From a virus: a stretch of DNA of 64,000 nucleotides. Below are positions 1 through 64,000 of the stretch, piece after piece. Within the stretch, counting starts at the first letter, position 1, and each line of letters begins with the position of its first letter. A program made the position numbers and the translations under genes. The stretch is from positions 1-64,000 of the IMG/VR virus record IMGVR_UViG_3300033149_004104; one strand, written 5' to 3'. The notes under the pieces were generated by a model. The model made no database searches, was not told the origin of the DNA, and saw only the letters and a list, made by a program, of their open reading frames with translations.

Positions 1-204
1 TGTGAAAGGCTGGATACAATTGAGGGATCGTTTTTATTATCCTGTTATGAAAGAAGTGCATTTAAAATTCCTGACAGCTGGGAAAAGTATCAGATAAAAA
101 CAGTTAAATCGGCGTCACCAAATAAACATAAATGTAAAAGTATAGAAACTGTATATAGAAAAGTAAGTAAGAAGGTGATGGAGCAGGGGTTATTGTTTAC
201 ATAA
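1..204 (+). CDS. dam: C-terminal part of a Dam-type DNA adenine methylase (cut by window edge)
   Basis: Reading from base 1 the frame is open to a TAA at 202-204 and encodes the last 67 residues of a D12-class adenine methylase. It aligns with the C-terminus of the complete copy at 967-1764 (same S-F-L-L-S-C-Y-E core, then W-E-K-Y-Q-I-K-T-V-K-S). The catalytic part lies outside the window. Bases 1-66 and 156-204 are repeated without change in the next gene, so the two copies diverged very recently or were homogenised by recombination. Confidence 0.85.
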   Translation, partial: CERLDTIEGSFLLSCYERSAFKIPDSWEKYQIKTVKSASPNKHKCKSIETVYRKVSKKVMEQGLLFT

Positions 205-226
205 ATTAATAGAGAGAAGGCGGTAG

Positions 227-898
227 ATGAATAATAAAATACCTTTGAGTTATTATGGTGGGAAGTATAAAATATCTAAGAAACTAATTAAATTATTTCC
301 TCCTCATATAACTTATTGTGAGCCTTTTTGTGGCGGCGCTTCTGTTTTCTGGAATAAATCAAAAAGTAAAATTGAGGTGCTTAACGATCATGATGAACGT
401 CTGATAATTTTTTATAGATGTCTACAAGAAGGTTCTGAGGAGTTTTTAAGAAAAATTGAATATACTCCTTATAGTGAATCTGAACATAAAAAAGCGAATC
501 AAATTTTAAAGAATCATAAACAATATACGCAAGTAGATGTGGCTTGGGCTGTTTTTGTAGGTATAAATCAAAGTTTCTCAGGTTTAGCAGGAGGGACATG
601 GGGGAGAAGGATGAAAAGTGAATGTGGTACGTTAAATTTCTTAAATAAAAAAAAGGTATTACAACAGTTTTTTAAAAGATTAGAAAAAGTTTATATTAGT
701 TGTTGTGATGCTATCAAATGCTTGGATTATTGGGACTCTGAGGATACACTTTTTTATCTAGACCCGCCTTATCCGGAAGCGGATCAAGGTCATTATTCTG
801 GATATACTGTAGAAGATTTTAATAGACTGTGTGAAAGGCTGGATACAATTGAGGGATCGTTTTTATTATCCTGTTATGAAAGAAGTGCATTTAAATAG
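227..898 (+). CDS. dam: Dam-type DNA adenine methylase, C-terminally truncated copy
   Basis: Encodes 223 residues against 265 for the intact neighbour. Motif I (E-P-F-C-G-G, about residues 32-37) and the catalytic D-P-P-Y (about 179-182) are both present, so this is a D12-class N6-adenine methylase expected to methylate short palindromes such as GATC. Compared with the copy at 1-204, bases equivalent to 67-155 are missing: T-T-T-A-A-A is joined directly to T-A-G-A-A-A-A-G. The 89-bp deletion shifts the frame and creates an immediate TAG. About 42 C-terminal residues are lost, so activity is doubtful. The start is an ATG behind GAGAAGGCGG. Confidence 0.85.
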   Translation: MNNKIPLSYYGGKYKISKKLIKLFPPHITYCEPFCGGASVFWNKSKSKIEVLNDHDERLIIFYRCLQEGSEEFLRKIEYTPYSESEHKKANQILKNHKQYTQVDVAWAVFVGINQSFSGLAGGTWGRRMKSECGTLNFLNKKKVLQQFFKRLEKVYISCCDAIKCLDYWDSEDTLFYLDPPYPEADQGHYSGYTVEDFNRLCERLDTIEGSFLLSCYERSAFK

Positions 899-966
899 AA
901 AAGTAAGTAAGAAGGTGATGGAGCAGGGGTTATTGTTTACATAAATCAGTAAAAAAGGGATAATAA

Positions 967-1764
967 GTGGATAATAAAATACCTTTGAGTTATTATGGTG
1001 GGAAGTATAAAATATCTAAGAAACTAATTGAATTATTCCCCCCTCATACAACTTATTGTGAGCCTTTTTGTGGCGGAGCTTCTGTTTTCTGGAATAAACC
1101 AAAAAGTAAAATTGAGGCGCTTAATGATCATGATGAACGTCTGATAATTTTTTATAGATGTTTACAAGGGGGTTCTGAGGAGTTTTTAAGAAAAATTGAA
1201 TATACCCCTTATAGTGAAGTCGAATATAGAAAAGCAAATCAAATTTTAAAGAATCATAAACAACACACACAAGTAGATGTTGCGTGGGCTATTTTTGTAA
1301 GCATGAATCAAGGTTTTTCAGGTATAGCAGGAGGGGGATGGGGCAGAAGCAAAAAAGATGAACGTAATGCATTAAATTTCTTAAACAAGAAAAAAATGTT
1401 GCAACAATTTATTAAAAGATTAGAAAAAGTTTATATTAGTTGTAGTGATGTAATTCAGTGTATAGATTATTGGGACTTTGAGGATACACTTTTTTATCTA
1501 GACCCGCCTTATCCCGAGACTGATCAAGGTCATTATTCTGGATATTTAATGCAGGATTTTAATATATTGTGTGAGAAGTTGAATACTATTAAAGGTTCTT
1601 TTTTATTATCCTGTTATGAAAAAGCAGCGATGAAAGTTCCTGATAATTGGGAGAAATATCAGATAAAAACAGTTAAATCGGTGGGGCCAAACAGATGTAA
1701 AAGTATAGAGACTGTATATAGAAAAGTAAATGAAAAGATGAAAAGACAAATTTTCTTTATATAG
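967..1764 (+). CDS. dam: Dam-type DNA adenine methylase (full length)
   Basis: 265-residue D12-class N6-adenine methyltransferase. S-adenosylmethionine motif E-P-F-C-G-G is at residues 32-37 and the catalytic D-P-P-Y at 179-182, in the order typical of T4 Dam. The start is GTG at 967 with AAAAAGGGA just upstream; no better ATG exists near the conserved N-terminus P-L-S-Y-Y-G-G-K. The product probably protects phage DNA from host restriction or marks it during replication. It is the only one of the three tandem copies that is complete inside the window. Confidence 0.92.
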   Translation: MDNKIPLSYYGGKYKISKKLIELFPPHTTYCEPFCGGASVFWNKPKSKIEALNDHDERLIIFYRCLQGGSEEFLRKIEYTPYSEVEYRKANQILKNHKQHTQVDVAWAIFVSMNQGFSGIAGGGWGRSKKDERNALNFLNKKKMLQQFIKRLEKVYISCSDVIQCIDYWDFEDTLFYLDPPYPETDQGHYSGYLMQDFNILCEKLNTIKGSFLLSCYEKAAMKVPDNWEKYQIKTVKSVGPNRCKSIETVYRKVNEKMKRQIFFI

Positions 1765-1790
1765 AAACAACAATAGATAGGAGGGAAAAC

Positions 1791-2777
1791 ATGTTTAAAA
1801 AATGGAAAGATATTGAAAATAGTTGTAAAGAGAAAATGATTAAAAAATTTTTTAATACGTATACTTTTGAAGATGAAATTTTTCAAGTGACAGAAAAAAT
1901 TCATGGTAGTAATCTGTCAATTATCTTTTACCCTGACGGGCATAGAGAATATGCTAGACGTAGCGGAGTATTAAAAGATGAAAACTTTTATAATTATAAA
2001 GAAGCCTTTAAAAAAGAAAACAATCCTGACCTTTATATTTTTCTTAATGCGATTCAACAATTTGCAATAAAAAATGGACAGATAATACAACTTATAGGAG
2101 AGCTTTTTGGTAAAGGAGTACAAAAGGGAATTTATTATGGAGAGGGAATTTATTGGCGCTGGTTCGGTACATACGCAAACGAAGAATTTCTAGCAGTAGA
2201 AGATGAGGAGCTTTTGTTGAGTAAAATCGAGGATTTAGGATTTGATGTGTATCCGGATAAAATTAGAGTGCCGCTTCTCTGTTTATTTTCTAATATAAGT
2301 TCAGCTAAAGATTTTATAGATCAAGTAAAACAAATAGACTTGGAGAAAGATAGTTTATTAACTCCTCCAGGATATAACAAAAAGAACATAGCTGAAGGTG
2401 TTGTTATACGACCTTATAATCGAAATTATGCGATTAATCATCAATGGTTTCTTTTTAAATATAAGCATCCAAAATTTGAGGAAATTATAATGGGAAAAAA
2501 TAAAGCAAAGAAGCCTAAAGTTAAGGTTTCAGAGAAAGTACAGAATATAGCTCAAGAAATGTGTAGATATGTAAATGAGAACAGGACAGAGAGCCTCTTT
2601 TCAAAAGAAGGAGAAATACAAGATGAAAAACAGATAGGAGAATATATCAAATTATATTTAGAAGATATATATAAAGATTGCCTTTTAGATTTAAAAGATT
2701 TAAAAAAAGAAGAAAAAAAGTATATTAATAAACAGATGACAAACTTGATAGTAAAGGAATTGAGAAGATGTTTATAG
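1791..2777 (+). CDS. rnlB: RNA ligase 2 (T4 Rnl2-like)
   Basis: 328 residues. The nucleotidyl-transferase motif K-I-H-G-S-N starts at Lys36, the predicted AMP-accepting lysine (Lys35 in T4 Rnl2). Later motifs follow the Rnl2 order: a G-E-L-F-G-K-G-V-Q-K stretch, E-G-V-V-I-R-P, then a basic F-K-Y-K-H-P-K-F near residue 225. Rnl2-family enzymes seal nicks in double-stranded RNA. The C-terminal third is lysine-rich. GGAGGG precedes the ATG. The gene overlaps the following gp46 gene by 10 bp, and PseT and Rnl1 lie close by, so it belongs to an RNA-repair group. Confidence 0.9.
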   Translation: MFKKWKDIENSCKEKMIKKFFNTYTFEDEIFQVTEKIHGSNLSIIFYPDGHREYARRSGVLKDENFYNYKEAFKKENNPDLYIFLNAIQQFAIKNGQIIQLIGELFGKGVQKGIYYGEGIYWRWFGTYANEEFLAVEDEELLLSKIEDLGFDVYPDKIRVPLLCLFSNISSAKDFIDQVKQIDLEKDSLLTPPGYNKKNIAEGVVIRPYNRNYAINHQWFLFKYKHPKFEEIIMGKNKAKKPKVKVSEKVQNIAQEMCRYVNENRTESLFSKEGEIQDEKQIGEYIKLYLEDIYKDCLLDLKDLKKEEKKYINKQMTNLIVKELRRCL

Positions 2778-4804
2778 AAAATCTTACGATTGAGAACTAT
2801 GGCGCATTAAAAAATGCGATGTTAGAATTTCAAAAAGGATTCAATATTCTTAGTGGTTCTAATGGGGCAGGGAAGTCACATATTATTAGAGCATTAGCAT
2901 ATCTCATTCTTAATCACAATGAAGGTAAAATTGAAGATGATTTAAATTGGCATAGTAATTCTTTTACTATCCAGACTAAGATTAAATATGGTGGGAAAGA
3001 TTTTATAATTAAGAATCATTATGATGGAAAAAATGTATTGAAAGAGTTAATAATTTCCTCTAATGGAAATAAACAGCAGTACAGCGGAAATAAAGATGTA
3101 GTGGACGTACTTTCACAATATTTTGATCCTACTTATTCTAAACCGGCTCTTATAGCTTTTCAGGGTGAAATGGATGTAGTAACAGCAACTCCTGCTAAAA
3201 GACGAGAGAGTTTAAAAAATATTTACGATTTGAATTTTCAAAAAGAAATTCAGCAATTAGAAGATGAAAAAACGTCATTAGAATTAAAAGTACAGGAATT
3301 GGAAAAGCAGATAGCAATTCTTGAAAGTAAAAGCTATAATTTATATAAAAAAGAAAGACTCCCTTTTAATGAGAATACATATAAAGAAAAAGAAACAGAT
3401 GTTAAAAAATTACAAAGTAAGAAACAATCTTTAGAAAATGAGATAAACGATTTTGAATCAAAATTACAAAATGTTAATCGATTTAAAAGTTTTTATGAAA
3501 GTAAAGAAAGAGAAATTAAAGAATTATTGGACAAGAAAGATATTTTGCAAAGTAAGATAAACGAATTAAAAAATGTTATAACTAATCCCAATTATAATGT
3601 AGTAGATAAATTAAAAAAACAAATAGATGATATTAAACTCGAAAGGATTAAAGAGGATTTCGATATAAATGTTCTTAATTCTAAAAAAGAAAAACTTTAT
3701 GAAGAAAAAAATGAGCTTAAGAATATAAAAAAGAATATAGAATTGGTGGAAATGGGTAAGTGCCCGACTTGTGGAGCGGATTTTTCTAATGTCGATATAA
3801 ATGATTATAAGAGACGTTATGAAGAAAAAGAAGAAATAGTAAGCGCCATTAATAAAGAAATAGAGGCTATTGAGAAAGATTATAAAACTTGGCAGGAGAA
3901 AAAGAAAAAAAACGATAGAAAGAAGGAATTAAAAAATAATTTAATTAATCAACTTAAATATGAAGAAAAGAAAATAGAAGATGTTATTAACAGTAGTAAA
4001 GAAAGTTTAGAAGAAAGAAGTAATGAATTAGTTAATGTTAATAAAAAAATAGAAGATTATGCCGAGGAAAAGGAAGTTTTAAAAAAAGATTTACAAAAGG
4101 AGCTTGATCAACTACCAGATGAAGCAGATATAGAATCTAAGAATAAGCAAATTGAGGATATAAAAAACAAAATTGATTTAATAAGCCGGGAAATTGAAGA
4201 ATATAGAACAGTTCTTAATAAGAATAAATGGATAGAGGAAGAAAATAAAAAGATACTGAAACAAAAAGATGAGGATGAAAAATTAAAGCAAAAGATTAAT
4301 AAAGATCATGATCATTTATTGAAAGAAGTAAACGAATATAAAAAATCTGTAGATATTCTAAAAAAGGATTTTCCTAATTATATAATAAACGAACTTAAAA
4401 GCGATATAGAAACAGGAATGAATGAAATACTGGATAAAGCATATAACGGAAGATATCATGTACAAATAAAAGAAAATCGCAGTGGACTTTCTATTGTATA
4501 TGGAAACGATAAAGAAATAAAACTTGCAAGCGGAGCAGAAAAAAATTTATTTACCATAGGATTTAAGAATGCATTTACGAGGCTGGCAGGATTAAAGGTA
4601 CTTTTGTTGGATGAATGCGATAACTTCATGGATGAAGATATAGCGAAAAAGACCTTTGATGTTCTTCAGAATCTTATAGAACAAGAAGCACTTAATCAGG
4701 TTATTCTTATTACTCATAAGCAGAGTGTTAAAGAATTACTGGAGGGTGATTATAGAGCTAGAGTTTTTGAAGTAAAAAATGGTGGGGCATTTTTACTTGA
4801 ATGA
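2768..4804 (+). CDS. 46: Recombination endonuclease ATPase subunit (T4 gp46 / Rad50-SbcC family)
   Basis: 678 residues with the SMC-like plan. The Walker A box G-S-N-G-A-G-K-S is at 30-37, followed by a long charged coiled coil with a zinc hook C-P-T-C at 332-335 and a second coil. The ABC signature L-A-S-G-A-E-K is near 585, Walker B L-L-L-D-E at 612-616 and a switch histidine in I-T-H-K. Rad50-type ATPases act with an Mre11-type nuclease to resect DNA ends for recombination-dependent replication. The partner, gp47-like, is encoded 11 kb away at 16279-17229 rather than next door as in T4. Confidence 0.92.
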   Translation: MFIENLTIENYGALKNAMLEFQKGFNILSGSNGAGKSHIIRALAYLILNHNEGKIEDDLNWHSNSFTIQTKIKYGGKDFIIKNHYDGKNVLKELIISSNGNKQQYSGNKDVVDVLSQYFDPTYSKPALIAFQGEMDVVTATPAKRRESLKNIYDLNFQKEIQQLEDEKTSLELKVQELEKQIAILESKSYNLYKKERLPFNENTYKEKETDVKKLQSKKQSLENEINDFESKLQNVNRFKSFYESKEREIKELLDKKDILQSKINELKNVITNPNYNVVDKLKKQIDDIKLERIKEDFDINVLNSKKEKLYEEKNELKNIKKNIELVEMGKCPTCGADFSNVDINDYKRRYEEKEEIVSAINKEIEAIEKDYKTWQEKKKKNDRKKELKNNLINQLKYEEKKIEDVINSSKESLEERSNELVNVNKKIEDYAEEKEVLKKDLQKELDQLPDEADIESKNKQIEDIKNKIDLISREIEEYRTVLNKNKWIEEENKKILKQKDEDEKLKQKINKDHDHLLKEVNEYKKSVDILKKDFPNYIINELKSDIETGMNEILDKAYNGRYHVQIKENRSGLSIVYGNDKEIKLASGAEKNLFTIGFKNAFTRLAGLKVLLLDECDNFMDEDIAKKTFDVLQNLIEQEALNQVILITHKQSVKELLEGDYRARVFEVKNGGAFLLE

Positions 4805-4940
4805 CAAATTTTTAAAATAACGATTCCGATAATACTCTTATGCTATATAGTGAATTTTTTAAAAAAAGTATATTTTTTTATTAAAAATTTGGATAAAGAA
4901 ATATATATTAGACATATAAACGAATAAATTAAAGGAAGAA

Positions 4941-5864
4941 ATGGTGAATATTAAAAAGCAAAAGTTGATAATGTTGAAAGGGCTCCCCGCATCTGGAAAA
5001 ACTACTTGGGCAAAGGAACAAATTTTAAAAGCCAATGGATCAATAAAAAGAGTTAATAAAGACGATTTAAGAAAGATGATCGATATATCTCAATGGAGTA
5101 AAGAAAAAGAATTACATATCCTAAGGATTAGAGACACGATTATATATTATTACCTCAGTAACGGGTATTCAGTAATTGTAGATGATACAAATTTGAATCC
5201 ATATCATGAACAACGACTCAGACGAATTGTAAGCGAGTATAATAGTAATGTCAGAGAGCATTCTGTTGAGTTTGAAGTTAATGATTCTTTCTGTGATGTT
5301 GATTATCGAGAATGTATTAAAAGAGATTTGATAAGAGGAAAAGAAGCGGTGGGAGAAAAGGTTATCATTAATATGTATAGAAAATATTTACATAAGGCAC
5401 CCGTTCTTATTCCTTATAAAGTTGAATTACCCGACTGTATTTTAGTGGATGTTGATTGGACTCTTGCTATTCATGAATACCGTGATCCTTTTGATTATTA
5501 TAAATGCACAGAAGATAAATTAAATACACCAATTGCATCTTTAATAAACGATATTCAAAATCGACATTCACTATCGTATACAATGATTGTAACAGGTAGA
5601 GAGAATATAAAGTATGAATCGGGAGTAACAGTTTGGGATTTAACAAGTGAATGGCTTAATAAAAATCATATTCGTTATGATAGAATTTTTATTAGAGAAG
5701 AAGGAGATCATAGACCTGATTGGATGGTAAAAAAAGAAATGTTTGAAAAGCATATTAAGGATAAATATAACGTGTTATATGTTATAGACGACAGAAGGCA
5801 AACTATAGACATGTGGCGTAAAGAGGGATTGACAGTACTTGATGTAGCTGGTCACGATTTTTAA
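4941..5864 (+). CDS. pseT: Polynucleotide 5'-kinase / 3'-phosphatase (T4 PseT-like)
   Basis: 307 residues, close to the 301 of T4 Pnkp. The N-terminal kinase has a P-loop G-L-P-A-S-G-K-T at about 14-21 and a D-D-T-N-L-N-P motif. The C-terminal phosphatase has D-V-D-W-T at about 170-174 (D-x-D-x-T acyl-phosphatase motif), a T-G-R-E motif and a terminal D-D-R motif. The enzyme converts cleaved RNA ends to 5'-phosphate/3'-OH so that RNA ligase can seal them. The 136-bp gap before it is AT-rich and may hold an early promoter, but I cannot define one. A good AAGGAAG ribosome site precedes the ATG. Confidence 0.93.
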   Translation: MVNIKKQKLIMLKGLPASGKTTWAKEQILKANGSIKRVNKDDLRKMIDISQWSKEKELHILRIRDTIIYYYLSNGYSVIVDDTNLNPYHEQRLRRIVSEYNSNVREHSVEFEVNDSFCDVDYRECIKRDLIRGKEAVGEKVIINMYRKYLHKAPVLIPYKVELPDCILVDVDWTLAIHEYRDPFDYYKCTEDKLNTPIASLINDIQNRHSLSYTMIVTGRENIKYESGVTVWDLTSEWLNKNHIRYDRIFIREEGDHRPDWMVKKEMFEKHIKDKYNVLYVIDDRRQTIDMWRKEGLTVLDVAGHDF

Positions 5865-5877
5865 ATGAGGAAAAAAA

Positions 5878-7008
5878 ATGAATCTATATTTACAGAATTT
5901 TTTAATTGAGCATCCCAACGATTGGAAGGAAATATTAAAAGAAAAACCTTATGCATTTAAAGTTATAGAGAAAGACGATTTAGTATTATTTAAATATAAT
6001 CAGATAGACAGTGATTTTAATATTCCTTTAGTACAGGAGGCACGAGGAATTGTATTTGATAAAAGCGATTGGAGTGTTATTAAGCACCCTTTCCATAAAT
6101 TTTTTAACTATGGAGAATCTAACGCAGCCGTTATCGATTGGGGATCAGCTAGTATACAAGAAAAAATTGATGGCTCTCTTATCGCATGTTATTTTTATAA
6201 AAATGAATGGATGATATCGACTAACGGAACTATCGATGCACGAGATGCAAGTTTACAGTTTCCCGTTCAATTAAATAAAAAGAAAAAAATAAACTCATTT
6301 TACGATCTTGTAGTTTATACACTAGAACAAATGTTTGGACGTGATTATATTTTTGGAGTTTTCCAGAATATAGATAAAAAGTCAACGCATCTTTTTGAAA
6401 TAGCAACCCCAATTAATAGGATAGTTGTCCCCTATAAGGATTTTAAAATTTATTACTTATGTTCAAAGGTAAATAGTACAGGTATCGAATATTACAGTAA
6501 ACCATTACTTGATAGATTCCCAATTCCGAAAGTATATTCATTTAATTCATTGGAAGATTGTGTTAAAGCAGCTAAAGAATTACAATATGATAGTGAGGGC
6601 TATGTAATAGTGGATAAAAACTGGAATCGTATTAAAATTAAGAGTCCAGCATATATAGCTGCGCATCATTTAAGAGGTGAAGATGTCGTAACAGATAAAA
6701 AATTACTCAATCTTATTCTTGCTAATGAAGGGAATGAATTTCTTACGTATTTCCCCGAGTTTAAAGATGCCTATAATAATTTATATAATAGACTTTTACA
6801 GTTAAAAACAAGAATGGGGGCGGATGCAAAAAAGCTTGAAGAGATGCAGAAAGGGAATAAATCAAGAAAAGAAATAGCTTTATGGGCTAATAAAGAGTGC
6901 GTTATACCTGCGTTTATATTTCAATTGCTTGATAAGAAAATTGAAAACATTGATAATTTTATATATAATAAATGTAAAGTAGAAAAACTTTTAGAGTATA
7001 TAAAATAA
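5878..7008 (+). CDS. rnlA: RNA ligase 1 (T4 Rnl1-like, tRNA repair)
   Basis: 376 residues, near the 374 of T4 Rnl1. The adenylation motif K-I-D-G-S-L begins at Lys96 (Lys99 in T4), preceded by A-R-G-I-V-F and K-F-F-N-Y-G-E, both typical of Rnl1. The motif E-G-Y-V-I-V and the basic R-I-K-I-K-S follow in the expected order. Family role: sealing single-stranded breaks such as tRNA anticodon-loop cuts after end healing by PseT. It starts 13 bp after pseT, so the two are probably co-transcribed. Confidence 0.92.
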   Translation: MNLYLQNFLIEHPNDWKEILKEKPYAFKVIEKDDLVLFKYNQIDSDFNIPLVQEARGIVFDKSDWSVIKHPFHKFFNYGESNAAVIDWGSASIQEKIDGSLIACYFYKNEWMISTNGTIDARDASLQFPVQLNKKKKINSFYDLVVYTLEQMFGRDYIFGVFQNIDKKSTHLFEIATPINRIVVPYKDFKIYYLCSKVNSTGIEYYSKPLLDRFPIPKVYSFNSLEDCVKAAKELQYDSEGYVIVDKNWNRIKIKSPAYIAAHHLRGEDVVTDKKLLNLILANEGNEFLTYFPEFKDAYNNLYNRLLQLKTRMGADAKKLEEMQKGNKSRKEIALWANKECVIPAFIFQLLDKKIENIDNFIYNKCKVEKLLEYIK

Positions 7009-7033
7009 TATCTTATAGAGGGGGGGATATAAG

Positions 7034-7730
7034 ATGAGAATATTTAATGACAGGGTATACGGATTAGAAACTTCTATTGTTGCTAGTGGATATCCGATGC
7101 GAGATGTAGTAAAAGAATTTACTCCTGTTCTTTTAGTTAAAGATTCTATAAGGGCTAGAAAACTTGGAAGATCTAAAAGTAATAGTGGGCATGACTGCTA
7201 TTTAAAAGGTATCGTAGTGCAAGCCGATATAGAGTTTCCTCTGTATTGGCTTAAACAGTTTCAGCGATATCATTTCGTTGATATAGTATCAAGTCAATCA
7301 ACAATGCATCGGATTCTTAGTATGAACATAAAAGAACATTGCAATAAGTGGGTAGATGAAGAAGTAATAGATATAGTGAACAAATGGATAACATTATACA
7401 ATGATTTTGATAATAAATTACAAGAAATTAATAATAATGAAAGATTAACATTTAAAGAAGCATCTAATATACGCCCTCAAGATAAAATTTATATAGAGGA
7501 CAAAAAAAAAGGGGGGGGGGGGGGATTGGTATTCTAAAGAAGATATTTATATGAAAATAATATCAAATTTGCCTAGCGGATTCCAGATGGTTATGCGTAT
7601 TACTACTAATTATTTACAATTAAAAACTATTTACCGGCAGAGAAAAAATCACAAATTACCAGAATGGCGTATATTCTGTGATTGGATTTTATCATTGCCG
7701 GAATTTAAAGAATTAACAGGAGTTCCTTGA
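7034..7730 (+). CDS. Conserved phage protein split by a poly-G frameshift; ThyX-like motifs
   Basis: The first part (7034 to about 7524) carries Y-G-L-E, G-H-D-C-Y-L-K-G-I, Q-R-Y-H-F and S-S-Q-S-T-M-H. It runs into nine A and fourteen G and then hits TAA at 7535-7537. The +1 frame from 7524 is open to TGA 7728-7730 and continues as D-W-Y-S-K-E-D, then T-T-N-Y-L-Q-L-K-T-I-Y-R-Q-R and L-P-E-W. These two halves look like one protein of about 230 residues. The R-x-H...S-x-Q-S-x-x-H pattern followed by a Q-R-x-x-H segment recalls flavin-dependent thymidylate synthase, but this is only a resemblance. Thirteen or sixteen G would restore the frame. Confidence 0.7.
7502..7524 (+). repeat. Homopolymer tract A9-G14 inside a coding region
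   Basis: Nine A followed by fourteen consecutive G in a strongly AT-rich genome, exactly at the frame break of the surrounding gene. Tracts like this slip during replication, and sometimes during transcription or translation. Confidence 0.95.
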
Positions 7731-8287
7731 TGTGGATACATAAATTTGTTTGGTATAAAATAACTTGTATTTTTAAAGAAGTAAAATGGTTTTTTCAAAA
7801 GTTGCTTAGGGGGTATGATGATTTGTACTTGCGGAATTTTTATTCTTCTTTTGTAAAAGAAGTATATCCTAAATTTAAAGCCTTTGCAGAAATGGAAAAA
7901 CGGGGAATAGCAACATGTTATTTTGAAAATCCTAAAGAGACATGTCATGATGACGAGAGTTTTAAAATAGCTTTTAAAAATTATAATAGTGTATTGAAGA
8001 AAATACTATTTGCTTTTGAATGGGTATTATATGATAATGAGTTGTGTGATAAAAAATTTAAGAAATATTTTGAAGAGAAGTATGGTAATCCGTATGAAAA
8101 GATTGAATCAAATCGACATGAACCGTTAACATATACATTAATAAGTAATGATGGTACACGAAGGAAAGAGTATCTTTTTGATGATAAACCGTTTTATTAT
8201 AATAGAAAAATGATAAAAGATTTTAATGATAAAGCTGAAGAGGGATTTAAACTTTTTGGAGAATATTTATTTACCTTTTGGGATTAA
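7730..8287 (+). CDS. Hypothetical protein
   Basis: 185 residues from ATG 7730, which overlaps the TGA of the preceding shifted frame (T-G-A-T-G), with AGGAG 8 nt upstream. The TTG one codon earlier is a less likely start. The protein is rich in aromatic and charged residues, opens with an amphipathic W-x-x-K-F-V-W-Y stretch and has no motif I recognise. The start-stop overlap suggests translational coupling to the poly-G gene. It also implies that ribosomes do reach the end of the shifted frame. Confidence 0.75.
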   Translation: MWIHKFVWYKITCIFKEVKWFFQKLLRGYDDLYLRNFYSSFVKEVYPKFKAFAEMEKRGIATCYFENPKETCHDDESFKIAFKNYNSVLKKILFAFEWVLYDNELCDKKFKKYFEEKYGNPYEKIESNRHEPLTYTLISNDGTRRKEYLFDDKPFYYNRKMIKDFNDKAEEGFKLFGEYLFTFWD

Positions 8288-8311
8288 AAAATTTATAAAG
8301 GCGGTATACTG

Positions 8312-8704
8312 ATGAATCAAAAAAACAGTGTAAAATTATTTAAGAGATTTACATTTTTTCATCCTGAAAAGAGGTTGACTGAAAGTCTTATGGCATTTGG
8401 ATTTGAATGTGGGGATGGGTGGTTTAATATTATTTGGAATTTATGTGAGAAAATAGAAGAGGAACTTAAGAATCATTCAAGATTAGATGATTTTGTAGTG
8501 TTGCAAGTAAAAGAAAAATTTGGCATGTTACGATTTTATACAAATTTTGAAATTGGAAAAATGAGGAAATATATTGAAGAAGCTGAAAAAGAATCTGCTA
8601 ATACATGTGAAATTTGTGGGAAAAAAGGAAAATTGAGAGATGATTTAGGCTGGATAGTTACGCTGTGCGATAAGCATTATAGTGAGAAATTAAACAAATG
8701 CTAA
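8312..8704 (+). CDS. Conserved phage/bacterial protein with C-terminal zinc-finger-like cysteines
   Basis: 130 residues. The N-terminal half has F-E-C-G-D-G-W-F and V-K-E-K-F-G-M-L-R-F-Y, a combination I know from widespread uncharacterised phage proteins. The C-terminal half has C-E-I-C-G and a later L-C-D-K-H, consistent with a small zinc-binding module (C-x2-C ... C-x2-H). Function is unknown. The preceding AAAGGCGG is a good ribosome binding site. Confidence 0.75.
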   Translation: MNQKNSVKLFKRFTFFHPEKRLTESLMAFGFECGDGWFNIIWNLCEKIEEELKNHSRLDDFVVLQVKEKFGMLRFYTNFEIGKMRKYIEEAEKESANTCEICGKKGKLRDDLGWIVTLCDKHYSEKLNKC

Positions 8705-8988
8705 GAATTGTGGTATATGTTAATAAAGATAAAATAGACGAAATACGAATTCGTAATACAATGATTAAGAATGATAAAGGCGAAAATAAGTACATTTTAA
8801 CTATGCCAAAAGGATACGGGAGTATTGAAGTATGGCATGATAGAATTAAGCCTTGGCATATACTTGTAGAAAAAGTGCTTTATGAATTGAATAAGACAAA
8901 TTATAATAATATTATAAATAGAACGGCAGATAAAATAATTCGATATGTCAGGTATCAAGAAAACAATAAAAAAAATAAAGGGAATTGA
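8698..8988 (+). CDS. Hypothetical small basic protein
   Basis: 96 residues. The ATG overlaps the last codons of the previous gene by 7 bp. The N-terminal beta-type segment L-R-I-V-V-Y-V-N is followed by a lysine/asparagine-rich tail. I recognise no family. The overlap suggests coupled translation with the upstream zinc-finger-like protein. Confidence 0.6.
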   Translation: MLRIVVYVNKDKIDEIRIRNTMIKNDKGENKYILTMPKGYGSIEVWHDRIKPWHILVEKVLYELNKTNYNNIINRTADKIIRYVRYQENNKKNKGN

Positions 8989-8993
8989 TATAT

Positions 8994-9003
8994 TTACTAA
9001 TAT
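8994..9003 (+). promoter_or_regulatory. Late-promoter-like motif directly before terL
   Basis: TTACTAATAT matches the recurrent element found upstream of head and tail genes. It ends only 3 nt before the GTG start of terL, so a transcript begun here would have essentially no leader. Confidence 0.5.
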
Positions 9004-9006
9004 TTT

Positions 9007-11052
9007 GTGAATAAAGAAATTTATGAATATTTGTCTCCATACCTATCAGATGATAGTAGTATACTTTTAAAAGAAGGCTATCTAGATGATAATATTAATG
9101 ATATTCTTGATTATTTACAAGTATTGCTTACAGATACGTCAATTCCTGATAACGTTAAAGCCTATAAACTTAGGAATCTATGGCAATTATTCTACAGGAT
9201 AAGACCTCCTACGGTAGAAGAGTTTCTTACTCCAAAGTGGATAGGCGTAATCGCAGACAAGATATATCCACAAGTAAAGGAGGCATTTAAACAGTACATG
9301 CAGCCATTAAATGGAAAAAGGGTATTGGCGTTAAGCACCTGTATTGGATGGGGAAAAACGACCCTGTCTACACTTATAGCAACATATATTGTTGTTCATT
9401 TGCATTATATGAAAAATCCGAAACGATTTTTTAATCTCAATGAAATAGGGGCTATTGTAATTGCTCTTATGAGCTTCACACAAAGGAAGGTAAACCAGTT
9501 ATTACTCCAGCCATTTTATACCTTGTTGAAATCTTCTCCAATGTTTGAAAGGGTATGGAGGGAGGACAGACTTGAAATTAAACAGAAAGAAATCGGTGAT
9601 AAAAAAATAGCCTATACAAGTGCGGGTAGAATGGGCGCTTTCCAATTTAGTAGAGATATTCATATAACAATTGCAAGCAGTAGAGAAGATTTGCTCGGTA
9701 TGAATATTATCTTAGGAATTGTTTCAGAAATTTCCTTTTGGATTAATCGTGGAATAGCTATTGAGGAGATTTGGGGGGCGTTTTCGGATATGAGAGAAAG
9801 AGTTAACTCACGATTTGCTCATCGATATTTAAGTGGAGTTATATTAGACAGCTCCCCATTAGATCTTTCTACATCCCCTATTGATAAGTGGATTTATGAG
9901 GGGGACGCTCAAACCGATCCTGAAGTACTCATCATAAATGCTAAGCATTGGGATATGTTTCCTGAAAAATACCCAAAGTGGCAGAAAACAAATCAAACTA
10001 TTCCGGTTTTTAAAGGAGATGCAGCGAGGCCTCCAAAAGTATTAAATGATGAAGAGTATGAACGATATGCAAAAGAAGAGATAATAGAATTCCCGATTGA
10101 TATGGTGGAAGCATTGAAAAACTCAACGGGGTTAAAAAGAGTAGTAGCTGATTTTGCAGGATGGCCTGCAGGAAGTCTTCCAAAGTTGATAGATGATAAA
10201 AGAGTGGTTGAAAATATTTTTACAAATAAACTTAATAATGTTTATACCTCTATTGTAGCGCCGGACGATAAAGACCCTGAAAAATTAATATGGTACAAAG
10301 TAAGGGACTTGTTCTTTATTAAATCAGGACGTTGTTATGAGTTTTATAGGGCCCCTCATGCATTACGTACAATTCATATTGATTTAGCTGAAAGCGGTGA
10401 TATGGCTTGTATAAGCATGTGCCATTTAGAGATTGATATTGATTCGGGTTCAAATATTGTAGTAGGAGATTTTACGATACCAATATCCCCCGAAAAGTCT
10501 AAAATAAATCTTGACGCTGTATGCAATTTTATACTCGATTTAAAAAAAGAAGGGCATATAAGTTTTTATAAAGTTACTGCAGATCAATATCAAAGTAGTG
10601 CTCTTTTACAAAGATTAAAACGGAATAATATAGAAGTTGACAAATTATCAGTTGATAGAGATACCACTCCCTACAGAGTGGTTATTAGTTGGATATATAA
10701 TAATAGAATCAGAATTGGAAGAAATGTTATTCTTAAGAATAATTTACTTTCACTTGTTGAAGTAAAAAATGAAAGGGGGAGAACAAAAATAGATCATACT
10801 AATGGTCGAATGGTGTATGAAGATAACGGTGATTGGAACAGATCATTAATGGGAATAAATGCAAAAGATGCAAGTGACAGTTTTGTTGGTAGTGCTTATA
10901 CTCTTATAGCAGAACTTGAAAATTCTATTCCACAATACACTTGGAGAGATGAACAATCTTTACAAAGTGATCAAAATGATGAAGATGTAGTTGATATGCC
11001 TATATTAGAAGAGTTACGTAAGAAGTTTAATTATATTTACTCTGATAATTAA
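9007..11052 (+). CDS. terL: Terminase large subunit (DNA packaging ATPase/nuclease)
   Basis: 681 residues. The ATPase domain has a Walker A-type C-I-G-W-G-K-T-T at 112-119 and a probable Walker B I-V-S-E-I-S-F near 240. The C-terminal RNase H-like nuclease begins with H-I-D-L-A-E-S-G-D near 456 and has a V-T-A-D-Q-Y motif near 520. TerL docks on the portal and pumps DNA into the prohead, cutting concatemers. The start is GTG; there is no clear Shine-Dalgarno and the late motif abuts it, so leaderless or coupled initiation is likely. No small terminase was recognised in the window. Confidence 0.92.
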   Translation: MNKEIYEYLSPYLSDDSSILLKEGYLDDNINDILDYLQVLLTDTSIPDNVKAYKLRNLWQLFYRIRPPTVEEFLTPKWIGVIADKIYPQVKEAFKQYMQPLNGKRVLALSTCIGWGKTTLSTLIATYIVVHLHYMKNPKRFFNLNEIGAIVIALMSFTQRKVNQLLLQPFYTLLKSSPMFERVWREDRLEIKQKEIGDKKIAYTSAGRMGAFQFSRDIHITIASSREDLLGMNIILGIVSEISFWINRGIAIEEIWGAFSDMRERVNSRFAHRYLSGVILDSSPLDLSTSPIDKWIYEGDAQTDPEVLIINAKHWDMFPEKYPKWQKTNQTIPVFKGDAARPPKVLNDEEYERYAKEEIIEFPIDMVEALKNSTGLKRVVADFAGWPAGSLPKLIDDKRVVENIFTNKLNNVYTSIVAPDDKDPEKLIWYKVRDLFFIKSGRCYEFYRAPHALRTIHIDLAESGDMACISMCHLEIDIDSGSNIVVGDFTIPISPEKSKINLDAVCNFILDLKKEGHISFYKVTADQYQSSALLQRLKRNNIEVDKLSVDRDTTPYRVVISWIYNNRIRIGRNVILKNNLLSLVEVKNERGRTKIDHTNGRMVYEDNGDWNRSLMGINAKDASDSFVGSAYTLIAELENSIPQYTWRDEQSLQSDQNDEDVVDMPILEELRKKFNYIYSDN

Positions 11053-11094
11053 ATTTTTTTATAAAAAAATTTATATTTTATATACGGGAGAGTT

Positions 11095-11445
11095 ATGAAA
11101 GTAAATAAAGAAGGTAAAGAAATATTAGAAAGAATACATTTAATATCGGGAGTTAAAAAAGATGATGTAATTAGTGTATTGGAATCGTTATCGATTCTTA
11201 TTGTTTTAAACTATCTTAATAATGATGATACTTATATCCCATTTATTGGAAATTGTCATTTAGAATATAAAGGTGATAAAGTAATAGATGGGAAAGCAGA
11301 AGCTGTAGTAAAATGTATCTTTAGTGTAGATGATTTTCTTCTCCGTAACATCGGCCAAATAGAAGATGGTATTTCGGTTGATGCAGAAAAAATTCTTAAA
11401 AGGAAGATTTACTCTACATTAGGCGAATATCTAAACAAGGAGTAA
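11095..11445 (+). CDS. Hypothetical protein next to terL
   Basis: 116 residues. It begins with a helical segment S-G-V-K-K-D-D-V-I followed by a P-F-I-G-N-C-H-L beta-hairpin-like region, faintly like the start of HU/IHF-type DNA-binding proteins, then a charged C-terminal helix. I would not assign HU from this. The ATG follows CGGGAGAG. It lies between terL and the helicase loader. Confidence 0.6.
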   Translation: MKVNKEGKEILERIHLISGVKKDDVISVLESLSILIVLNYLNNDDTYIPFIGNCHLEYKGDKVIDGKAEAVVKCIFSVDDFLLRNIGQIEDGISVDAEKILKRKIYSTLGEYLNKE

Positions 11446-11485
11446 TAATTAAAAATTTTTAAAGAAAAAGAGATACTTTTGAAAA

Positions 11486-12229
11486 ATGAAACTACCGAAA
11501 TTTAGACCTTGTGTAAAGTGTGATAACGGATACATATATAGTACAAATTCATTTAATGAACCTGTAGTTACAATTTGCTCATGTTTACAGAAATATCAGT
11601 ATCAAATAAATCTGTTACAGAAATTAGAAAAAGCCAATATATTTCCTTCTCAATTTCTCTTGAAATATGATATAGATAACGATTATATCGGGCCTGATAA
11701 ACAAGGTAATATACCAAAATTGAAAAAATTTATAAGGGAATTTAAGGACACTTTTTATGATAAAACTCTGTATATATACGGAAAAGTTGGAACTCAAAAA
11801 ACAACAGTTGCTAATTGGATAGCAAAAGAGTTGATAGAGAAAGGCGTAAGTGTTTATTTTACTTTTTTAAATGATTTAATAAAAGAATTGCAAGAAAATA
11901 CTTTTAGTGAACTTGATTTGGAAGATAAATACTATGATTGTGATTGTCTTATTATAGACAGAGCTTTTGGTAGGGATAAAGTTACCATTTATAAAAGTGG
12001 ATATCAAATTCCGTTCTTAGATAATTTCCTTCGTAGAAGAATAGATCAATTAAATAAAGCAACTATTATTATATCAAATGATGCAATAGAGAATATATCT
12101 AAGAATGGATTTAACGAGGATATTCAAAGTTTGATCGAAAGAAAAACGAAACCGATTAAGTCAGTTTTTCTTTTTGAAGATTATTATGGAATTAAAGATG
12201 ATTTTGGAACATTAAAGTTATGGGAATAA
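11486..12229 (+). CDS. Helicase loader / DnaC-like AAA+ ATPase
   Basis: 247 residues. An N-terminal zinc-binding region (C-x2-C ... C-S-C, residues 9-32) precedes a P-loop Y-G-K-V-G-T-Q-K-T-T around residues 98-107. Walker B is C-L-I-I-D near residue 153 and sensor-like I-I-I-S-N-D near 195. The N-terminal cysteines plus DnaC-type ATPase and the position 1 bp before a DnaB-type helicase fit a replicative helicase loader. No strong Shine-Dalgarno is visible; GAGA lies about 17 nt upstream of the ATG. Confidence 0.82.
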   Translation: MKLPKFRPCVKCDNGYIYSTNSFNEPVVTICSCLQKYQYQINLLQKLEKANIFPSQFLLKYDIDNDYIGPDKQGNIPKLKKFIREFKDTFYDKTLYIYGKVGTQKTTVANWIAKELIEKGVSVYFTFLNDLIKELQENTFSELDLEDKYYDCDCLIIDRAFGRDKVTIYKSGYQIPFLDNFLRRRIDQLNKATIIISNDAIENISKNGFNEDIQSLIERKTKPIKSVFLFEDYYGIKDDFGTLKLWE

Positions 12230-12230
12230 T

Positions 12231-13652
12231 ATGAACGAAAAAAGTATTGTTTATCTTGAACAAAATATATTATCGTGTTGTATTGAAAATCCTAGATATA
12301 TTTTTGATATTGATAGTAAGTTTTTTTTATCCGAAGAAGGGGCTGAGTTATTTAAAACATTTAAGAATCTTTATATTCGGGATTTACCAATTAATAAAAG
12401 AAATATTTTAATTGATTTAAGCAAAAAAAATAAATCAATACAAGAAACTATTATTGATAGTTTATTTGATCTTAATGTTGAAAAAGATGAGTCAAATTTT
12501 CAAAAATACCTTAAAGATTTAAAAGAGCAACGATTTAAGTTTAATGTTATAAAACAAATAATTCCTAGTATGCTTAAAGAAAGCTCTAAAGCAGAGGTTT
12601 CAATTGGCGAAATAACCGAACTTGTTCAAAGTATACAAGAAGAACTTTATGAATTAAATAAGAAAGAAACAAAGTTGTATACTCCTGATCGTATGTTTAG
12701 TGATTATGAATTAACTTTGTATTCAAGGCAGGATACTGTATTTGATTATAGTACAGGCGATAGTTATTTAGATAGCATGCTATTAGAAAAATTCCAACCA
12801 GGAAGAATAACAACAATATTTGGCCCTAGCGGAGTGGGTAAAAGTGCTTTTGCCTTATTTCTTGTAAATAGACAGATGCATAAGATGATTCCTAGTATGT
12901 ATTTCACTCTTGAAATGACGTACGAATCTACTATGGATAGATTAGTTGCACAAATATTAAATATTCCTGTAAAAGAACTATACCCACAAATATATAGTAG
13001 AGATAACATTGAAGAGGTAAATCATTCAATTATTCAACAGGTAAGAGAGTTAAAAGAAAGATTTAAAGATTCGCAATTTTTTGAGCTTATTGAAGAGGAT
13101 TCTTTGTACATTCATAATATTGAATCACTGATACGGGATTTTAAAGTTAAAAGTAAAGTTGATTATGTAATCGTAACGATTGATTTGTTAACTATGTTAA
13201 AAGAATTTAACGAGGGAAGTAAAAGTAAAGCGGATAAATATGAAGATGCTATGAATTTATTACATGAGATGGCAAGAAGAAATAATGTTCATATAGTGGG
13301 GGTAGTGCAGGGAAGAAGACAGAATGAAAGAGTTAATATTACAAGCATAGATCAATTAGAAAGATTTAGACCCCAATCACAAGAAATAAAAAATTCGGGG
13401 GCTATTTATGAAAGATCACGAACAATATTGGGCATATTTAGAAAGAAGCACTTTGCTAATTTATATCTTCCAAATGATCCTAATACATCTATAATGCCAG
13501 ATATAATGGAAATTGATATTTTAAAACAGAACATGGGGGCAACAGGACGTATAAACTATTTGTTTGAACCTGAAACATATAGATTTATGAAAATTGTAGA
13601 TAATGTAGAAGAGATAGAAAATTCAGGAGAGGGAAATGAAGATATTAGTTAA
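12231..13652 (+). CDS. dnaB: Replicative DNA helicase (DnaB-like)
   Basis: 473 residues. The N-terminal helical domain (about 1-130) begins I-V-Y-L-E-Q-N-I-L as in DnaB/T4 gp41 relatives. A RecA-like domain has Walker A G-P-S-G-V-G-K-S at about 198-205, then F-T-L-E-M-T, and a V-V-Q-G-R-R segment at the usual DnaB motif 3 position. It forms a hexameric ring that unwinds DNA ahead of the phage replisome. It follows the loader by one base. The C-terminal tail is acidic. Confidence 0.9.
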   Translation: MNEKSIVYLEQNILSCCIENPRYIFDIDSKFFLSEEGAELFKTFKNLYIRDLPINKRNILIDLSKKNKSIQETIIDSLFDLNVEKDESNFQKYLKDLKEQRFKFNVIKQIIPSMLKESSKAEVSIGEITELVQSIQEELYELNKKETKLYTPDRMFSDYELTLYSRQDTVFDYSTGDSYLDSMLLEKFQPGRITTIFGPSGVGKSAFALFLVNRQMHKMIPSMYFTLEMTYESTMDRLVAQILNIPVKELYPQIYSRDNIEEVNHSIIQQVRELKERFKDSQFFELIEEDSLYIHNIESLIRDFKVKSKVDYVIVTIDLLTMLKEFNEGSKSKADKYEDAMNLLHEMARRNNVHIVGVVQGRRQNERVNITSIDQLERFRPQSQEIKNSGAIYERSRTILGIFRKKHFANLYLPNDPNTSIMPDIMEIDILKQNMGATGRINYLFEPETYRFMKIVDNVEEIENSGEGNEDIS

Positions 13653-13712
13653 AAAATTTTTAAAAAAAATTTATATTATAATTAAAGAAAAATCTTTTTA
13701 AGGAGTGTAAAA

Positions 13713-14570
13713 ATGAATAATTTTAATTCTGTACAAGGACTTGATCTTAATCAAGTCAAACAAAGTATAGCGTTTCCTATTTCACGTATGGATTTAGTAA
13801 CAGAAAATCCACATGAGGAAACAAAATTTCAACTAGTACGGAGGGAAGATACGGGGAGGAAGTTAGGTATTATTAGAAAAAATCATCCCACTATTCCATA
13901 TCCGGATGTTATGGATTGGCTTACTGCTGAATTTGATAACGCTGAAGTAGTATATAAACTTCGAGATTCGGTAGTAAAAAATGATGGGTCATTATTTCAA
14001 GAATATCTTTTTGATTACAATATTGAACCGCCAGATGGTGAGGATATCTCCCCTCTTGTTATAGTAAAATCAAGTTACGTAGGCCCCCCGCTTGATATAT
14101 ACTTCGGCACCTATCGATTTGTGTGTAGTAATGGAGTAATAACAGGGGAAACAATTGAAAAAATTCACATTAATGCACGATCCTCCGATATTCTTAATTC
14201 ATCTATTCGAGATGATATAAGAGTGTCCTTAGATAAATTTGAAAGAGTAGCGGGGCTGTATAAAAATCTTACTCATGAAAAATTTAATCCATATCTTAAT
14301 GCAGTCATTGCCAATATGTATATTTCAACTGGAGTTAAGAAAGTAATTCTTAAAGAACTTCAAAAACAAGGCAGTGTTGAATTATTAAAAGAAAAAATTA
14401 AAGCTGAAGACTTTAATGAAAATTTTAGAGAAAATCTATTCAATATAATAAATGAAATTACCGCATGGGAATTTTACAATATTGTAACTAATATTGCCAC
14501 AAGAAAGAGTAATACTGTAGCGGCTCGATTAGGAAATTACATAAATATTTCTAAGGTATTTAGAATTTAA
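13713..14570 (+). CDS. DUF932-like phage/plasmid protein
   Basis: 285 residues. The central Y-R-F-V-C-S-N-G-V-I-T-G motif (about residues 134-145) is the hallmark I associate with DUF932-type phage/plasmid proteins. It is followed by a long helical C-terminal half. The family has no firmly established function. A strong AAGGAG precedes the ATG, and the upstream AT-rich gap may hold a promoter. It ends 8 bp before the tmRNA-like RNA gene. Confidence 0.72.
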   Translation: MNNFNSVQGLDLNQVKQSIAFPISRMDLVTENPHEETKFQLVRREDTGRKLGIIRKNHPTIPYPDVMDWLTAEFDNAEVVYKLRDSVVKNDGSLFQEYLFDYNIEPPDGEDISPLVIVKSSYVGPPLDIYFGTYRFVCSNGVITGETIEKIHINARSSDILNSSIRDDIRVSLDKFERVAGLYKNLTHEKFNPYLNAVIANMYISTGVKKVILKELQKQGSVELLKEKIKAEDFNENFRENLFNIINEITAWEFYNIVTNIATRKSNTVAARLGNYINISKVFRI

Positions 14571-14578
14571 ATAGAATT

Positions 14579-14690
14579 GGGGATGCAATTGGTTCGACTG
14601 TTAAAATAACACGGGGAGAGATACGATGCTCTCCCCGTGCTTTAAAAGACGACTTTAACTAGGACGAGGGTTCAAGGCCCTCCATCTCCA
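14579..14690 (+). ncRNA. ssrA: Minimal tmRNA-like RNA (tRNA-Ala-like domain, no normal messenger domain)
   Basis: The acceptor stem pairs G-G-G-G-A-T-G (14579-14585) with C-A-T-C-T-C-C (14683-14689). Its third pair is G·U, the alanine identity element G3·U70, and A14690 is the discriminator. The D-loop region G-G-T-T-C-G-A-C-T-G matches the tmRNA consensus and has no D stem. The T arm is G-A-G-G-G / loop T-T-C-A-A-G-G / C-C-C-T-C (14666-14682), preceded by G-G-A-C as in bacterial tmRNA. A P2-like helix pairs G-T-T-A-A-A (14600-14605) with T-T-T-A-A-C (14654-14659). Inside is only an 11-bp perfect hairpin (14610-14620 with 14629-14639). CCA is not encoded. Normal tmRNA is about three times longer. 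Confidence 0.8.
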
Positions 14691-14706
14691 AAAGTAGAGA
14701 AGTAAT

Positions 14707-14967
14707 ATGGTGTGTTTAGAGGATAAAGATAAAGATACTGCACTTACAAAAGTGGCGATAGGATTTACTCAAGCCGGCAATACTTTAGGAACTACTTCAG
14801 ATATGGAGGAGTTAACATTGGAGGTGGAAAGTCAGTATGGCGATATTTCTAAGGGGGGACTTTTTTTTGTTCTAAGAACTAATACAGGATGGAGTTTTGA
14901 TAATATTAACGATATTGAACAAACGATAAGAAAATTATGGAGTAAATTAAAAAATATAAAAATTTAA
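14707..14967 (+). CDS. Hypothetical protein after the tmRNA-like gene
   Basis: 86 residues starting at an ATG 16 bp after the RNA gene, with a weak AGAGAAG ribosome site. It has a soluble mixed composition: T-K-V-A-I-G-F-T-Q-A-G-N near residue 20 and a lysine-rich C-terminus. No family recognised. If the RNA is cut from a longer transcript, this gene could share it. Confidence 0.6.
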   Translation: MVCLEDKDKDTALTKVAIGFTQAGNTLGTTSDMEELTLEVESQYGDISKGGLFFVLRTNTGWSFDNINDIEQTIRKLWSKLKNIKI

Positions 14968-14986
14968 ATTTTTAAATAAAAAATTG

Positions 14987-15018
14987 AACCACATACTAAT
15001 ATATTGTAAAAGGTGGTT
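14987..15018 (+). promoter_or_regulatory. Late-promoter motif inside a hairpin that covers the ribosome site
   Basis: AACCAC (14987-14992) pairs with GTGGTT (15013-15018). The loop contains TACTAATATAT (14994-15004). The 3' arm overlaps AGGTGG, the ribosome binding site of the gene at 15022. Transcripts started in the loop would lack the 5' arm and leave the site free. Confidence 0.5.
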
Positions 15019-15021
15019 TTT

Positions 15022-15456
15022 ATGCTTAAGGCGATTGTAACAGGATCAAAAAATTTTAGTGATTATAAATTTCTCGAGGATATAATTGATGAAGTTTTAT
15101 TTGAGATATACGTTTTTTCAAAAGGATTTAATTATGTTGAAATAGTGTCAGGAACATCTTCTAAAGGGGTTGACAGTCTTAGTGTACAGTATGCAAAGAG
15201 TAGAAATTATCAAATTAAACAATTTCCAGTACAATGGGATTTATATGGTAGAAGAGCGGGAATATTACGCAACAATGAAATGGCAAAGTATTTATACAGA
15301 AATATATACGAGCACAAAGGGCTTGGAATTTGTATATGTTTTTGGGATGAAAAAAGTAAAGGCACTGCCAATATGATTGATACTGCAAAGCAGTATAATA
15401 TTCCTACTTATGTAATAAATTATAATTCCCTAGAATGGGATGAGGAGGAAATATAA
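15022..15456 (+). CDS. SLOG-superfamily protein (YspA/DUF2493-like)
   Basis: 144 residues from ATG 15022, chosen over an in-frame GTG at 15013 because that GTG lies within the AGGTGG ribosome site. The N-terminus A-I-V-T-G-S-K-N-F, the central V-S-G-T-S-S-K-G-V-D and C-terminal F-W-D-E-K-S-K-G-T follow the YspA-like SLOG pattern, a Rossmann-like fold proposed to bind nucleotide-derived ligands. Its role in phages is not established. It is followed by a TAATG overlap with the next small gene. Confidence 0.8.
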   Translation: MLKAIVTGSKNFSDYKFLEDIIDEVLFEIYVFSKGFNYVEIVSGTSSKGVDSLSVQYAKSRNYQIKQFPVQWDLYGRRAGILRNNEMAKYLYRNIYEHKGLGICICFWDEKSKGTANMIDTAKQYNIPTYVINYNSLEWDEEEI

Positions 15457-15596
15457 TGGGAGATAAGGTGAAACTTAATGAAAAAGAAATAACTCGAGAA
15501 GAATTAGAAAAAAAGAAAGAAGAGATCGCAAACATGTCAGGAGCTCGAATAGTTGAAGTCCGACCCGGAGAATTCAAGATTAGACTTTACGATTAA
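15456..15596 (+). CDS. Small protein, 46 aa
   Basis: The ATG overlaps the preceding TAA (T-A-A-T-G) and sits 10 nt after GAGGAGG-like sequence. The frame encodes K-V-K-L-N-E-K-E-I-T-R-E-E-L, a short charged helix, and ends G-E-F-K-I-R-L-Y-D. Short proteins with this layout occur in other large phages, from memory. Function unknown. The start overlap and ribosome site make it a credible gene despite its size. Confidence 0.65.
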   Translation: MGDKVKLNEKEITREELEKKKEEIANMSGARIVEVRPGEFKIRLYD

Positions 15597-15624
15597 TTTT
15601 TTTTTAAAAAGGAAATCAGAAAAC

Positions 15625-16002
15625 ATGGAAAAAAAAGAAGAAAAAAATAGAATAAAAAAATTTGAAAATGATCCGCCTAAAAATTTATATTCTAGACTTG
15701 CATATCGATACCTTTTTAATAGATTAAAGACGTATATTCGAATTGTTATGGTGCATAAAAAAACTGAAGAAGAAGCAAAAGCTGAAATATATCGACATCT
15801 TGTTCGCTATATGCTTAAAATACAAGAATGTATAGATCAATTTGAAAAGGATTTAGAAAATTTATTAGAGGATGGCGACAGAGTTTATTTTCCATTAGAA
15901 GAGGAATGTATAGAAAAGACGAATGGCAAAATTCAAATAGTTTCAGTTGGAAAAGATCAAATTCATAAATGGGTAAAAACTTATAAAAAAAATGAACAAT
16001 AA
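15625..16002 (+). CDS. Hypothetical helical protein
   Basis: 125 residues from ATG 15625 with AAAAAGGA upstream. A TTG-initiated extension further upstream is possible but would overlap the previous small gene. The protein is highly charged and helical (K-K-T-E-E-E-A-K-A-E-I), with a C-terminal V-S-V-G-K-D-Q-I-H-K-W segment. No family recognised. Confidence 0.65.
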   Translation: MEKKEEKNRIKKFENDPPKNLYSRLAYRYLFNRLKTYIRIVMVHKKTEEEAKAEIYRHLVRYMLKIQECIDQFEKDLENLLEDGDRVYFPLEEECIEKTNGKIQIVSVGKDQIHKWVKTYKKNEQ

Positions 16003-16061
16003 TAAAAAATTATCATAAAATGTATATATTAATATTAAAAATAAAACGGGGGTATCTAGAA

Positions 16062-16250
16062 ATGAAAAGAACGTTAAATGAAATAACCGCAATCATTAAA
16101 TTAAAGACCGATTTTGAAAAACTTAAAGCATTATTTATATTGTTGAATATCGATTTTGAAGTTGCTGGCAATAGTCTGCGCATAGAAAATAGAAGATTTG
16201 ATTTTGGACCAAAAACTGGAGATTTAACTAATATTGAAGATTGTGAATGA
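16062..16250 (+). CDS. Hypothetical small protein
   Basis: 62 residues from ATG 16062 behind ACGGGGG. An upstream in-frame ATG at 16020 lacks a ribosome site and is less likely. No motif recognised. The upstream gap contains TATATTAATATT, similar to the late-promoter family but with T in place of C. Confidence 0.55.
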   Translation: MKRTLNEITAIIKLKTDFEKLKALFILLNIDFEVAGNSLRIENRRFDFGPKTGDLTNIEDCE

Positions 16251-16278
16251 AAAAAAGAAAGATAGGAGTTAAAATAAT

Positions 16279-17229
16279 ATGAAAAATAAAATTATCATAT
16301 TCGGTGATGATCATATTCGATATGATGAGCCTTTCTTTAGCGCTAAAAAAGATTATTTTCAATGGGTAATACAGCAAGATTTTAATAATAAAGATAATAT
16401 AGCAATTCATGTTGGGGATTTGTTTCATAGTAATCATCCAACTCCTCGTGAGTATGATTTAGCGTATTGGTTTTTACAAAAGTTAAGATTTTCTAAAGTA
16501 TTTATTCTCTCGGGAAATGGTATACATGAATATAACAGAGTAAAAGAGACGTATGCTATAAAACCTCTTGATAGAATAGATAATGTAGAAATTATTATTA
16601 AACCACAGGAATCGAAGTTAGGTAATCTTAATATTTTATTCCTTCCATGGATTCCAAGTCGTTATTATAATGACATGACTATGAGGGAGTGGTATGAAGG
16701 TCTTCCAGAGAAAGAGTACGATTATATATTTGGACATTTTGCTCACAAAGAATTTTACGGAACTGAAATTGATATTTCCCAATTAAAAGGGAAAAAAAGA
16801 ATGGGGCATATCCATGTGCCTGATGATGAGTATGTTGGAGTAAATACAATTACAAGAGCAGATGAAAAAGGAATACATTGCAGGCTTAATTGTATTGATA
16901 TGTTTACAGGAGAGGAAGAACTTATCGAAATTCCCAAATTTTTAGACTATTATGAAGTAGAATACCCAAATAAATTGCCGGATAATATAGAAGCTCGATA
17001 TTCGATATGGACGGTTACTAATGCTCCATCAAAAGAAAAAGCTGAACAGAAGTACAGTTACATTTATATAAAGAATATTGTTCTAGATAATAAAAGTTTG
17101 TCCAGGAGCAATAATAAAAATACTAATATAACAGGAAAAAAAGCGTCAATAAGGGAATATTTTGATTTCTTTATACAGGACTATGGAATAAGTAAAGAAA
17201 TAGAAAAAAAATTAAGGAGTGTTATATGA
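16279..17229 (+). CDS. 47: Recombination endonuclease nuclease subunit (T4 gp47 / Mre11-SbcD family)
   Basis: 316 residues with the calcineurin-like phosphoesterase motifs in order. These are G-D-D-H (9-12), G-D-L-F-H (46-50), a modified G-N-x-x-H-E (79-84), F-G-H-F-A-H near 156 and G-H-I-H near 176. It should work with the Rad50-like protein at 2768-4804 to resect DNA ends. The third motif is normally G-N-H-D/E; here Gly-Ile is inserted between N and H. The stop region overlaps the start of the next gene by 4 bp. Confidence 0.88.
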   Translation: MKNKIIIFGDDHIRYDEPFFSAKKDYFQWVIQQDFNNKDNIAIHVGDLFHSNHPTPREYDLAYWFLQKLRFSKVFILSGNGIHEYNRVKETYAIKPLDRIDNVEIIIKPQESKLGNLNILFLPWIPSRYYNDMTMREWYEGLPEKEYDYIFGHFAHKEFYGTEIDISQLKGKKRMGHIHVPDDEYVGVNTITRADEKGIHCRLNCIDMFTGEEELIEIPKFLDYYEVEYPNKLPDNIEARYSIWTVTNAPSKEKAEQKYSYIYIKNIVLDNKSLSRSNNKNTNITGKKASIREYFDFFIQDYGISKEIEKKLRSVI

Positions 17230-17435
17230 TTGACATAAAAATAAGAGACGTGGAATTAGAGTTAACAGAGAAAGAGGCCTGGAATTTATATGATAATTTA
17301 AGTAAATTTTTTAAGGAAAAAGAAATGGGAAGTTATAAAAATTTATCGGATACTTCAAAAGATAATGAATTAAAGGTGGATTTGGAATGTTGGGGAAGCT
17401 CGAAAAGTCCATCTGTAAATTTGTATATTAAATAG
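17226..17435 (+). CDS. Hypothetical small protein
   Basis: 69 residues. The ATG overlaps the end of the gp47-like gene (A-T-A-T-G-A) and AAGGAG lies 8 nt upstream. A short beta-strand start (D-I-K-I-R-D-V-E-L-E-L) is followed by a helix T-E-K-E-A-W-N-L-Y. No family recognised. Probably translated with gp47. Confidence 0.6.
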   Translation: MIDIKIRDVELELTEKEAWNLYDNLSKFFKEKEMGSYKNLSDTSKDNELKVDLECWGSSKSPSVNLYIK

Positions 17436-17469
17436 CAACTATTAAGAGGGGAGGCATTAAAAGTTATTT

Positions 17470-17727
17470 ATGAAAGTATGTAGAGATTTTGAAGTAGGAA
17501 AGACAGCATATAGCTATAAATGTAAAATATGTGGATTAAACGAAGACCTTTACTATCACATGGACGAGGAAAGACCAAAGAGCTATCAATGTCCTATGTG
17601 TAAAACTAAAAATTCAATGTACAGAGTATATGGGAATAATAAAATTATTATTCCATTTCAATGGGGGACTACAGATAACGAGATAAAATTTGATAAAAGG
17701 CCGAGTAGAAGGAAACAATATTTTTGA
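17470..17727 (+). CDS. Zinc-ribbon protein
   Basis: 85 residues with C-K-I-C (about 18-21) and C-P-M-C (about 42-45), a zinc-ribbon spacing similar to FmdB-type regulators. The C-terminal tail is basic (R-P-S-R-R-K). It may bind nucleic acid or act as a small structural factor. GAGGGGAGG precedes the start. Confidence 0.7.
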   Translation: MKVCRDFEVGKTAYSYKCKICGLNEDLYYHMDEERPKSYQCPMCKTKNSMYRVYGNNKIIIPFQWGTTDNEIKFDKRPSRRKQYF

Positions 17728-17730
17728 TAA

Positions 17731-17740
17731 TTACTAATAT
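17731..17740 (+). promoter_or_regulatory. Late-promoter-like motif upstream of the portal gene
   Basis: TTACTAATAT followed by GGTATG, 37 nt upstream of the portal ATG at 17777; AGAGGA serves as ribosome site at 17768-17773. Confidence 0.55.
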
Positions 17741-17776
17741 GGTATGTATTAAGATTTAGTAAAAAAAAGAGGAAAT

Positions 17777-19588
17777 ATGGCAAATAATAGCATAATTGAT
17801 AAGCTAAAAAGTATATTTAATATTTCCAGTGTAAAGACAAATAGTGGCAATCAGAAAAGGGTGCATCCAGGATATAGAGATGTTAAAACTGGGAAAATAA
17901 AACCGGTTAAGTTCCCCGACGACATATTACGTCTTTATGATTATTGGTTAAAGGATACATTTGAAACTTCATCTTCACTTAAAAATAGACTTGAAAGGTA
18001 TGCGGCTTTATCTTATGCTTATTATAATAACACTATTTTTTCAAAAGCTGTTAATCTTTATGCCGATGAAACTGTACAAAGTGATGTAAATGATGAAATA
18101 TTAAGCGTAGAGGCTGATAAAAAAGTAAAAAATTATATATATGATTTTCTAGATAAGTTGGGAGTTAGAGAAGGGCAGAAATTGTATGACGTGGCCCATA
18201 ATTTGGTATTATATGGCGACTCCTTTTGGATAAACTCAATTGATTATAGAAAAGGAAGCGGTTATACAGATAGTACTCCTGTAAATGTAGAGGATATATC
18301 AGATAGAATTGAATTTAATGCATCTAATGTAGCAAAAGATCAGAGAAGAAACAATAAGTTTCTTATTCATATTCAAAAAGATACTCGTCTTAATATTATT
18401 TATAAAATGCTGCAAGATACGAAAGAAAATAATGATTATTCTCAATTTTTTAAATCTTATCTATTTGGTTTTTGGTTATCAAATAAAGTTTATTTGCCTC
18501 CTTGGAATGTTAGCCATTTTAGAATGTTTACTACTATGAATGAATTTGCTCCTTTCGGTAGACCTGTTATGATTAATTGTTTAGGCCCATATAGACAACT
18601 TCAAGCCGGGAAAAATCTTATGGCATTAGCAAGACCTTATAATTTCCCAATCAAAAAATTTGAAGTAAAAGTAGATGAAAATATGGATCAAGGAGATATA
18701 TGGGAGGTTGTTGATGAAGCTAAAAGTGAGTATCACAACCTTGGTTATAGTGAAACTGATAAAGAACAGTTCGCTATGGGTGGTGAAGTGTGGCTTCCTC
18801 AAGGCCTTTTAAATATGGATAATATTGAAAGCAGAATGGATCTTGATGCTATTGCAGATATTGAAATGCTGCGAGATGATCTTATCATGGGTACGGATAT
18901 TCCCAAGGGGTATCTAATAGTAGATAGGGCGAGCTTTGGTACAAGTGGTCAGGCTTTATTACGACAACATAAACCATTTGCACGTTCAGTGTTTAAGATC
19001 CAAACAGTTATTCTGGAACAAATTTCACAATTAATCCGTTTACAATTTGTAATTAGTAATGATTTTGATTATGATACGCCTTTTGAATTAAGTATGCCGT
19101 TTCCTGAAGTTGAGGAGAGTAGTGATAGATTAAGGATGAAGAGTGATACGCTTAGACTTGCCAAGGACGTACTAGATAACATAGGGGATGCAATAGGTCT
19201 TGAACGAGGAGAGGCGCTGCCTCCCGATGTTGTAAAAGCAGTGTTTTCACAAATTTCATTTCTGAATGATGATGATATAATAAAATGGATTGACGATACA
19301 ATAAAAATGCAACAGCAAAAGCCTGATGAAGGAGAGGAGTCTAAAGACTATATGTTTGAAAGTAAAAAATTTGCAAATAGGAATAAGATACAGGAACGTT
19401 TGACTCCGAAAACAATACGTGAATGCTGGAATAAAGCTAGAAAAAATACAAGAATATATGAAAACATTAGTAACGACAGGCATCATTATAGCTCTTATAA
19501 TATGAACCCCGATCATAGATTACAATTGGAACTTTTATCAATTGATCCTAAAAAATTAAAGGAAAAATATGGTATTAATAAGGAATAA
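17777..19588 (+). CDS. Portal protein
   Basis: 603 residues, the size of large-phage portal (gp20-type) proteins. Supporting features are the A-V-N-L-Y-A-D-E-T segment near residue 95 and Y-G-D-S-F-W near 150. Further on are M-G-T-D-I-P-K-G-Y-L near 373-382 and a charged C-terminus. Twelve copies form the DNA entry channel that binds terminase and the head-tail neck. It is the first gene of the head block and has its own late-type promoter. Confidence 0.85.
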   Translation: MANNSIIDKLKSIFNISSVKTNSGNQKRVHPGYRDVKTGKIKPVKFPDDILRLYDYWLKDTFETSSSLKNRLERYAALSYAYYNNTIFSKAVNLYADETVQSDVNDEILSVEADKKVKNYIYDFLDKLGVREGQKLYDVAHNLVLYGDSFWINSIDYRKGSGYTDSTPVNVEDISDRIEFNASNVAKDQRRNNKFLIHIQKDTRLNIIYKMLQDTKENNDYSQFFKSYLFGFWLSNKVYLPPWNVSHFRMFTTMNEFAPFGRPVMINCLGPYRQLQAGKNLMALARPYNFPIKKFEVKVDENMDQGDIWEVVDEAKSEYHNLGYSETDKEQFAMGGEVWLPQGLLNMDNIESRMDLDAIADIEMLRDDLIMGTDIPKGYLIVDRASFGTSGQALLRQHKPFARSVFKIQTVILEQISQLIRLQFVISNDFDYDTPFELSMPFPEVEESSDRLRMKSDTLRLAKDVLDNIGDAIGLERGEALPPDVVKAVFSQISFLNDDDIIKWIDDTIKMQQQKPDEGEESKDYMFESKKFANRNKIQERLTPKTIRECWNKARKNTRIYENISNDRHHYSSYNMNPDHRLQLELLSIDPKKLKEKYGINKE

Positions 19589-19597
19589 TTTTTAAAT

Positions 19598-19622
19598 CTT
19601 TATACTAATATAATATATAAAG
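19598..19622 (+). promoter_or_regulatory. Late-promoter motif flanked by a short inverted repeat
   Basis: TACTAATATAATATAT (19603-19618). CTTTATA (19598-19604) is the exact complement of TATAAAG (19616-19622), so the promoter sits between the arms. It lies 57 nt upstream of the gene at 19660. Confidence 0.55.
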
Positions 19623-19659
19623 TATTTAATAGAGAAAAAACATTTTTAGGAGTTGAAAT

Positions 19660-20049
19660 ATGAGAGAACAAGATTACTTAGTAAGTACAAATGAATTCGC
19701 TTCATTAGATGAGCTTGCTGATGCTACCGTGAAATGGTTTCGGAGATATCGCCCTATGCATAGATTTGTAAATGCCTCTGCTAAATGGGCGAATAAAGAA
19801 AAAACCAAAGCGATTGTCTATTGTGGAGATAGCGGTCATGTGCATGAACTTGTTCTTAGAGAAAATCCTGAGATATCTTATGCTGACGCTACATTTTATG
19901 CCTGGTACCTAGTGAATGAAAGAGAAAAAGTAAGAAGAAAGAGAAATACAATTATTGAAATTCAAGAAAATATAGAAATTGATCAAGGAGATGAGATTAT
20001 CATCCTTGAAAAAGGTGATAAAATAAGAATTCTTGATAAAAATAGATAG
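19660..20049 (+). CDS. Hypothetical protein with C-terminal KGDKI module
   Basis: 129 residues. The N-terminal 90 residues are an unrecognised soluble domain (W-F-R-R-Y-R-P-M-H). Residues 98-125 form the shared module: two short beta strands ending L-E-K-G-D-K-I-R-I-L. Five other proteins in this window carry it. The gene lies between portal and protease, so the module may be a head-assembly tag. Ribosome site TAGGAG, ATG start. Confidence 0.72.
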   Translation: MREQDYLVSTNEFASLDELADATVKWFRRYRPMHRFVNASAKWANKEKTKAIVYCGDSGHVHELVLRENPEISYADATFYAWYLVNEREKVRRKRNTIIEIQENIEIDQGDEIIILEKGDKIRILDKNR

Positions 20050-20073
20050 TTTTCCCCTTTTAAAGGAGTTGTT

Positions 20074-20148
20074 TTGATAAAAAACAAATTAGTGAGAGGA
20101 TTAAATATACAATGGAAACACGACAAAAGCTGGTTGAAAGTTATGTAG
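20074..20148 (+). CDS. Possible 24-aa leader peptide overlapping the protease start
   Basis: TTG at 20074 has the best ribosome site of the region (AAAGGAG, 5-nt spacing). Its frame runs 24 codons to TAG 20146-20148, ending inside the protease gene in another frame. This could couple or limit protease translation. Only the ribosome site supports it. Confidence 0.3.
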   Translation: MIKNKLVRGLNIQWKHDKSWLKVM

Positions 20149-21692
20149 TTAATGGATCTAATTTAAAAAAGATTCCCTTAACCGAGTCCACTAAAATTAT
20201 AGAAAAAGATGGTAAAGAATATAAGTGTAGGGCGGCCTATGAATTGCCGGTGTGGCGGTTAGGAGAAAAGAATCTTAATGAACGTATCTACAGTAAAGAA
20301 CTAGCCGAGAAGCTTATAAAAGAAAATCCCGTTACCTTAGGGTTAGCTAATCATCCTGAAAATGAAGCTGATGTTACTTATACTTTTGCAGTAGAGCGGA
20401 ATCCGCATATCAAAGAAAATATTTTGTATGTAGATGCATATCTGGTAGGAGATAACGGGGAGTTGGCTAACGAGATTATCGAAGCGGGGGGAAATATTGG
20501 ACTTAGTTCTAGTGCGTATGGAGATGTTGATAGTGAGGGGAGAGTACAACTTGAGGGATTTGAAATTGAAAGATTTTGCGATTGGGTAGAGATGCCTTCT
20601 TATGGAGTATATGCTGGAAAAGAAAATGCTATCGGATCAGAAAAAAATAAGGAAAGTTTTTCAAATTCTAATACTAATATAATAATAGAAAAAGAAGAAA
20701 AAGGTAAAAAGGAGAATAAAAATATGAGTACTGAAAATAAAGAAACTTCTAAAACTAAGAGCTTAGAAGAAAAGAATCTTAGATTAGGAGTAAGAAACCT
20801 TTTTAAAGAAGCTGAAAACAAGGAATCACTTCAAGAGAAACTCGAAGTTTATAAAGAGGTTATTGACTATTGTGGTGATTCAGAATTTGGTGAAGATTAT
20901 GTAAAGAAAGCGGCTGAAAAAATTGAAGAAATTCAACAGGAATTATATGAGTTAGCAGATAAAGGAAAGGAAGTTGATGAACTTAAAGAGAACTCCGAAA
21001 AAACTCATAAAGAATTAGAAGAGAAAGTAGAAACCCTTGAAAAGGAAAAATCAGATCTTCAAGAACAGTATGAAATGGCAACACAGCTTCTTGATGATAT
21101 GAAAACAAGAGAATCAAAAATTAAAGAAATGTATGAAATGGCAATAGCAGAGAAGAACGGAATGGTTTCTGCTGAGGAGTATCAAGAATTGGCGGTATAT
21201 TTAAAAGGTAAAGAGGAGAAATTGGAAGAATTACTTGAGGAAAATAGAAGATTGAAGAAAAGAATAAGATTTTATATGCAGGAAACGATGAATCGTAATC
21301 GTGTGAAAGAAGTAAACGGAGATGAAAAAGAAGACGAGGATGAAGAAGATGAGGAAAGAGAGGAAGATAAAGATAAGAAAAAAGAATCTTCATTTGTAAG
21401 AAAAAGTAACAGAGAAGCTGACTATCGTTTTGTAAGAGATAATAAACAGGTAAGAGATTATTATGAGGATCTCTTGCTTGAAAATCCTAATGTGGAAAAA
21501 ATTAAAGAAGAAATTCTTGGATGTGGTACCCTTTTTGAAGCACAGAAAAAGTATCTTAATTTAAAAGATTTGGTAGAGGATATTCCTAATCCAAATTCGA
21601 TTAAAAGGTTGAGAATGAGCAATATTGAAGAGGAAGATAAGCAATTAAAAAATAGAAAAACGAGACTTACAATAAGAGAGGGGTGGGTATAA
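20112..21692 (+). CDS. Prohead protease fused to scaffold
   Basis: 526 residues. Residues 1-180 look like a T4 gp21-type prohead serine protease: N-L-N-E-R-I-Y near 54-60, A-N-H-P with the candidate catalytic His81, and G-L-S-S-S with the candidate serine near 132-134. Residues about 205-526 are very acidic and coiled-coil (long E/K runs, a D-E-D-E-E-D stretch), as expected of a scaffold core. The protease would digest the scaffold and itself on maturation. An internal promoter, ribosome site and ATG at residue 205 should release the scaffold alone. Confidence 0.82.
   Translation: METRQKLVESYVVNGSNLKKIPLTESTKIIEKDGKEYKCRAAYELPVWRLGEKNLNERIYSKELAEKLIKENPVTLGLANHPENEADVTYTFAVERNPHIKENILYVDAYLVGDNGELANEIIEAGGNIGLSSSAYGDVDSEGRVQLEGFEIERFCDWVEMPSYGVYAGKENAIGSEKNKESFSNSNTNIIIEKEEKGKKENKNMSTENKETSKTKSLEEKNLRLGVRNLFKEAENKESLQEKLEVYKEVIDYCGDSEFGEDYVKKAAEKIEEIQQELYELADKGKEVDELKENSEKTHKELEEKVETLEKEKSDLQEQYEMATQLLDDMKTRESKIKEMYEMAIAEKNGMVSAEEYQELAVYLKGKEEKLEELLEENRRLKKRIRFYMQETMNRNRVKEVNGDEKEDEDEEDEEREEDKDKKKESSFVRKSNREADYRFVRDNKQVRDYYEDLLLENPNVEKIKEEILGCGTLFEAQKKYLNLKDLVEDIPNPNSIKRLRMSNIEEEDKQLKNRKTRLTIREGWV
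20672..20714 (+). promoter_or_regulatory. Internal late-promoter motif and ribosome site within the protease gene
   Basis: TACTAATATAATAATAG begins at 20672 inside the coding region. AAAAAGGAG (20706-20714) lies 9 nt before the in-frame ATG 20724. All three elements have the right order and spacing. Confidence 0.65.
20724..21692 (+). CDS. Scaffold/core protein from an internal start
   Basis: ATG 20724 is codon 205 of the protease-scaffold gene, in frame, and yields a 322-residue acidic coiled-coil protein. It starts M-S-T-E-N-K-E-T-S and ends at the common stop. The same nested layout (protease with scaffold made separately from the 3' part) is known from lambda C/Nu3 and the herpesvirus protease/assembly-protein genes. 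Inference from promoter, ribosome site and composition; not proof of expression. Confidence 0.65.
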   Translation: MSTENKETSKTKSLEEKNLRLGVRNLFKEAENKESLQEKLEVYKEVIDYCGDSEFGEDYVKKAAEKIEEIQQELYELADKGKEVDELKENSEKTHKELEEKVETLEKEKSDLQEQYEMATQLLDDMKTRESKIKEMYEMAIAEKNGMVSAEEYQELAVYLKGKEEKLEELLEENRRLKKRIRFYMQETMNRNRVKEVNGDEKEDEDEEDEEREEDKDKKKESSFVRKSNREADYRFVRDNKQVRDYYEDLLLENPNVEKIKEEILGCGTLFEAQKKYLNLKDLVEDIPNPNSIKRLRMSNIEEEDKQLKNRKTRLTIREGWV

Positions 21693-21694
21693 GC

Positions 21695-22147
21695 ATGGAG
21701 ATAAAAATGAAAGAAAAAGATAAGATTGATTTTGAGCAGGAAGTAATTGATGCATACTATGATTACAAAGAATATGAAGATTTAGAACGGGAAGATGCTA
21801 TTATAGCTACTGCCAGACTTTTATTGATGAAGCCGAGCGATGTAGAAAAGATTCTTATTAAGAATAAAATATATGAAGACAAAAGAATCAGGGCAAAAAA
21901 GAAGAAAAGCCGACTTAAAAAAGTTTTGAATGAAGTATCAGATTTCCATGATTTTAAATCAAGAGTGTGGATAGAAGGTAAAAAATCTTTAGATTATTAT
22001 GGAGATCTGGGAGACGTTTTAGAAGAAATTTTTAGAGACTTTACAGAAGAGGAAATTCGAAACAGTAGAAAAGAATGGGCTATTCTTTTTAGAGGAAGTG
22101 TAGTGGCATATATAGACTTTGAAGAAGTGCTAGATGCACTTGAATAA
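21695..22147 (+). CDS. Hypothetical acidic/helical protein in the head block
   Basis: 150 residues from ATG 21695, 3 nt after the protease-scaffold stop; GAGGGGTGGG serves as ribosome site. An in-frame GTG at 21683 would overlap that site. The N-terminal half is acidic, the middle basic (R-A-K-K-K-K-S-R-L-K-K) and the end acidic again. Possibly a head core component; no family recognised. Confidence 0.62.
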   Translation: MEIKMKEKDKIDFEQEVIDAYYDYKEYEDLEREDAIIATARLLLMKPSDVEKILIKNKIYEDKRIRAKKKKSRLKKVLNEVSDFHDFKSRVWIEGKKSLDYYGDLGDVLEEIFRDFTEEEIRNSRKEWAILFRGSVVAYIDFEEVLDALE

Positions 22148-22186
22148 TTAGAGAAATTAAATTATAAAAAATGAAACGAAAAAATT

Positions 22187-22254
22187 ATACTTTTAATTTT
22201 TATTTACTAATACAATATATAGAGAAGAGAATAAAAGAAGGAGAATAAAAGTAT
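22187..22254 (+). promoter_or_regulatory. Late-promoter motif in the loop of a start-codon-covering inverted repeat
   Basis: ATACTTTTA (22187-22195) is the exact complement of TAAAAGTAT (22246-22254), which includes the first two bases of the ATG at 22253. TTACTAATACAATAT (22204-22218) and the ribosome site AAGGAG (about 22238-22243) lie between the arms. Confidence 0.5.
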
Positions 22255-22567
22255 GAGTATGGTAACAACTTCTGTAACAAACGGTGTTTCAATGGGATAT
22301 GTCCATACGGTAACTGCTGCCGATGCAGCGAGTGGCGAAATTATATTTGATTTTCAGACAGATTATAACTTAGCTGCTGTGTTTATGGTAACAAATCCCG
22401 GAACAAGCGATCCTAATCAAAGTGCTCCAGTAGTTGATCTTGGCGATGCTGAAATATCTTACCCTGACGTGGGGCAGGTTAAGATTGCTAATGGTGATTC
22501 TACATTTACATTAACTGCTGGATATATGATTCATGTAATAGCTCAAAGACGGTCAAGTGCTGAATAA
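22253..22567 (+). CDS. Candidate small head decoration protein
   Basis: 104 residues, low in lysine, rich in T/A/V/D and predicted all-beta (I-I-F-D-F-Q-T-D-Y, V-F-M-V-T-N-P-G). It has its own strong promoter and ribosome site and lies just before the capsid gene. Those features suit an abundant head-surface or fibre-like protein, but no family is recognised. Composition is less AT-driven than its neighbours, as for the capsid gene. Confidence 0.6.
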   Translation: MSMVTTSVTNGVSMGYVHTVTAADAASGEIIFDFQTDYNLAAVFMVTNPGTSDPNQSAPVVDLGDAEISYPDVGQVKIANGDSTFTLTAGYMIHVIAQRRSSAE

Positions 22568-22582
22568 AAAGGAGGGAGATAA

Positions 22583-23200
22583 ATGAAAGCAATAAAAAGA
22601 AAAAACGGCACACATGATACTTTTAAAGCTAAAAGAAAATCTATAATTATCGAAATTGATAAACCGGTTCGTATTCCTGATACTGATATCATTCTCACGA
22701 AAGGGGATAAAATAGAAGTACTTCATGAGGGGGTAGAACAAAGTATTTCTATTACAAATGATTGCACCAAAGGAACACTTAGTGTATATGAAAATGACGA
22801 TGGGGGTCAGTTTGTATCGGGGAATATTGAAATATTTAATTGTCCAAGTGGGGGAAAAATTACCGCTGATGTAGTAAAAAAAGTCCTTGATTCGGTAGTT
22901 AGTGGATTGAAACTTCAAGCACCTGAATTTGAACTAGTTAGTGAAAAAAGAAATAATAATAACAGATCGGTTAAAGAATCAATTAGGGGAGATTACATAT
23001 CATTTGATTATGCCGGGCATTCTTGGCTCTGGCCTGTTGAAGTAGATAAATATGGAGATATAGAACTTTCTCTTAATACAATTTCAAGTGAAGATGATTC
23101 GAGTGTTGTCTTGTCAGCAGATGATGTTATTGAATTGACTGACGAATATATTTATTTTGACGATGGAACAAATGTTCCTTATACTCTTGTAAATTTATAA
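22583..23200 (+). CDS. Head-region protein with KGDKI module
   Basis: 205 residues. A basic N-terminus is followed by the shared module at residues 20-47 (I-P-D-T-D-I-I-L-T-K-G-D-K-I-E-V-L). An acidic beta-rich remainder ends L-V-N-L. Its place between a decoration-type gene and the capsid gene suggests a head protein, with the N-terminal module possibly directing it into the prohead. GGAGGGAG precedes the ATG. Confidence 0.65.
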   Translation: MKAIKRKNGTHDTFKAKRKSIIIEIDKPVRIPDTDIILTKGDKIEVLHEGVEQSISITNDCTKGTLSVYENDDGGQFVSGNIEIFNCPSGGKITADVVKKVLDSVVSGLKLQAPEFELVSEKRNNNNRSVKESIRGDYISFDYAGHSWLWPVEVDKYGDIELSLNTISSEDDSSVVLSADDVIELTDEYIYFDDGTNVPYTLVNL

Positions 23201-23230
23201 AATTATAAAAAAAAACTTTTTAGAAAATTG

Positions 23231-23244
23231 TTACTAATATAATG
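23231..23244 (+). promoter_or_regulatory. Late-promoter motif for the major capsid gene
   Basis: TTACTAATATAATG matches the consensus, about 135 nt upstream of the capsid ATG. This is the longest leader among the motif-linked genes. Confidence 0.65.
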
Positions 23245-23274
23245 TGGAGGATTAAAAATAATTCTTCACTTAAC

Positions 23275-23302
23275 TATTTTCTTTTAAAAATAAAAGAAAA
23301 TA
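23275..23302 (+). promoter_or_regulatory. Perfect 12-bp hairpin in the capsid mRNA leader
   Basis: TATTTTCTTTTA (23275-23286) pairs with TAAAAGAAAATA (23291-23302) across a 4-A loop. It lies in the untranslated leader, between promoter and ribosome site, so it may stabilise the mRNA or mark a processing site. It lacks the G-C core and U tract of a terminator. Confidence 0.6.
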
Positions 23303-23379
23303 TAGAACTGTTTCTTTCAAATAAACGTTCAAAGTAAAAATTAAAAATCTCAAAAAAAGAAAGAAGAGGAGAAATTATT

Positions 23380-24819
23380 ATGCGTAGGCAAATGAAGGAA
23401 GCCTTTCTCCGGGAGGAGCGAACTGTAGCACTTTCTGAAAGGAAAAGGCATGCAGATAGGCTCTTTGAGAAATGGCAGAAAAAAGCAGATATAGGCAAGA
23501 ATATGGACAAGCTTATGGATACAAATCCAGAGAAAGCCCGTAACTTAGCCATTATTCTTGAGAATCAGGAGAATCACCTTAAAGCTCTTACTGAGACTCA
23601 AATCAGTAATGACTTTCAAACAACTCCTGAAAACGTACTAAGAATTGTACGTCTTGGATATCCGAACAGTATACGTGGAGAGATCTTTTTTGATTATCCT
23701 ATGATTACTGCTCGTGATTCGATTTATTACCTTAGACCGGTATATTCTTCAACTGCAAGAGGTGCTACCGCTGGTACTGTAACTCACGAGTCTAGCGCTT
23801 GGAGATATGCAAATGAAGCTCAGGAGCAGATAATTGACCCTTCTGCGGAAGACTCCGATACTGATTATAGCGCTACTCTTAGCGGTTATCCTGTACGTCC
23901 TTATACCGTTATCGTAATGATAGACGATAAGCCAGTTGGTTCTGATGATGGTAGCGGGAATATAACTGGAAGCGGACTTAATCCTGCACTTACAAATAGT
24001 ATTACCTATTCCACCGGAGCAATTACGTTGAACTTTACCCCTTCTGCTATTACAGGCGGTGAGGAGATCAAGGTGTACTACAGAACTGATACAGAAGATG
24101 AGACTAATGGAAGGGATTATATTAAATCTGTTGAGCTTCAGTTAACTGATTATCAGTTTAGAGCGCATCCTTATCCTTTATACGTAAGCTGGACTAAGAT
24201 GGCAGAGCTTCTTCTTGGAACTACTCTTGATATCGATGCTGAAGAGGCGTTGATAGCAGGGGCTGGTGACGAATTGAAGAAAACATTGGACTTTATGGCT
24301 GTTAAGTTCGGATATAGGTACAGCGAGCAGAATGCTATAACTACATTTAATGCTGATTGGGCAACTGGAGGTGCAGATAGCGAAAAAGCTCATGCGCAGT
24401 CTCTTACTAAAGTTGCAAAACAAGCTGCTAACCAGATTTATTCTGAATTACAGCGCGGTGGGATTAGTGCATGGGTAGTTGGAAATGATGCATCGGCATT
24501 CCTGACTTTACACGATCAGTATACCTCTGATGGTGCACAACCTGAAATAGGTATTTATAGAGTAGGTACATGGATGGGGAAGCCGGTTTATCAAGCACCT
24601 ACAGATGTTATTCCTACCAATGAAATGCTTGGTGTTTGGAGGAATCCAAATGCTGATGGTGGGGACTACAGTATAATCTTCGGAACACTGATACCGTTGT
24701 ACCAGACACAGGTTTTAGAATATAAGGAAGGATATAGCGAAACCGGTCTTTTCCATTATGGAGATTGGAAAGCTATTAATCCTAAGTATCTAACTAGAGT
24801 TCAACTTCAAAATTTATAA
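23380..24819 (+). CDS. Major capsid protein
   Basis: 479 residues, HK97-fold/gp23-type by size, context and layout. A charged helical N-terminal stretch (1-60) may be removed by the prohead protease. A mixed alpha/beta body follows with P-M-I-T-A-R-D near 105, an inserted beta domain around residues 150-250 and a C-terminal V-L-E-Y-K-E-G-Y. Codon usage is visibly more G/C-rich than its neighbours, as expected for a very highly expressed gene. AGAGGAG ribosome site; followed by the clearest terminator in the window. Confidence 0.88.
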   Translation: MRRQMKEAFLREERTVALSERKRHADRLFEKWQKKADIGKNMDKLMDTNPEKARNLAIILENQENHLKALTETQISNDFQTTPENVLRIVRLGYPNSIRGEIFFDYPMITARDSIYYLRPVYSSTARGATAGTVTHESSAWRYANEAQEQIIDPSAEDSDTDYSATLSGYPVRPYTVIVMIDDKPVGSDDGSGNITGSGLNPALTNSITYSTGAITLNFTPSAITGGEEIKVYYRTDTEDETNGRDYIKSVELQLTDYQFRAHPYPLYVSWTKMAELLLGTTLDIDAEEALIAGAGDELKKTLDFMAVKFGYRYSEQNAITTFNADWATGGADSEKAHAQSLTKVAKQAANQIYSELQRGGISAWVVGNDASAFLTLHDQYTSDGAQPEIGIYRVGTWMGKPVYQAPTDVIPTNEMLGVWRNPNADGGDYSIIFGTLIPLYQTQVLEYKEGYSETGLFHYGDWKAINPKYLTRVQLQNL

Positions 24820-24850
24820 AAGTTTAAAGCTTATTTGGGCACTCCTTAAT

Positions 24851-24886
24851 AAAGCCTGTTCATTCGATTGGACAGGCTTTTTTTTT
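24851..24886 (+). terminator. Rho-independent terminator after the capsid gene
   Basis: AAAGCCTGT (24851-24859) pairs with ACAGGCTTT (24872-24880), followed by a run of T to 24886. Nine-base-pair stem, 12-nt loop. Confidence 0.88.
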
Positions 24887-24917
24887 ATTTTTTTTAAATT
24901 TTTAAGAAAAATTTCTT

Positions 24918-24929
24918 ATATTAATATAA
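24918..24929 (+). promoter_or_regulatory. Variant late-promoter motif (TATTAATATAAG)
   Basis: Same element with T for C (ATTAATATAAG versus ACTAATATAAT), just downstream of the terminator and 12 nt before a small open frame with a good ribosome site. Confidence 0.4.
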
Positions 24930-24941
24930 GGAGCTAATAAA

Positions 24942-25007
24942 ATGAAGAATAAAAAAGAATGGCTTAACGAAGAAAATTTATATAACGATTTAAAATTTAT
25001 ATTATAG
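24942..25007 (+). CDS. Possible 21-aa peptide
   Basis: ATG 24942 with TAAGGAG 9 nt upstream, 21 codons to TAG. The peptide is charged (M-K-N-K-K-E-W-L-N-E-E-N). Support is only the promoter-like motif, ribosome site and start; it could be a leader for the gene at 25083. The remaining sequence to 25082 is very AT-rich with nothing recognisable. Confidence 0.4.
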   Translation: MKNKKEWLNEENLYNDLKFIL

Positions 25008-25082
25008 TATATCATATATTATTAACTCTCATATTTATAATGAATGTAAGAAAATATAAATTAAAGAAAGGATATATTAAAA

Positions 25083-25622
25083 ATGATACCGATAAAAGAT
25101 AAAGATAATAAAATCAAAAATATAAATCCCGATCGAGTTAAATGGTTTGGAACAGAAGTAAAGAGAGTATATAAAAAAGACGGAGATTTTAAACGGTTTG
25201 AATCACTCACATGGATTCAAACTTATAAAGGTGATAGATTTTACACCGATTTAAGTATTGGAAAATTAAAGAAACAGTTTAAATTCTTTCAAAGTGATAA
25301 AAAAGTTATTAAAGAATTAAAAAAAGGAAAGTTTGTGAAAGCGATTGAGTGGTGTTGTGAAACAGTAAAAGAGAGAGGAACAAAAATTCGAAATGATGAA
25401 ATGAAACAAATACTTGAATCAATACGCCGGCATAGACCTTTCACATTAGATGGTAAATATCTATATTATTATATAGATGGAAGAGTATTTAAGGACTCTA
25501 GAAATGGGCGGCTGGTTTATGTAGATATTAAGAAAAATATACTTGTTAATGTGAATATAGATGGTAAACTCACCGCTAACAAAATAGAAGAGTGGATAAT
25601 TAAATATAACAGTAAAAAATAA
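25083..25622 (+). CDS. Hypothetical basic protein
   Basis: 179 residues with AAAGGA upstream of the ATG. Highly basic with aromatic residues (W-F-G-T-E-V-K-R-V-Y-K-K near 22, I-R-R-H-R-P-F near 113). No family recognised. It sits between the capsid and neck-type genes and ends within the hairpin that precedes the next gene. Confidence 0.6.
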   Translation: MIPIKDKDNKIKNINPDRVKWFGTEVKRVYKKDGDFKRFESLTWIQTYKGDRFYTDLSIGKLKKQFKFFQSDKKVIKELKKGKFVKAIEWCCETVKERGTKIRNDEMKQILESIRRHRPFTLDGKYLYYYIDGRVFKDSRNGRLVYVDIKKNILVNVNIDGKLTANKIEEWIIKYNSKK

Positions 25623-25652
25623 CTCCTTTAATACTAATATAGTAAAGGAGTT
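25621..25652 (+). promoter_or_regulatory. Perfect 10-bp hairpin with late-promoter motif in its loop
   Basis: AACTCCTTTA (25621-25630) pairs exactly with TAAAGGAGTT (25643-25652). The loop is ATACTAATATAG, containing the promoter core. The 3' arm holds AAGGAG, the ribosome site of ATG 25661. Read-through RNA would mask the site; RNA started at the loop promoter would not. Confidence 0.75.
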
Positions 25653-25660
25653 TGTTAAAT

Positions 25661-26395
25661 ATGGCCATACTTTCAATTCCCGATAATATTTATGAAAGAA
25701 TTTTAACTTGTATTGGGTATCCGATTATAAGTGAATCGGATATGGGGCTTACTAAAGATCAGATTTTAGACTTACTTATTCTCCCCCCTTTAAAAAATGT
25801 TTACTATAAATGGTTTCCAATACTTGAGAGAGAGGATTATAGCACTTCTGCTTCTTTTGAAATAGATTTTCCAGATGAACAAACCTTTGGGGTAGTTGAT
25901 ATTCGTCTTGTATGGCAAGGAGTTGGAGGAGCGGGTAGAACGGGTAATCCGCTTCTTGACCAATTTAATATCAGAATAAAAGGGCAAACTCGTAATAAAT
26001 GGAATACAGGAAACGATTACGGGTATACTCAAGTTTATTACGCTGAACAGGCGTATAGCAGAGCAAGAATTCAAAATGTTAAAGCTTTAAAACAATGGGT
26101 AGATTATACAAATAGAAAAGTGAAGGGGTATACGAATGCTATCGGAAAAATATCTATTACCTGGGCTAAATGGGCAAATGATTGGAGCGGTGTACAATTC
26201 AAATTTGAAGAAGATGTTATCAAACTTTGTCAATCTTATGTACTTGGATATTTTGGAAGATTATTAAATCAAGGAACCGGTGATTTACCGACTGAGCTTA
26301 CTGGAGATGATATGATAAGCAGGAGTGAAGATTTAGAAGAACAAATTATAGAAAAATTTAAACAATATAGCAAGGTTGTTATTTTGAGAGGATAG
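25661..26395 (+). CDS. Virion structural protein, probable neck/head-completion type
   Basis: 244 residues from ATG 25661; the in-frame TTG at 25652 lies too close to the ribosome site. Soluble alpha/beta protein with E-I-D-F-P-D-E-Q, V-D-I-R-L-V-W-Q and I-S-I-T-W-A-K-W segments. Position immediately after the capsid gene and its late promoter support a virion role. I do not recognise an exact family. Confidence 0.6.
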   Translation: MAILSIPDNIYERILTCIGYPIISESDMGLTKDQILDLLILPPLKNVYYKWFPILEREDYSTSASFEIDFPDEQTFGVVDIRLVWQGVGGAGRTGNPLLDQFNIRIKGQTRNKWNTGNDYGYTQVYYAEQAYSRARIQNVKALKQWVDYTNRKVKGYTNAIGKISITWAKWANDWSGVQFKFEEDVIKLCQSYVLGYFGRLLNQGTGDLPTELTGDDMISRSEDLEEQIIEKFKQYSKVVILRG

Positions 26396-26471
26396 TGTGA
26401 TAAGAATACTTGAAGTTAAGACAAACAGAGTAATTTTAAATTATTAAAATTAGAGAAAAAAGTTAGTTGAT

Positions 26472-27170
26472 ATGGGAGATTATACTATTAAAGAAGTACT
26501 TCAAATTACAGATAAATATTATCCAAATAGATTTACATATAAAGAACGTGATGTAGTAAAACGTATTGTTATAAAAGAAGTGAAAGAAGTACAACGACAT
26601 GATATTCCTGGAGGCCCGAGAGTATATACGAAATATGTTATTGAAAGCAAATCATGGCCACAGTATTATCCTTATTTTACTAGAACAGATAGCAGAGGTA
26701 GACGTAGACGCTATCAAAGAAGTGTAGCTCATTATTATGATGTAATATTCGAAACGGATAGATTGAGCTTAAATACTAAGAAATGGGTGGGTAGAGTTGG
26801 CAGTGGAAAAAAGTGGAATGCTAGACCGCCACAATCGCAAATAAAAAGTTTATATCCTGAAACAAGGGAAAAATTTAGAAGAAGGGCTAGAGGTAATCAA
26901 CAAGAATATAAGAGACTTGTAGAAAGACATAAAAGAAGTGCACCGTATCTTGATGTAGGCGATTATAATAGTAGAGTAAATGGAATTATGGGGGATTTTT
27001 GTTTTAGACAAGCTTGGGCATATTACACTCATGGCCATCTATTTGGAAGACAATATTATGGTAACGTACCTTCTTCAATTACAAATCCTAACGCTATTGT
27101 TTTTTTCGATAAACATCAATTAAATGTAATTGACCAACTTATGAGAAGAGGGATCTTAAAAGATGATTAA
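26472..27170 (+). CDS. Virion-associated basic protein
   Basis: 232 residues, arginine- and tyrosine-rich (S-R-G-R-R-R-R-Y-Q-R near 75; R-R-R-A-R-G near 135). A basic protein next to neck genes could contact DNA in the head-tail channel, but that is inference. The preceding 76-bp gap is AT-rich without a clear promoter motif; ribosome signal is weak. Its end overlaps the next gene by 8 bp. Confidence 0.55.
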   Translation: MGDYTIKEVLQITDKYYPNRFTYKERDVVKRIVIKEVKEVQRHDIPGGPRVYTKYVIESKSWPQYYPYFTRTDSRGRRRRYQRSVAHYYDVIFETDRLSLNTKKWVGRVGSGKKWNARPPQSQIKSLYPETREKFRRRARGNQQEYKRLVERHKRSAPYLDVGDYNSRVNGIMGDFCFRQAWAYYTHGHLFGRQYYGNVPSSITNPNAIVFFDKHQLNVIDQLMRRGILKDD

Positions 27171-27675
27171 GATTATAAATTTTAAAGAAAAGATTTATGG
27201 AAATATGGCAATAGTTTTCCATAGAACTAGCGTTTCAGATTTAGTAAATAAAGTTTTTACAAGTGGATTTAAACCTGGTACAGGAGATAAATATGGAAGA
27301 GGATTTTATGCTACTTATGAACTTGAGTCACAAGAGCGACCAGAAATGAAGAAATATGGAACCTGGAAAAATGGAACTTGGAGAAATGGAGTCTGAAAAG
27401 ACGGAACCTGGAAAAAAGGAATCTGGAAAGATGGGATTTGGGAAGACGGAGCTTGGGAAGGCGGGCAATGGGAAAAAGGAGTTTGGAAAAAAGGTACCTG
27501 GGAAAATGGGATTTGGGAGTATGGAACTTGGGAAAATGGAGATTGGAAAGATGGAATTTGGGAAAGTGGGGTGTGGAAAGGTGGAAAGATATGGAACCCT
27601 CAAACAAAAAAATATCAGTATAGTGACAAAAACCCTTATGATTGCGAATGGAGCTTGAGTTATTATAAAAGATAA
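27163..27675 (+). pseudogene. GTW-repeat protein with ART-like N-terminus, interrupted by TGA
   Basis: Residues about 15-65 carry F-H-R-T-S...G-F-K-P-G-T-G-D-K-Y-G-R-G-F-Y, resembling the start of ADP-ribosyltransferase-type folds. About 15 GTW units and the family C-terminal cap follow. The tryptophan codon of the third unit is TGA (27394-27396) instead of TGG; the frame then stays open to TAA 27673-27675. Genes in this window end with TGA (for example 4802-4804), so TGA is a stop here. Either a nonsense mutation, a read-through site or a sequencing error. The ATG overlaps the previous gene. Confidence 0.75.
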
Positions 27676-27708
27676 TAATATTTATGACATAAGGAGGGAG
27701 AGTAAAAC

Positions 27709-29001
27709 GTGATTAAAATATTTAAAAACCTGAACCTTCTTGAAAAGAAAGATCACATTATAAGAAAAATGCCCAATTTGACTAGTGAGCAGAAGGAAGA
27801 ACTAATAAACTTTTTCAATAGACACCCAAATTATGAAAATAGGGTCGATTGGAATAAGTGGAGAACTTTAACATACGAAGATTTTAAAGACATTCTTGAA
27901 ATTGAATCCAAAACTCAAAGGAAGAAATCCGTTAAGACAAGAGGAATAAAAGGACTAAAAGAGGGTAAGGATTATATTCAATTGAAGAATTTGCCCGACG
28001 ATATACAAGGATATATTCCTTTGAATTACGAGGCATCAAAATTTATTGCTTCTAGATATGTAGGAGGCATTGAAGGAAAATGGTGTACTGCATATCAAAA
28101 AACCGATAAATATTGGGAAGAATATAAAAGCTACGGGGTAATTTTTATATATTTAATCAAAGACAATGAAAAATATGCAATAGCTGTTTATCTCGACAAT
28201 AAAACTTATGAAATTTATAATAAAGATGACGATAAAATTTCTTTTATAGAAGGCATTAATATTAAATCAGATATATTAAATGATCGAAATGTTTCTCTTT
28301 TTGAAAAAGTAAGAAAAGAAATCGGTTTTGAACATTGGATTACCAAAGCTGAAATATCAAAGGATGCTAAGTTTGAATATGGCGAATTTAGGCAAATAGT
28401 TTGGTTAGATGGGGCGTGGTATAAAGGGACTTGGTATAACGGAATTTGGAAAAATGGAATTTGGAAAAATGGAACTTGGGAAGATGGTTCTTGGAAGAGT
28501 GGAACTTGGAAGAGTGGAACTTGGAAGTTTGGAACTTGGGAAGATGGAATATGGGAAAATGGAAATTGGATAATGGGATTATGGGAAGATGGAATTTGGA
28601 AAGACGGAACTTGGAAAGATGGAACTTGGGAGGATGGAACATGGAAAAGTGGAATTTGGAACAAAGGGGGATGGACAAAAGGGATATGGGAAGACGGAAT
28701 ATGGAAAAATGGAATTTGGGGTGGAGGAACCTGGGAAAGTGGAATTTGGAAGGATGGATCTTGGATTAAGGGGACGTGGATTAATGGAACTTGGGAATTT
28801 GGAACTTGGTATAACGGAATTTGGAAAAACGGAACTTGGAAAGATGGAACTTGGATTGATGGGGAATGGAAAGACGGAATCTGGAAAGATGGAGTATGGA
28901 AAGGTGGAAAAATATGGGATCCTCAAATAGAAAAATATCAATATAGTGACAAAAACCCCTATGATTGTGAATGGAGCTTAAGTTATTACAAAGAACAATA
29001 G
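27709..29001 (+). CDS. GTW-repeat protein, type A N-terminus
   Basis: 430 residues. Residues 1-225 are the type A domain: a basic start M-I-K-I-F-K-N-L, a helical P-N-L-T-S-E-Q-K-E-E-L region, then G-K-W-C-T-A-Y-Q-K and Y-A-I-A-V-Y. The W-C-T-A segment recalls a domain common in large-phage proteins. From about residue 228 there are 34 G-x-W-x-x units, then the cap K-I-W-D-P...Y-S-D-K-N-P-Y-D-C-E-W-S-L-S-Y. The array probably forms a Trp-stacked beta solenoid. GTG start with AGGAGGGAG. Function unknown; binding or virion-surface role is conjecture. Confidence 0.85.
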   Translation: MIKIFKNLNLLEKKDHIIRKMPNLTSEQKEELINFFNRHPNYENRVDWNKWRTLTYEDFKDILEIESKTQRKKSVKTRGIKGLKEGKDYIQLKNLPDDIQGYIPLNYEASKFIASRYVGGIEGKWCTAYQKTDKYWEEYKSYGVIFIYLIKDNEKYAIAVYLDNKTYEIYNKDDDKISFIEGINIKSDILNDRNVSLFEKVRKEIGFEHWITKAEISKDAKFEYGEFRQIVWLDGAWYKGTWYNGIWKNGIWKNGTWEDGSWKSGTWKSGTWKFGTWEDGIWENGNWIMGLWEDGIWKDGTWKDGTWEDGTWKSGIWNKGGWTKGIWEDGIWKNGIWGGGTWESGIWKDGSWIKGTWINGTWEFGTWYNGIWKNGTWKDGTWIDGEWKDGIWKDGVWKGGKIWDPQIEKYQYSDKNPYDCEWSLSYYKEQ

Positions 29002-29033
29002 TATTTATATTATAAAGATGGTGGTTGAGGGGC

Positions 29034-30311
29034 ATGATCAAAATATTTAAAAATTTAAACTTACTTGAAAAAAAAGATCATATTATAAGAAAAATACCTA
29101 ATTTGACTAATGAGCAGAAGGAGGAGCTGATAAACTTTTTCGATAAACACCCAAATTACGAAAATAGAATTGATTGGAACAGGTGGAGGACTTTAACATA
29201 CGAAGATTTTAAGGGTATTCTTGAAATTGAATCAAAGACTCAGAAAAAAAAATCCGTTAAGATAAGTGGAATAAAAGGACTAAAAGAGGGTGAGGATTAT
29301 ATTCAACTGAAAGGGTTGCCCGATGATACGCAAGGATACATACCTCTAAATTACGAGGCTTCAAAATTTATTGCTTCTAGATATGTAGGGGGTATCGAGG
29401 GGAGATGGTGTACAGCATATCAAAAAACTAGGGAATATTGGGAAAAATATACAAGTGAGAATATAATCTTAATTTATTTGATTAATAATAATACAAAATA
29501 TGCAATAGCCGTTTATCCAAATAATAAAACTCATAAAATTTATGATAGTGATGACAACAAAATTTCTTATATTCCCGGTATTGATATTAACCGAGATATA
29601 TTAAATAAAAGAAACATTTCTATTTTTGAAAAAATAAGAAGAGAAGTTGAAGACTATAAGCATTGGATTCATAAAGCTGAAATATCAAGAGACGCTAGAT
29701 TCGAAATTGATAAAACAAATCAAGTAATTTGGTACAAAGGGACTTGGGTAGATGGGGTATGGGAAAGGGGAACTTGGATTAATGGGATTTGGTTTGATGG
29801 TTATTGGGCAAAAGGAGCTTGGAAGAATGGAATTTGGAGAGGGGGAACTTGGGAAAAAGGAACTTGGGAAGACGGAACCTGGGAAAAAGGAATTTGGTAT
29901 GGCGGGACTTGGAAAGATGGAATTTGGGAACATGGAACTTGGAAAGATGGAACTTGGAAATATGGAACCTGGAAAAATGGAGTTTGGGAAAGTGGAACTT
30001 GGAAAGATGGAGTCTGGAAAAGCGGAACCTGGAAAAATGGAGCCTGGGAAAGCGGAACTTGGAAAGATGGAACCTGGAAGCTTGGAATCTGGGAACTTGG
30101 GACTTGGATTAATGGAACCTGGGAGTCTGGAACTTGGGAATATGGAACCTGGAAAGATGGAGTCTGGGAAGGTGGGGATTGGGACGATGGAAATTGGGAA
30201 AAGGGAGTATGGAAAGGTGGAAGGATATGGAATCCAGAAACAGGAAAATATCAATATAGCGATAAGAACCCAAACGAATGTGAATGGAGCTTAAGTTATT
30301 ACAAAAGATAA
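29034..30311 (+). CDS. GTW-repeat protein, type A N-terminus
   Basis: 425 residues from ATG 29034 (GGTGGTTGAGGGG upstream; the in-frame TTG at 29025 lies inside it). The type A domain is close to the previous gene through residue 220, with G-R-W-C-T-A. It then has an alternative linker V-E-D-Y-K-H-W-I-H-K that groups it with the genes at 30331, 32679 and 33945. About 33 GTW units and the standard cap follow. Several units read E-L-G or E-Y-G instead of K-D-G, so unit identity varies along the array. Confidence 0.85.
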   Translation: MIKIFKNLNLLEKKDHIIRKIPNLTNEQKEELINFFDKHPNYENRIDWNRWRTLTYEDFKGILEIESKTQKKKSVKISGIKGLKEGEDYIQLKGLPDDTQGYIPLNYEASKFIASRYVGGIEGRWCTAYQKTREYWEKYTSENIILIYLINNNTKYAIAVYPNNKTHKIYDSDDNKISYIPGIDINRDILNKRNISIFEKIRREVEDYKHWIHKAEISRDARFEIDKTNQVIWYKGTWVDGVWERGTWINGIWFDGYWAKGAWKNGIWRGGTWEKGTWEDGTWEKGIWYGGTWKDGIWEHGTWKDGTWKYGTWKNGVWESGTWKDGVWKSGTWKNGAWESGTWKDGTWKLGIWELGTWINGTWESGTWEYGTWKDGVWEGGDWDDGNWEKGVWKGGRIWNPETGKYQYSDKNPNECEWSLSYYKR

Positions 30312-30330
30312 TAATATGGGGGAGTAAAAC

Positions 30331-31473
30331 GTGATTAAAATATTTAAAAATCTGAACCTTCTTGAAAAAAAAGATCACATTATAAGAAAAATACCTAATT
30401 TGACTAGTGAACAGAAGGAGGAGCTAATAAATTTTTTCAATAAACACCCAAATTACGAGAACAGAATTGATTGGAATAAGTGGAAAACTTTAACATACGA
30501 AGATTTTAAAGACATTCTAGGGATTGAATCTAAGACTCAAAGGAAAAAATCCGTTAAGATAAGTGGAATAAAAGGATTAAAAGAGGGCGAGGATTATATT
30601 CAATTGAAGAATTTGCCTGACGATACGCAAGGATATATCCCTTTGAATTACGAGGCTTCAAAATTTATTGCTTCTAGATATGTAGGGGGTATCGAGGGGA
30701 AATGGTGTACAGCATACCAAAAAACTAGGGAATATTGGGAAGAATATAAAAGTGATAGGATAATTTTTATATATTTAATCAAAGACAATGAAAAATATGC
30801 AATAGCCGTTTATCCTGACAATAGAACTTATGAAGTTTATGATAAAAATGATAACAAAATTTCTTATATTCCCGGTATTGATATTAAACGAGATATATTA
30901 AATAAAAAAAATATTTCTATTTTTGAAAAAATAAAAAGAGAAGTTGAAGACTACAAGCATTGGATTTATAAAGTTAAAATATCAAAAGACGCTAGATTTG
31001 AAATTGATAAGACGAATCGGGTATTTTGGTATGAAGGGACTTGGATAGATGAGGTATGGGAAAGTGGAACCTGGAAAGATGGAACTTGGCTTGATGGTTA
31101 TTGGACAGATGGAACTTGGGAGAATGGAACCTGGGAAAATGGTACTTGGGAATATGGAATCTGGGAAAATGGGGTTTGGAAAGACGGAATTTGGAAAGAT
31201 GGAACTTGGTTGAAGGGGGTTTGGAAAGAGGGAATTTGGAAAAATGGAGTTTGGGAAAATGGAACTTGGGAAGATGGGACATGGGAGGATGGGTTTTGGG
31301 AAAATGGAATCTGGAAAGATGGAACTTGGAAAGATGGAACTTGGAAGGATGGAATCTGGAAAGACGGAGTGTGGAAAGGTGGAAAGATATGGAACCCTCA
31401 AACAAAAAAATATCAGTATAGTAACAAAAACCCCTATGATTGTGAATGGGGTTTAAGCTATTACAAGAAATAA
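30331..31473 (+). CDS. GTW-repeat protein, type A N-terminus, short array
   Basis: 380 residues, GTG start with GGGGGA upstream, 19 bp after the previous gene. Complete type A domain (W-C-T-A-Y-Q-K near 128). Only about 24 GTW units, ten fewer than in the 27709 gene, then the cap ending G-L-S-Y-Y-K-K. One unit has Glu in place of Gly (T-W-I-D-E). Length difference by whole 15-bp units indicates expansion/contraction by recombination. Confidence 0.85.
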   Translation: MIKIFKNLNLLEKKDHIIRKIPNLTSEQKEELINFFNKHPNYENRIDWNKWKTLTYEDFKDILGIESKTQRKKSVKISGIKGLKEGEDYIQLKNLPDDTQGYIPLNYEASKFIASRYVGGIEGKWCTAYQKTREYWEEYKSDRIIFIYLIKDNEKYAIAVYPDNRTYEVYDKNDNKISYIPGIDIKRDILNKKNISIFEKIKREVEDYKHWIYKVKISKDARFEIDKTNRVFWYEGTWIDEVWESGTWKDGTWLDGYWTDGTWENGTWENGTWEYGIWENGVWKDGIWKDGTWLKGVWKEGIWKNGVWENGTWEDGTWEDGFWENGIWKDGTWKDGTWKDGIWKDGVWKGGKIWNPQTKKYQYSNKNPYDCEWGLSYYKK

Positions 31474-31509
31474 TAATACTTATATTATAAAAATGGGGGG
31501 TTGAGGGGC

Positions 31510-32298
31510 ATGATCAAAATATTTAAAAATTTGAACCTTCTTGAAAAAAAAGATCACATTATAAGAAAAATGCCCAATTTAACTAGTGAACAGAAGGAAG
31601 AAATAATAAATTTTTTTAATAAGTGTCCAAATTACGAGAATGGAATTGATTGGAACGAGTGGGAAACTTTAATATATGAAGATTTTAAGAATATTCTTAA
31701 AATTGATCCCAGAATTCAAGGAAGGGAATTTGTTAAAATAAGCGGAATAAAAGAATTAAAGAGGGGTGATGATTATATTCAATTGAAGAAAGCCCCTAAT
31801 AATGTGCAAGAATACACCCCCTTAGATTATAAAGCGTCAAAATTTATTATTTCTGAAAAAGAAATCGGTTTTGAGCATTGGATTACCAAAGCTGAAATAT
31901 TAAAGGAGGCTAAATTTAAATTTGATGGGCCTACACAAATAATTTGGTTAAGTGGAACTTGGAAAAACGGAACTTGGAAAAACGGAACTTGGAAGGATGG
32001 GATTTGGGAAAACGGAACCTGGCAAACTGGAACTTGGGAAAATGGAACTTGGAAAAACGGAACTTGGGAAGACGGAATTTGGAAAAATGGAACTTGGAAA
32101 TTTGGAACTTGGAAAGGTGGGGTTTGGAATGATGGGATTTGGGTAATGGGAATTTGGAAAGATGGAAATTGGAAAGATGGAGCATGGAAAGGCGGGGAGA
32201 TATGGAATCTAGAAACAAGAAAATATGAATATAGCGATAAAAACCCATACGAATGTGAATGGAGTTTAAGTTATAGAAAGTTTCCATATCAATATTAA
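31510..32298 (+). CDS. GTW-repeat protein with shortened type A domain
   Basis: 262 residues from ATG 31510. The first 110 residues follow type A, but the sequence jumps from Y-K-A-S-K-F-I-I-S to K-E-I-G-F-E-H-W. About 90 residues that include the W-C-T-A segment are missing. The part after the jump matches the 27709 gene better than its neighbours. Seventeen GTW units and the cap follow, with an odd end F-P-Y-Q-Y. It may be a natural deletion mutant that keeps the frame, or a variant with a different activity. Confidence 0.8.
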   Translation: MIKIFKNLNLLEKKDHIIRKMPNLTSEQKEEIINFFNKCPNYENGIDWNEWETLIYEDFKNILKIDPRIQGREFVKISGIKELKRGDDYIQLKKAPNNVQEYTPLDYKASKFIISEKEIGFEHWITKAEILKEAKFKFDGPTQIIWLSGTWKNGTWKNGTWKDGIWENGTWQTGTWENGTWKNGTWEDGIWKNGTWKFGTWKGGVWNDGIWVMGIWKDGNWKDGAWKGGEIWNLETRKYEYSDKNPYECEWSLSYRKFPYQY

Positions 32299-32311
32299 AA
32301 AGAGGTGTGTT

Positions 32312-32545
32312 GTGGAAATAATAAATGAAGAAGAATTTAGAATAGATTATAGCAATTTTTATATAGCATATAATAAAACTCAAGATTTATGGTATGCACG
32401 ACATGAGAATGAAGATTTATATGAAGAAGATGTTATTATTGATATAGAAAATTTAAAAGATGAACCGGTGGAGCTATTTGATGGCTTTATACTTGATATA
32501 CAAGAATTTAAAGAAATAGAGGGGCTAAAAAATACGATCATTTAG
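32312..32545 (+). CDS. Small acidic protein within the GTW cluster
   Basis: 77 residues, GTG start behind AAAGAGGTG. Strongly acidic (E-N-E-D-L-Y-E-E-D-V-I) and unrelated to the GTW proteins. No family recognised. After it, 32546-32678 contains no gene; it holds a short stretch identical to part of the GTW cap (32629-32642). Confidence 0.55.
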   Translation: MEIINEEEFRIDYSNFYIAYNKTQDLWYARHENEDLYEEDVIIDIENLKDEPVELFDGFILDIQEFKEIEGLKNTII

Positions 32546-32628
32546 TACTAAGATATGAAAAGATAGATTAAGATGATGCTTGGTTAGAAAAATGATTACA
32601 ATTTTTGAATTTTAAGAAAAAACTTATA

Positions 32629-32642
32629 GAGTTTAAGTTATA
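32629..32642 (+). other. Possible scar of a lost GTW gene
   Basis: GAGTTTAAGTTATA in the gap before 32679 equals the DNA that encodes the end of the GTW cap (W-S-L-S-Y) in several paralogues. Fourteen bases only, so chance cannot be excluded. Confidence 0.3.
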
Positions 32643-32678
32643 ATAAAAAATAGATTAGAGAGATATGCGGTATAAAAG

Positions 32679-33911
32679 ATGGTTAGAATATTCAAAAATT
32701 TAAATTTACTCGAAAAGAAAGATCATATTATAAGAAAAATGCCCAATTTGACTAGTGAACAAAAAGAAGAGCTGATAAATTTCTTTAGTAGGCATCCTAA
32801 CTATGAAAATAGAATTGATTGGAATAAGTGGAAAACTTTAACATACGAAGATTTTAAAGACATTCTAGGAATTGAATCAAAGACTCAAAGAAAGAAATCT
32901 GTTAAGATAAGTGGAATAAAAGGATTAAAAGAGGGCAAGGATTATATTCAACTGAAAGGGTTGCCTGACGATATGCAAGGATACATTCCTTTAAACTATG
33001 AGGCATCAAAATTTATTGCCTCTAAATATGTAGGAGGCATCAAAGGAAAATGGTGCACAGCATATCGAAAAAGTAAGGAATATTGGGAAAAATATACAAG
33101 TAAGAGTATAATCTTAATTTATTTGATTGGTAATAATACAAAATATGCAATATCCGTTTATCTAGATAATAGAACTTATGAAATTTATGATAGTAAGGAT
33201 AACAAAATTTCTTATATTCCCGGTATTGATATTAAACGAGATATATTAAATAAAAGAAATATTTTTATTTTTGAAAAAATAAGAAGAGAAGTTGAAGACT
33301 ACAAGCATTGGATTTATAAAGTTAAAATATTAAAAGGCGCTAGATTTGAAATTGATAAGACAAATCAAGTAATTTGGTATAAAGGAATTTGGATAGATGG
33401 AGTATGGGAAAGGGGAACTTGGGTTAATGGAGTTTGGCTTGATGGTTATTGGACAGATGGAACTTGGGAAGACGGAACTTGGAAAGAGGGGACTTGGGAA
33501 AAGGGAACCTGGAAAGACGGAACCTGGGAAAAAGGAATTTGGTATGGCGGGATTTGGAAAGATGGGATCTGGGAATTTGGAACTTGGAAAGATGGAACTT
33601 GGAAAGGGGGGACTTGGGAAAAGGGTACTTGGGAAGACGGAACTTGGGAAGATGGCTTCTGGGAAAACGGAACTTGGGAAGATGGGACTTGGCTGGAGGG
33701 GGTTTGGAAAGATGGAACTTGGGAAGACGGAACTTGGGAAGATGGAACTTGGAAATATGGAGTCTGGGAAGGTGGAGTTTGGAAAGATGGAATTTGGGAA
33801 AGTGGAGTGTGGGAAGGTGGAAAGATATGGAACCTGAAAACAAAAAAATATAAATATAGCGATAAGAACCCATACGAATGTGAATGGAGTTTGAGTTATT
33901 ACAAAAGATAA
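32679..33911 (+). CDS. GTW-repeat protein, type A N-terminus
   Basis: 410 residues, ATG start but no strong ribosome site (GAGAG 24 nt upstream). Full type A domain with G-K-W-C-T-A-Y-R-K. About 30 GTW units, enriched in E-D-G and K-D-G, then a cap with N-L-K-T-K-K-Y-K-Y-S-D. Its first eight units (W-Y-K-G, W-I-D-G, W-E-R-G ...) mirror those of the 29034 and 33945 genes, so array starts are more conserved than array middles. Confidence 0.85.
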   Translation: MVRIFKNLNLLEKKDHIIRKMPNLTSEQKEELINFFSRHPNYENRIDWNKWKTLTYEDFKDILGIESKTQRKKSVKISGIKGLKEGKDYIQLKGLPDDMQGYIPLNYEASKFIASKYVGGIKGKWCTAYRKSKEYWEKYTSKSIILIYLIGNNTKYAISVYLDNRTYEIYDSKDNKISYIPGIDIKRDILNKRNIFIFEKIRREVEDYKHWIYKVKILKGARFEIDKTNQVIWYKGIWIDGVWERGTWVNGVWLDGYWTDGTWEDGTWKEGTWEKGTWKDGTWEKGIWYGGIWKDGIWEFGTWKDGTWKGGTWEKGTWEDGTWEDGFWENGTWEDGTWLEGVWKDGTWEDGTWEDGTWKYGVWEGGVWKDGIWESGVWEGGKIWNLKTKKYKYSDKNPYECEWSLSYYKR

Positions 33912-33944
33912 TAATATTTATGGCGTAAAAAGGGAGAATAAAAG

Positions 33945-35132
33945 ATGATTAGAATATTTAAAAATTTAAACTTACTTGAAAAAAAAGATCATATTATAAG
34001 AAAGATGCCCAATTTGACTAGTGAGCAGAAGGAAGAGCTAATAAACTTTTTCAACAAACATCCAAATTATGAAAACAGGATTGATTGGAACAAATGGAAA
34101 ACTTTAACTTATGATGATTTTAAAAATGTTCTAGGGATTGAATCTAAAACTCAGAGAAAAAAATCTGTCAAAACAAAAGGAATACGGGGATTAAAGGAAG
34201 GCGAGGATTATGTTCAATTAAAAGAACTTCCAAATAATGTAGAGGCATATATTCCTTTAAATTATGAGGCTTCAAAATTTATTGCCTCCAAATATGTAGG
34301 GGGTATCGAGGGAAAATGGTGTACTGCATATCAAAAAACCGATGAGTATTGGAAGAAATATACAAATGAGAGTATAATCTTAATTTATTTAATTAGTAAT
34401 GATACAAAATATGCAATAGCCGTTTATCCAAATAATAAAACTCATAAAATTTATGATAGTGATGATAACAAAATTTCTTATATCCCTGATATTTATATTA
34501 ACCGAGATATATTAAATAAAAGAAACATTTCTATTTTTGAAAAAATAAGAAGAGAAGTTGAAGATTATAAGCATTGGGTTCATAAAGCTGAAATATCGAA
34601 AGACGCCAAATTCGAAATTGATAAGACAAATCAAGTAATTTGGTACAAAGGGGTTTGGATAGATGGATTATGGGAAAGGGGAACCTGGAAAGATGGAACT
34701 TGGGAATATGGAATCTGGAAAGATGGTATCTGGGAAAAAGGAATCTGGAAAGATGGTATTTGGGAAGACGGAACTTGGAAATTTGGAACTTGGGTATACG
34801 GAATTTGGATAGATGGAACTTGGGAAAACGGAACTTGGAAGAAGGGAACCTGGGAAGATGGAGTCTGGGAAACCGGAACTTGGGCGAAAGGAACTTGGGA
34901 AGATGGAATCTGGAAAGATGGGGTTTGGAAAGATGGAACCTGGGAGTCTGGAACTTGGGAATATGGAACCTGGAAAGATGGCATCTGGGAAGGTGGGGAT
35001 TGGGACGATGGAAATTGGGAAAAGGGAGTATGGAAAGGTGGAAGGATATGGAGTTCAAAAACAGAAAGATATGAATATAGTGTAAAAAATCCTTATGACT
35101 GTAAATGGAGTTTAAGCTATAAAAAACGTTAG
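33945..35132 (+). CDS. GTW-repeat protein, type A N-terminus
   Basis: 395 residues, ATG with AGGGAGA upstream. Type A domain with more substitutions than the others (K-E-L-P-N-N-V-E-A-Y). About 27 GTW units; the last six, ending D-W-D-D-G-N-W-E-K-G-V-W-K-G-G, are the same as the end of the 29034 array, suggesting exchange between these genes. The cap is degenerate (W-S-S-K-T-E-R-Y-E-Y-S-V-K-N-P). Last gene of cluster I. Confidence 0.85.
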   Translation: MIRIFKNLNLLEKKDHIIRKMPNLTSEQKEELINFFNKHPNYENRIDWNKWKTLTYDDFKNVLGIESKTQRKKSVKTKGIRGLKEGEDYVQLKELPNNVEAYIPLNYEASKFIASKYVGGIEGKWCTAYQKTDEYWKKYTNESIILIYLISNDTKYAIAVYPNNKTHKIYDSDDNKISYIPDIYINRDILNKRNISIFEKIRREVEDYKHWVHKAEISKDAKFEIDKTNQVIWYKGVWIDGLWERGTWKDGTWEYGIWKDGIWEKGIWKDGIWEDGTWKFGTWVYGIWIDGTWENGTWKKGTWEDGVWETGTWAKGTWEDGIWKDGVWKDGTWESGTWEYGTWKDGIWEGGDWDDGNWEKGVWKGGRIWSSKTERYEYSVKNPYDCKWSLSYKKR

Positions 35133-35163
35133 ATTGTAAATAATTAAAGTTTTATTTGCTTAA

Positions 35164-35177
35164 TTACTAATATAATA
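35164..35177 (+). promoter_or_regulatory. Late-promoter motif after GTW cluster I
   Basis: TTACTAATATAATA, 6 nt before ATG 35184 and 18 nt before ATG 35196. It starts a new transcription unit for the small KGDKI genes and the type D GTW gene. Confidence 0.6.
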
Positions 35178-35183
35178 GAACGA

Positions 35184-35636
35184 ATGGGAAATAGTATGGA
35201 AAATAAAAAGATAATAGAAGAATTCAACAGGCTTCTTAAAGTAAGACTCTATAAGCAAGGAGAAAATCAGTGGCGCCTTGTACCGGTGCAAAAACGTGAT
35301 GGTACACAAATTAGAAGAGGAGAAATTATATTCAGAGGAGATGAAGAAAAGCTTAAATTACTTCTCCGTAGATTAAAAGCTAAAGATAATGAAACCGATC
35401 CGCCGTCGGTAAAGAATAGAACATATCAACAAATGATAGACGGAGCAAAGGATAAAAGCGATCCGTGGATTTGGATCGAACTAAAAGATTGGAATAAATA
35501 TAGAAATAATAATAAGATAACTACTATGGAAAATTATAAAACTTTAAATCTTGAAATTAATAAACCGGTAAAAATAGAACAGAAAGACGGGGCTCTTATT
35601 TTAGAGAGAGGGGATAAAATACGTATATTACAATAA
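35184..35636 (+). CDS. Hypothetical protein with C-terminal KGDKI-type module
   Basis: 150 residues from ATG 35184, or 146 from ATG 35196, which fits better with a transcript begun at the motif. Residues about 1-105 are an unrecognised domain with Q-W-R-L-V-P-V. The last 29 residues are the shared module (I-N-K-P-V-K-I ... L-E-R-G-D-K-I-R-I-L). As in the genes at 19660 and 36051, the module is at or very near the C-terminus. Confidence 0.65.
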   Translation: MGNSMENKKIIEEFNRLLKVRLYKQGENQWRLVPVQKRDGTQIRRGEIIFRGDEEKLKLLLRRLKAKDNETDPPSVKNRTYQQMIDGAKDKSDPWIWIELKDWNKYRNNNKITTMENYKTLNLEINKPVKIEQKDGALILERGDKIRILQ

Positions 35637-35666
35637 AACAGAATACATAGGTGGATAATATTAATA

Positions 35667-36029
35667 ATGAAAGCTATATTTAAAGTTTATGAACAAGAGA
35701 CATTGGAGAATTATTTTAAAAAAGAACTAACATGGACTCTTTCAGAAAAGTTAGAATATAATATTGCTATACAGAATCAAACAAAAATCATAAATTTTAG
35801 CGATATTGATAATATAAAACTTATACTTTTTTCAAGTACAAATAATGAAATATTTAAAGTAAGAATTAGCACTTCTACAGATACTATAACATTTACAGTA
35901 GATGATATATTCTTATTTACCCCGACCGACTTAATGATAAATAGTATAACAGAAATAGCATTGGTTGAGGAATTGGGCAATGAAGTAGAGGTAAAAACGA
36001 TATTTTATGGAGAATTACAAGAAAGCTAA
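35667..36029 (+). CDS. Hypothetical protein
   Basis: 120 residues with ATAGGTGG upstream. Predicted beta-rich (T-K-I-I-N-F-S-D-I-D; V-R-I-S-T-S-T-D-T-I-T-F-T-V). No family recognised. It lies between two genes with the KGDKI module and probably shares their transcript. Confidence 0.6.
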   Translation: MKAIFKVYEQETLENYFKKELTWTLSEKLEYNIAIQNQTKIINFSDIDNIKLILFSSTNNEIFKVRISTSTDTITFTVDDIFLFTPTDLMINSITEIALVEELGNEVEVKTIFYGELQES

Positions 36030-36050
36030 ATTATAAAAAAGGATTATAAT

Positions 36051-36299
36051 ATGACAGATATTGAAATTTTTTTACAAAGAAACATGGACAGGATGGATAG
36101 GGACACGTTGATAGGGGTGATGGCCGATAAATTTAATTTGAGCTTGGAACAAGCAGAAGAAATAATTATGGAAAGGGAAAAAATAAGAAAAAAAGAATCC
36201 CTTATAACAGTAACAAGATCTTTTTTAATAGAGACGAATAATATAGTTTTTGCTTTAGAAAAAGGGGATAAAATTAATATATTACATAGAGTTGAGTAA
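36051..36299 (+). CDS. Small protein with KGDKI module
   Basis: 82 residues. A helical N-terminal half (F-N-L-S-L-E-Q-A-E-E-I-I-M) is joined to the shared module at 51-78 (L-E-K-G-D-K-I-N-I-L), three residues before the end. It is essentially a carrier for the module. The stop overlaps the next ATG (T-A-A-T-G), so it is translationally coupled to the type D GTW gene, which has the same module. Confidence 0.68.
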   Translation: MTDIEIFLQRNMDRMDRDTLIGVMADKFNLSLEQAEEIIMEREKIRKKESLITVTRSFLIETNNIVFALEKGDKINILHRVE

Positions 36300-37276
36300 T
36301 GCCATTACCAGAACCAAGAAAAGATGAAAGTAAACAAGATTTTATTAGTAGATGTGCAGGAGACAGCACAATGAATAGTGAGTTTCCTGATCAAAAACAA
36401 AGACTTGCGGTTTGTTATAGTCAATGGAAAAAACAAAAAAAAGAAGAAATTATAAAACAAATAGAAAAGAAAAAAGAGAATGTAATTGAAATAACTAGAC
36501 CGGTGAAAATAGAACAAAAAAATAAGATTATTTTCTTAGAAAAAGGGGATAAGATTACACTATTAGAAGTGTCTCCTTTAAGAGAGTTTAATAATTTTTT
36601 TATAGAAGCAAGTATTTCAAGTGATGCAATAATCGAATGGGATCAAAGGAATGATACCCCAACCTGGAAGAGGGGAATTTGGGGAAGTGGAACATGGAAA
36701 GAAGGAGATTGGGAAAATGGAACTTGGAAAGATGGAACTTGGAAAGATGGAACTTGGGAACTTGGAATTTGGGAGAGGGGGACTTGGGAAGATGGTATTT
36801 GGGAAAGCGGTATTTGGAAAAGTGGGACTTGGAAAGATGGTACTTGGAAAGGTGGAACTTGGATAAAAGGAACCTGGGAATTCGGAACTTGGATAGAAGG
36901 AACCTGGAGAAAGGGTACTTGGAAAAATGGAGTTTGGAAGTATGGAACTTGGTATGGTGGGATTTGGGAAGATGGAATTTGGATGTATGGAGTTTGGAAT
37001 GATGGAATCTGGAAAAATGGGACTTGGAAAGATGGAACCTGGGAAAATGGAACTTGGTTATACGGAACATGGGAAAGCGGAACTTGGAAAGATGGAACTT
37101 GGGAAAATGGAACTTGGAAAGATGGAACTTGGATCGACGGGGTATGGATAGACGGAATTTGGGAAGGTGGAGTATGGAAAGGTGGGAAAATATGGAATCC
37201 TAAAATAAGAAATTATGAATATAGCAACAAAAATCCATACGAATGTGAATGGAGTTTAAGTTATATGAAGAGGTGA
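36299..37276 (+). CDS. GTW-repeat protein, type D N-terminus (KGDKI module)
   Basis: 325 residues. The start M-P-L-P-E-P-R-K-D-E-S-K-Q-D-F-I-S-R-C with Q-K-Q-R-L-A-V-C resembles a short Cys-containing motif seen in phage head-gene products. Residues 62-89 are the KGDKI module. About 35 GTW units begin near residue 117, then the family cap. This gene links the repeat family to the module found in head-region proteins. ATG overlaps the previous stop. Confidence 0.82.
   Translation: MPLPEPRKDESKQDFISRCAGDSTMNSEFPDQKQRLAVCYSQWKKQKKEEIIKQIEKKKENVIEITRPVKIEQKNKIIFLEKGDKITLLEVSPLREFNNFFIEASISSDAIIEWDQRNDTPTWKRGIWGSGTWKEGDWENGTWKDGTWKDGTWELGIWERGTWEDGIWESGIWKSGTWKDGTWKGGTWIKGTWEFGTWIEGTWRKGTWKNGVWKYGTWYGGIWEDGIWMYGVWNDGIWKNGTWKDGTWENGTWLYGTWESGTWKDGTWENGTWKDGTWIDGVWIDGIWEGGVWKGGKIWNPKIRNYEYSNKNPYECEWSLSYMKR
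36650..37195 (+). repeat. GTW pentapeptide-coding 15-bp repeats in the type D gene
   Basis: About 35 uninterrupted 15-bp units, same consensus as clusters I and II, with the usual final W-K-G-G-K-I-W. Confidence 0.93.
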
Positions 37277-37284
37277 TTGTTATT

Positions 37285-37872
37285 ATGAATAAGAAAATAA
37301 AAAAAATTTCTCCATACGTACAAGAACTCGTAAAATTGACTGGCAAAAAGGTAAGTGAAATAGAAAAACTTTGGGATAAAGCAAAAAAAATTGCAAAAGA
37401 TATGTACGGAATCGAAGAAAAAGATTTTAAAGAAACGCATTATAGATTTATGGTTGATACAGTAAAAAACATGCTGGGATTTAATGAAAATAAGTCTCTT
37501 GTTGTTGAATTTATAAATTCAGAAAAATCAGCTAAAGAATTTATTCAAGAAGCTATTACTACAACAAGTGATTTTCCCCAACTTTGGAAAAGCCATATTA
37601 AATCGGAAGAAGATGAAGATGATGAAATAAATGTTGGTGAAGAAATAGATAAAATTGTTAAACAAACAGAAATCGAAGATAATTATAATGACGGGTCAAA
37701 TAAAAAAATAGTGTATGATATAGAACAATTAAAGAAATTTCCTATTGAGGAAGTATATAAAATAGAGGAAGGTATCACGATGGAAATTAAGCTGCCCAAT
37801 GGAAAGCGAAAATATATTAAAGCGGAGTCGATAGAAAAAGCAAAAGAAGAAGGATGGTGTATAGGGGATTAG
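37285..37872 (+). CDS. Hypothetical protein
   Basis: 195 residues from ATG 37285 (GAAGAGGTG upstream); a longer frame from ATG 37249 would lie within the end of the previous gene. The N-terminal 75 residues contain L-T-G-K-K-V-S-E-I-E-K-L-W-D-K-A-K-K, a pattern I associate with small helical domains in other phage proteins. An acidic linker and a C-terminal L-P-N-G-K-R-K-Y segment follow. No function assigned. Confidence 0.62.
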   Translation: MNKKIKKISPYVQELVKLTGKKVSEIEKLWDKAKKIAKDMYGIEEKDFKETHYRFMVDTVKNMLGFNENKSLVVEFINSEKSAKEFIQEAITTTSDFPQLWKSHIKSEEDEDDEINVGEEIDKIVKQTEIEDNYNDGSNKKIVYDIEQLKKFPIEEVYKIEEGITMEIKLPNGKRKYIKAESIEKAKEEGWCIGD

Positions 37873-37907
37873 TTTAAAAAAATGTAAAAAAAGTATATAT
37901 TAATAAT

Positions 37908-38468
37908 ATGAAAAACACACTTGAAAAATATGTAGAATTTGTACAAGAGCAAATTCAAAAGTATCACAGATACTCCCAACTTATAAATTATGATGCCGGG
38001 GAAATAAATCCTGAAGCAATTAATACAGCACTTGCTCAATATAATGACATATTACTTATGCTTATCTCAGAATACAATAGATTAAAAGCGGATGCGCATG
38101 ATGTTGAGGTTGAATATCAAATATGGTGGGATGATAAATTTACTTCTATGCGTAGGCAATTAAACCCACCGGATATTGTTGCCTCTAAATGGCTTTCTAA
38201 GAGTGAAATAGAATCAGAAACTCGAGCTCAGTATTCTAAAGAATATAGAGAATGGCAAGATAAATTATTTCAAGCACAACAGAAGAAAGCTTTTTTAGGA
38301 CAATTATTGGACTCATGGAAAAAAATGGATTCAATTCTTATCACAATTAGTACAAATCTAAGAGCAGAAATGCGTTCTCTATCACTTGATAATAGACTGA
38401 TGTATAAAAAAGAAGAATTAGCGAGCTCTTCCACTCCAATAAGACGGGAAAAAATCATTAAAAAATAA
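37908..38468 (+). CDS. Helical protein, possibly UvsY-like
   Basis: 186 residues, almost entirely helical and charged. It contains W-W-D-D-K-F, a K-S-E-I-E-S-E-T-R-A segment and a long C-terminal helix with W-K-K-M-D-S-I-L. Size and helical E-S-E-I-E layout are reminiscent of UvsY recombination mediators, but the match is not strong enough to name it. The ATG directly follows ATATATTAATAAT, a variant of the late motif, with no room for a Shine-Dalgarno. Confidence 0.6.
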   Translation: MKNTLEKYVEFVQEQIQKYHRYSQLINYDAGEINPEAINTALAQYNDILLMLISEYNRLKADAHDVEVEYQIWWDDKFTSMRRQLNPPDIVASKWLSKSEIESETRAQYSKEYREWQDKLFQAQQKKAFLGQLLDSWKKMDSILITISTNLRAEMRSLSLDNRLMYKKEELASSSTPIRREKIIKK

Positions 38469-38473
38469 TTGTA

Positions 38474-38512
38474 AACCTATTACTAATATACTATAGACAT
38501 TAGAAATAGGTT
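38474..38512 (+). promoter_or_regulatory. Late-promoter motif inside a hairpin covering the ribosome site
   Basis: AACCTATT (38474-38481) is the exact complement of AATAGGTT (38505-38512). The motif TTACTAATATACTATA (38480-38495) lies in and beside the loop. The 3' arm contains the AGGTT that precedes GTG 38519. Confidence 0.6.
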
Positions 38513-38518
38513 AGCTTA

Positions 38519-39037
38519 GTGGGGTATCAAGATAAAATTTCCTCTACATTTGCGCAATGGACTCGCAATATAAACGATTATAAAATCCAGCAAAGTGGAT
38601 TTGAAGGTCAAGTTATTCGTCTTAAGACAACAGCAAACATGTACGGGGACGAAACAGAGTGGGAAATAGTTTCTCATGACATTGTAACTGTTTCACTTTC
38701 TATTCCAGGTGAGATTCCTTTAACAAGATTGCGAAAGGACGTAACTGAAGAAGTTCCAGAAATTAAAAATGTTTTTCTTTACGATATATTGCCTATTACA
38801 GGCAGTTCACGTTTTGAAGATAATATAGAGAAAGATGATTTACTTATACATAAAATATATACTGAAAGGGAAAAAGATTCATACTATCTTGTACTTAAAG
38901 TATCTGAAATTCAAGGGAATATATCAATTAAGCAACTTATTAGAAAATCTTTTTCTTGTGCTCCATATAATGGATCCCTTCCACAAAAGGTACAAGATAT
39001 TATCGATAGTTATATAGAAGATGAGGATAAAATATAA
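38519..39037 (+). CDS. Probable virion protein
   Basis: 172 residues from GTG 38519. Beta-rich soluble sequence with V-I-R-L-K-T-T-A-N, I-V-S-H-D-I-V-T-V-S-L and S-F-S-C-A-P-Y-N-G-S-L-P. The late promoter supports a structural or assembly role; no family recognised. The stop overlaps the next ATG (T-A-A-T-G), so the two are coupled. Confidence 0.6.
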   Translation: MGYQDKISSTFAQWTRNINDYKIQQSGFEGQVIRLKTTANMYGDETEWEIVSHDIVTVSLSIPGEIPLTRLRKDVTEEVPEIKNVFLYDILPITGSSRFEDNIEKDDLLIHKIYTEREKDSYYLVLKVSEIQGNISIKQLIRKSFSCAPYNGSLPQKVQDIIDSYIEDEDKI

Positions 39038-40452
39038 TGACTACAGGGGAAAAATTAAAAAAAAATTTAGGTCTTGAAAAATTAAAATATGTTAAAATAA
39101 GTAGGGCAGTTTTGTCTTCGTATAGAATTTTATTTGTTTGGTACGATAGTTACAGGCCTACAATGCCTATAACCAATCACAGAATAAAAAAGTTTCCGTG
39201 GATAGCTCATATTTTTCATGGAACCGACTTATACCACAATACAAATAAAATAACAGTTTTTACTCCAGCTATTAATATAGAGGATTATAATGGTGCTATT
39301 AGAGGGTCACTAATTATTCCTGTTAATCTAGCGGGGGATAGATTTATTAATAAGAAACAATTTACAAAAATTTTTGAAAGTAAATTGAATGAGAAGTTTG
39401 TTGATTATATCAAAAGCGTATTCAATAATAAAGAGTATACAATTTATGTAAACCCCACTGCTAAAGAAGTAAAAGAAATACATAAAGAAGACCCTGATAA
39501 TCCGGGAATGCGGGGCATATTCCTTTCAAATATTAATAAAGTATTCGTTGCTAATTCAAATTTGTTACATAAAAGTATAAAAAACTATTTAGAAAAGCTT
39601 TATTCTCCTCTTAATCTTAATGAATATGGATTATATTTCACAACTGATAGCAGAATAGAAACAATAATAATAGAATGTATAAGCGATGACGCATTTAAAG
39701 AATTTGTATCTAGTGATTTTTATAATAAATTTCTTTTAAATTATGAAATCGAGTTAAAAGAAGTGCTACTTGAGAAACAATCTATATTACTTGGAGAGAG
39801 GGCTTTAAAAGAATTTGTAACACTTAATGATTTAAAAAGTGTTGATACTATTAGTAATTTTACACAAGTATGGAGAAAAGATAGGAATCGAGTTATGGGC
39901 GCAGAGAATATAACTGCTAAACTTATTGATTGTGTTATAGATGAAGCTGATAGAAGTGTTACATTTCAATTTCTTACTGAAGCGACAGAATTGGGGAATA
40001 AAGAACCAAACGATAATATAAATAGCCCATACAGATTTTATCCGGGGCCTAAAGGGGAAGTTGATCCCGAGACTTTTAAAATAAAGCGTAATAGAAGCAG
40101 AACGTATGAAATACAAATTAAAATACTTGAATTTTTTGATTGGCTAGATGCATTTGAAGGTGAAAAAATAGGACGAAAAGAAATAAATGAAATTTTAGAA
40201 GTAAGTAATGTACAAATATTTAGTACAAGCCCATCTTTTCATTGGCAAGGGATGAATTATAATCTTTCTCAAATAGATGCAAGTATATATCCAACTGACA
40301 TTCCAAATTCAGTATGGGGGCCACGACATGGCGATCCTAGTGGATATTTTCTTGACAAACACACTTATGGATTACTAAGACAAATTTCATTTTTTGCACA
40401 ACAAATGGGAAGTATGTTAACTGGTAAACTTCAAAGAAGAGGGCTAATATAA
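39037..40452 (+). CDS. Large hypothetical protein
   Basis: 471 residues. The N-terminal half has mixed alpha/beta content with V-W-Y-D-S-Y-R-P-T near 35. The C-terminal 70 residues contain S-P-S-F-H-W-Q-G-M and G-Y-F-L-D-K-H-T-Y-G-L-L, a pattern like the Cys/His 'C-P-S-F...C-K-H' motifs of other large-phage proteins. The cysteines are replaced (S, L), so any metal site is lost. Function unknown. Coupled to the preceding gene. Confidence 0.62.
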   Translation: MTTGEKLKKNLGLEKLKYVKISRAVLSSYRILFVWYDSYRPTMPITNHRIKKFPWIAHIFHGTDLYHNTNKITVFTPAINIEDYNGAIRGSLIIPVNLAGDRFINKKQFTKIFESKLNEKFVDYIKSVFNNKEYTIYVNPTAKEVKEIHKEDPDNPGMRGIFLSNINKVFVANSNLLHKSIKNYLEKLYSPLNLNEYGLYFTTDSRIETIIIECISDDAFKEFVSSDFYNKFLLNYEIELKEVLLEKQSILLGERALKEFVTLNDLKSVDTISNFTQVWRKDRNRVMGAENITAKLIDCVIDEADRSVTFQFLTEATELGNKEPNDNINSPYRFYPGPKGEVDPETFKIKRNRSRTYEIQIKILEFFDWLDAFEGEKIGRKEINEILEVSNVQIFSTSPSFHWQGMNYNLSQIDASIYPTDIPNSVWGPRHGDPSGYFLDKHTYGLLRQISFFAQQMGSMLTGKLQRRGLI

Positions 40453-40527
40453 TATTTTAAGATTTTTTTACTAAAATATCATAGGAATATAATATTTAAA
40501 ATTGTTATAATAGAGAGGATAAGAATA

Positions 40528-41103
40528 ATGATCAATATTATAAGAGAAATTAGATTTAGCAAATACTTTCCTTTTGTGGTTAATAAAGATTCGTTGAAAC
40601 ATTTTCAAGCAAATTTTAAACTAGATCCGTCTATTGTACAGATACAAAATGACGAAGGCGAATGGGTGAGCTTAGATACTATAATAGATAAAGAAAAAGG
40701 GCTGAAATATACTGTAGATATTAAAAAGGTGTCTGGAGGCAAACGAGTACCGGTTAATCGAGGTAATATTATAGACGAGATAAAAGTTTTTGTACATGTA
40801 GTTACTTTTTCAAATGATTTTACAACTATGAGGAATTTAAAAGGCAATTTTGGCATTATGGTTTTTTCAACTGTTGCCAGAATTTTAATAGAGTTTCAAA
40901 AGAGGTATTCAACGCAATTTCAATGTTTTACATTTACTCCAGCACATCCTAAATTAGAAGGTGTTTATGAAATATTAGCTAGAGAATCCGAAAAACAAGG
41001 AGACCTGGTATATATAAATAGTAATATTGGAAGATCATCAAAAAAATGGTATTTATTAAATAAGAAACTTTGGAAAAAATATACACAAATTAAAGGAGTT
41101 TAA
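40528..41103 (+). CDS. Hypothetical protein
   Basis: 191 residues, AGAGAGGATAAG upstream. Starts M-I-N-I-I-R-E-I-R, like several neighbours. The middle is beta-rich (V-F-V-H-V-V-T-F) and the end basic (S-S-K-K-W-Y-L-L-N-K-K). No family recognised. It precedes the AAA-type ATPase by two bases and may be its partner. Confidence 0.6.
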   Translation: MINIIREIRFSKYFPFVVNKDSLKHFQANFKLDPSIVQIQNDEGEWVSLDTIIDKEKGLKYTVDIKKVSGGKRVPVNRGNIIDEIKVFVHVVTFSNDFTTMRNLKGNFGIMVFSTVARILIEFQKRYSTQFQCFTFTPAHPKLEGVYEILARESEKQGDLVYINSNIGRSSKKWYLLNKKLWKKYTQIKGV

Positions 41104-41105
41104 TT

Positions 41106-42659
41106 ATGAGATTTATAACACGAGAGATAAGATCTCTAGCGAAGATTCATCCTAGAAGGATTGATGAAGCTTTTCAAGTTCATTCGTTAAAAAAAGCAGC
41201 TAAGAATATATTCAGTTATCTAGGTAAAAAGGTAGGTTGGCGAGAACTTGTTGGTATATCTGAAGATATAATGGTTCCAACATATTATTCGTTAACAGGT
41301 ATAGGTAATTTTGTAGGATTTGAAGCATATCTTACTTCTGGTGGAAAAATAAGATTGGATTTTTCTATTAAAGATGGATCAGGAAAAGTATATTCAGTAT
41401 CGTGGTTTGAAAAACCTGCTAGAAAAGCAACTAAATATATTAAAATTCCCCCGCAATTTAACATAGTTGAAGTGTTAGATCATGTAATTGTCGCATTAAC
41501 TGGTGAATATAGTCAATTGTTTTCAGAATCTATTTCTTTCAGAGAAAGAGTTAGAAAATTTGATTTTGTAAGAGAGTGGTTGACGAACACTCCAGATAAA
41601 GGACGAATCTATAGTGAAATTAAGAGAAGAGGAACCGATTGGGACGGTTTATTAGTTCAATATTATGAATATCACGAGTCTAAAGGGCAACCGCGTTCTA
41701 AAGTGAGCTTAAATAAAGTAACTTTTCAAGTTTATTGTAGTAAAATTTTCAAGGAGGAGGGGCAAGAAAATTTAAGTAATAGTATACCTCATGTAAATGT
41801 TTCGGCTGGGGTAGAAGAACAAGCGGTTAGTAGCGATGTTGAGTCAGAAAACCTATTCCAAAATGAGCTTTTAGAAAATGAGCATATTGAAAAATTTGAG
41901 TATTTAAAATTTCAATTATATAATATTAAAAACGGGGATCCGAATACGTTATCTTTATATATTTATGGGAGAGGTGGAATTGGAAAAAGCTACTGGGCAA
42001 AAAAGATATTAGGCGATTTACCCAATACTTATTATACTAAAGGCAAGATAAAAGGATATCAAGGCCTTCTTCAATTGCTCTACGATCATAAAGATAATGA
42101 AATATTGATATTAGATGATATAATTAGCAAAGAGGATATGAAAAATACCACAATTGAAAACATTTTAAAAGCTGTACTAGATCCAGAACCTCCTAGACGA
42201 GTAAAAGTTGAAAGAAGGATACCTAGTTCAGAAATAAGTTCTGCAGAAGCTCCGATATCAGGTGAAGAGGACATAGTTGATTTTACATCTGAACAAGGAA
42301 TAATTGTTGAAGATAATTTATATAATTTTGAATTTAATTCAAGAGTAGTTTTTATTACAAATTATCCTGAAAAACCGCAAGCCTTTGGTGACCGTGTTTT
42401 AAGTATATCTATGTTATTTTCTGATACGCAAGTGGCCGATATTATAAAAAACGTTTTGGATAAAATTGAACCCGTAGATGTAGGAATAGAGAATAAACAA
42501 TTTATTCTAAATTGGTTGCAAGAAAGATATAGAGGAAGACGTAAATTACAACAATTGAGTTTTCGTGTTTTTCAAAAGGTGTTGAGCATATATATGGGTG
42601 CTAAACATCTGGGTGGGAATAAATGGCAGAAATGGGCTTTTTATGAATTAGCTTCATAA
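41106..42659 (+). CDS. AAA+-type ATPase with novel N-terminal domain
   Basis: 517 residues. Residues 1-230 are unrecognised and begin M-R-F-I-T-R-E-I-R. A P-loop Y-G-R-G-G-I-G-K-S lies at about 287-295, Walker B I-L-I-L-D-D near 335 and a sensor-like V-F-I-T-N-Y near 420. About 60 acidic linker residues are inserted between Walker B and the sensor. It resembles phage AAA+ proteins that remodel or load partners. Its place among virion and GTW genes, away from the replication block, argues for a role in assembly or host takeover. Confidence 0.75.
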   Translation: MRFITREIRSLAKIHPRRIDEAFQVHSLKKAAKNIFSYLGKKVGWRELVGISEDIMVPTYYSLTGIGNFVGFEAYLTSGGKIRLDFSIKDGSGKVYSVSWFEKPARKATKYIKIPPQFNIVEVLDHVIVALTGEYSQLFSESISFRERVRKFDFVREWLTNTPDKGRIYSEIKRRGTDWDGLLVQYYEYHESKGQPRSKVSLNKVTFQVYCSKIFKEEGQENLSNSIPHVNVSAGVEEQAVSSDVESENLFQNELLENEHIEKFEYLKFQLYNIKNGDPNTLSLYIYGRGGIGKSYWAKKILGDLPNTYYTKGKIKGYQGLLQLLYDHKDNEILILDDIISKEDMKNTTIENILKAVLDPEPPRRVKVERRIPSSEISSAEAPISGEEDIVDFTSEQGIIVEDNLYNFEFNSRVVFITNYPEKPQAFGDRVLSISMLFSDTQVADIIKNVLDKIEPVDVGIENKQFILNWLQERYRGRRKLQQLSFRVFQKVLSIYMGAKHLGGNKWQKWAFYELAS

Positions 42660-42676
42660 AATCAAAGAGAAAAAAA

Positions 42677-43030
42677 GTGAAAAGAAAATTAGAAATTTAT
42701 ATGTATAGTAACAACTGGGTTTTTGATGAACCAGGGGTTTGTGAAAAAGAACCGTTTGTTATGGGCAGTTCAGAAATTATAACAAATGTAGCAAAGAAAA
42801 AAGGTATTAAAAATTTACGAGAGAAAGTTTTGTTACTTATATTTAGCGATTCTCCTTTTCAAGGGGCAGATTGTAAATTATTTTGGGATGGTGAATCTTT
42901 AAATGGTAATTGGTATGTCAACTCTGAAACAAATGAAAAAGGATGGCTATGTCCGGTGTTATTATATTATTTTAATAAAGCACCAGAGAATATTTATTTT
43001 TCTGTAGAAGAAAAAATAAATTGTTATTAG
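42677..43030 (+). CDS. DUF6717-like protein
   Basis: 117 residues from GTG 42677. The pattern W-V-F-D-E-P, E-P-F-V-M-G, F-S-D-S-P-F, G-N-W-Y and G-W-L-C-P-V-L-L-Y-Y-F matches a small uncharacterised family that I remember as DUF6717. Function unknown. It occurs here between the ATPase and GTW cluster II. Confidence 0.68.
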   Translation: MKRKLEIYMYSNNWVFDEPGVCEKEPFVMGSSEIITNVAKKKGIKNLREKVLLLIFSDSPFQGADCKLFWDGESLNGNWYVNSETNEKGWLCPVLLYYFNKAPENIYFSVEEKINCY

Positions 43031-43049
43031 CAAACAAGGGGATTGATTG

Positions 43050-44522
43050 ATGATCATTATAAGAAAATTAAATGAATATTTATCAGGATTTGATTATCGT
43101 CTTCCTGATGACCCCGAATTGATTTTATACGATTTCTATTTCTTAACTACTTACGGGAACGATATAGAAACAAATATGCCTGAGGCGGACTTCGCAATAA
43201 AGGAGGCTTCTGATAAAATTGTAGAGAGTCTTCATGCCCACATGTTAAAGGCAGTAAAATATGCGCTATGTAGTGAAATTAGACATATTTTCGATGGATT
43301 AAGAGATATTGAATCTCTTGAAGAATTAGCAAAAATGGATAAAAAAATAAATAGATTTGTTAATTCATATTCTAGAAATTATGAATTAAGTACTGGTATT
43401 GATCTTACGAATCGAGAACTTCGAGGTGTACTTACAAAAGAAACAGAATCAAGCAGACTAGCCTCTTATGAAGCTATTATTGAAACACAAAAAGAATTAA
43501 ATATGACAAATATGGAATTGGCTAAAATTTTTAGTAGCCTGTTTTTAGAATTAGATTGGAAACGTGATTACGGGGGAAGAGCTTGGGATATGATAGTTGA
43601 TGGATATAAAATGCTTCTGAAAGCTAAGAGGAAAAATGAAAAAATCATTGCCATCGATCACACTTATGATTTACAGCATAATACTGATACGGTTTTTAAT
43701 AAACTGCAGATATACTATAAAGATAGCTCTGGATATGGGTGGATTAGAAGAGCGTTAAATTGGAAAAAGGATGTAGAAGATATTCGTTTTTTTTATGAAA
43801 AAGTATCACCTCAACTACGGAGAATAGTAGCTTTTATAGCGTATAATGTGTACGGACTTACAATGGAAGATAAATCTTATCAGCATAGAGTTTGGACAGG
43901 CGGAATTTGGGCGGGGGGAACTTGGAATGATGGAATTTGGAAAAATGGGATTTGGAAAGATGGAACTTGGAATGACGGGGCTTGGATTAACGGAACCTGG
44001 GAGAAAGGAGCCTGGAGAAATGGAATTTGGAAAAATGGAATATGGCAAAATGGAACCTGGGAGCTTGGAACCTGGGAAAATGGTACTTGGGAATATGGAA
44101 TTTGGGAAAACGGTACTTGGAAATATGGAACTTGGTTTTACGGAACTTGGAAAAATGGAACTTGGGAAGACGGGGAATGGAAAGATGGGGTCTGGGAATA
44201 TGGAGTTTGGAAAAATGGAGTTTGGAAGTATGGAACTTGGTATAATGGAACCTGGGAAAACGGGACTCGAGAAAGTGGAACATGGCTAGAAGGGGTTTGG
44301 AAAAATGGAGTTTGGGAAGATGGTACTTGGTTGTATGGAGTTTGGAAAGATGGGGTTTGGAATGATGGAATCTGGGAAAATGGGATTTGGGAAGATGGAA
44401 TTTGGAGAAACGGAGCTTGGGAGGGTGGCAAAATATGGAATCCTAAAACAAGAGAATATGAATATAGTAATAAAAACCCATACAAGTGTGAATGGAGTTT
44501 AAGCTATAGAAAAGAGCGATAA
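43050..44522 (+). CDS. GTW-repeat protein, type B N-terminus
   Basis: 490 residues from ATG 43050 (AAGGGG upstream; TTG 43047 is adjacent). Type B domain, about 280 residues: L-P-D-D-P-E-L-I-L-Y-D-F-Y, then M-L-K-A-V-K-Y-A-L, D-H-T-Y-D-L-Q-H-N-T and a C-terminal V-A-F-I-A-Y-N-V-Y-G. This copy is the most divergent: it lacks the L-D-F-L-L-D-D segment of the others. About 36 GTW units, one with Arg for Trp (T-R-E-S-G), and the family cap. Type B has no known function to me. Confidence 0.84.
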   Translation: MIIIRKLNEYLSGFDYRLPDDPELILYDFYFLTTYGNDIETNMPEADFAIKEASDKIVESLHAHMLKAVKYALCSEIRHIFDGLRDIESLEELAKMDKKINRFVNSYSRNYELSTGIDLTNRELRGVLTKETESSRLASYEAIIETQKELNMTNMELAKIFSSLFLELDWKRDYGGRAWDMIVDGYKMLLKAKRKNEKIIAIDHTYDLQHNTDTVFNKLQIYYKDSSGYGWIRRALNWKKDVEDIRFFYEKVSPQLRRIVAFIAYNVYGLTMEDKSYQHRVWTGGIWAGGTWNDGIWKNGIWKDGTWNDGAWINGTWEKGAWRNGIWKNGIWQNGTWELGTWENGTWEYGIWENGTWKYGTWFYGTWKNGTWEDGEWKDGVWEYGVWKNGVWKYGTWYNGTWENGTRESGTWLEGVWKNGVWEDGTWLYGVWKDGVWNDGIWENGIWEDGIWRNGAWEGGKIWNPKTREYEYSNKNPYKCEWSLSYRKER

Positions 44523-44540
44523 AACAAAGGTCTGTCAGCA

Positions 44541-46091
44541 ATGATTAAAATAATTCGAGTAAAGCCAAAAATAAAAGAAATCTTCTCAAACTTTGTATAC
44601 AGAATGCCTGATGATCCTGAGTTGATTTTATACGATTTTTATTTCTTAACTACTTACGGAAAAAATATAGAAACAAACATGCCCGAAGCAGATTTTGCGA
44701 TAAACGAAGCGGTCGAACAGATTATTGAAAATCTTCATGCACACATGTTAAAGGCTGTAAAATATGCTCTATGCGCTGAGATTCGTCATATTTTTGATTC
44801 TACAGCAGCTGAATCATTAAAGCAATTAGTTGAAAAAAACAAGAACATTGGAACCTTTATCAAGACATATTATAAAAAATATATCACTTTTACAGAAATA
44901 AGTAGAACACCGCTTGATTTCTTACTTGATGATAGATCGGGGGAGGCTGACAGATTAAGAAACGTTCTTTCTAAAGAGACAGATTCAAAAAGAAAAAGCT
45001 CATACAGGGCAGTTACAGAGACACAAAAAGATTTAAAGATAACAAACTCTGAACTGTCAAAAATATTTGAATACGTATTCTTAAAGCTTGTTTGGCAACC
45101 ACAATTCGGAGGCCCAGCATGGGCCGATATTGCCAAAGCTTATTATAGACTTCTAAGGGCTAAGAGGAAAAACGAAAAAATCATTGCCATTGACCATGCC
45201 TATGATTTACAGCATAACACCGATACGGTTTTTAATAAGTTGCAGATATACTATAAAGATGGTTATAGTTGGATTAAAGATGCTTTGGATTGGAAAAGAG
45301 ATGTAAAGGATATTCGATCTTTTTACAATAAAGTTTCTCCTCAATTAAGGAGAATAGTAGCCTTCATAGCATACAATGTATATGGGCTTACAATGGAGGG
45401 AGGAACTCCTCGTTCAGTTGATCAAGATAAAATCTGGACGAGGGGGCTCTGGAAGGGGGGAACCTGGACAGGAGAAATTTGGAAATATGGAATTTGGGAG
45501 AAAGGAACTTGGAAAGGCGGGACTTGGAAAGATGGAATTTGGAAAGACGGAACTTGGGAAGATGGAATTTGGAAAGACGGAATTTGGAAAAATGGAACTT
45601 GGAAAAATGGAACTTGGAAGGGTGGAACTTGGGAAAGTGGAAGTTGGAGAAATGGAATTTGGGAAGATGGGATTTGGAAAGAAGGTGATTGGGAAAATGG
45701 AACTTGGAAAGATGGATTCTGGATGTACGGATATTGGAAAAATGGTACCTGGAAGAGCGGAACTTGGAAAGATGGGATTTGGAAAAGTGGAACCTGGAAA
45801 AATGGAACTTGGAGATATGGAACTTGGAAAAGTGGAACTTGGAAAAATGGAACCTGGAGGGATGGGATCTGGGAAAATGGAACTTGGGAAGATGGAACTT
45901 GGTTTAAAGGGGTTTGGAAAAATGGAACTTGGAAAAATGGAACTTGGGAAAATGGATTTTGGAAAGATGGGGTTTGGGAAGGCGGAATATGGAAGAGTGG
46001 GGAGATATGGAATCCGGAGACAGATGAATATGAATATAGTGATAGAAATCCATACGAATGTGAATGGAGTTTAAGTTATAGAAAAGGATAA
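44541..46091 (+). CDS. GTW-repeat protein, type B N-terminus
   Basis: 516 residues, ATG preceded by the leader C-A-G-C-A that is also found before the 47911 and 49740 copies. Type B domain complete, with L-D-F-L-L-D-D-R-S and S-W-I-K-D-A-L-D-W-K. A short polar linker (G-T-P-R-S-V-D-Q-D) leads to about 38 GTW units and the cap. Near-identity of the domain with the next three copies implies recent duplication or gene conversion. Confidence 0.85.
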   Translation: MIKIIRVKPKIKEIFSNFVYRMPDDPELILYDFYFLTTYGKNIETNMPEADFAINEAVEQIIENLHAHMLKAVKYALCAEIRHIFDSTAAESLKQLVEKNKNIGTFIKTYYKKYITFTEISRTPLDFLLDDRSGEADRLRNVLSKETDSKRKSSYRAVTETQKDLKITNSELSKIFEYVFLKLVWQPQFGGPAWADIAKAYYRLLRAKRKNEKIIAIDHAYDLQHNTDTVFNKLQIYYKDGYSWIKDALDWKRDVKDIRSFYNKVSPQLRRIVAFIAYNVYGLTMEGGTPRSVDQDKIWTRGLWKGGTWTGEIWKYGIWEKGTWKGGTWKDGIWKDGTWEDGIWKDGIWKNGTWKNGTWKGGTWESGSWRNGIWEDGIWKEGDWENGTWKDGFWMYGYWKNGTWKSGTWKDGIWKSGTWKNGTWRYGTWKSGTWKNGTWRDGIWENGTWEDGTWFKGVWKNGTWKNGTWENGFWKDGVWEGGIWKSGEIWNPETDEYEYSDRNPYECEWSLSYRKG

Positions 46092-46128
46092 TTATTATTA
46101 GAAAGTTATAAAAAGGGAAGTAATAATA

Positions 46129-47892
46129 ATGATTAAAATAGTTCGAGTAAAACCGAAAATAAAAGAAATTTTCTCAAACTTTGTATATAGGATGCCTAAA
46201 GATCCCGAGTTAATTCTGTACGATTTTTATTTTTTGACTACTTACGGGAAAGATATAGAAACAAATATGCCTGAGGCTGACTTTGCAATAAAGGAGGCTT
46301 CTGATGAAATTGTAGAATCCCTTCATACCCACATGCTAAAGGCAGTAAAATATGCCCTGTGTGCCGAGATTCGTCATATTTTTGATGCTATAGCAACCGA
46401 ATCATTGAAACGATTGGTTGGGGAAAACAAGAATATAGGGGCATTTATTAAAGTGTACTATAGAAAATATCTTGCCTTTATAGAAATAGGTAAAGTACCG
46501 CTTGACTTTTTACTCGATGATAGATCGGAGGAGGCTGGCAGATTAAGAAACGTTCTCTCTAAAGAAACTGATTTGAAAAGGAAAAGCTCATATAGAGCGA
46601 TTGCAGAAACGCAAAAAGAGTTGAAGATAACAAATTCGGAACTGTCAAAAATATTTGAATATTTATTCTTAAATCTTATTTGGTATTCACAATTCGGAGG
46701 TTTTGCATGGGCCGATATTGCCGAAGCTTATTATAGACTTTTAAAGGCTAAGAGGAAAAATGAAAAAATCATTGCTATAGATCATGCCTATGATTTGCAA
46801 CACAATACCGATATAGTTTTCAATAAATTACGGCTATATTACAAAGATGGTTATAGTTGGATTAAAAGAGCACTGGATTGGAAAAAGAATGTGAAGGATA
46901 TTCGATCTTTTTACAAAAAAGTTTCTCCTCAATTAAAGAGAATAGTAGCCTTCATAGCATACAATGTATACGGGCTTACAATGGAGGGGGGAACTCCTCG
47001 TTCAGTTGATCAAGATAGAATCCGGACAGGAAGATCCTGGGAGGGAGGAACCTGGACAGGGGGAATCTGGGAAAACGGGACTTGGGAAAAAGGAACCTGG
47101 GAAAACGGAACCTGGAAAAACGGAACTTGGAAACTTGGAATCTGGGAACTTGGGACTTGGGAAAATGGAACTTGGGAGTCTGGGACTTGGGAATATGGAA
47201 CCTGGAAAAATGGAGTCTGGAAAGACGGAGATTGGGAAGATGGAATTTGGAAGGGAGGAATTTGGGAATATGGAACTTGGATGAGTGGAGTCTGGAAATT
47301 TGGAACTTGGAAAGACGGAACATGGGAAAATGGGGTTTGGGAAAAAGGAATTTGGGAAAAAGGAACTTGGAAAAGTGGAGCTTGGAAGAACGGGGTTTGG
47401 AAAAATGGAACTTGGAAAGATGGAAGATGGGAAGATGGAATCTGGAAAGATGGAACTTGGGAAGACGGGGTTTGGAAAAATGGAACTTGGGAAAATGGGA
47501 CTTGGGAAAATGGAATTTGGTTAGAAGGGATCTGGAAAAATGGAACTTGGAAAAACGGAACTTGGGAATATGGATTCTGGAAAAATGGGGTTTGGAAAGA
47601 TGGAACTTGGGAAGATGGAACATGGGGAGAGGGGGTCTGGAAAGAAGGAATTTGGAAGGGAGGAATTTGGGAATACGGAACTTGGAATAATGGAATTTGG
47701 AAATTCGGAACCTGGAATAATGGAATTTGGAATAATGGGATTTGGGAAGATGGAGTGTGGAAAGATGGGGTTTGGAAAGATGGAGCATGGAAAGGTGGGG
47801 AAATATGGAATCCAAAGACAAATGAATATGAATATAGTAATAAAAACCCATACGAATGTGAGTGGGGTTTAAGTTATAGAAAAGAGCAATAA
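46129..47892 (+). CDS. GTW-repeat protein, type B N-terminus, long array
   Basis: 587 residues. Type B domain with small differences from its neighbours (R-M-P-K-D-P; F-A-W-A-D-I-A-E-A). About 51 GTW units; near the end several units have Asn (W-N-N-G), unlike elsewhere. The cap reads E-I-W-N-P-K-T-N-E-Y. AAAAAGGGAAG lies upstream of the ATG. Confidence 0.85.
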   Translation: MIKIVRVKPKIKEIFSNFVYRMPKDPELILYDFYFLTTYGKDIETNMPEADFAIKEASDEIVESLHTHMLKAVKYALCAEIRHIFDAIATESLKRLVGENKNIGAFIKVYYRKYLAFIEIGKVPLDFLLDDRSEEAGRLRNVLSKETDLKRKSSYRAIAETQKELKITNSELSKIFEYLFLNLIWYSQFGGFAWADIAEAYYRLLKAKRKNEKIIAIDHAYDLQHNTDIVFNKLRLYYKDGYSWIKRALDWKKNVKDIRSFYKKVSPQLKRIVAFIAYNVYGLTMEGGTPRSVDQDRIRTGRSWEGGTWTGGIWENGTWEKGTWENGTWKNGTWKLGIWELGTWENGTWESGTWEYGTWKNGVWKDGDWEDGIWKGGIWEYGTWMSGVWKFGTWKDGTWENGVWEKGIWEKGTWKSGAWKNGVWKNGTWKDGRWEDGIWKDGTWEDGVWKNGTWENGTWENGIWLEGIWKNGTWKNGTWEYGFWKNGVWKDGTWEDGTWGEGVWKEGIWKGGIWEYGTWNNGIWKFGTWNNGIWNNGIWEDGVWKDGVWKDGAWKGGEIWNPKTNEYEYSNKNPYECEWGLSYRKEQ

Positions 47893-47910
47893 AATAAGGA
47901 GCTATCAGCA

Positions 47911-49701
47911 ATGATTAAAATAATTCAAGTAAAATCAAAAATGAAAGAAATTTTCTCAAATTTTGTATACAGGATGCCCAAAGATCCTGAGTTAATTTTG
48001 TACGATTTTTATTTCTTGACTACTTACGGGAACGATATAGAAACAAATATGCCTGAGGCTGATTTTGCAATAAAAGAGGCTTCTGATGAAATTGTTGAAA
48101 ATCTTCATGCACACATGCTAAAGGCAGTAAAATATGCCCTGTGTGCCGAGATTCGTCATATTTTTGATGCTACAGCAATTGAATCATTAAAACAATTGGT
48201 TGAGAAAAACAAGAACATTGGGGCTTTTATTAAAATGTACTATAAAAAATATCTCACCTTTACAGATGTAGGTAAGGCCCCACTTGATTTTTTACTTGAT
48301 GATAGATCGGGCGAGGCTGACAGATTAAGAAATGTTCTCTCTAAAGAAACCGATTTAAGAAGAAAATGCTCATACAGAGCAGTTACAGAGACACAAAAAG
48401 AGTTGAGGATAACAAACTCTGAACTGTCAAAAATATTTGAATACCTATTTTTGAATCTTGTCTGGCAATCACAATTCGGTGGTTCAGCATGGGCTGATAT
48501 TGCCAAATCTTATTATATGCTTTTAAAAGCCAAGAGGAAAAATGAAAAAATCATCGCTATTGATCATGCTTACGATTTGCAACATAATACCGATACGGTT
48601 TTCAATAAATTACAGTTATATTATAAAGACGGTTATAGTTGGATTAGAAATGCTTTAGATTGGAAAAGGGATGTAGATGATATTCGTTCTTTTTATGAAA
48701 AAGTTTCCCCCCAGCTAAGGAGAATAGTGGCATTTATAGCATACAATGTATATGGGATTACGATGGAGGGGTGGCTTTCCCATTCAGTTGATCAAGATAA
48801 AATTTGGACAGGGGGGTCCTGGAAAGGAGGAACTTGGACAGGAGGGACTTGGGAAAATGGGACATGGGAAAAAGGAATTTGGGAAAACGGTATTTGGGCG
48901 GGTGGAACTTGGGTAAGTGGGGCCTGGAAAGATGGAGTTTGGGAAAGTGGAACTTGGAAATTCGGAACTTGGACGGATGGGACTTGGGAAAATGGAACTT
49001 GGGAAAATGGGATTTGGGAATATGGAACTTGGAAAGATGGAACTTGGATATATGGAATTTGGAAAAACGGAACTTGGTTATTTGGAACTTGGTATGACGG
49101 GATTTGGAAAAAGGGGGTCTGGATATATGGAACTTGGAAAAATGGAACTTGGGAAGATGGAACTTGGAAAAATGGAACCTGGAAAGATGGAACTTGGAGA
49201 AATGGAGTCTGGAAAGATGGAACCTGGAAAAATGGAGTCTGGGAACTTGGAACCTGGAAAGATGGAGTTTGGGAAAGTGGAATTTGGAAATATGGAACTT
49301 GGAAGCTTGGAATCTGGGAACTTGGGACTTGGGAAAATGGAATTTGGGAAGATGGGGATTGGGAAGATGGAACCTGGAAAAATGGAATTTGGAAAGGTGG
49401 GGATTGGGAAGATGGAACCTGGAAAGACGGGATCTGGGAACTTGGAACTTGGAAAGATGGAGTTTGGAAAAGTGGAACTTGGGAGGATGGAGTTTGGAAA
49501 AGTGGAACTTGGGAAAATGGAGCCTGGACAATGGGGACTTGGGAAGATGGGATCTGGGAAAATGGAACTTGGAAAGAAGGAACCTGGAAAGACGGGATAT
49601 GGAAAGGTGGGGGGATATGGAATCCAGAAACAAAAGAATATGAATATAGTAATAAAAACCCATACGAGTGTGAGTGGAGTTTAAGCTATAGAAAGAGATA
49701 A
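47911..49701 (+). CDS. GTW-repeat protein, type B N-terminus, longest array
   Basis: 596 residues and about 54 GTW units, the longest array in the window; if each unit is one strand-turn, a long rod would result. Type B domain typical, with V-Y-G-I-T-M-E-G-W-L at its end. An internal block around units 33-36 (W-K-Y-G, W-K-L-G, W-E-L-G, W-E-N-G) resembles a block in the 46129 array, pointing to exchange between genes. Ribosome site AAGGAG, leader C-A-G-C-A before ATG. Confidence 0.85.
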   Translation: MIKIIQVKSKMKEIFSNFVYRMPKDPELILYDFYFLTTYGNDIETNMPEADFAIKEASDEIVENLHAHMLKAVKYALCAEIRHIFDATAIESLKQLVEKNKNIGAFIKMYYKKYLTFTDVGKAPLDFLLDDRSGEADRLRNVLSKETDLRRKCSYRAVTETQKELRITNSELSKIFEYLFLNLVWQSQFGGSAWADIAKSYYMLLKAKRKNEKIIAIDHAYDLQHNTDTVFNKLQLYYKDGYSWIRNALDWKRDVDDIRSFYEKVSPQLRRIVAFIAYNVYGITMEGWLSHSVDQDKIWTGGSWKGGTWTGGTWENGTWEKGIWENGIWAGGTWVSGAWKDGVWESGTWKFGTWTDGTWENGTWENGIWEYGTWKDGTWIYGIWKNGTWLFGTWYDGIWKKGVWIYGTWKNGTWEDGTWKNGTWKDGTWRNGVWKDGTWKNGVWELGTWKDGVWESGIWKYGTWKLGIWELGTWENGIWEDGDWEDGTWKNGIWKGGDWEDGTWKDGIWELGTWKDGVWKSGTWEDGVWKSGTWENGAWTMGTWEDGIWENGTWKEGTWKDGIWKGGGIWNPETKEYEYSNKNPYECEWSLSYRKR

Positions 49702-49739
49702 CAAAATAATAAAATTATAGAAAAAAGGGGTTGCCAGCA

Positions 49740-51173
49740 ATGATTAAAATAATTCGAGTAAAACCAAAAATAAAAGAAATTTTCTCAAATTTTGTATACA
49801 GGATGCCTGATGATCCTGAGTTAATTCTGTATGATTTCTATTTCTTGACTACTTATGGGAAAGATATAGAAACAAACATGCCTGAGGCTGATTTTGCGAT
49901 AAACGAAGCGGTCGAACAGATTATTGAAAATCTTCATACCCACATGTTGAAGGCAGTAAAATATGCCTTGTGTGCCGAGATTCGTCATATTTTTGATGCT
50001 ACAGCAACCGAATCATTAAAACAATTAGTTGAAAAAAATAAGAACATTAGAACCTTTATCAAGACATATTATAAAAAATATATCACTTTTACAGAAATAA
50101 GTAGAACACCGCTTGACTTTTTACTCGATGATAGATCGGGCGGGGCTGATAGATTAAGAAACGTTCTTTCTAAAGAAACAGATTCAAAAAGAAAAAGCTC
50201 ATACAGGGCAATTACAGAGACACAAAAAGAGTTAAAGATAACAAACTTGGAACTGTCAAAAATATTTGAATACCTATTTTTGAATCTTGTCTGGCAATCA
50301 CAATTCGGTGGTTCAGCATGGGCTGATATTGCTAAATCTTATTACATGCTTTTAAAAGCCAAAAGGAAAAATGAAAAAATCATTGCCATTGATCATGCCT
50401 ATGATTTGCAGCATAATACTGATACGGTTTTTAATAAGTTGCAGATATACTATAAAGATGGTTATAGTTGGATTAGAGATGCTTTGGATTGGAAAAGGGA
50501 TGTAGAAGATATTCGATTTTTTTACAATAAAGTATCGCCTCAACTACGGAGAATAGTAGCTTTTATAGCGTACAATGTATATGGGATTACGATGGAGGAT
50601 AAACTTTATCAACATGGAGTTTGGACAGGGGGAGCTTGGAAAGGTGGAATTTGGACAGGAGGGACTTGGAAAAAAGGTACTTGGATATATGGAACATGGG
50701 AAAATGGTATTTGGGAAGACGGAACTTGGGAAAGTGGAACTTGGAAAAACGGAACTTGGAAAAACGGAACTTGGAAATTCGGAACTTGGGTAGACGGAAC
50801 TTGGAAAAGAGGTACTTGGGAAAACGGGGTTTGGCAAAATGGAACATGGAAAGATGGAACTTGGATATATGGAATTTGGAAAAGTGGAATTTGGAAAAAT
50901 GGATTCTGGGAGGACGGAATTTGGGAACTTGGAACTTGGGAAAATGGAGATTGGAAGAACGGAACTTGGAGGGATGGGATTTGGAAAGATGGAATTTGGA
51001 AAAATGGAATATGGCAAAATGGAACCTGGGAAAAAGGAGTTTGGAAAGATGGAGTTTGGAAAGATGGAATTTGGAAAAACGGCAAAATATGGAACTCAGA
51101 GACAAGAGAATATGAATATAGTAATAAAAACCCATACGAGTGTGAGTGGAGTTTAAGTTATGGTAAAAAATAA
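49740..51173 (+). CDS. GTW-repeat protein, type B N-terminus
   Basis: 477 residues from ATG 49740 (AAAAAAGGGG upstream; an in-frame TTG at 49731 lies in the leader). The type B domain is mosaic. Its first half matches the 44541 copy (I-N-E-A-V-E-Q-I-I-E-N), its middle the 47911 copy, and its end (M-E-D-K-L-Y-Q-H) the 43050 copy. About 31 GTW units and a cap K-I-W-N-S-E-T-R-E-Y follow. Last gene of cluster II. Confidence 0.85.
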   Translation: MIKIIRVKPKIKEIFSNFVYRMPDDPELILYDFYFLTTYGKDIETNMPEADFAINEAVEQIIENLHTHMLKAVKYALCAEIRHIFDATATESLKQLVEKNKNIRTFIKTYYKKYITFTEISRTPLDFLLDDRSGGADRLRNVLSKETDSKRKSSYRAITETQKELKITNLELSKIFEYLFLNLVWQSQFGGSAWADIAKSYYMLLKAKRKNEKIIAIDHAYDLQHNTDTVFNKLQIYYKDGYSWIRDALDWKRDVEDIRFFYNKVSPQLRRIVAFIAYNVYGITMEDKLYQHGVWTGGAWKGGIWTGGTWKKGTWIYGTWENGIWEDGTWESGTWKNGTWKNGTWKFGTWVDGTWKRGTWENGVWQNGTWKDGTWIYGIWKSGIWKNGFWEDGIWELGTWENGDWKNGTWRDGIWKDGIWKNGIWQNGTWEKGVWKDGVWKDGIWKNGKIWNSETREYEYSNKNPYECEWSLSYGKK

Positions 51174-51222
51174 ACTATTTAAATTTAATATTAAAAAATT
51201 ATTTGATTAAAAGGTAAAAAAG

Positions 51223-52566
51223 GTGATAAGATTATACTCTCCGGTAAAATTAAATAAAATTAAACTTCAAAAACTACCTTCAAACTTATATTTTTCTTCT
51301 AAACCTCATGTTCTTGATATTGAAGACTTTATAGAAACTCTCAAAAAATACAATATTTTTGATGTTGTTGTCCTTATGACACGAGAAGAAATAACAGATT
51401 ATTATTTCTATAATTTATTTTCTTTTTATGAAAAAAATAATATAAACTTTATTCATTATCCAATCGAAGATTTGGGAATACCAAAGAGCTTAAAAAGTTT
51501 TGATCTAGTTATACATAGAATAATCGATCTGTTAAATAAAGGTAGAAATGTTATAATTCATTGTAGTGGAGGAGTAGGAAGAAGCGGTCTAGTAATTGTT
51601 GGGGTATTAATGAATATACTTAAAAAACCCCCTAATGTTATTCTAGATGTAATAAGAGATCAAAAATTTATTGTAGAGACTAGAGAACAAGAAATCTTTT
51701 TATCTAATTATTATAAAATGATAAAGGCATCAACTGAACAGTTTAAAGAACAAGAAGATTCAGAGGTTGTTGATCTTAAAAAAGAAATACTTCAAATTGA
51801 ACAAGATATAATTAAACTTAGGGCACAACAGCTTGAAACTGACGATCCCGACGAGATAGAAGATATTAAACGACAAATTGATGATTTGAACCAACAAAAA
51901 CAAGATATAAGCGATAAAATAGTAGATATTAAAGAAAGATTATACAATAAAAAATTGAAAAAATTAAAGGAAGAAATTTCTCTTTTACAAGAAGCTAGAA
52001 TGATTCCTACATTCCCTGGACATGAAATACAAGGGGACGTCTATGATATATGGCAAAATTATAAAAAAGCTATGGAAAAACGCAGACCGGATAGCTATTT
52101 GGAATATGACAAATTTGAATATTATCTGGAAACCTCCGCTTCTGTATATAAATATAAGAATAGTTATGTAATTGGACAATATGATGGAAATTTGTTTATT
52201 CCAACTCATTTTTCACCTGCCGGGTTAAAGGAAGGTATTGATATAATTAAATCGATGAAAAAATATGATAACATTGTATTTATAGTTACTAAAGATCTAA
52301 AAGATATGTTAAATAAGATGGGGTTTAAGACTCTTCCTGTTACGATAATAAGACAATTCAGAGGGGTGGATGTTGAAAAGTCGATAGTCTATTCTAATAT
52401 ATTTTACATAGCTGTTGAGAGAATATGGATGCAATTATTAAGATTGATACAATTTGTAAAAGCTAAATTTAGAAAAGTTACTTTTAATTTAGTAAATAAA
52501 TTTAAAGATCGATTTGATTTTGAAGACGATTTTATTATTGATGAAAAAACATTGTATGATGATTAA
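51223..52566 (+). CDS. Tyrosine/dual-specificity phosphatase-like protein with C-terminal extension
   Basis: 447 residues, GTG start. The P-loop H-C-S-G-G-V-G-R-S-G at 113-122 is the C-x5-R signature of cysteine phosphatases, and D-L-G-I-P near 86 could supply the general acid. Residues about 180-250 are coiled coil (E-I-L-Q-I-E-Q-D-I-I-K-L). Residues 260-447 form a separate unrecognised domain with V-I-G-Q-Y-D-G-N-L-F. It could dephosphorylate host proteins, RNA ends or phosphoinositide-like compounds; the sequence does not decide. Located right after GTW cluster II. Confidence 0.78.
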   Translation: MIRLYSPVKLNKIKLQKLPSNLYFSSKPHVLDIEDFIETLKKYNIFDVVVLMTREEITDYYFYNLFSFYEKNNINFIHYPIEDLGIPKSLKSFDLVIHRIIDLLNKGRNVIIHCSGGVGRSGLVIVGVLMNILKKPPNVILDVIRDQKFIVETREQEIFLSNYYKMIKASTEQFKEQEDSEVVDLKKEILQIEQDIIKLRAQQLETDDPDEIEDIKRQIDDLNQQKQDISDKIVDIKERLYNKKLKKLKEEISLLQEARMIPTFPGHEIQGDVYDIWQNYKKAMEKRRPDSYLEYDKFEYYLETSASVYKYKNSYVIGQYDGNLFIPTHFSPAGLKEGIDIIKSMKKYDNIVFIVTKDLKDMLNKMGFKTLPVTIIRQFRGVDVEKSIVYSNIFYIAVERIWMQLLRLIQFVKAKFRKVTFNLVNKFKDRFDFEDDFIIDEKTLYDD

Positions 52567-52590
52567 AAAAAACAAATATTCAGAATAGAA

Positions 52591-52602
52591 TTACTAATAT
52601 AA
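52591..52602 (+). promoter_or_regulatory. Late-promoter motif
   Basis: TTACTAATATAA, followed by CGG, 28 nt before ATG 52630 and upstream of its GAGGGAG ribosome site. Confidence 0.58.
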
Positions 52603-52629
52603 CGGATAAGTAAAAAGAGGGAGATACAA

Positions 52630-53139
52630 ATGGCTGATGTGAAAAAAATCATACAAGACATAGAAAGTAAAGACCTTAGTAGTACAAATAAACAACAAGC
52701 TGCTTTTGCTGAAATGATAAAAGGATTAGCTTTTAGTGATGATCCTCTCGCAAACAAATTTATGAAAAAAGTGGATAAAGCAATTACTAAAATTGCTAAA
52801 GATGTATTAAGTAAAGAGGAATCCTTTAGTAAATTTATTACTATTTCAAAAAGCGTTCATATTCCAGAATCCAATATTATTCTTACCAAAGGAGATAAAA
52901 TCAGAATTATAGAACAGGATAAATGGATTCAAAAAGCTGTAAAGCACCCTGGAGCGTTATCTAAAGCCCTTGGTATACCGGAAGAGGAAAATATACCAGC
53001 AGCATTACTCAATGCGATTATTAATGCAGAAACCGGAGAGACTATATCAAATCCAACAAAGGTGGGCAAGTCTAGTATCAAAGTAACTACTGAACTTAAA
53101 AGAATGGCTAACTTAGCACGTACCTTAAAAGGGATATAA
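52630..53139 (+). CDS. Protein with internal KGDKI module and HPGALxxxLGI motif
   Basis: 169 residues. A helical N-terminus, the shared module at 69-94 (I-P-E-S-N-I-I-L-T-K-G-D-K-I-R-I-I), then K-H-P-G-A-L-S-K-A-L-G-I-P near 104-116 and a terminal R-M-A-N-L-A-R-T-L. The latter half resembles a small motif shared by many uncharacterised phage proteins. Late promoter upstream. Likely virion-associated by analogy with the other module carriers. Confidence 0.65.
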   Translation: MADVKKIIQDIESKDLSSTNKQQAAFAEMIKGLAFSDDPLANKFMKKVDKAITKIAKDVLSKEESFSKFITISKSVHIPESNIILTKGDKIRIIEQDKWIQKAVKHPGALSKALGIPEEENIPAALLNAIINAETGETISNPTKVGKSSIKVTTELKRMANLARTLKGI

Positions 53140-53143
53140 CTTA

Positions 53144-53446
53144 ATGAAACAAATTAAAAAAATTTTTCTTTTTATTAAGAAATACTGGTTTGTAGTTGCA
53201 ACTGTTAGTGGCGTAATAATATTTTTTCTTATTAAATTATTTGCTAATACTTCTGTAAAAAAGAACGAAATAAAGCAAAAAATAGAAGTTATTAAAAAGT
53301 CTAATAATGAAACAATTAAAGAAGTAGAAAAAGAAATAAAACAAATGGATGAGGAAATAGAACAGATAAAAAAGAATAGACGGGAGGTTATTAAAAATAA
53401 AAAAGAGCGAGATAAAAAAGCAAAAAAATATTTTAAGGGAATTTAA
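53144..53446 (+). CDS. Small membrane protein with coiled coil
   Basis: 100 residues. One transmembrane helix at about 14-36 (W-F-V-V-A-T-V-S-G-V-I-I-F-F), short basic N-terminus in the cytoplasm, then a charged coiled coil to the end. This is the topology of inner-membrane spanins and of some phage inner-membrane factors. It lies 12 bp before a secreted protein, which fits a two-component envelope pair. Confidence 0.62.
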   Translation: MKQIKKIFLFIKKYWFVVATVSGVIIFFLIKLFANTSVKKNEIKQKIEVIKKSNNETIKEVEKEIKQMDEEIEQIKKNRREVIKNKKERDKKAKKYFKGI

Positions 53447-53458
53447 AACAAGAATATT

Positions 53459-53959
53459 ATGAAAAAATTTTTATCATTTTTAATGATTTTATATATCTCA
53501 TTAAATCATCTTACAGCCGAAGAAGTAAAAATAGACCATCCCAACCCTAATAAAGACCCAATTGTTCTTATTGTCCCCGATACTTACGAGGAGCTTAAAG
53601 AAGCCTATATAGAGATGGCAAAATTGTATCTTGGGGAACGATACGATTTGGAACAGTGCTTATCGGATCAAGAAAAACTTTTTAAAAATTATGATAAAAT
53701 AAAAGAAGAGGTTATTACTCCTCTTATGGATCAACTTAAAAAGAATGAAAAAGCTATTAAAGATATAGCAAATAAAAAAGTAAAAATTGAACCATTTCAA
53801 TTCGGTATATTTCTTCAAACAGGGATAGAACTTAAAAATGAAACAATTATCCATACATTCTACGGAATGCCGTACATACAATTATTTCAAACAATAAATG
53901 TAGGGGTATTTATTGGATATCCTTTACAGTTAGGAATTGGAGCGGGGGTACAATTTTAG
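53459..53959 (+). CDS. Secreted/envelope protein with signal peptide
   Basis: 166 residues. A signal peptide K-K-F-L-S-F-L-M-I-L-Y-I-S-L ends with a plausible cleavage after L-T-A near residue 20. There is no lipobox cysteine. Helical middle, then alternating hydrophobic strands near the C-terminus (F-G-I-F-L-Q-T-G-I; V-G-V-F-I-G-Y-P-L) ending G-V-Q-F, an outer-membrane-like C-terminal phenylalanine. It may insert in or approach the outer membrane of a Gram-negative host, alone or with the preceding membrane protein. Confidence 0.6.
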   Translation: MKKFLSFLMILYISLNHLTAEEVKIDHPNPNKDPIVLIVPDTYEELKEAYIEMAKLYLGERYDLEQCLSDQEKLFKNYDKIKEEVITPLMDQLKKNEKAIKDIANKKVKIEPFQFGIFLQTGIELKNETIIHTFYGMPYIQLFQTINVGVFIGYPLQLGIGAGVQF

Positions 53960-54196
53960 ATGATTAAGATATTTTCAAAGTATGAAAAATTAAAGGAAAT
54001 ACTTAGTAGATATAATGTCAAAGATTGGAATCGAGTACAGATGCAAATATGGCTTAAATTAGTACAAGATAACATAGTAGAAATGGACGATATGAATAAA
54101 CTATTCATGTTTGGTCAAATATTTAGTGATTATTTTGATAAATATGGAAAAATAATTCCTTATGATCTAGTAAAGAAAAAATTATCAGAGGTATAA
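53960..54196 (+). CDS. Small hypothetical protein
   Basis: 78 residues, ATG immediately after the previous stop, no separate promoter seen. Starts M-I-K-I-F-S-K-Y-E-K-L, like the GTW type A proteins over the first five residues; otherwise helical. No family recognised. Confidence 0.58.
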   Translation: MIKIFSKYEKLKEILSRYNVKDWNRVQMQIWLKLVQDNIVEMDDMNKLFMFGQIFSDYFDKYGKIIPYDLVKKKLSEV

Positions 54197-54200
54197 AATT

Positions 54201-54755
54201 GTGGCTATAACCAGGGGATTCAGAACAGATAGTAGTGGAGTATTTATAACGATGACTTGGGCACATGTACTTGCACATAAAGGGGAGGTATTTGAAGTAA
54301 ATGATTATGATGTAGATGTAGACATAGCAGGGCCTAAATACTGGCATTTCAAAACAGCAGATGACGATGAAAATGCGGTTCATTTTCGATATGATGTAAC
54401 TTGTAATGGTGGTGCAATGATAGAGGTCTTTGAAGACTCCACGCTTTCAAACGACGGCACTTCTCTTACTATATTTAACATGAATAGGCAATCTACTAAA
54501 ACTTCCAGTCTTCTGACTGCATATTATGATCCTGCTGTTAGCAGTGACGGAACAAGACTTACTGTTCATGAAATTGGCAGTACGGGAGGCGGGAGCCGTT
54601 TTGCAGGTACAGTACCTGGGTTTCTAGGCGCACTAGAATTTATTCTTAAATCCAATACCTCGTATTTAATAAAGGTAACAGTACGACAAGACGACTCGAC
54701 TGTGGGCATGAATGTATTCTTTTATGAATATAACTATACAGACTTAACTTCATAA
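54201..54755 (+). CDS. Virion-type beta-sandwich protein
   Basis: 184 residues from GTG 54201. All-beta, acidic and threonine-rich: W-A-H-V-L-A-H-K-G-E-V-F near 20, E-D-S-T-L-S-N-D-G-T and N-M-N-R-Q-S-T-K in the middle, F-I-L-K-S-N-T-S-Y-L-I-K-V-T near the end. This pattern recurs in small virion proteins of several tailed phages, from memory, and suits a decoration or fibre-type protein. Base composition is richer in G/C than its neighbours, as in the capsid gene. Confidence 0.65.
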   Translation: MAITRGFRTDSSGVFITMTWAHVLAHKGEVFEVNDYDVDVDIAGPKYWHFKTADDDENAVHFRYDVTCNGGAMIEVFEDSTLSNDGTSLTIFNMNRQSTKTSSLLTAYYDPAVSSDGTRLTVHEIGSTGGGSRFAGTVPGFLGALEFILKSNTSYLIKVTVRQDDSTVGMNVFFYEYNYTDLTS

Positions 54756-54770
54756 TTACTAATATAATAT
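54756..54770 (+). promoter_or_regulatory. Late-promoter motif overlapping a start codon
   Basis: TTACTAATATAATAT, whose last two bases are the A and T of ATG 54769. No ribosome site can lie on an mRNA begun here. Confidence 0.6.
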
Positions 54771-55473
54771 GGCAGTAGTATCATCATATTACTCTGATAA
54801 AAATTTTCTGAATATAGCATACGCAATTGATCTTTCTCTAATAAGCCATTTCTCATCTATGTTATTTAATAATGATGTTAACAGGGTACAGTATTCTAGC
54901 AATGCATACGCCATGAGAAAAAGAAGCGATAATAATAATGGGCGACTAGATTTACCGTTTTTAAATTTCAAAGCTGTTAGCTATGAACCAGGAGAAAGAG
55001 CTTGGTGGAATGCCTCTGCATATACAAAAGGCGTTTATATACCCGAATTATCACAAAAAATAAAAATGGCGCCTGTAACAATTGGATATGAAGCATCTAT
55101 TTGGCTACATAAAGATAGTGATTTACGATACGCCTTTAGTGAACTTATCTTTGATGCAGATAATAAAACAATTTTAAATGTTCAACAGGCGACATATATA
55201 GATATTAATGGACAAACAGTATCTCTTCCTACAGTATTAAATTATACAGGGCTTGATTTTGAACCCGAGTACAATGAACAAGACTGGTTAGAACGGAATA
55301 ATATTCACAGTGCTAGTTTAGATTTTGAGATAGGTACATTTGCTATAAAATCAAATGATAATATATGTATCCCCGAGAGAGTATTGTTTAACTTTGCTAA
55401 TACTAAGGATATGAAAAATTATACTTACGATGAAGTATATAACTTTTTAGTTGAAGATTTAAATAGCAAATGA
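54769..55473 (+). CDS. Virion protein upstream of tail sheath
   Basis: 234 residues, with beta-rich and aromatic segments (R-A-W-W-N-A-S-A-Y near 78, Y-E-A-S-I-W-L-H near 108). Genes at this position usually encode neck or tail-completion proteins; I cannot say which. The start codon abuts the promoter-like motif, suggesting leaderless expression. Confidence 0.65.
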   Translation: MAVVSSYYSDKNFLNIAYAIDLSLISHFSSMLFNNDVNRVQYSSNAYAMRKRSDNNNGRLDLPFLNFKAVSYEPGERAWWNASAYTKGVYIPELSQKIKMAPVTIGYEASIWLHKDSDLRYAFSELIFDADNKTILNVQQATYIDINGQTVSLPTVLNYTGLDFEPEYNEQDWLERNNIHSASLDFEIGTFAIKSNDNICIPERVLFNFANTKDMKNYTYDEVYNFLVEDLNSK

Positions 55474-55493
55474 TTAACTTTTTAATAGTTCTT

Positions 55494-55507
55494 TTACTAA
55501 TATAATG
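55494..55507 (+). promoter_or_regulatory. Late-promoter motif for tail sheath
   Basis: TTACTAATATAATG, 32 nt before ATG 55540, with AAAAGGAG as ribosome site. TTCTTTT and AAAAGAA flank the motif as a 7-bp inverted repeat, of low complexity. Confidence 0.65.
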
Positions 55508-55539
55508 TAATATACGTGAAAAGAAAAGGAGACTAATAT

Positions 55540-57117
55540 ATGGCATTATCAAATAGCTGGAGATTAGATGTTCGTGAAATAGATAAATCTAGTACAGTAC
55601 GCCTTTCTGTGAATACAACGGGTGCAATGGTAATACGAGCATCAAAAGGGCCTACTAAACCCGTTTTTATAAATCCTAATAAAGAACAGAGAATTATTAA
55701 TCTTTTGGGTAAACCTTCGGTAAGTTATCCTGATGTACAAGAGGTAATAGAATATAATAAGGAAGCCCCGGTGTGGGTTTCAGCTCCCTATGCTGTAAGT
55801 GATACTTATGGGGGGGTATTAGTTTCTTCTACTGGAACAGCTCCATTAGAAAGCGGACTTACTGATTCTGACATAGAAAGCTATACTTTTTCTGAAAGTT
55901 CACAATATTTTGTTCTTCTTTCAAGAAGTCCTTATAAAACTGATGACCTTGCAGTACTTGTAACTCAAACAATATTAAGGGAAAACGAGGCTAATGAGTT
56001 AAAAGCATTTGAAATTGAACTTTATCAAAAAGATAAGGGCCTTTGGGATTTAAAAAAAGAGTATACGGTATGTTTAGATAGCGAGGGAGTAGACGGATTT
56101 GGTAGAGGAATATATATAGAAGATGTTCTAGAAAACGACGATTTTCTTAAAGTTATAGTAAATGAAAATTATGATACAACGTTGACATTTAATGACGATT
56201 CTGAGAAAGTCGAATTTGCTGGAGGCTCTAGGACAGATCCTACGATTGAAGAGTTGACTGATGGGTGGGATTATTTTAAAAAACCAAGGCAATATGAAGC
56301 AAATATTTTTATGGACTGTACAGCTGATGATGGTATTCCATCTATTTTTAATAATTTACGAAATAATTATCAAAAATATGCGCACTATATTATAAAACTC
56401 CCTATGAGCGAGAATGTATCCACGGCTATTTCTACTAAACAAGATTACGGAATAGATAACAGGGGATTATCGTTTTCTTGGAATCATGGTAAGGTTAAAA
56501 ACTTTTATGGCGGATCCTCCTTTTGGACATCTCTTATAGGAAGAGTAGGTAGAAAATATGCTCAAATGGCGCCCATTTTTAATGGTGGAGCTCCTGCATG
56601 GATCGATGAGAATGGATATGGAGGTCAATTAGGCCCGGGAATAGAGGAAATGGAATTTGACCCTACTGAAACAGAATTGGAACAACTTGATGAGAATGGT
56701 ATTAATCCTATAATATTAGATCCGGGAGTTGGGGCTTTAATAGTATCACAGAGAACTGCCCAATCACCGACCAAACTTTCTGACACTTCTTGGATTGCTC
56801 ATAGCAGATTGTTCGATTTTATACTTAAGAATATAATAGAACAAGTTCTAGTACAACAAATTGTGAAACTTAATGATACACAACATAGGCAAATGGCTAA
56901 ATCTAAAGGCAACACAATTATGGCTTCTATAGCTGCTGAAAATCTAATATCTGATTATGCTATAATTTGTGATGAAACCAATAACACTGATGAAATGTTA
57001 GCGCAAAGATATTTTGTATATGATGTAATTCTTAAAGTAACTCCCTATTCAGAGCAGATAAGGTTTAACTTTGTTAACATAGGACAAACTGTAGAGGTAA
57101 GTGAGTTTGTGGGGTAA
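55540..57117 (+). CDS. Tail sheath protein
   Basis: 525 residues. The N-terminus (S-S-T-V-R-L-S-V-N-T-T-G-A-M-V-I-R-A-S-K) is followed by G-P-T-K-P-V and a P-V-W-V-S-A-P segment near 77. The C-terminal domain has G-V-G-A-L-I-V-S-Q-R-T-A near 400, the D-T-S-W-I-A-H-S-R-L-F motif and a final strand N-F-V-N-I-G-Q-T-V-E-V. Together with the tube gene directly downstream this marks a contractile tail. The sheath polymer wraps the tube and drives injection. Confidence 0.88.
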   Translation: MALSNSWRLDVREIDKSSTVRLSVNTTGAMVIRASKGPTKPVFINPNKEQRIINLLGKPSVSYPDVQEVIEYNKEAPVWVSAPYAVSDTYGGVLVSSTGTAPLESGLTDSDIESYTFSESSQYFVLLSRSPYKTDDLAVLVTQTILRENEANELKAFEIELYQKDKGLWDLKKEYTVCLDSEGVDGFGRGIYIEDVLENDDFLKVIVNENYDTTLTFNDDSEKVEFAGGSRTDPTIEELTDGWDYFKKPRQYEANIFMDCTADDGIPSIFNNLRNNYQKYAHYIIKLPMSENVSTAISTKQDYGIDNRGLSFSWNHGKVKNFYGGSSFWTSLIGRVGRKYAQMAPIFNGGAPAWIDENGYGGQLGPGIEEMEFDPTETELEQLDENGINPIILDPGVGALIVSQRTAQSPTKLSDTSWIAHSRLFDFILKNIIEQVLVQQIVKLNDTQHRQMAKSKGNTIMASIAAENLISDYAIICDETNNTDEMLAQRYFVYDVILKVTPYSEQIRFNFVNIGQTVEVSEFVG

Positions 57118-57123
57118 AATTTC

Positions 57124-57134
57124 TACTAATATAA
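57124..57134 (+). promoter_or_regulatory. Late-promoter motif for tail tube
   Basis: TACTAATATAA, just before GAAAGGAG and 21 nt before ATG 57156. AATTTCT and AGAAATT flank it as a 7-bp inverted repeat. Confidence 0.6.
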
Positions 57135-57155
57135 AAGAAAGGAGATTTAGAAATT

Positions 57156-57674
57156 ATGAGTATAGAACAGCTATATGATTTAGGAGATGATGCTTTACAG
57201 AATTTATTTGAAATGACAATAGCTCCTACTCAATATCTATCAGAACTAGCACCTACTTTATTACGTGTTCAAAATTTAACTATCCCTGCTAGTGGTGCAA
57301 ATAAATATGAAGTTCATTACAAAACGGTAATGATAGAGAAAATAGGAGGTAAGCCTGATTCTCCTAAAGAGTTTACTTTTGATATACGAATCGACAGAAA
57401 TTACTTGGTATATAAAGGTCTTGTTGCTTGGAAGAATGCGGTTAGTAATACTAAGACAGGTGTTATGATGCCAGATACCGGTGGGTTAAGAGTCCCTATA
57501 ACAGTATATCCTGTGACCCCTGAAGGTGATAAAATTACAGGTTTTGGAGAATGGTTATTTGAAGGGTGTTGCCCCACTAATATAAGTGATATTGGATATG
57601 ATTATAGCTCGGGAGATCCCATTACGGTAACAGTTACTATGAGTTTTTTGGCCATGAATGATAACAATTTATAA
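57156..57674 (+). CDS. Tail tube protein
   Basis: 172 residues, the usual size for a T4 gp19-type tube monomer. Beta-rich with E-M-T-I-A-P-T-Q-Y, an F-T-F-D-I-R-I-D-R-N-Y-L-V-Y strand pair and G-C-C-P-T-N-I-S-D-I-G-Y near 136. It stacks as hexameric rings inside the sheath. Strong promoter and ribosome site; a terminator follows. Confidence 0.85.
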   Translation: MSIEQLYDLGDDALQNLFEMTIAPTQYLSELAPTLLRVQNLTIPASGANKYEVHYKTVMIEKIGGKPDSPKEFTFDIRIDRNYLVYKGLVAWKNAVSNTKTGVMMPDTGGLRVPITVYPVTPEGDKITGFGEWLFEGCCPTNISDIGYDYSSGDPITVTVTMSFLAMNDNNL

Positions 57675-57705
57675 TTTTTTAAAGCCTTTCCATATTTTAT
57701 TTTTT

Positions 57706-57730
57706 ATCCCTCTTTTTTGAGGGATTTTTT
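57706..57730 (+). terminator. Rho-independent terminator after tail tube
   Basis: ATCCCTC (57706-57712) pairs with GAGGGAT (57719-57725) across a 6-T loop, followed by T to 57730. Confidence 0.85.
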
Positions 57731-57751
57731 ATTCTCCAAGTAAATGAAAAA

Positions 57752-57766
57752 TTACTAATATAATAG
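57752..57766 (+). promoter_or_regulatory. Late-promoter motif abutting a start codon
   Basis: TTACTAATATAATAG ends 1 nt before ATG 57768, after the tail tube terminator. A transcript from it would be leaderless. Confidence 0.6.
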
Positions 57767-57767
57767 T

Positions 57768-58379
57768 ATGATTCTATTTAATAAATATCTAAGAAAACTT
57801 AGAGCACTCGACATTCAAAATCCTAATTTATGGGAATTCTATTTTACTGATAATCAAGATATTCAATTCAATGTGGTTAGTATGTCTTTACCTTTTAAAT
57901 CGTTAGAATTAGAAAAACATAATTCCGGATTACAGTATTACAGATCTTGTTCTTTAGAAGACTCCTTTTCTATTACTTTTAATGAAACCACCGACTTTGC
58001 TGTACTTTCTTATCTTAAAAGATGGTTTAATGAAATATACGATGAGGAAAATAGAGTTTTTAAAAGCGGTGATCATAATAAGATAGGAATAATGAATTTC
58101 AGTAAGCATGTGTTTTTTGACATTTTTAGCATTCTAGGCTTACCTGTTACACTTAAAGAACTAGAAAAAAATACTCTATCTGTTACATTTTATAATATGC
58201 TATTAGCATCTATTGATGCTATTGATTTATCTTACGATAATACATCTGGAGGATTTACAGTAAGTGCCGAATTTTCTTCTTCAGAAATTCAATTTGATTT
58301 CTCTAATATTAAACAACCGTTGTCTGCGGCTATAGAGTCTAGAATTTCTTCTGGATTATCAAGTATGAGATTAGAATAA
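57768..58379 (+). CDS. Second tube-like tail protein
   Basis: 203 residues with the plan of tube-fold proteins: W-E-F-Y-F-T-D near 24, V-V-S-M-S-L-P-F-K-S-L near 38, and a final sandwich strand F-T-V-S-A-E-F. It could be a tail-tube initiator or terminator on the baseplate or neck side (gp48/gp54/gp3-type roles) rather than the main tube protein. Start has no Shine-Dalgarno. Confidence 0.62.
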   Translation: MILFNKYLRKLRALDIQNPNLWEFYFTDNQDIQFNVVSMSLPFKSLELEKHNSGLQYYRSCSLEDSFSITFNETTDFAVLSYLKRWFNEIYDEENRVFKSGDHNKIGIMNFSKHVFFDIFSILGLPVTLKELEKNTLSVTFYNMLLASIDAIDLSYDNTSGGFTVSAEFSSSEIQFDFSNIKQPLSAAIESRISSGLSSMRLE

Positions 58380-58393
58380 GGAGATTATAAACC

Positions 58394-59434
58394 ATGAGTG
58401 ATGAAGTAAAGGATTTCTTTGTTAACGATGAAGAGAATAAACAGCAAGAGATACAAAAAAGTAAGAAAAAAGATCAAAGATCAGACATCGTACCTAATGA
58501 CTATATAAAAGTAAAATTAAGTACCTGTGGAAAACTTTCAGCTCCACCCATTGTTCATGTCAGAGACTATAGCGGGGAGGAGGCTTTTAAGCTTTCGTTG
58601 ATGAATGATGATAATATGGTAGAAACTATTATTGATGTAATAAATAATCTTCTATATGAAGATTTTGATGCTGGGAAATTTCACGAGAGGGAAGTAGAAG
58701 AAATTTTACTTAATATTCATGCCAACTTTTGGGATTCTACCATAAGCTATAATTATGAACCTACTGAGGAGGAGTTAAACGAATTAAAAGAAAGTGATAG
58801 TGAAAAATTAAAGAAAATCCAAAATAGCAATGAGCCCTTAAAAGTAGCTATTCCTATAACTAATATCGAAACTAAACCGTTGCCCGATAATTTCAGTGAG
58901 CCTATTTCTATAAAAGATAAGAATATAAAAGTTCAATTTATACTTCCTAGAATTGAACATATTCTTGAAACCAGCAAATATCTGCAGACAAAATTTGCCC
59001 AGGAAGATCAAAAATTTGCTACTTTAAAACAAATAATAAGCCATAATGATAGAATGAAAAGAGAGAGAAAATTTAATGAAATAGAATACATTTCAGAAGA
59101 TAAAATGCAAGAATATAATAATTATCAAATTAGAAGAACTAGAGAATATATATTAATACAGCAATCGCTACTGATTAAAAAAATTAATAATCAAAAATTA
59201 ATAACAATAAATGAAAAAAGAAAGGCGTATGAACGAATACCTCAGAGATTATGGGATGTCCTGGGAAATATACTAAATAAAGACCTGTTTTTTGGCGTAC
59301 AAAGAGAAGTAAAAGTCAAATCTCCATTAACTAACAAAAAAGTTACTAGGAGGTTTCAATTTCGATTATTGGATTTTATACCGACCCTGGAGTTACAGGA
59401 CACTTCAGGATATACTATTTCATTTGGGGAATAG
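58394..59434 (+). CDS. Tail/baseplate assembly chaperone-like protein
   Basis: 346 residues, highly charged, starting M-S-D-E-V-K-D-F-F. The position between tube and tape-measure genes is where tail assembly chaperones are encoded. An alternative is a baseplate hub assembly factor. The frame stops at TAG 59432-59434, right after T-T-T-G-G-G-G-A-A. A short conserved-looking extension is open in the +1/-2 frame, so a frameshifted longer product is likely, as is usual for this gene class. Confidence 0.65.
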   Translation: MSDEVKDFFVNDEENKQQEIQKSKKKDQRSDIVPNDYIKVKLSTCGKLSAPPIVHVRDYSGEEAFKLSLMNDDNMVETIIDVINNLLYEDFDAGKFHEREVEEILLNIHANFWDSTISYNYEPTEEELNELKESDSEKLKKIQNSNEPLKVAIPITNIETKPLPDNFSEPISIKDKNIKVQFILPRIEHILETSKYLQTKFAQEDQKFATLKQIISHNDRMKRERKFNEIEYISEDKMQEYNNYQIRRTREYILIQQSLLIKKINNQKLITINEKRKAYERIPQRLWDVLGNILNKDLFFGVQREVKVKSPLTNKKVTRRFQFRLLDFIPTLELQDTSGYTISFGE

Positions 59435-59558
59435 TAATTTCAGTGAAACATATTTTGATTATATGAGAATGCCAGCTCATATAATTAGAGACAGATTTAA
59501 GAAGTGGAAAAAATTAATGGAAAAACAAAACATAAATAATAAAAGGTTTTCCTTATGA
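59430..59558 (+). CDS. Frameshift extension of the tail chaperone-like gene
   Basis: After the run GGGG (59426-59429), the +1 frame continues without stop for 42 codons: N-S-N-F-S-E-T-Y-F-D-Y-M-R-M-P, then a basic amphipathic helix. It ends at TGA 59556-59558, overlapping the next ATG (A-T-G-A). No convincing ribosome site precedes an internal ATG (59463), so frameshifting is the simplest way to make it. Confidence 0.6.
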   Translation, partial: NSNFSETYFDYMRMPAHIIRDRFKKWKKLMEKQNINNKRFSL

Positions 59559-61870
59559 GTGATAGTATACCAATTTTAACAAGAAGAGAAGATACTCAAA
59601 ATTTAGGTACAGAGATAGAGAAGCATCTTTTTGATATATCAGATTCTTTAGGTAGAGTGAAGGAAAGATTTATACAGCAACAGGAGAGAACAGGAATTAT
59701 TGTAAAAAATGTTCTAGGCAATATAACAGATAACTTATTTAAAAAAAGAGAGAAAAAATATGAGATAGTGCCTCCGAATGAAGGACAACTTAAAAAAATG
59801 GGGGTCGAGGGCGCCAGTGCTGTATATTTAGGAGAAAAACTAGATGAAATAATAAAAGAAGATAAAAAAGAAGAAAGAAGAAAAGATGGAAAGGGACTTT
59901 TTACTGGTTTGGGTTTGGGGGCTACTGGGATAGGAGCAGTAGCGGCTAGATTATTTCCTAGTTTAATGAAAGTTCTCCCTTTAGCTGCAATTGCTGGAGG
60001 TATAATTTGGATGGTGGTTGATGGTATTAAAGCTTCAATAAAGGCTGAAGAATGGGGTGTTAGCAAAATATCCGCTATCCTTGGTGGTGTATTAGGAGGA
60101 ACGGGTAAAGGATTAGAAAATGCATTTAAAAATGCGGGGAAATTTGCATTGCTAGGCGCAGGTATAGGTACACTGATAGCCCCCGGATTAGGTACTATAG
60201 CTGGAGGGATTTTAGGCGCTGCTATAGGAGGGATTCTAGGTTTTATAGGTGGAGAAAAGATAGCTCAAAGCATTGAGAAAATAAAAGAAATAGGCGGCAA
60301 TGTGTGGGAAAAAGCTAAAGAAATACTCCCCACTCTAATTGATAATATATTTGGTGGCTTAATCGATAGAATTAAAGAAAAAATAGGTTCAATTAAGGAA
60401 ATATGGAAGGGCGACGACTCAATTGGAAGTAAAATAGGAGAAACCATAGGACATATTGTAACTTTTGTTCCCGGGGTTATATGGAAGTGGATCTTAGAAG
60501 ATATTTGGCCTCCTATATGGGAAAAAATAAATGAGTATAAAGATGAGCTTTTAGGAATAATTATTTCTCCTTTTACAGGAGCCTGGGAGGCAATTCTAGG
60601 ATGGAGGGAAAGATTTGGGAAAATTTGGAAAGACGAAGATAAAACTATTTGGACTAAAATAAAAGAAAGTGCTTTAAATTATATTTCATTTATTCCTCAA
60701 ATTTTAGGAGGGTTCTTTGGAGGATTGTTTACTTCAGTAAGAAATTTCTTTAAAAAAGTCTTTGGAAAAGAAGAAGACATAATGAGTGAAAAGGAACAAC
60801 GTGAAACTTCTAAGGAAACCGGTTCAATGATATTCGATTTATTTAAAATTATCACGGGTTTTTTAGGAGATATATTCAAAGGATTTCTTTCGGGTATAAG
60901 AAGCGGATTGGGATTAGATAAGGGCTGGTTCCAAGAAAAGATAATTAATCCCATAGTACAAACTATTGGGAACTTAATTTCTAAAGCTATAGAAATAAAG
61001 GAGAAAGCGGAAAAGTGGATAAAAGATCATATTACTGGGCCTATAGGTAATTTCTTCGGGGGAATAGGGAAAAGAATTTCAATTTTAATACATGGGGGAA
61101 CAATAGAAGGAGAAGAATATGAAGGAGTTGTTAACTGGGTAAAAACACGGTTTGCAGATCCCATAGTTAAATTTTTTAATAATTTAAAGGATAAAGTCGA
61201 TGAATATAAAACCAAGATATCAGACTGGGTAACTACGTATATTATTAACCCCGTGAAGAATTTTTTCAATATAATAGGTGAATTTTTAGCTAAGGCGCAA
61301 TTAACTGGTGCTAAGTTTGCCCATCCACTCCAGTTTGGTAAAATAGGAAGAAACATAGAACAACTCCTGGGGCTAGGTTTAACACATTCACAAATACTTA
61401 AATTAACAAGTGCAATAGAAGGCGATATACCCACATCGCTTAAACAAATTGTCTCTGAATTACAAAGGTGGTATGGTGTAGAGGCGAAGAGAAGCTACCT
61501 TCAAAGAAAATATGGAATAGAAGTAAAAGAAACAGAAAACGCTCAAGATGTTATTATTACTCCAGAAGGTAAGCTAATCAGAACTCATCCAGACGATACG
61601 CTTATAGCTACTAAAAATCCAGTAGTAAACGTCGATTCTGAATTTGATAAAGAAATTTCTAGTGATATTAGAAAATTGGAAAGAGAAACATCTTCTACAA
61701 TAATAGAACAAAATAATAAGATAATAGATTTGCTTTCCACAATAGCCGAAAGAACAATAGGAGAACAAAATAATAATGTATTGATTGATAGTAGAGGCGG
61801 AGTAGGCAGTGAATTTGATCCATTCTCTTCAATGCAAATTTTTAAAAAGGGGTTAGCTTATGGCGTATAG
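59555..61870 (+). CDS. Tape measure protein
   Basis: 771 residues. A charged N-terminal region (1-110) precedes a long hydrophobic Gly/Ala/Ile-rich stretch (about 115-240, e.g. I-G-A-V-A-A-R-L-F and G-G-I-L-G-A-A-I-G-G). Repeated amphipathic helices with W and I-G-N spacing follow (about 250-580), then a charged C-terminal domain. This is the profile of a tape measure that fills the tube and sets its length. Its ATG overlaps the frameshift extension, and its end overlaps the next gene by 11 bp. Confidence 0.8.
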   Translation: MSDSIPILTRREDTQNLGTEIEKHLFDISDSLGRVKERFIQQQERTGIIVKNVLGNITDNLFKKREKKYEIVPPNEGQLKKMGVEGASAVYLGEKLDEIIKEDKKEERRKDGKGLFTGLGLGATGIGAVAARLFPSLMKVLPLAAIAGGIIWMVVDGIKASIKAEEWGVSKISAILGGVLGGTGKGLENAFKNAGKFALLGAGIGTLIAPGLGTIAGGILGAAIGGILGFIGGEKIAQSIEKIKEIGGNVWEKAKEILPTLIDNIFGGLIDRIKEKIGSIKEIWKGDDSIGSKIGETIGHIVTFVPGVIWKWILEDIWPPIWEKINEYKDELLGIIISPFTGAWEAILGWRERFGKIWKDEDKTIWTKIKESALNYISFIPQILGGFFGGLFTSVRNFFKKVFGKEEDIMSEKEQRETSKETGSMIFDLFKIITGFLGDIFKGFLSGIRSGLGLDKGWFQEKIINPIVQTIGNLISKAIEIKEKAEKWIKDHITGPIGNFFGGIGKRISILIHGGTIEGEEYEGVVNWVKTRFADPIVKFFNNLKDKVDEYKTKISDWVTTYIINPVKNFFNIIGEFLAKAQLTGAKFAHPLQFGKIGRNIEQLLGLGLTHSQILKLTSAIEGDIPTSLKQIVSELQRWYGVEAKRSYLQRKYGIEVKETENAQDVIITPEGKLIRTHPDDTLIATKNPVVNVDSEFDKEISSDIRKLERETSSTIIEQNNKIIDLLSTIAERTIGEQNNNVLIDSRGGVGSEFDPFSSMQIFKKGLAYGV

Positions 61871-62609
61871 AATAAAAATACCCGAGGGAAAAAAAGTAAC
61901 TATAAATAAAAATGGAGAACCTTTACTTCCTAATACTCCACTTATCTTAGACGATGACGTAACCATTTCATTATCATCTTCTTTTTCTCCATTTTTAGGA
62001 GCTTTATTTTCATCTCCATCTACTAAAACAGCAAAAATAATTAGTTCATTAGGCGCAATTATAGCTAGAAAATTTGGAGAAGAAAGGGGAGTGTCAACTC
62101 AATTAAAACAATTTGGAATTCAAACTTGGGACTCCACTGATCCTATATCTTTAAATTTAACTTTTTCTTTTTTTAGAGGATTAAGAGGGCTTTATGATGC
62201 TAAGAAGGAAGTATACGACCCGATTATGACTTTATGTGAGTTGCCCTTGCCTTCCTTGGGTGTCTTAGATAGTGTATTAACCGCTCCTGGTCCAACTGGT
62301 GCAGAAGCAGTAGAAGAGGTGGCTTCTTTATTGAGTGAAGAGGCTAAGGCAGCGTTATCCGACCTTACAAATTATTATTCTATAAGAATAGGAAATATAA
62401 TCTCGATTTCAGGAATAGTTATACTTAAAGCAGAGCCCACTTTTACAAGCGAATGTGATGAAAGGGGATATCCCATTTGGGGGCAGATAAACTTAGATAT
62501 AAATTCAATAGAAACCGCTACTGTAGATTTATTAAGAGAAGGCGCTTCTCCTGTAGATAAGATCTCTCCCGAACCAAAGTATACGCCTCCGCCTTTAAGC
62601 GGGCCTTAA
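61860..62609 (+). CDS. Baseplate/tail hub-region protein
   Basis: 249 residues. Proline-rich C-terminus (P-E-P-K-Y-T-P-P-P-L). The core has S-L-N-L-T-F-S-F-F-R-G near 100 and I-S-G-I-V-I-L-K-A-E-P-T-F near 180, ending W-G-Q-I-N-L-D-I, which fits tube-fold baseplate proteins such as gp48-type tube initiators. Assigned by position and beta-rich pattern only. The start overlaps the tape measure gene. Confidence 0.62.
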   Translation: MAYRIKIPEGKKVTINKNGEPLLPNTPLILDDDVTISLSSSFSPFLGALFSSPSTKTAKIISSLGAIIARKFGEERGVSTQLKQFGIQTWDSTDPISLNLTFSFFRGLRGLYDAKKEVYDPIMTLCELPLPSLGVLDSVLTAPGPTGAEAVEEVASLLSEEAKAALSDLTNYYSIRIGNIISISGIVILKAEPTFTSECDERGYPIWGQINLDINSIETATVDLLREGASPVDKISPEPKYTPPPLSGP

Positions 62610-62633
62610 TCTTTAGAGGAGGGCAATTTAGTA

Positions 62634-62945
62634 ATGTTAACACGTTATTCCTTTATGAAAAGCTCAAATACTTTAGCTTCGGATGGTACTTATTATCCCG
62701 ATCCCTTAACTTTCTCTACTCAAAAATTTAGATTTACTGAATACGGTGTAGATTATTCTTTAATTGATATTGATATATCCAGATTTGATATATTAATAAG
62801 CAAAGTTTATAATAATCAAAGATACAAAGATTTAATACTCGATATTAATAATATCGATTATATTTGGAATCAAGAAATAGGACGAACAATAATTTTTCCT
62901 ACTAAATCTGATTTAGAAAGGTTTATCGAAGATTTTATAGAATAA
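62634..62945 (+). CDS. Baseplate wedge gp53-like protein
   Basis: 103 residues. T-R-Y-S-F near the start, D-I-L-I-S-K-V-Y-N-N-Q-R-Y-K-D-L near 60 and I-W-N-Q-E-I-G-R-T-I-I-F-P-T near 85 follow the T4 gp53 plan with a LysM-like C-terminal half. Position between hub-region genes supports it. GAGGAGGG ribosome site. The stop overlaps the next ATG (T-A-A-T-G). Confidence 0.62.
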   Translation: MLTRYSFMKSSNTLASDGTYYPDPLTFSTQKFRFTEYGVDYSLIDIDISRFDILISKVYNNQRYKDLILDINNIDYIWNQEIGRTIIFPTKSDLERFIEDFIE

Positions 62946-64000
62946 TGAAATACTACGGATATAATATAAAATTAAAAATTAATAAGAGCGTTGATCTCGA
63001 TGATCCTAGTCTTTACTCTTTTTCTCTTACAGATAGTATCTTCAACTTACTTAATTTCGGCACTATATCGTTCTATGATATAGGCGGACATTTTAGAGAA
63101 TTTCTAATATTGGAAAACGGCAATGAAGTAAATGTAACTTTTGGTAGAGGGGAGACAATTAATAAATGTAATTATAATATAAAAAGTAACAGTATAGATA
63201 GAACAGAGAGTACAAATAGTATAACAGGAGAAATAAAAACAAAAGTAGAACATGCTTGGGGATCAGCAGATGAAAAAATAAAAAGCATTGCTTACGATGA
63301 TACGATATCTAATATAATTTTAAAACTTGCGAATAGCTATCAATTTAAAAATAAAGATATTACTACAACTCACGATAGAGATATTTGGTATCAACCTTTA
63401 TTAAATGATATTGATTTTATACAACAACAGTTATTGCCTAATGTGTATTCAACTTCAAGTAGCGATACTCCTTTATTTTGTTATACCACATACGATAACA
63501 ATATTCACCTTATTAGCGCAAAAGAAATGTTTGACAAAAAACCAGTAAAAGAATTGTTTTTTACTCCTGCATCTTATAAAGAATTTGAAAGCATGATATT
63601 TGTTTTAAAACACTGGACTGTTAATTCTGATGATTATGATAATTTGTTGAATCAAACCATTACTTATATAGATAAAGAGAGCGGTAGTATAATAGAAAAA
63701 ACAGATAAATTTAAAGATCATTTAATAAATAAAAGCGGTAAGTTATTTCACATAGGAGATGATAATCAAGCTAAAGGATACGAAAAATTCTTATATAAAG
63801 AAAAAGGGCAAAGAGAAAATATCTATAAAGGACAAATTATTAATAAATTAAAAAAGAATTATTTTATAAATGAGTTGATGATTACCTGCCCCTATGATCC
63901 TAATTTAAAAGCAGGAGAAACGATAAAGTTAAATATTTTTTTATCTGGGGAGGGAAAGAATCCTGTAAGATCAAAAAGACTCAGTGGAAAATATATAATT
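62945..64000 (+). CDS. Baseplate hub-type protein (incomplete, runs off the window)
   Basis: ATG 62945 opens a frame that stays open to base 64000 (352 codons). The N-terminal part is beta-rich (F-G-T-I-S-F-Y-D-I-G-G), followed by Y-D-D-T-I-S-N-I-I-L-K-L-A and I-W-Y-Q-P-L-L-N-D-I-D-F-I-Q-Q-Q-L-L-P. That last helix-turn pattern is common in gp27/gpD-like tail hub proteins. The C-terminus lies outside, so length and any fused lysozyme domain are unknown. Confidence 0.65.
   Translation, partial: MKYYGYNIKLKINKSVDLDDPSLYSFSLTDSIFNLLNFGTISFYDIGGHFREFLILENGNEVNVTFGRGETINKCNYNIKSNSIDRTESTNSITGEIKTKVEHAWGSADEKIKSIAYDDTISNIILKLANSYQFKNKDITTTHDRDIWYQPLLNDIDFIQQQLLPNVYSTSSSDTPLFCYTTYDNNIHLISAKEMFDKKPVKELFFTPASYKEFESMIFVLKHWTVNSDDYDNLLNQTITYIDKESGSIIEKTDKFKDHLINKSGKLFHIGDDNQAKGYEKFLYKEKGQRENIYKGQIINKLKKNYFINELMITCPYDPNLKAGETIKLNIFLSGEGKNPVRSKRLSGKYII

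What the first reader, a model, noticed from the sequence alone, without database searches (positions are those of the whole stretch)
27163..51173. Thirteen paralogues with GTW pentapeptide solenoids (~425 units)
Over a quarter of the window encodes proteins with arrays of G-[T/I/V]-W-x-x, 15 to 54 units each, and a constant C-terminal cap (W-x-P...Y-S-x-K-N-P-Y-x-C-E-W-S-L-S-Y). This is neither the classical pentapeptide repeat (A-[D/N]-L-x-x) nor MORN, though the W-x-x-G spacing is somewhat MORN-like. One Trp every five residues suggests a solenoid with a stacked Trp face. Near-identical 15-bp DNA units make array length free to change by recombination. Possible roles: variable adhesins, virion rods, or binders delivered to the host.
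Basis: partly seen in the sequence, partly recalled or inferred. Interest (0 to 1): 0.9.

Follow-up and report, generated by a model that had tools for sequence, protein, structure and literature searches.

The report
Gly-Trp pentapeptide repeat genes in phage
A phage carries thirteen related genes, slotted into its particle-building operon, whose proteins end in long arrays of a five-residue Gly-x-Trp repeat; the repeat is predicted to fold like a pentapeptide beta-helix but is missed by the family libraries searched, and other phages use the same array behind quite different front domains.

Summary
The observation mostly holds. Thirteen genes (27163-51173) encode 426 in-phase G-x-W-x-x units, 15 to 54 per gene, with one shared C-cap; g1 is broken by a TGA. 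The claim of near-identical 15-bp DNA units is wrong: 279 of 426 are distinct. Pfam names no repeat family. The register (G-[T/I/V]-W-[K/E]-[D/N]) copies that of pentapeptide repeats with the two core residues changed, A to G and L/F to W. In two AlphaFold models the confident part of the array superposes on the SV2 luminal domain, a known pentapeptide beta-helix (rmsd about 3 A over about 80 residues, Z about 6: suggestive only). The genes lie between capsid and tail-sheath genes. A largely collinear relative (26 of 33 other window genes matched) lacks all three blocks, so they look like accessory insertions, not core virion parts. Other phages carry such arrays behind further N-domain kinds; two pattern-based scans of bacterial and archaeal genomes confirmed none. 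Best reading: accessory, probably virion-borne proteins in which a Gly/Trp variant of the pentapeptide beta-helix is a stalk of adjustable length for interchangeable N-domains. Virion placement is inferred. Verdict: new variant of a known kind.

The parts
27163..27675 (+). g1: remnant. Part of an 'HRT..YGRGFYATYELESQ' N-domain, then 15 GxW units (array 27358-27582) with an in-frame TGA, then the cap
   Evidence: N-part 60% identical over 55 aa to the N-domain of the second L056 array protein, E 4e-24
27709..29001 (+). g2: N-domain A + 35 units (array 28381-28905) + cap (GTG start)
29034..30311 (+). g3: N-domain A + 33 units (29724-30218) + cap (ATG chosen by alignment; one search lists an earlier TTG at 29025)
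30331..31473 (+). g4: N-domain A + 24 units (31021-31380) + cap (GTG start); protein modelled as m152f8778c587
31510..32298 (+). g5: domain A with a large internal deletion + 17 units (31939-32193) + cap (ATG chosen; one search lists TTG at 31501)
32679..33911 (+). g6: N-domain A + 30 units (33369-33818) + cap; the only array gene that differs, in one sibling contig
33945..35132 (+). g7: N-domain A + 27 units (34635-35039) + cap; shares 56 nt exactly with the end of the g3 array
36299..37276 (+). g8: own short N-part with a GDKI-type box + 35 units (36659-37183) + cap
43050..44522 (+). g9: N-domain B + 36 units (43887-44426) + cap (ATG chosen; one search lists TTG at 43047)
   Evidence: domain B matches phrog_20946, unknown function, E 2.5e-8
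44541..46091 (+). g10: N-domain B + 38 units (45429-45998) + cap
46129..47892 (+). g11: N-domain B + 51 units (47032-47796) + cap
47911..49701 (+). g12: N-domain B + 54 units (48799-49608) + cap, the longest array
49740..51173 (+). g13: N-domain B + 31 units (50616-51080) + cap (ATG chosen; one search lists TTG at 49731); protein modelled as m6817dad64adb
23380..24819 (+). major head protein upstream of the cluster (context)
   Evidence: phrog_138 E 2.3e-8, phrog_1014 E 9.8e-21
55540..57117 (+). tail sheath downstream of the cluster (context)
   Evidence: phrog_23 E 2.4e-30

Best explanation
The 13 genes are an expanded set of accessory genes inserted at three points of the conserved head-to-tail operon of a contractile-tailed phage. 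Each protein is a module: an N-terminal domain (A in six genes, one of them internally deleted; B in five; a remnant of a third type in g1; a short GDKI-box part in g8), then a Gly/Trp variant of the pentapeptide-repeat beta-helix (about four units per coil, so about 4 to 13.5 coils), then a fixed C-terminal cap. Proposed working: made late with the particle proteins, the protein joins the particle or its assembly line; the rigid beta-helix is a stalk whose length changes by whole units and which presents or spaces the N-domain. Trp (position i) and Gly (position i-2) fill the core in place of Leu/Phe and Ala. Shown: sequence anatomy, register, selection on the N-domains, place in the operon, absence of the blocks from a largely collinear relative, reuse with other N-domains elsewhere. 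Predicted: beta-helix fold. Inferred: late expression, virion association, stalk role.
For: Register and count. Fold: in the model of g4 the array (residues 231-310 at pLDDT about 70-82) aligns best to SV2 luminal domains (4jra_D Z 5.8, rmsd 3.2, 80 aligned; 12 of the first 14 rows are SV2 chains); the separate model of g13 aligns to SV2A/SV2B at Z 6.4/6.2, rmsd 2.9, 78 aligned. SV2C-LD is a pentapeptide-repeat beta-helix (PMC8145042, passages read). BFVD models of other phage proteins match (11 at E<=0.001 for g4; for g13 one, PspYZU05, and a marine-phage protein at rmsd 0.6 over 45 columns though E 0.2). Operon: major head protein upstream; sheath, two tube proteins and tape measure downstream. 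Relative G016: 26 of 33 tested non-array window genes have homologues, nearly all in the same order, while g1-g7, g8 and g9-g13 are missing; a single array gene sits elsewhere in the same operon; domains A and B not found there. Elsewhere: of 10 flanking proteins that I picked in four loci, 6 matched head, neck or tail families: head-tail adaptor, head closure and sheath stabilizer among the L021 arrays, portal near L024, sheath near L027, head protein near L028; 4 matched none; in L023 a portal lies one gene from the arrays. N-domains A (5 of 6 genes) and B are under purifying selection, dN/dS 0.08-0.18 in 20 of 20 paralogue pairs. The phage has its own baseplate and tail-fibre genes. Two genome-collection scans confirmed no relative; the same g8 query confirmed 24 stretches, 17 loci, in viral contigs, six of the loci in the three siblings.
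Against: Z about 6 is not decisive: Foldseek against PDB has nothing below E 0.099; for g13 other solenoid proteins (acetyltransferases, GMPPA, VTC1; left-handed beta-helices from memory) score Z up to 8.1, above SV2, though at rmsd about 11; and coordinates could not be inspected for handedness or for where Trp points. Only part of each array is confident: g4 residues 311-350 are at pLDDT 46-54, g13 residues 371-447 at 27-53, and g13 as a whole at 49. A random-placement test of array position against head/portal/sheath genes in 12 records is not significant (combined p 0.75); gaps are 58 kb in PspYZU05, 37 kb in G015 and 18 kb in G017; 7 further records held none of the three marker families. 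Flanking proteins were chosen because they looked structural. No proteomics exist here. No four-unit periodicity was found in the variable positions. 15 of 43 array proteins compared have only a short N-part, so the N-domain is not always there.
Confidence: 0.45

Rival explanations
1. Packaged or injected effectors: the N-domains are enzymes or host-binding payloads carried in the head and ejected with the DNA (as recalled for T4 Alt), and the array plus cap is a packaging or passenger part.
For: N-domains differ between phages while the array is kept. The g1 remnant and L056 carry an 'HRT..G..YG.GFY.TY' domain that resembles ADP-ribosyltransferases from memory. GDKI boxes recur in head-tail genes and in g8.
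Against: No ART or other enzyme family is detected: Pfam and PDB give nothing convincing. 15 of 43 array proteins have fewer than 60 residues before the N-cap region.
Confidence: 0.2
2. A MORN-like open beta-sheet that binds lipid or cell wall, as the 'phosphatidylinositol 4-phosphate 5-kinase 5-like' label on the PspYZU05 relative suggests.
For: W-x-x-G spacing; the database label on PspYZU05.
Against: MORN repeats are 23 residues with GxG and YEGEW motifs (PMC7725318, passages read); period 5 is a different spacing. No Pfam MORN hit, even for the g12 array alone at E 5. The low-rmsd solved matches are SV2 beta-helices.
Confidence: 0.12
3. An intracellular pentapeptide-type inhibitor or scaffold, for example a DNA-mimic gyrase inhibitor like MfpA/Qnr.
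For: Pentapeptide register; three arrays are acidic (g6 -12.0, g4 -10.8 and g7 -8.1 net charges per 100 residues).
Against: The other 10 of 13 lie within 5 charges per 100 residues of neutral, some basic (g10 +3.7); all 13 lie in the head-tail operon; large N-domains are unlike MfpA/Qnr (recalled).
Confidence: 0.08
4. Decaying repeat junk: selfish expansion of a simple repeat without function.
For: g1 carries a nonsense codon; g5 has a deleted N-domain.
Against: Low dN/dS in both N-domain sets; G and W kept at 97-99% while synonymous sites vary; 12 of 13 frames open.
Confidence: 0.05

Closest known systems
Pentapeptide repeat proteins (Pfam PF00805 superfamily; beta-helix as in the SV2C luminal domain, 4JRA)
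   Same: Five-residue period, same register (small, variable, bulky, polar, polar), more than 8 contiguous units, predicted beta-helix whose low-rmsd solved matches are SV2 luminal domains
   Different: G instead of an A-type residue at i-2 (6 of 426 fit the published consensus) and W instead of L/F at i (1 of 426 fits); no Pfam hit; occurs as the C-terminal module of multi-copy phage genes with own caps
MORN repeats
   Same: G-x-W and W-x-x-G spacing; kinase-type database label, which I take for a MORN match, on a phage relative
   Different: Period 5, not 23 (PMC7725318); no Pfam hit
phrog_20946 (phage family of unknown function)
   Same: Matches part of domain B in g9-g13, E 2.5e-8 to 2.7e-10, and the N-terminal part of a protein in L011
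   Different: Best stretch covers about 80-90 residues; says nothing of the array
Phosphatidylinositol 4-phosphate 5-kinase 5-like protein of Pseudomonas phage PspYZU05 (ASD52006.1)
   Same: 22-unit GxW array after the same kind of N-cap
   Different: One annotated gene in the stretch read, short N-part, lies about 58 kb from the virion marker genes
Giant proteins of huge phages (LR756502, LR745206, LR756504)
   Same: GxW/GxF patches; in LR756502 and LR745206 after the same N-cap motif
   Different: Patches within proteins of 1.7-4.9 thousand residues, not tandem small genes; the stretch of LR756501 read in the same way gave no such frame

Membership tests
Pentapeptide repeat protein (PRP) | At least eight contiguous five-residue repeats (PMC8145042) | tested here: met
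   15-54 contiguous in-phase units in 13 of 13 genes; those of g1 include a stop
Pentapeptide repeat protein (PRP) | Consensus (A/C/S/V/T/L/I)(D/N/S/K/E/I/R)(L/F)(S/T/R/E/Q/K/V/D)(G/D/E/N/R/Q/K) | tested here: not met
   By position 6, 130, 1, 362 and 335 of 426 units fit: both core positions fail, the two last positions mostly fit
Pentapeptide repeat protein (PRP) | Match to a Pfam pentapeptide model | tested here: not met
   0 families for 9 of the 13 full proteins at E<=0.01; 0 for the g12 array alone at E<=5
Pentapeptide repeat protein (PRP) | Right-handed quadrilateral beta-helix, four repeats per coil | tested here: inconclusive
   Two AlphaFold models; SV2 luminal domains at Z 5.8 and 6.4, rmsd 3.2 and 2.9; handedness not inspectable
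MORN repeat protein | 23-residue repeat with GxG, G10 and YEGEW (PMC7725318) | tested here: not met
   Strict period 5; no Pfam hit
MORN repeat protein | Beta-hairpin sheet fold | tested here: inconclusive
   MORN structures are not among the rows shown, which does not exclude them
Virion structural or appendage protein | Present in purified virions | not testable with these tools
   Only gene position: between head and tail genes, accessory in relative G016
ADP-ribosyltransferase (g1 and L056 N-domain) | Detectable homology to a solved or curated ART | tested here: inconclusive
   No Pfam hit, no PDB hit below E 0.69; the motif resemblance is recalled

The most novel reading that the evidence does not exclude
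A phage-specific modular system: a previously unnamed Gly/Trp-core pentapeptide beta-helix, often with its own N-cap motif and with several C-cap types, serves as an interchangeable carrier for at least eight sequence groups of N-terminal part in accessory virion-borne proteins, with copy number and length expanded in some lineages to 13 genes.
Probability: 0.3. Interest if true: 0.8.

Novelty: new variant of a known kind. Interest (0 to 1): 0.58.

Why it matters
It would add a Gly/Trp-core class to the pentapeptide beta-helices, one that the searched libraries miss and that recurs across phages, including huge ones. Trp at every fifth residue in a solenoid core would be an unusual packing solution. 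The comparison with a largely collinear relative separates accessory cargo from core virion genes, and a cultured phage (PspYZU05) with a GxW array gene makes fold and role testable.

Tried and rejected
Search of the record for a hand-made 30-base pattern: no match. Megablast of window 1000-25000 against named phages: no match. Near-identical DNA units: rejected. Four-unit periodicity in residues 2, 4, 5 as a sign of coil faces: absent; of 70 values the largest were position-5 Gly at lag 1 (z 3.8) and position-4 charge at lag 3 (z -3.3). Recombination between arrays: four exact shared blocks, g3/g7 56 nt, g5/g13 45, g9/g13 43 and g3/g6 39, exceed the maxima of 32-37 nt in 20 shuffles. Kinship of domain A with the L023 N-domain: no. 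Solved structures by sequence: array, domain A, domain B and the L056 N-domain give nothing below E 0.17. TGA read as Trp in g1: not favoured, since 5 of 62 listed ORFs end in TGA and no tRNA was found in the window. Array position versus head/portal/sheath genes: not significant over 12 records; 7 records without markers and the duplicate record G019 were left out of that test. Charges first computed had wrong array bounds for several genes; one search replaces them. The regular expression for the N-cap was written after looking at the flanks. MORN structures do not appear among the rows shown. Literature: the rows listed show no paper on GxW pentapeptide arrays in phages, to judge by titles and abstract starts; several of these searches held many more papers than were listed, and subscription journals are largely not held.
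Full report
What is there. The window is bases 1-64000 of a 135,563-bp virus record. Thirteen genes on the + strand between 27163 and 51173 end in arrays of G-x-W-x-x and a common cap. Counted in phase from the cap there are 426 units. Position 1 is G in 413 of 426, position 2 mostly T (207), I (108) or V (60), position 3 W in 423, position 4 mostly K (178) or E (148), position 5 mostly D (135), N (103) or G (43). The array places found in the record all fall in this stretch (30 of 30). The DNA units are not near-identical: 279 of 426 are distinct and mean identity within 12 arrays is 0.67-0.72. The Gly codon keeps G at its first two bases in 97-98% of units but its third base is A in only 74%, which is what selection on the protein would give.

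Anatomy. g2, g3, g4, g6 and g7 share N-domain A (74-81% identity to g2); g5 has it with a large deletion. g9-g13 share domain B (69-88% identity to g12), which matches phrog_20946, unknown function. g8 has its own short N-part with a GDKI box. g1 starts with residues that are, over 55, 60% identical to the N-domain of an array protein in another phage (L056), then runs into 15 units and meets a TGA where Trp is expected; g1 is letter-identical in three sibling contigs. Because 5 of 62 listed ORFs end in TGA I read g1 as broken. dN/dS between paralogous N-domains is 0.12-0.18 for 10 of 10 A pairs (g5 left out) and 0.08-0.16 for 10 of 10 B pairs, with dS above 1 in some pairs, so the copies are under constraint.

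Fold. Pfam finds no family in nine of the 13 proteins at E 0.01 nor in the g12 array at E 5. AlphaFold of g4 with 11 rows gave mean pLDDT 69.5; array residues 231-310 are at about 70-82 but 311-350 at 46-54. Foldseek against PDB found nothing with E below 0.099, but VIA-align put SV2 luminal domains first for the array (model residues 222-342 in all): 4jra_D Z 5.8, rmsd 3.2, 80 aligned; 12 of the first 14 rows are SV2 chains. A second model, g13 (mean pLDDT 49; residues 301-370 at about 66-86, the rest of the array after that 27-53), gave SV2A and SV2B at Z 6.4 and 6.2, rmsd 2.9, 78 aligned; acetyltransferases, GMPPA and VTC1 (left-handed beta-helices, recalled) score as high or higher (up to Z 8.1) but at rmsd about 11. 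The tool warns that Z under 8 may mean only a common arrangement. In the viral structure library 11 matches to g4 had E<=0.001, among them the PspYZU05 relative; for g13 one did, the same protein. According to a review of pentapeptide repeat proteins (PMC8145042, passages read) SV2C-LD is a pentapeptide beta-helix, each coil holds four repeats, and the consensus is (A/C/S/V/T/L/I)(D/N/S/K/E/I/R)(L/F)(S/T/R/E/Q/K/V/D)(G/D/E/N/R/Q/K). The window units fit it at 6, 130, 1, 362 and 335 of 426 for the five positions: the last two fit, the two core positions do not. My inference is volume compensation in the core, Gly plus Trp in place of Ala plus Leu or Phe. At four units per coil 15-54 units make about 4 to 13.5 coils; with a rise of about 4.8 A per coil (recalled) that is roughly 2 to 6.5 nm, so short stalks rather than long rods.

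Place in the genome. Upstream lie the major head protein and homologues of the L024 portal and of the gene after it (L024 portal: phrog_213, E 1.3e-7). Downstream lie tail sheath, two tube proteins, a weak baseplate-hub match and tape measure, then, beyond the window, baseplate hub and wedge, tail-fibre and a 2,240-residue tail protein. The phage thus has ordinary tail machinery apart from the arrays.

A natural experiment. Record G016 (147,158 bp; L057, L066, L067) carries homologues (phmmer E<=1e-3) of 26 of 33 tested non-array window genes. They are in the same order except that 35184 and 35667 are swapped and 22583 matches, weakly, genes at other places that share its GDKI box. Between the homologues that flank g1-g7 there are 490 bp with two small ORFs; between those that flank g8, 18 bp; those flanking g9-g13 are about 1.2 kb apart with two other genes. 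Domains A and B were not found in G016 (the tool notes that an empty answer alone shows little). It has one array gene of its own, without an N-domain (16 to 18 units by two ways of counting), between homologues of window genes 39037 and 40528. So the array genes look like accessory insertions at several points of a conserved particle-building operon.

Relatives. Six scans of viral contigs brought in arrays behind other N-parts. Of 43 array proteins in the window and 20 loci, 28 have at least 60 residues before the N-cap region; by blastp at E<=1e-3 these fall into eight groups: A (window, L021, L048), B (window), g8, L022, L023, L024, L027 with L058, and L056; 15 have a short N-part, g1 among them because of its stop. 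The stretch before the array often holds a motif W[LIVF]xxA...: 23 of 41 distinct N-flanks against 1.0 on average and at most 5 in 200 shuffles (written after looking, flanks not independent, and at least one match lies in domain B). C-caps fall, by eye, into several classes: '..CEWSLSY' (window, and CKWSLSY in L026), 'DSPDKW' (L021, L047, L048, L056, L059), 'DPDRKG' types (L024, L057, and L027 less closely), 'MWSN' (L030, L031, and L061 less closely), 'KCKW' (L025, L055), 'GKPENA' (L023). Of 10 flanking proteins that I picked as likely structural in L021, L024, L027 and L028, 6 matched head, neck or tail families and 4 none; in L023 a portal is one gene away. But a placement test over 12 records is not significant (p 0.75), many contigs being short, and the PspYZU05, G015 and G017 arrays lie 58, 37 and 18 kb from the nearest marker. 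Two scans of the bacterial and archaeal genome collection confirmed no relative (8 and 3 pattern matches, none confirmed), whereas the g8 query confirmed 24 stretches among viral contigs, siblings included. The scans rest on six octapeptides each, so absence is not proof.

Array length. In three sibling contigs 12 of 13 genes are letter-identical to the window in all three; g6 differs in one contig, where that stretch aligns with one mismatch and no gap. The contigs are near-identical, so this says little about variation. L030 and L031, with 99% identical downstream DNA, differ by exactly five residues, one unit, between array start and cap, so length does change between related phages.

Conclusion. 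Accessory, probably late and probably virion-borne modular proteins whose C-terminal part is a Gly/Trp variant of the pentapeptide beta-helix. I do not file it in PF00805, because consensus and HMM tests fail; I say it probably folds and works like one. Papers: passages were read in PMC8145042, PMC7725318, PMC9238414, PMC7824862 and PMC8093824; others were seen only in listings. PMC9238414 reports MORN and pentapeptide repeat annotations enriched in long-read marine viral data, which may hide arrays like these (speculation).

Noticed in passing
window 19660-20049, 22583-23200, 36051-36299, 36299-37276, 52630-53139; L057 six genes; L024:13753-14070: A recurring box of about 25 residues, 'I.I...v.I....IiL.KGDKI.IL', in five window genes of the head-tail region and six genes of L057; a related form is in 35184-35636. 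Possibly a shared assembly or targeting element.
   Followed up: partly
window 51223-52566: N-terminal half holds 'HCSGGVGRSG', the signature of dual-specificity or tyrosine phosphatases (recalled); PHROGs labels the family thymidylate synthase. No homologue found in the stretches of the relative G016 that were read.
   Followed up: no
L011:7953-11777: Domain B is the N-terminus of a 1,274-residue protein, next to genes that look like baseplate genes by eye; in L003 it heads two tandem proteins with other C-terminal parts.
   Followed up: partly
L048:4162-5475: Domain A fused to a coiled-coil-like stretch instead of a GxW array, right after an A + array gene: the N-domain also swaps its C-terminal partner.
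   Followed up: no
window about 39999-40054: Sibling contig 3300033153_010210 is 63 bp shorter over the compared stretch, the difference lying here, inside gene 39037-40452, while the arrays keep their lengths.
   Followed up: no
L047:87-1121: A domain-A array gene whose array continues in another reading frame, a frameshift by mutation or sequencing error.
   Followed up: no
L004, L006 and L007 (huge-phage records): GxW/GxF patches inside open frames of 1,699, 1,920 and 4,869 residues; those of L004 and L006 also hold stretches that look like photosystem-assembly-factor/BNR propeller repeats (recalled).
   Followed up: no
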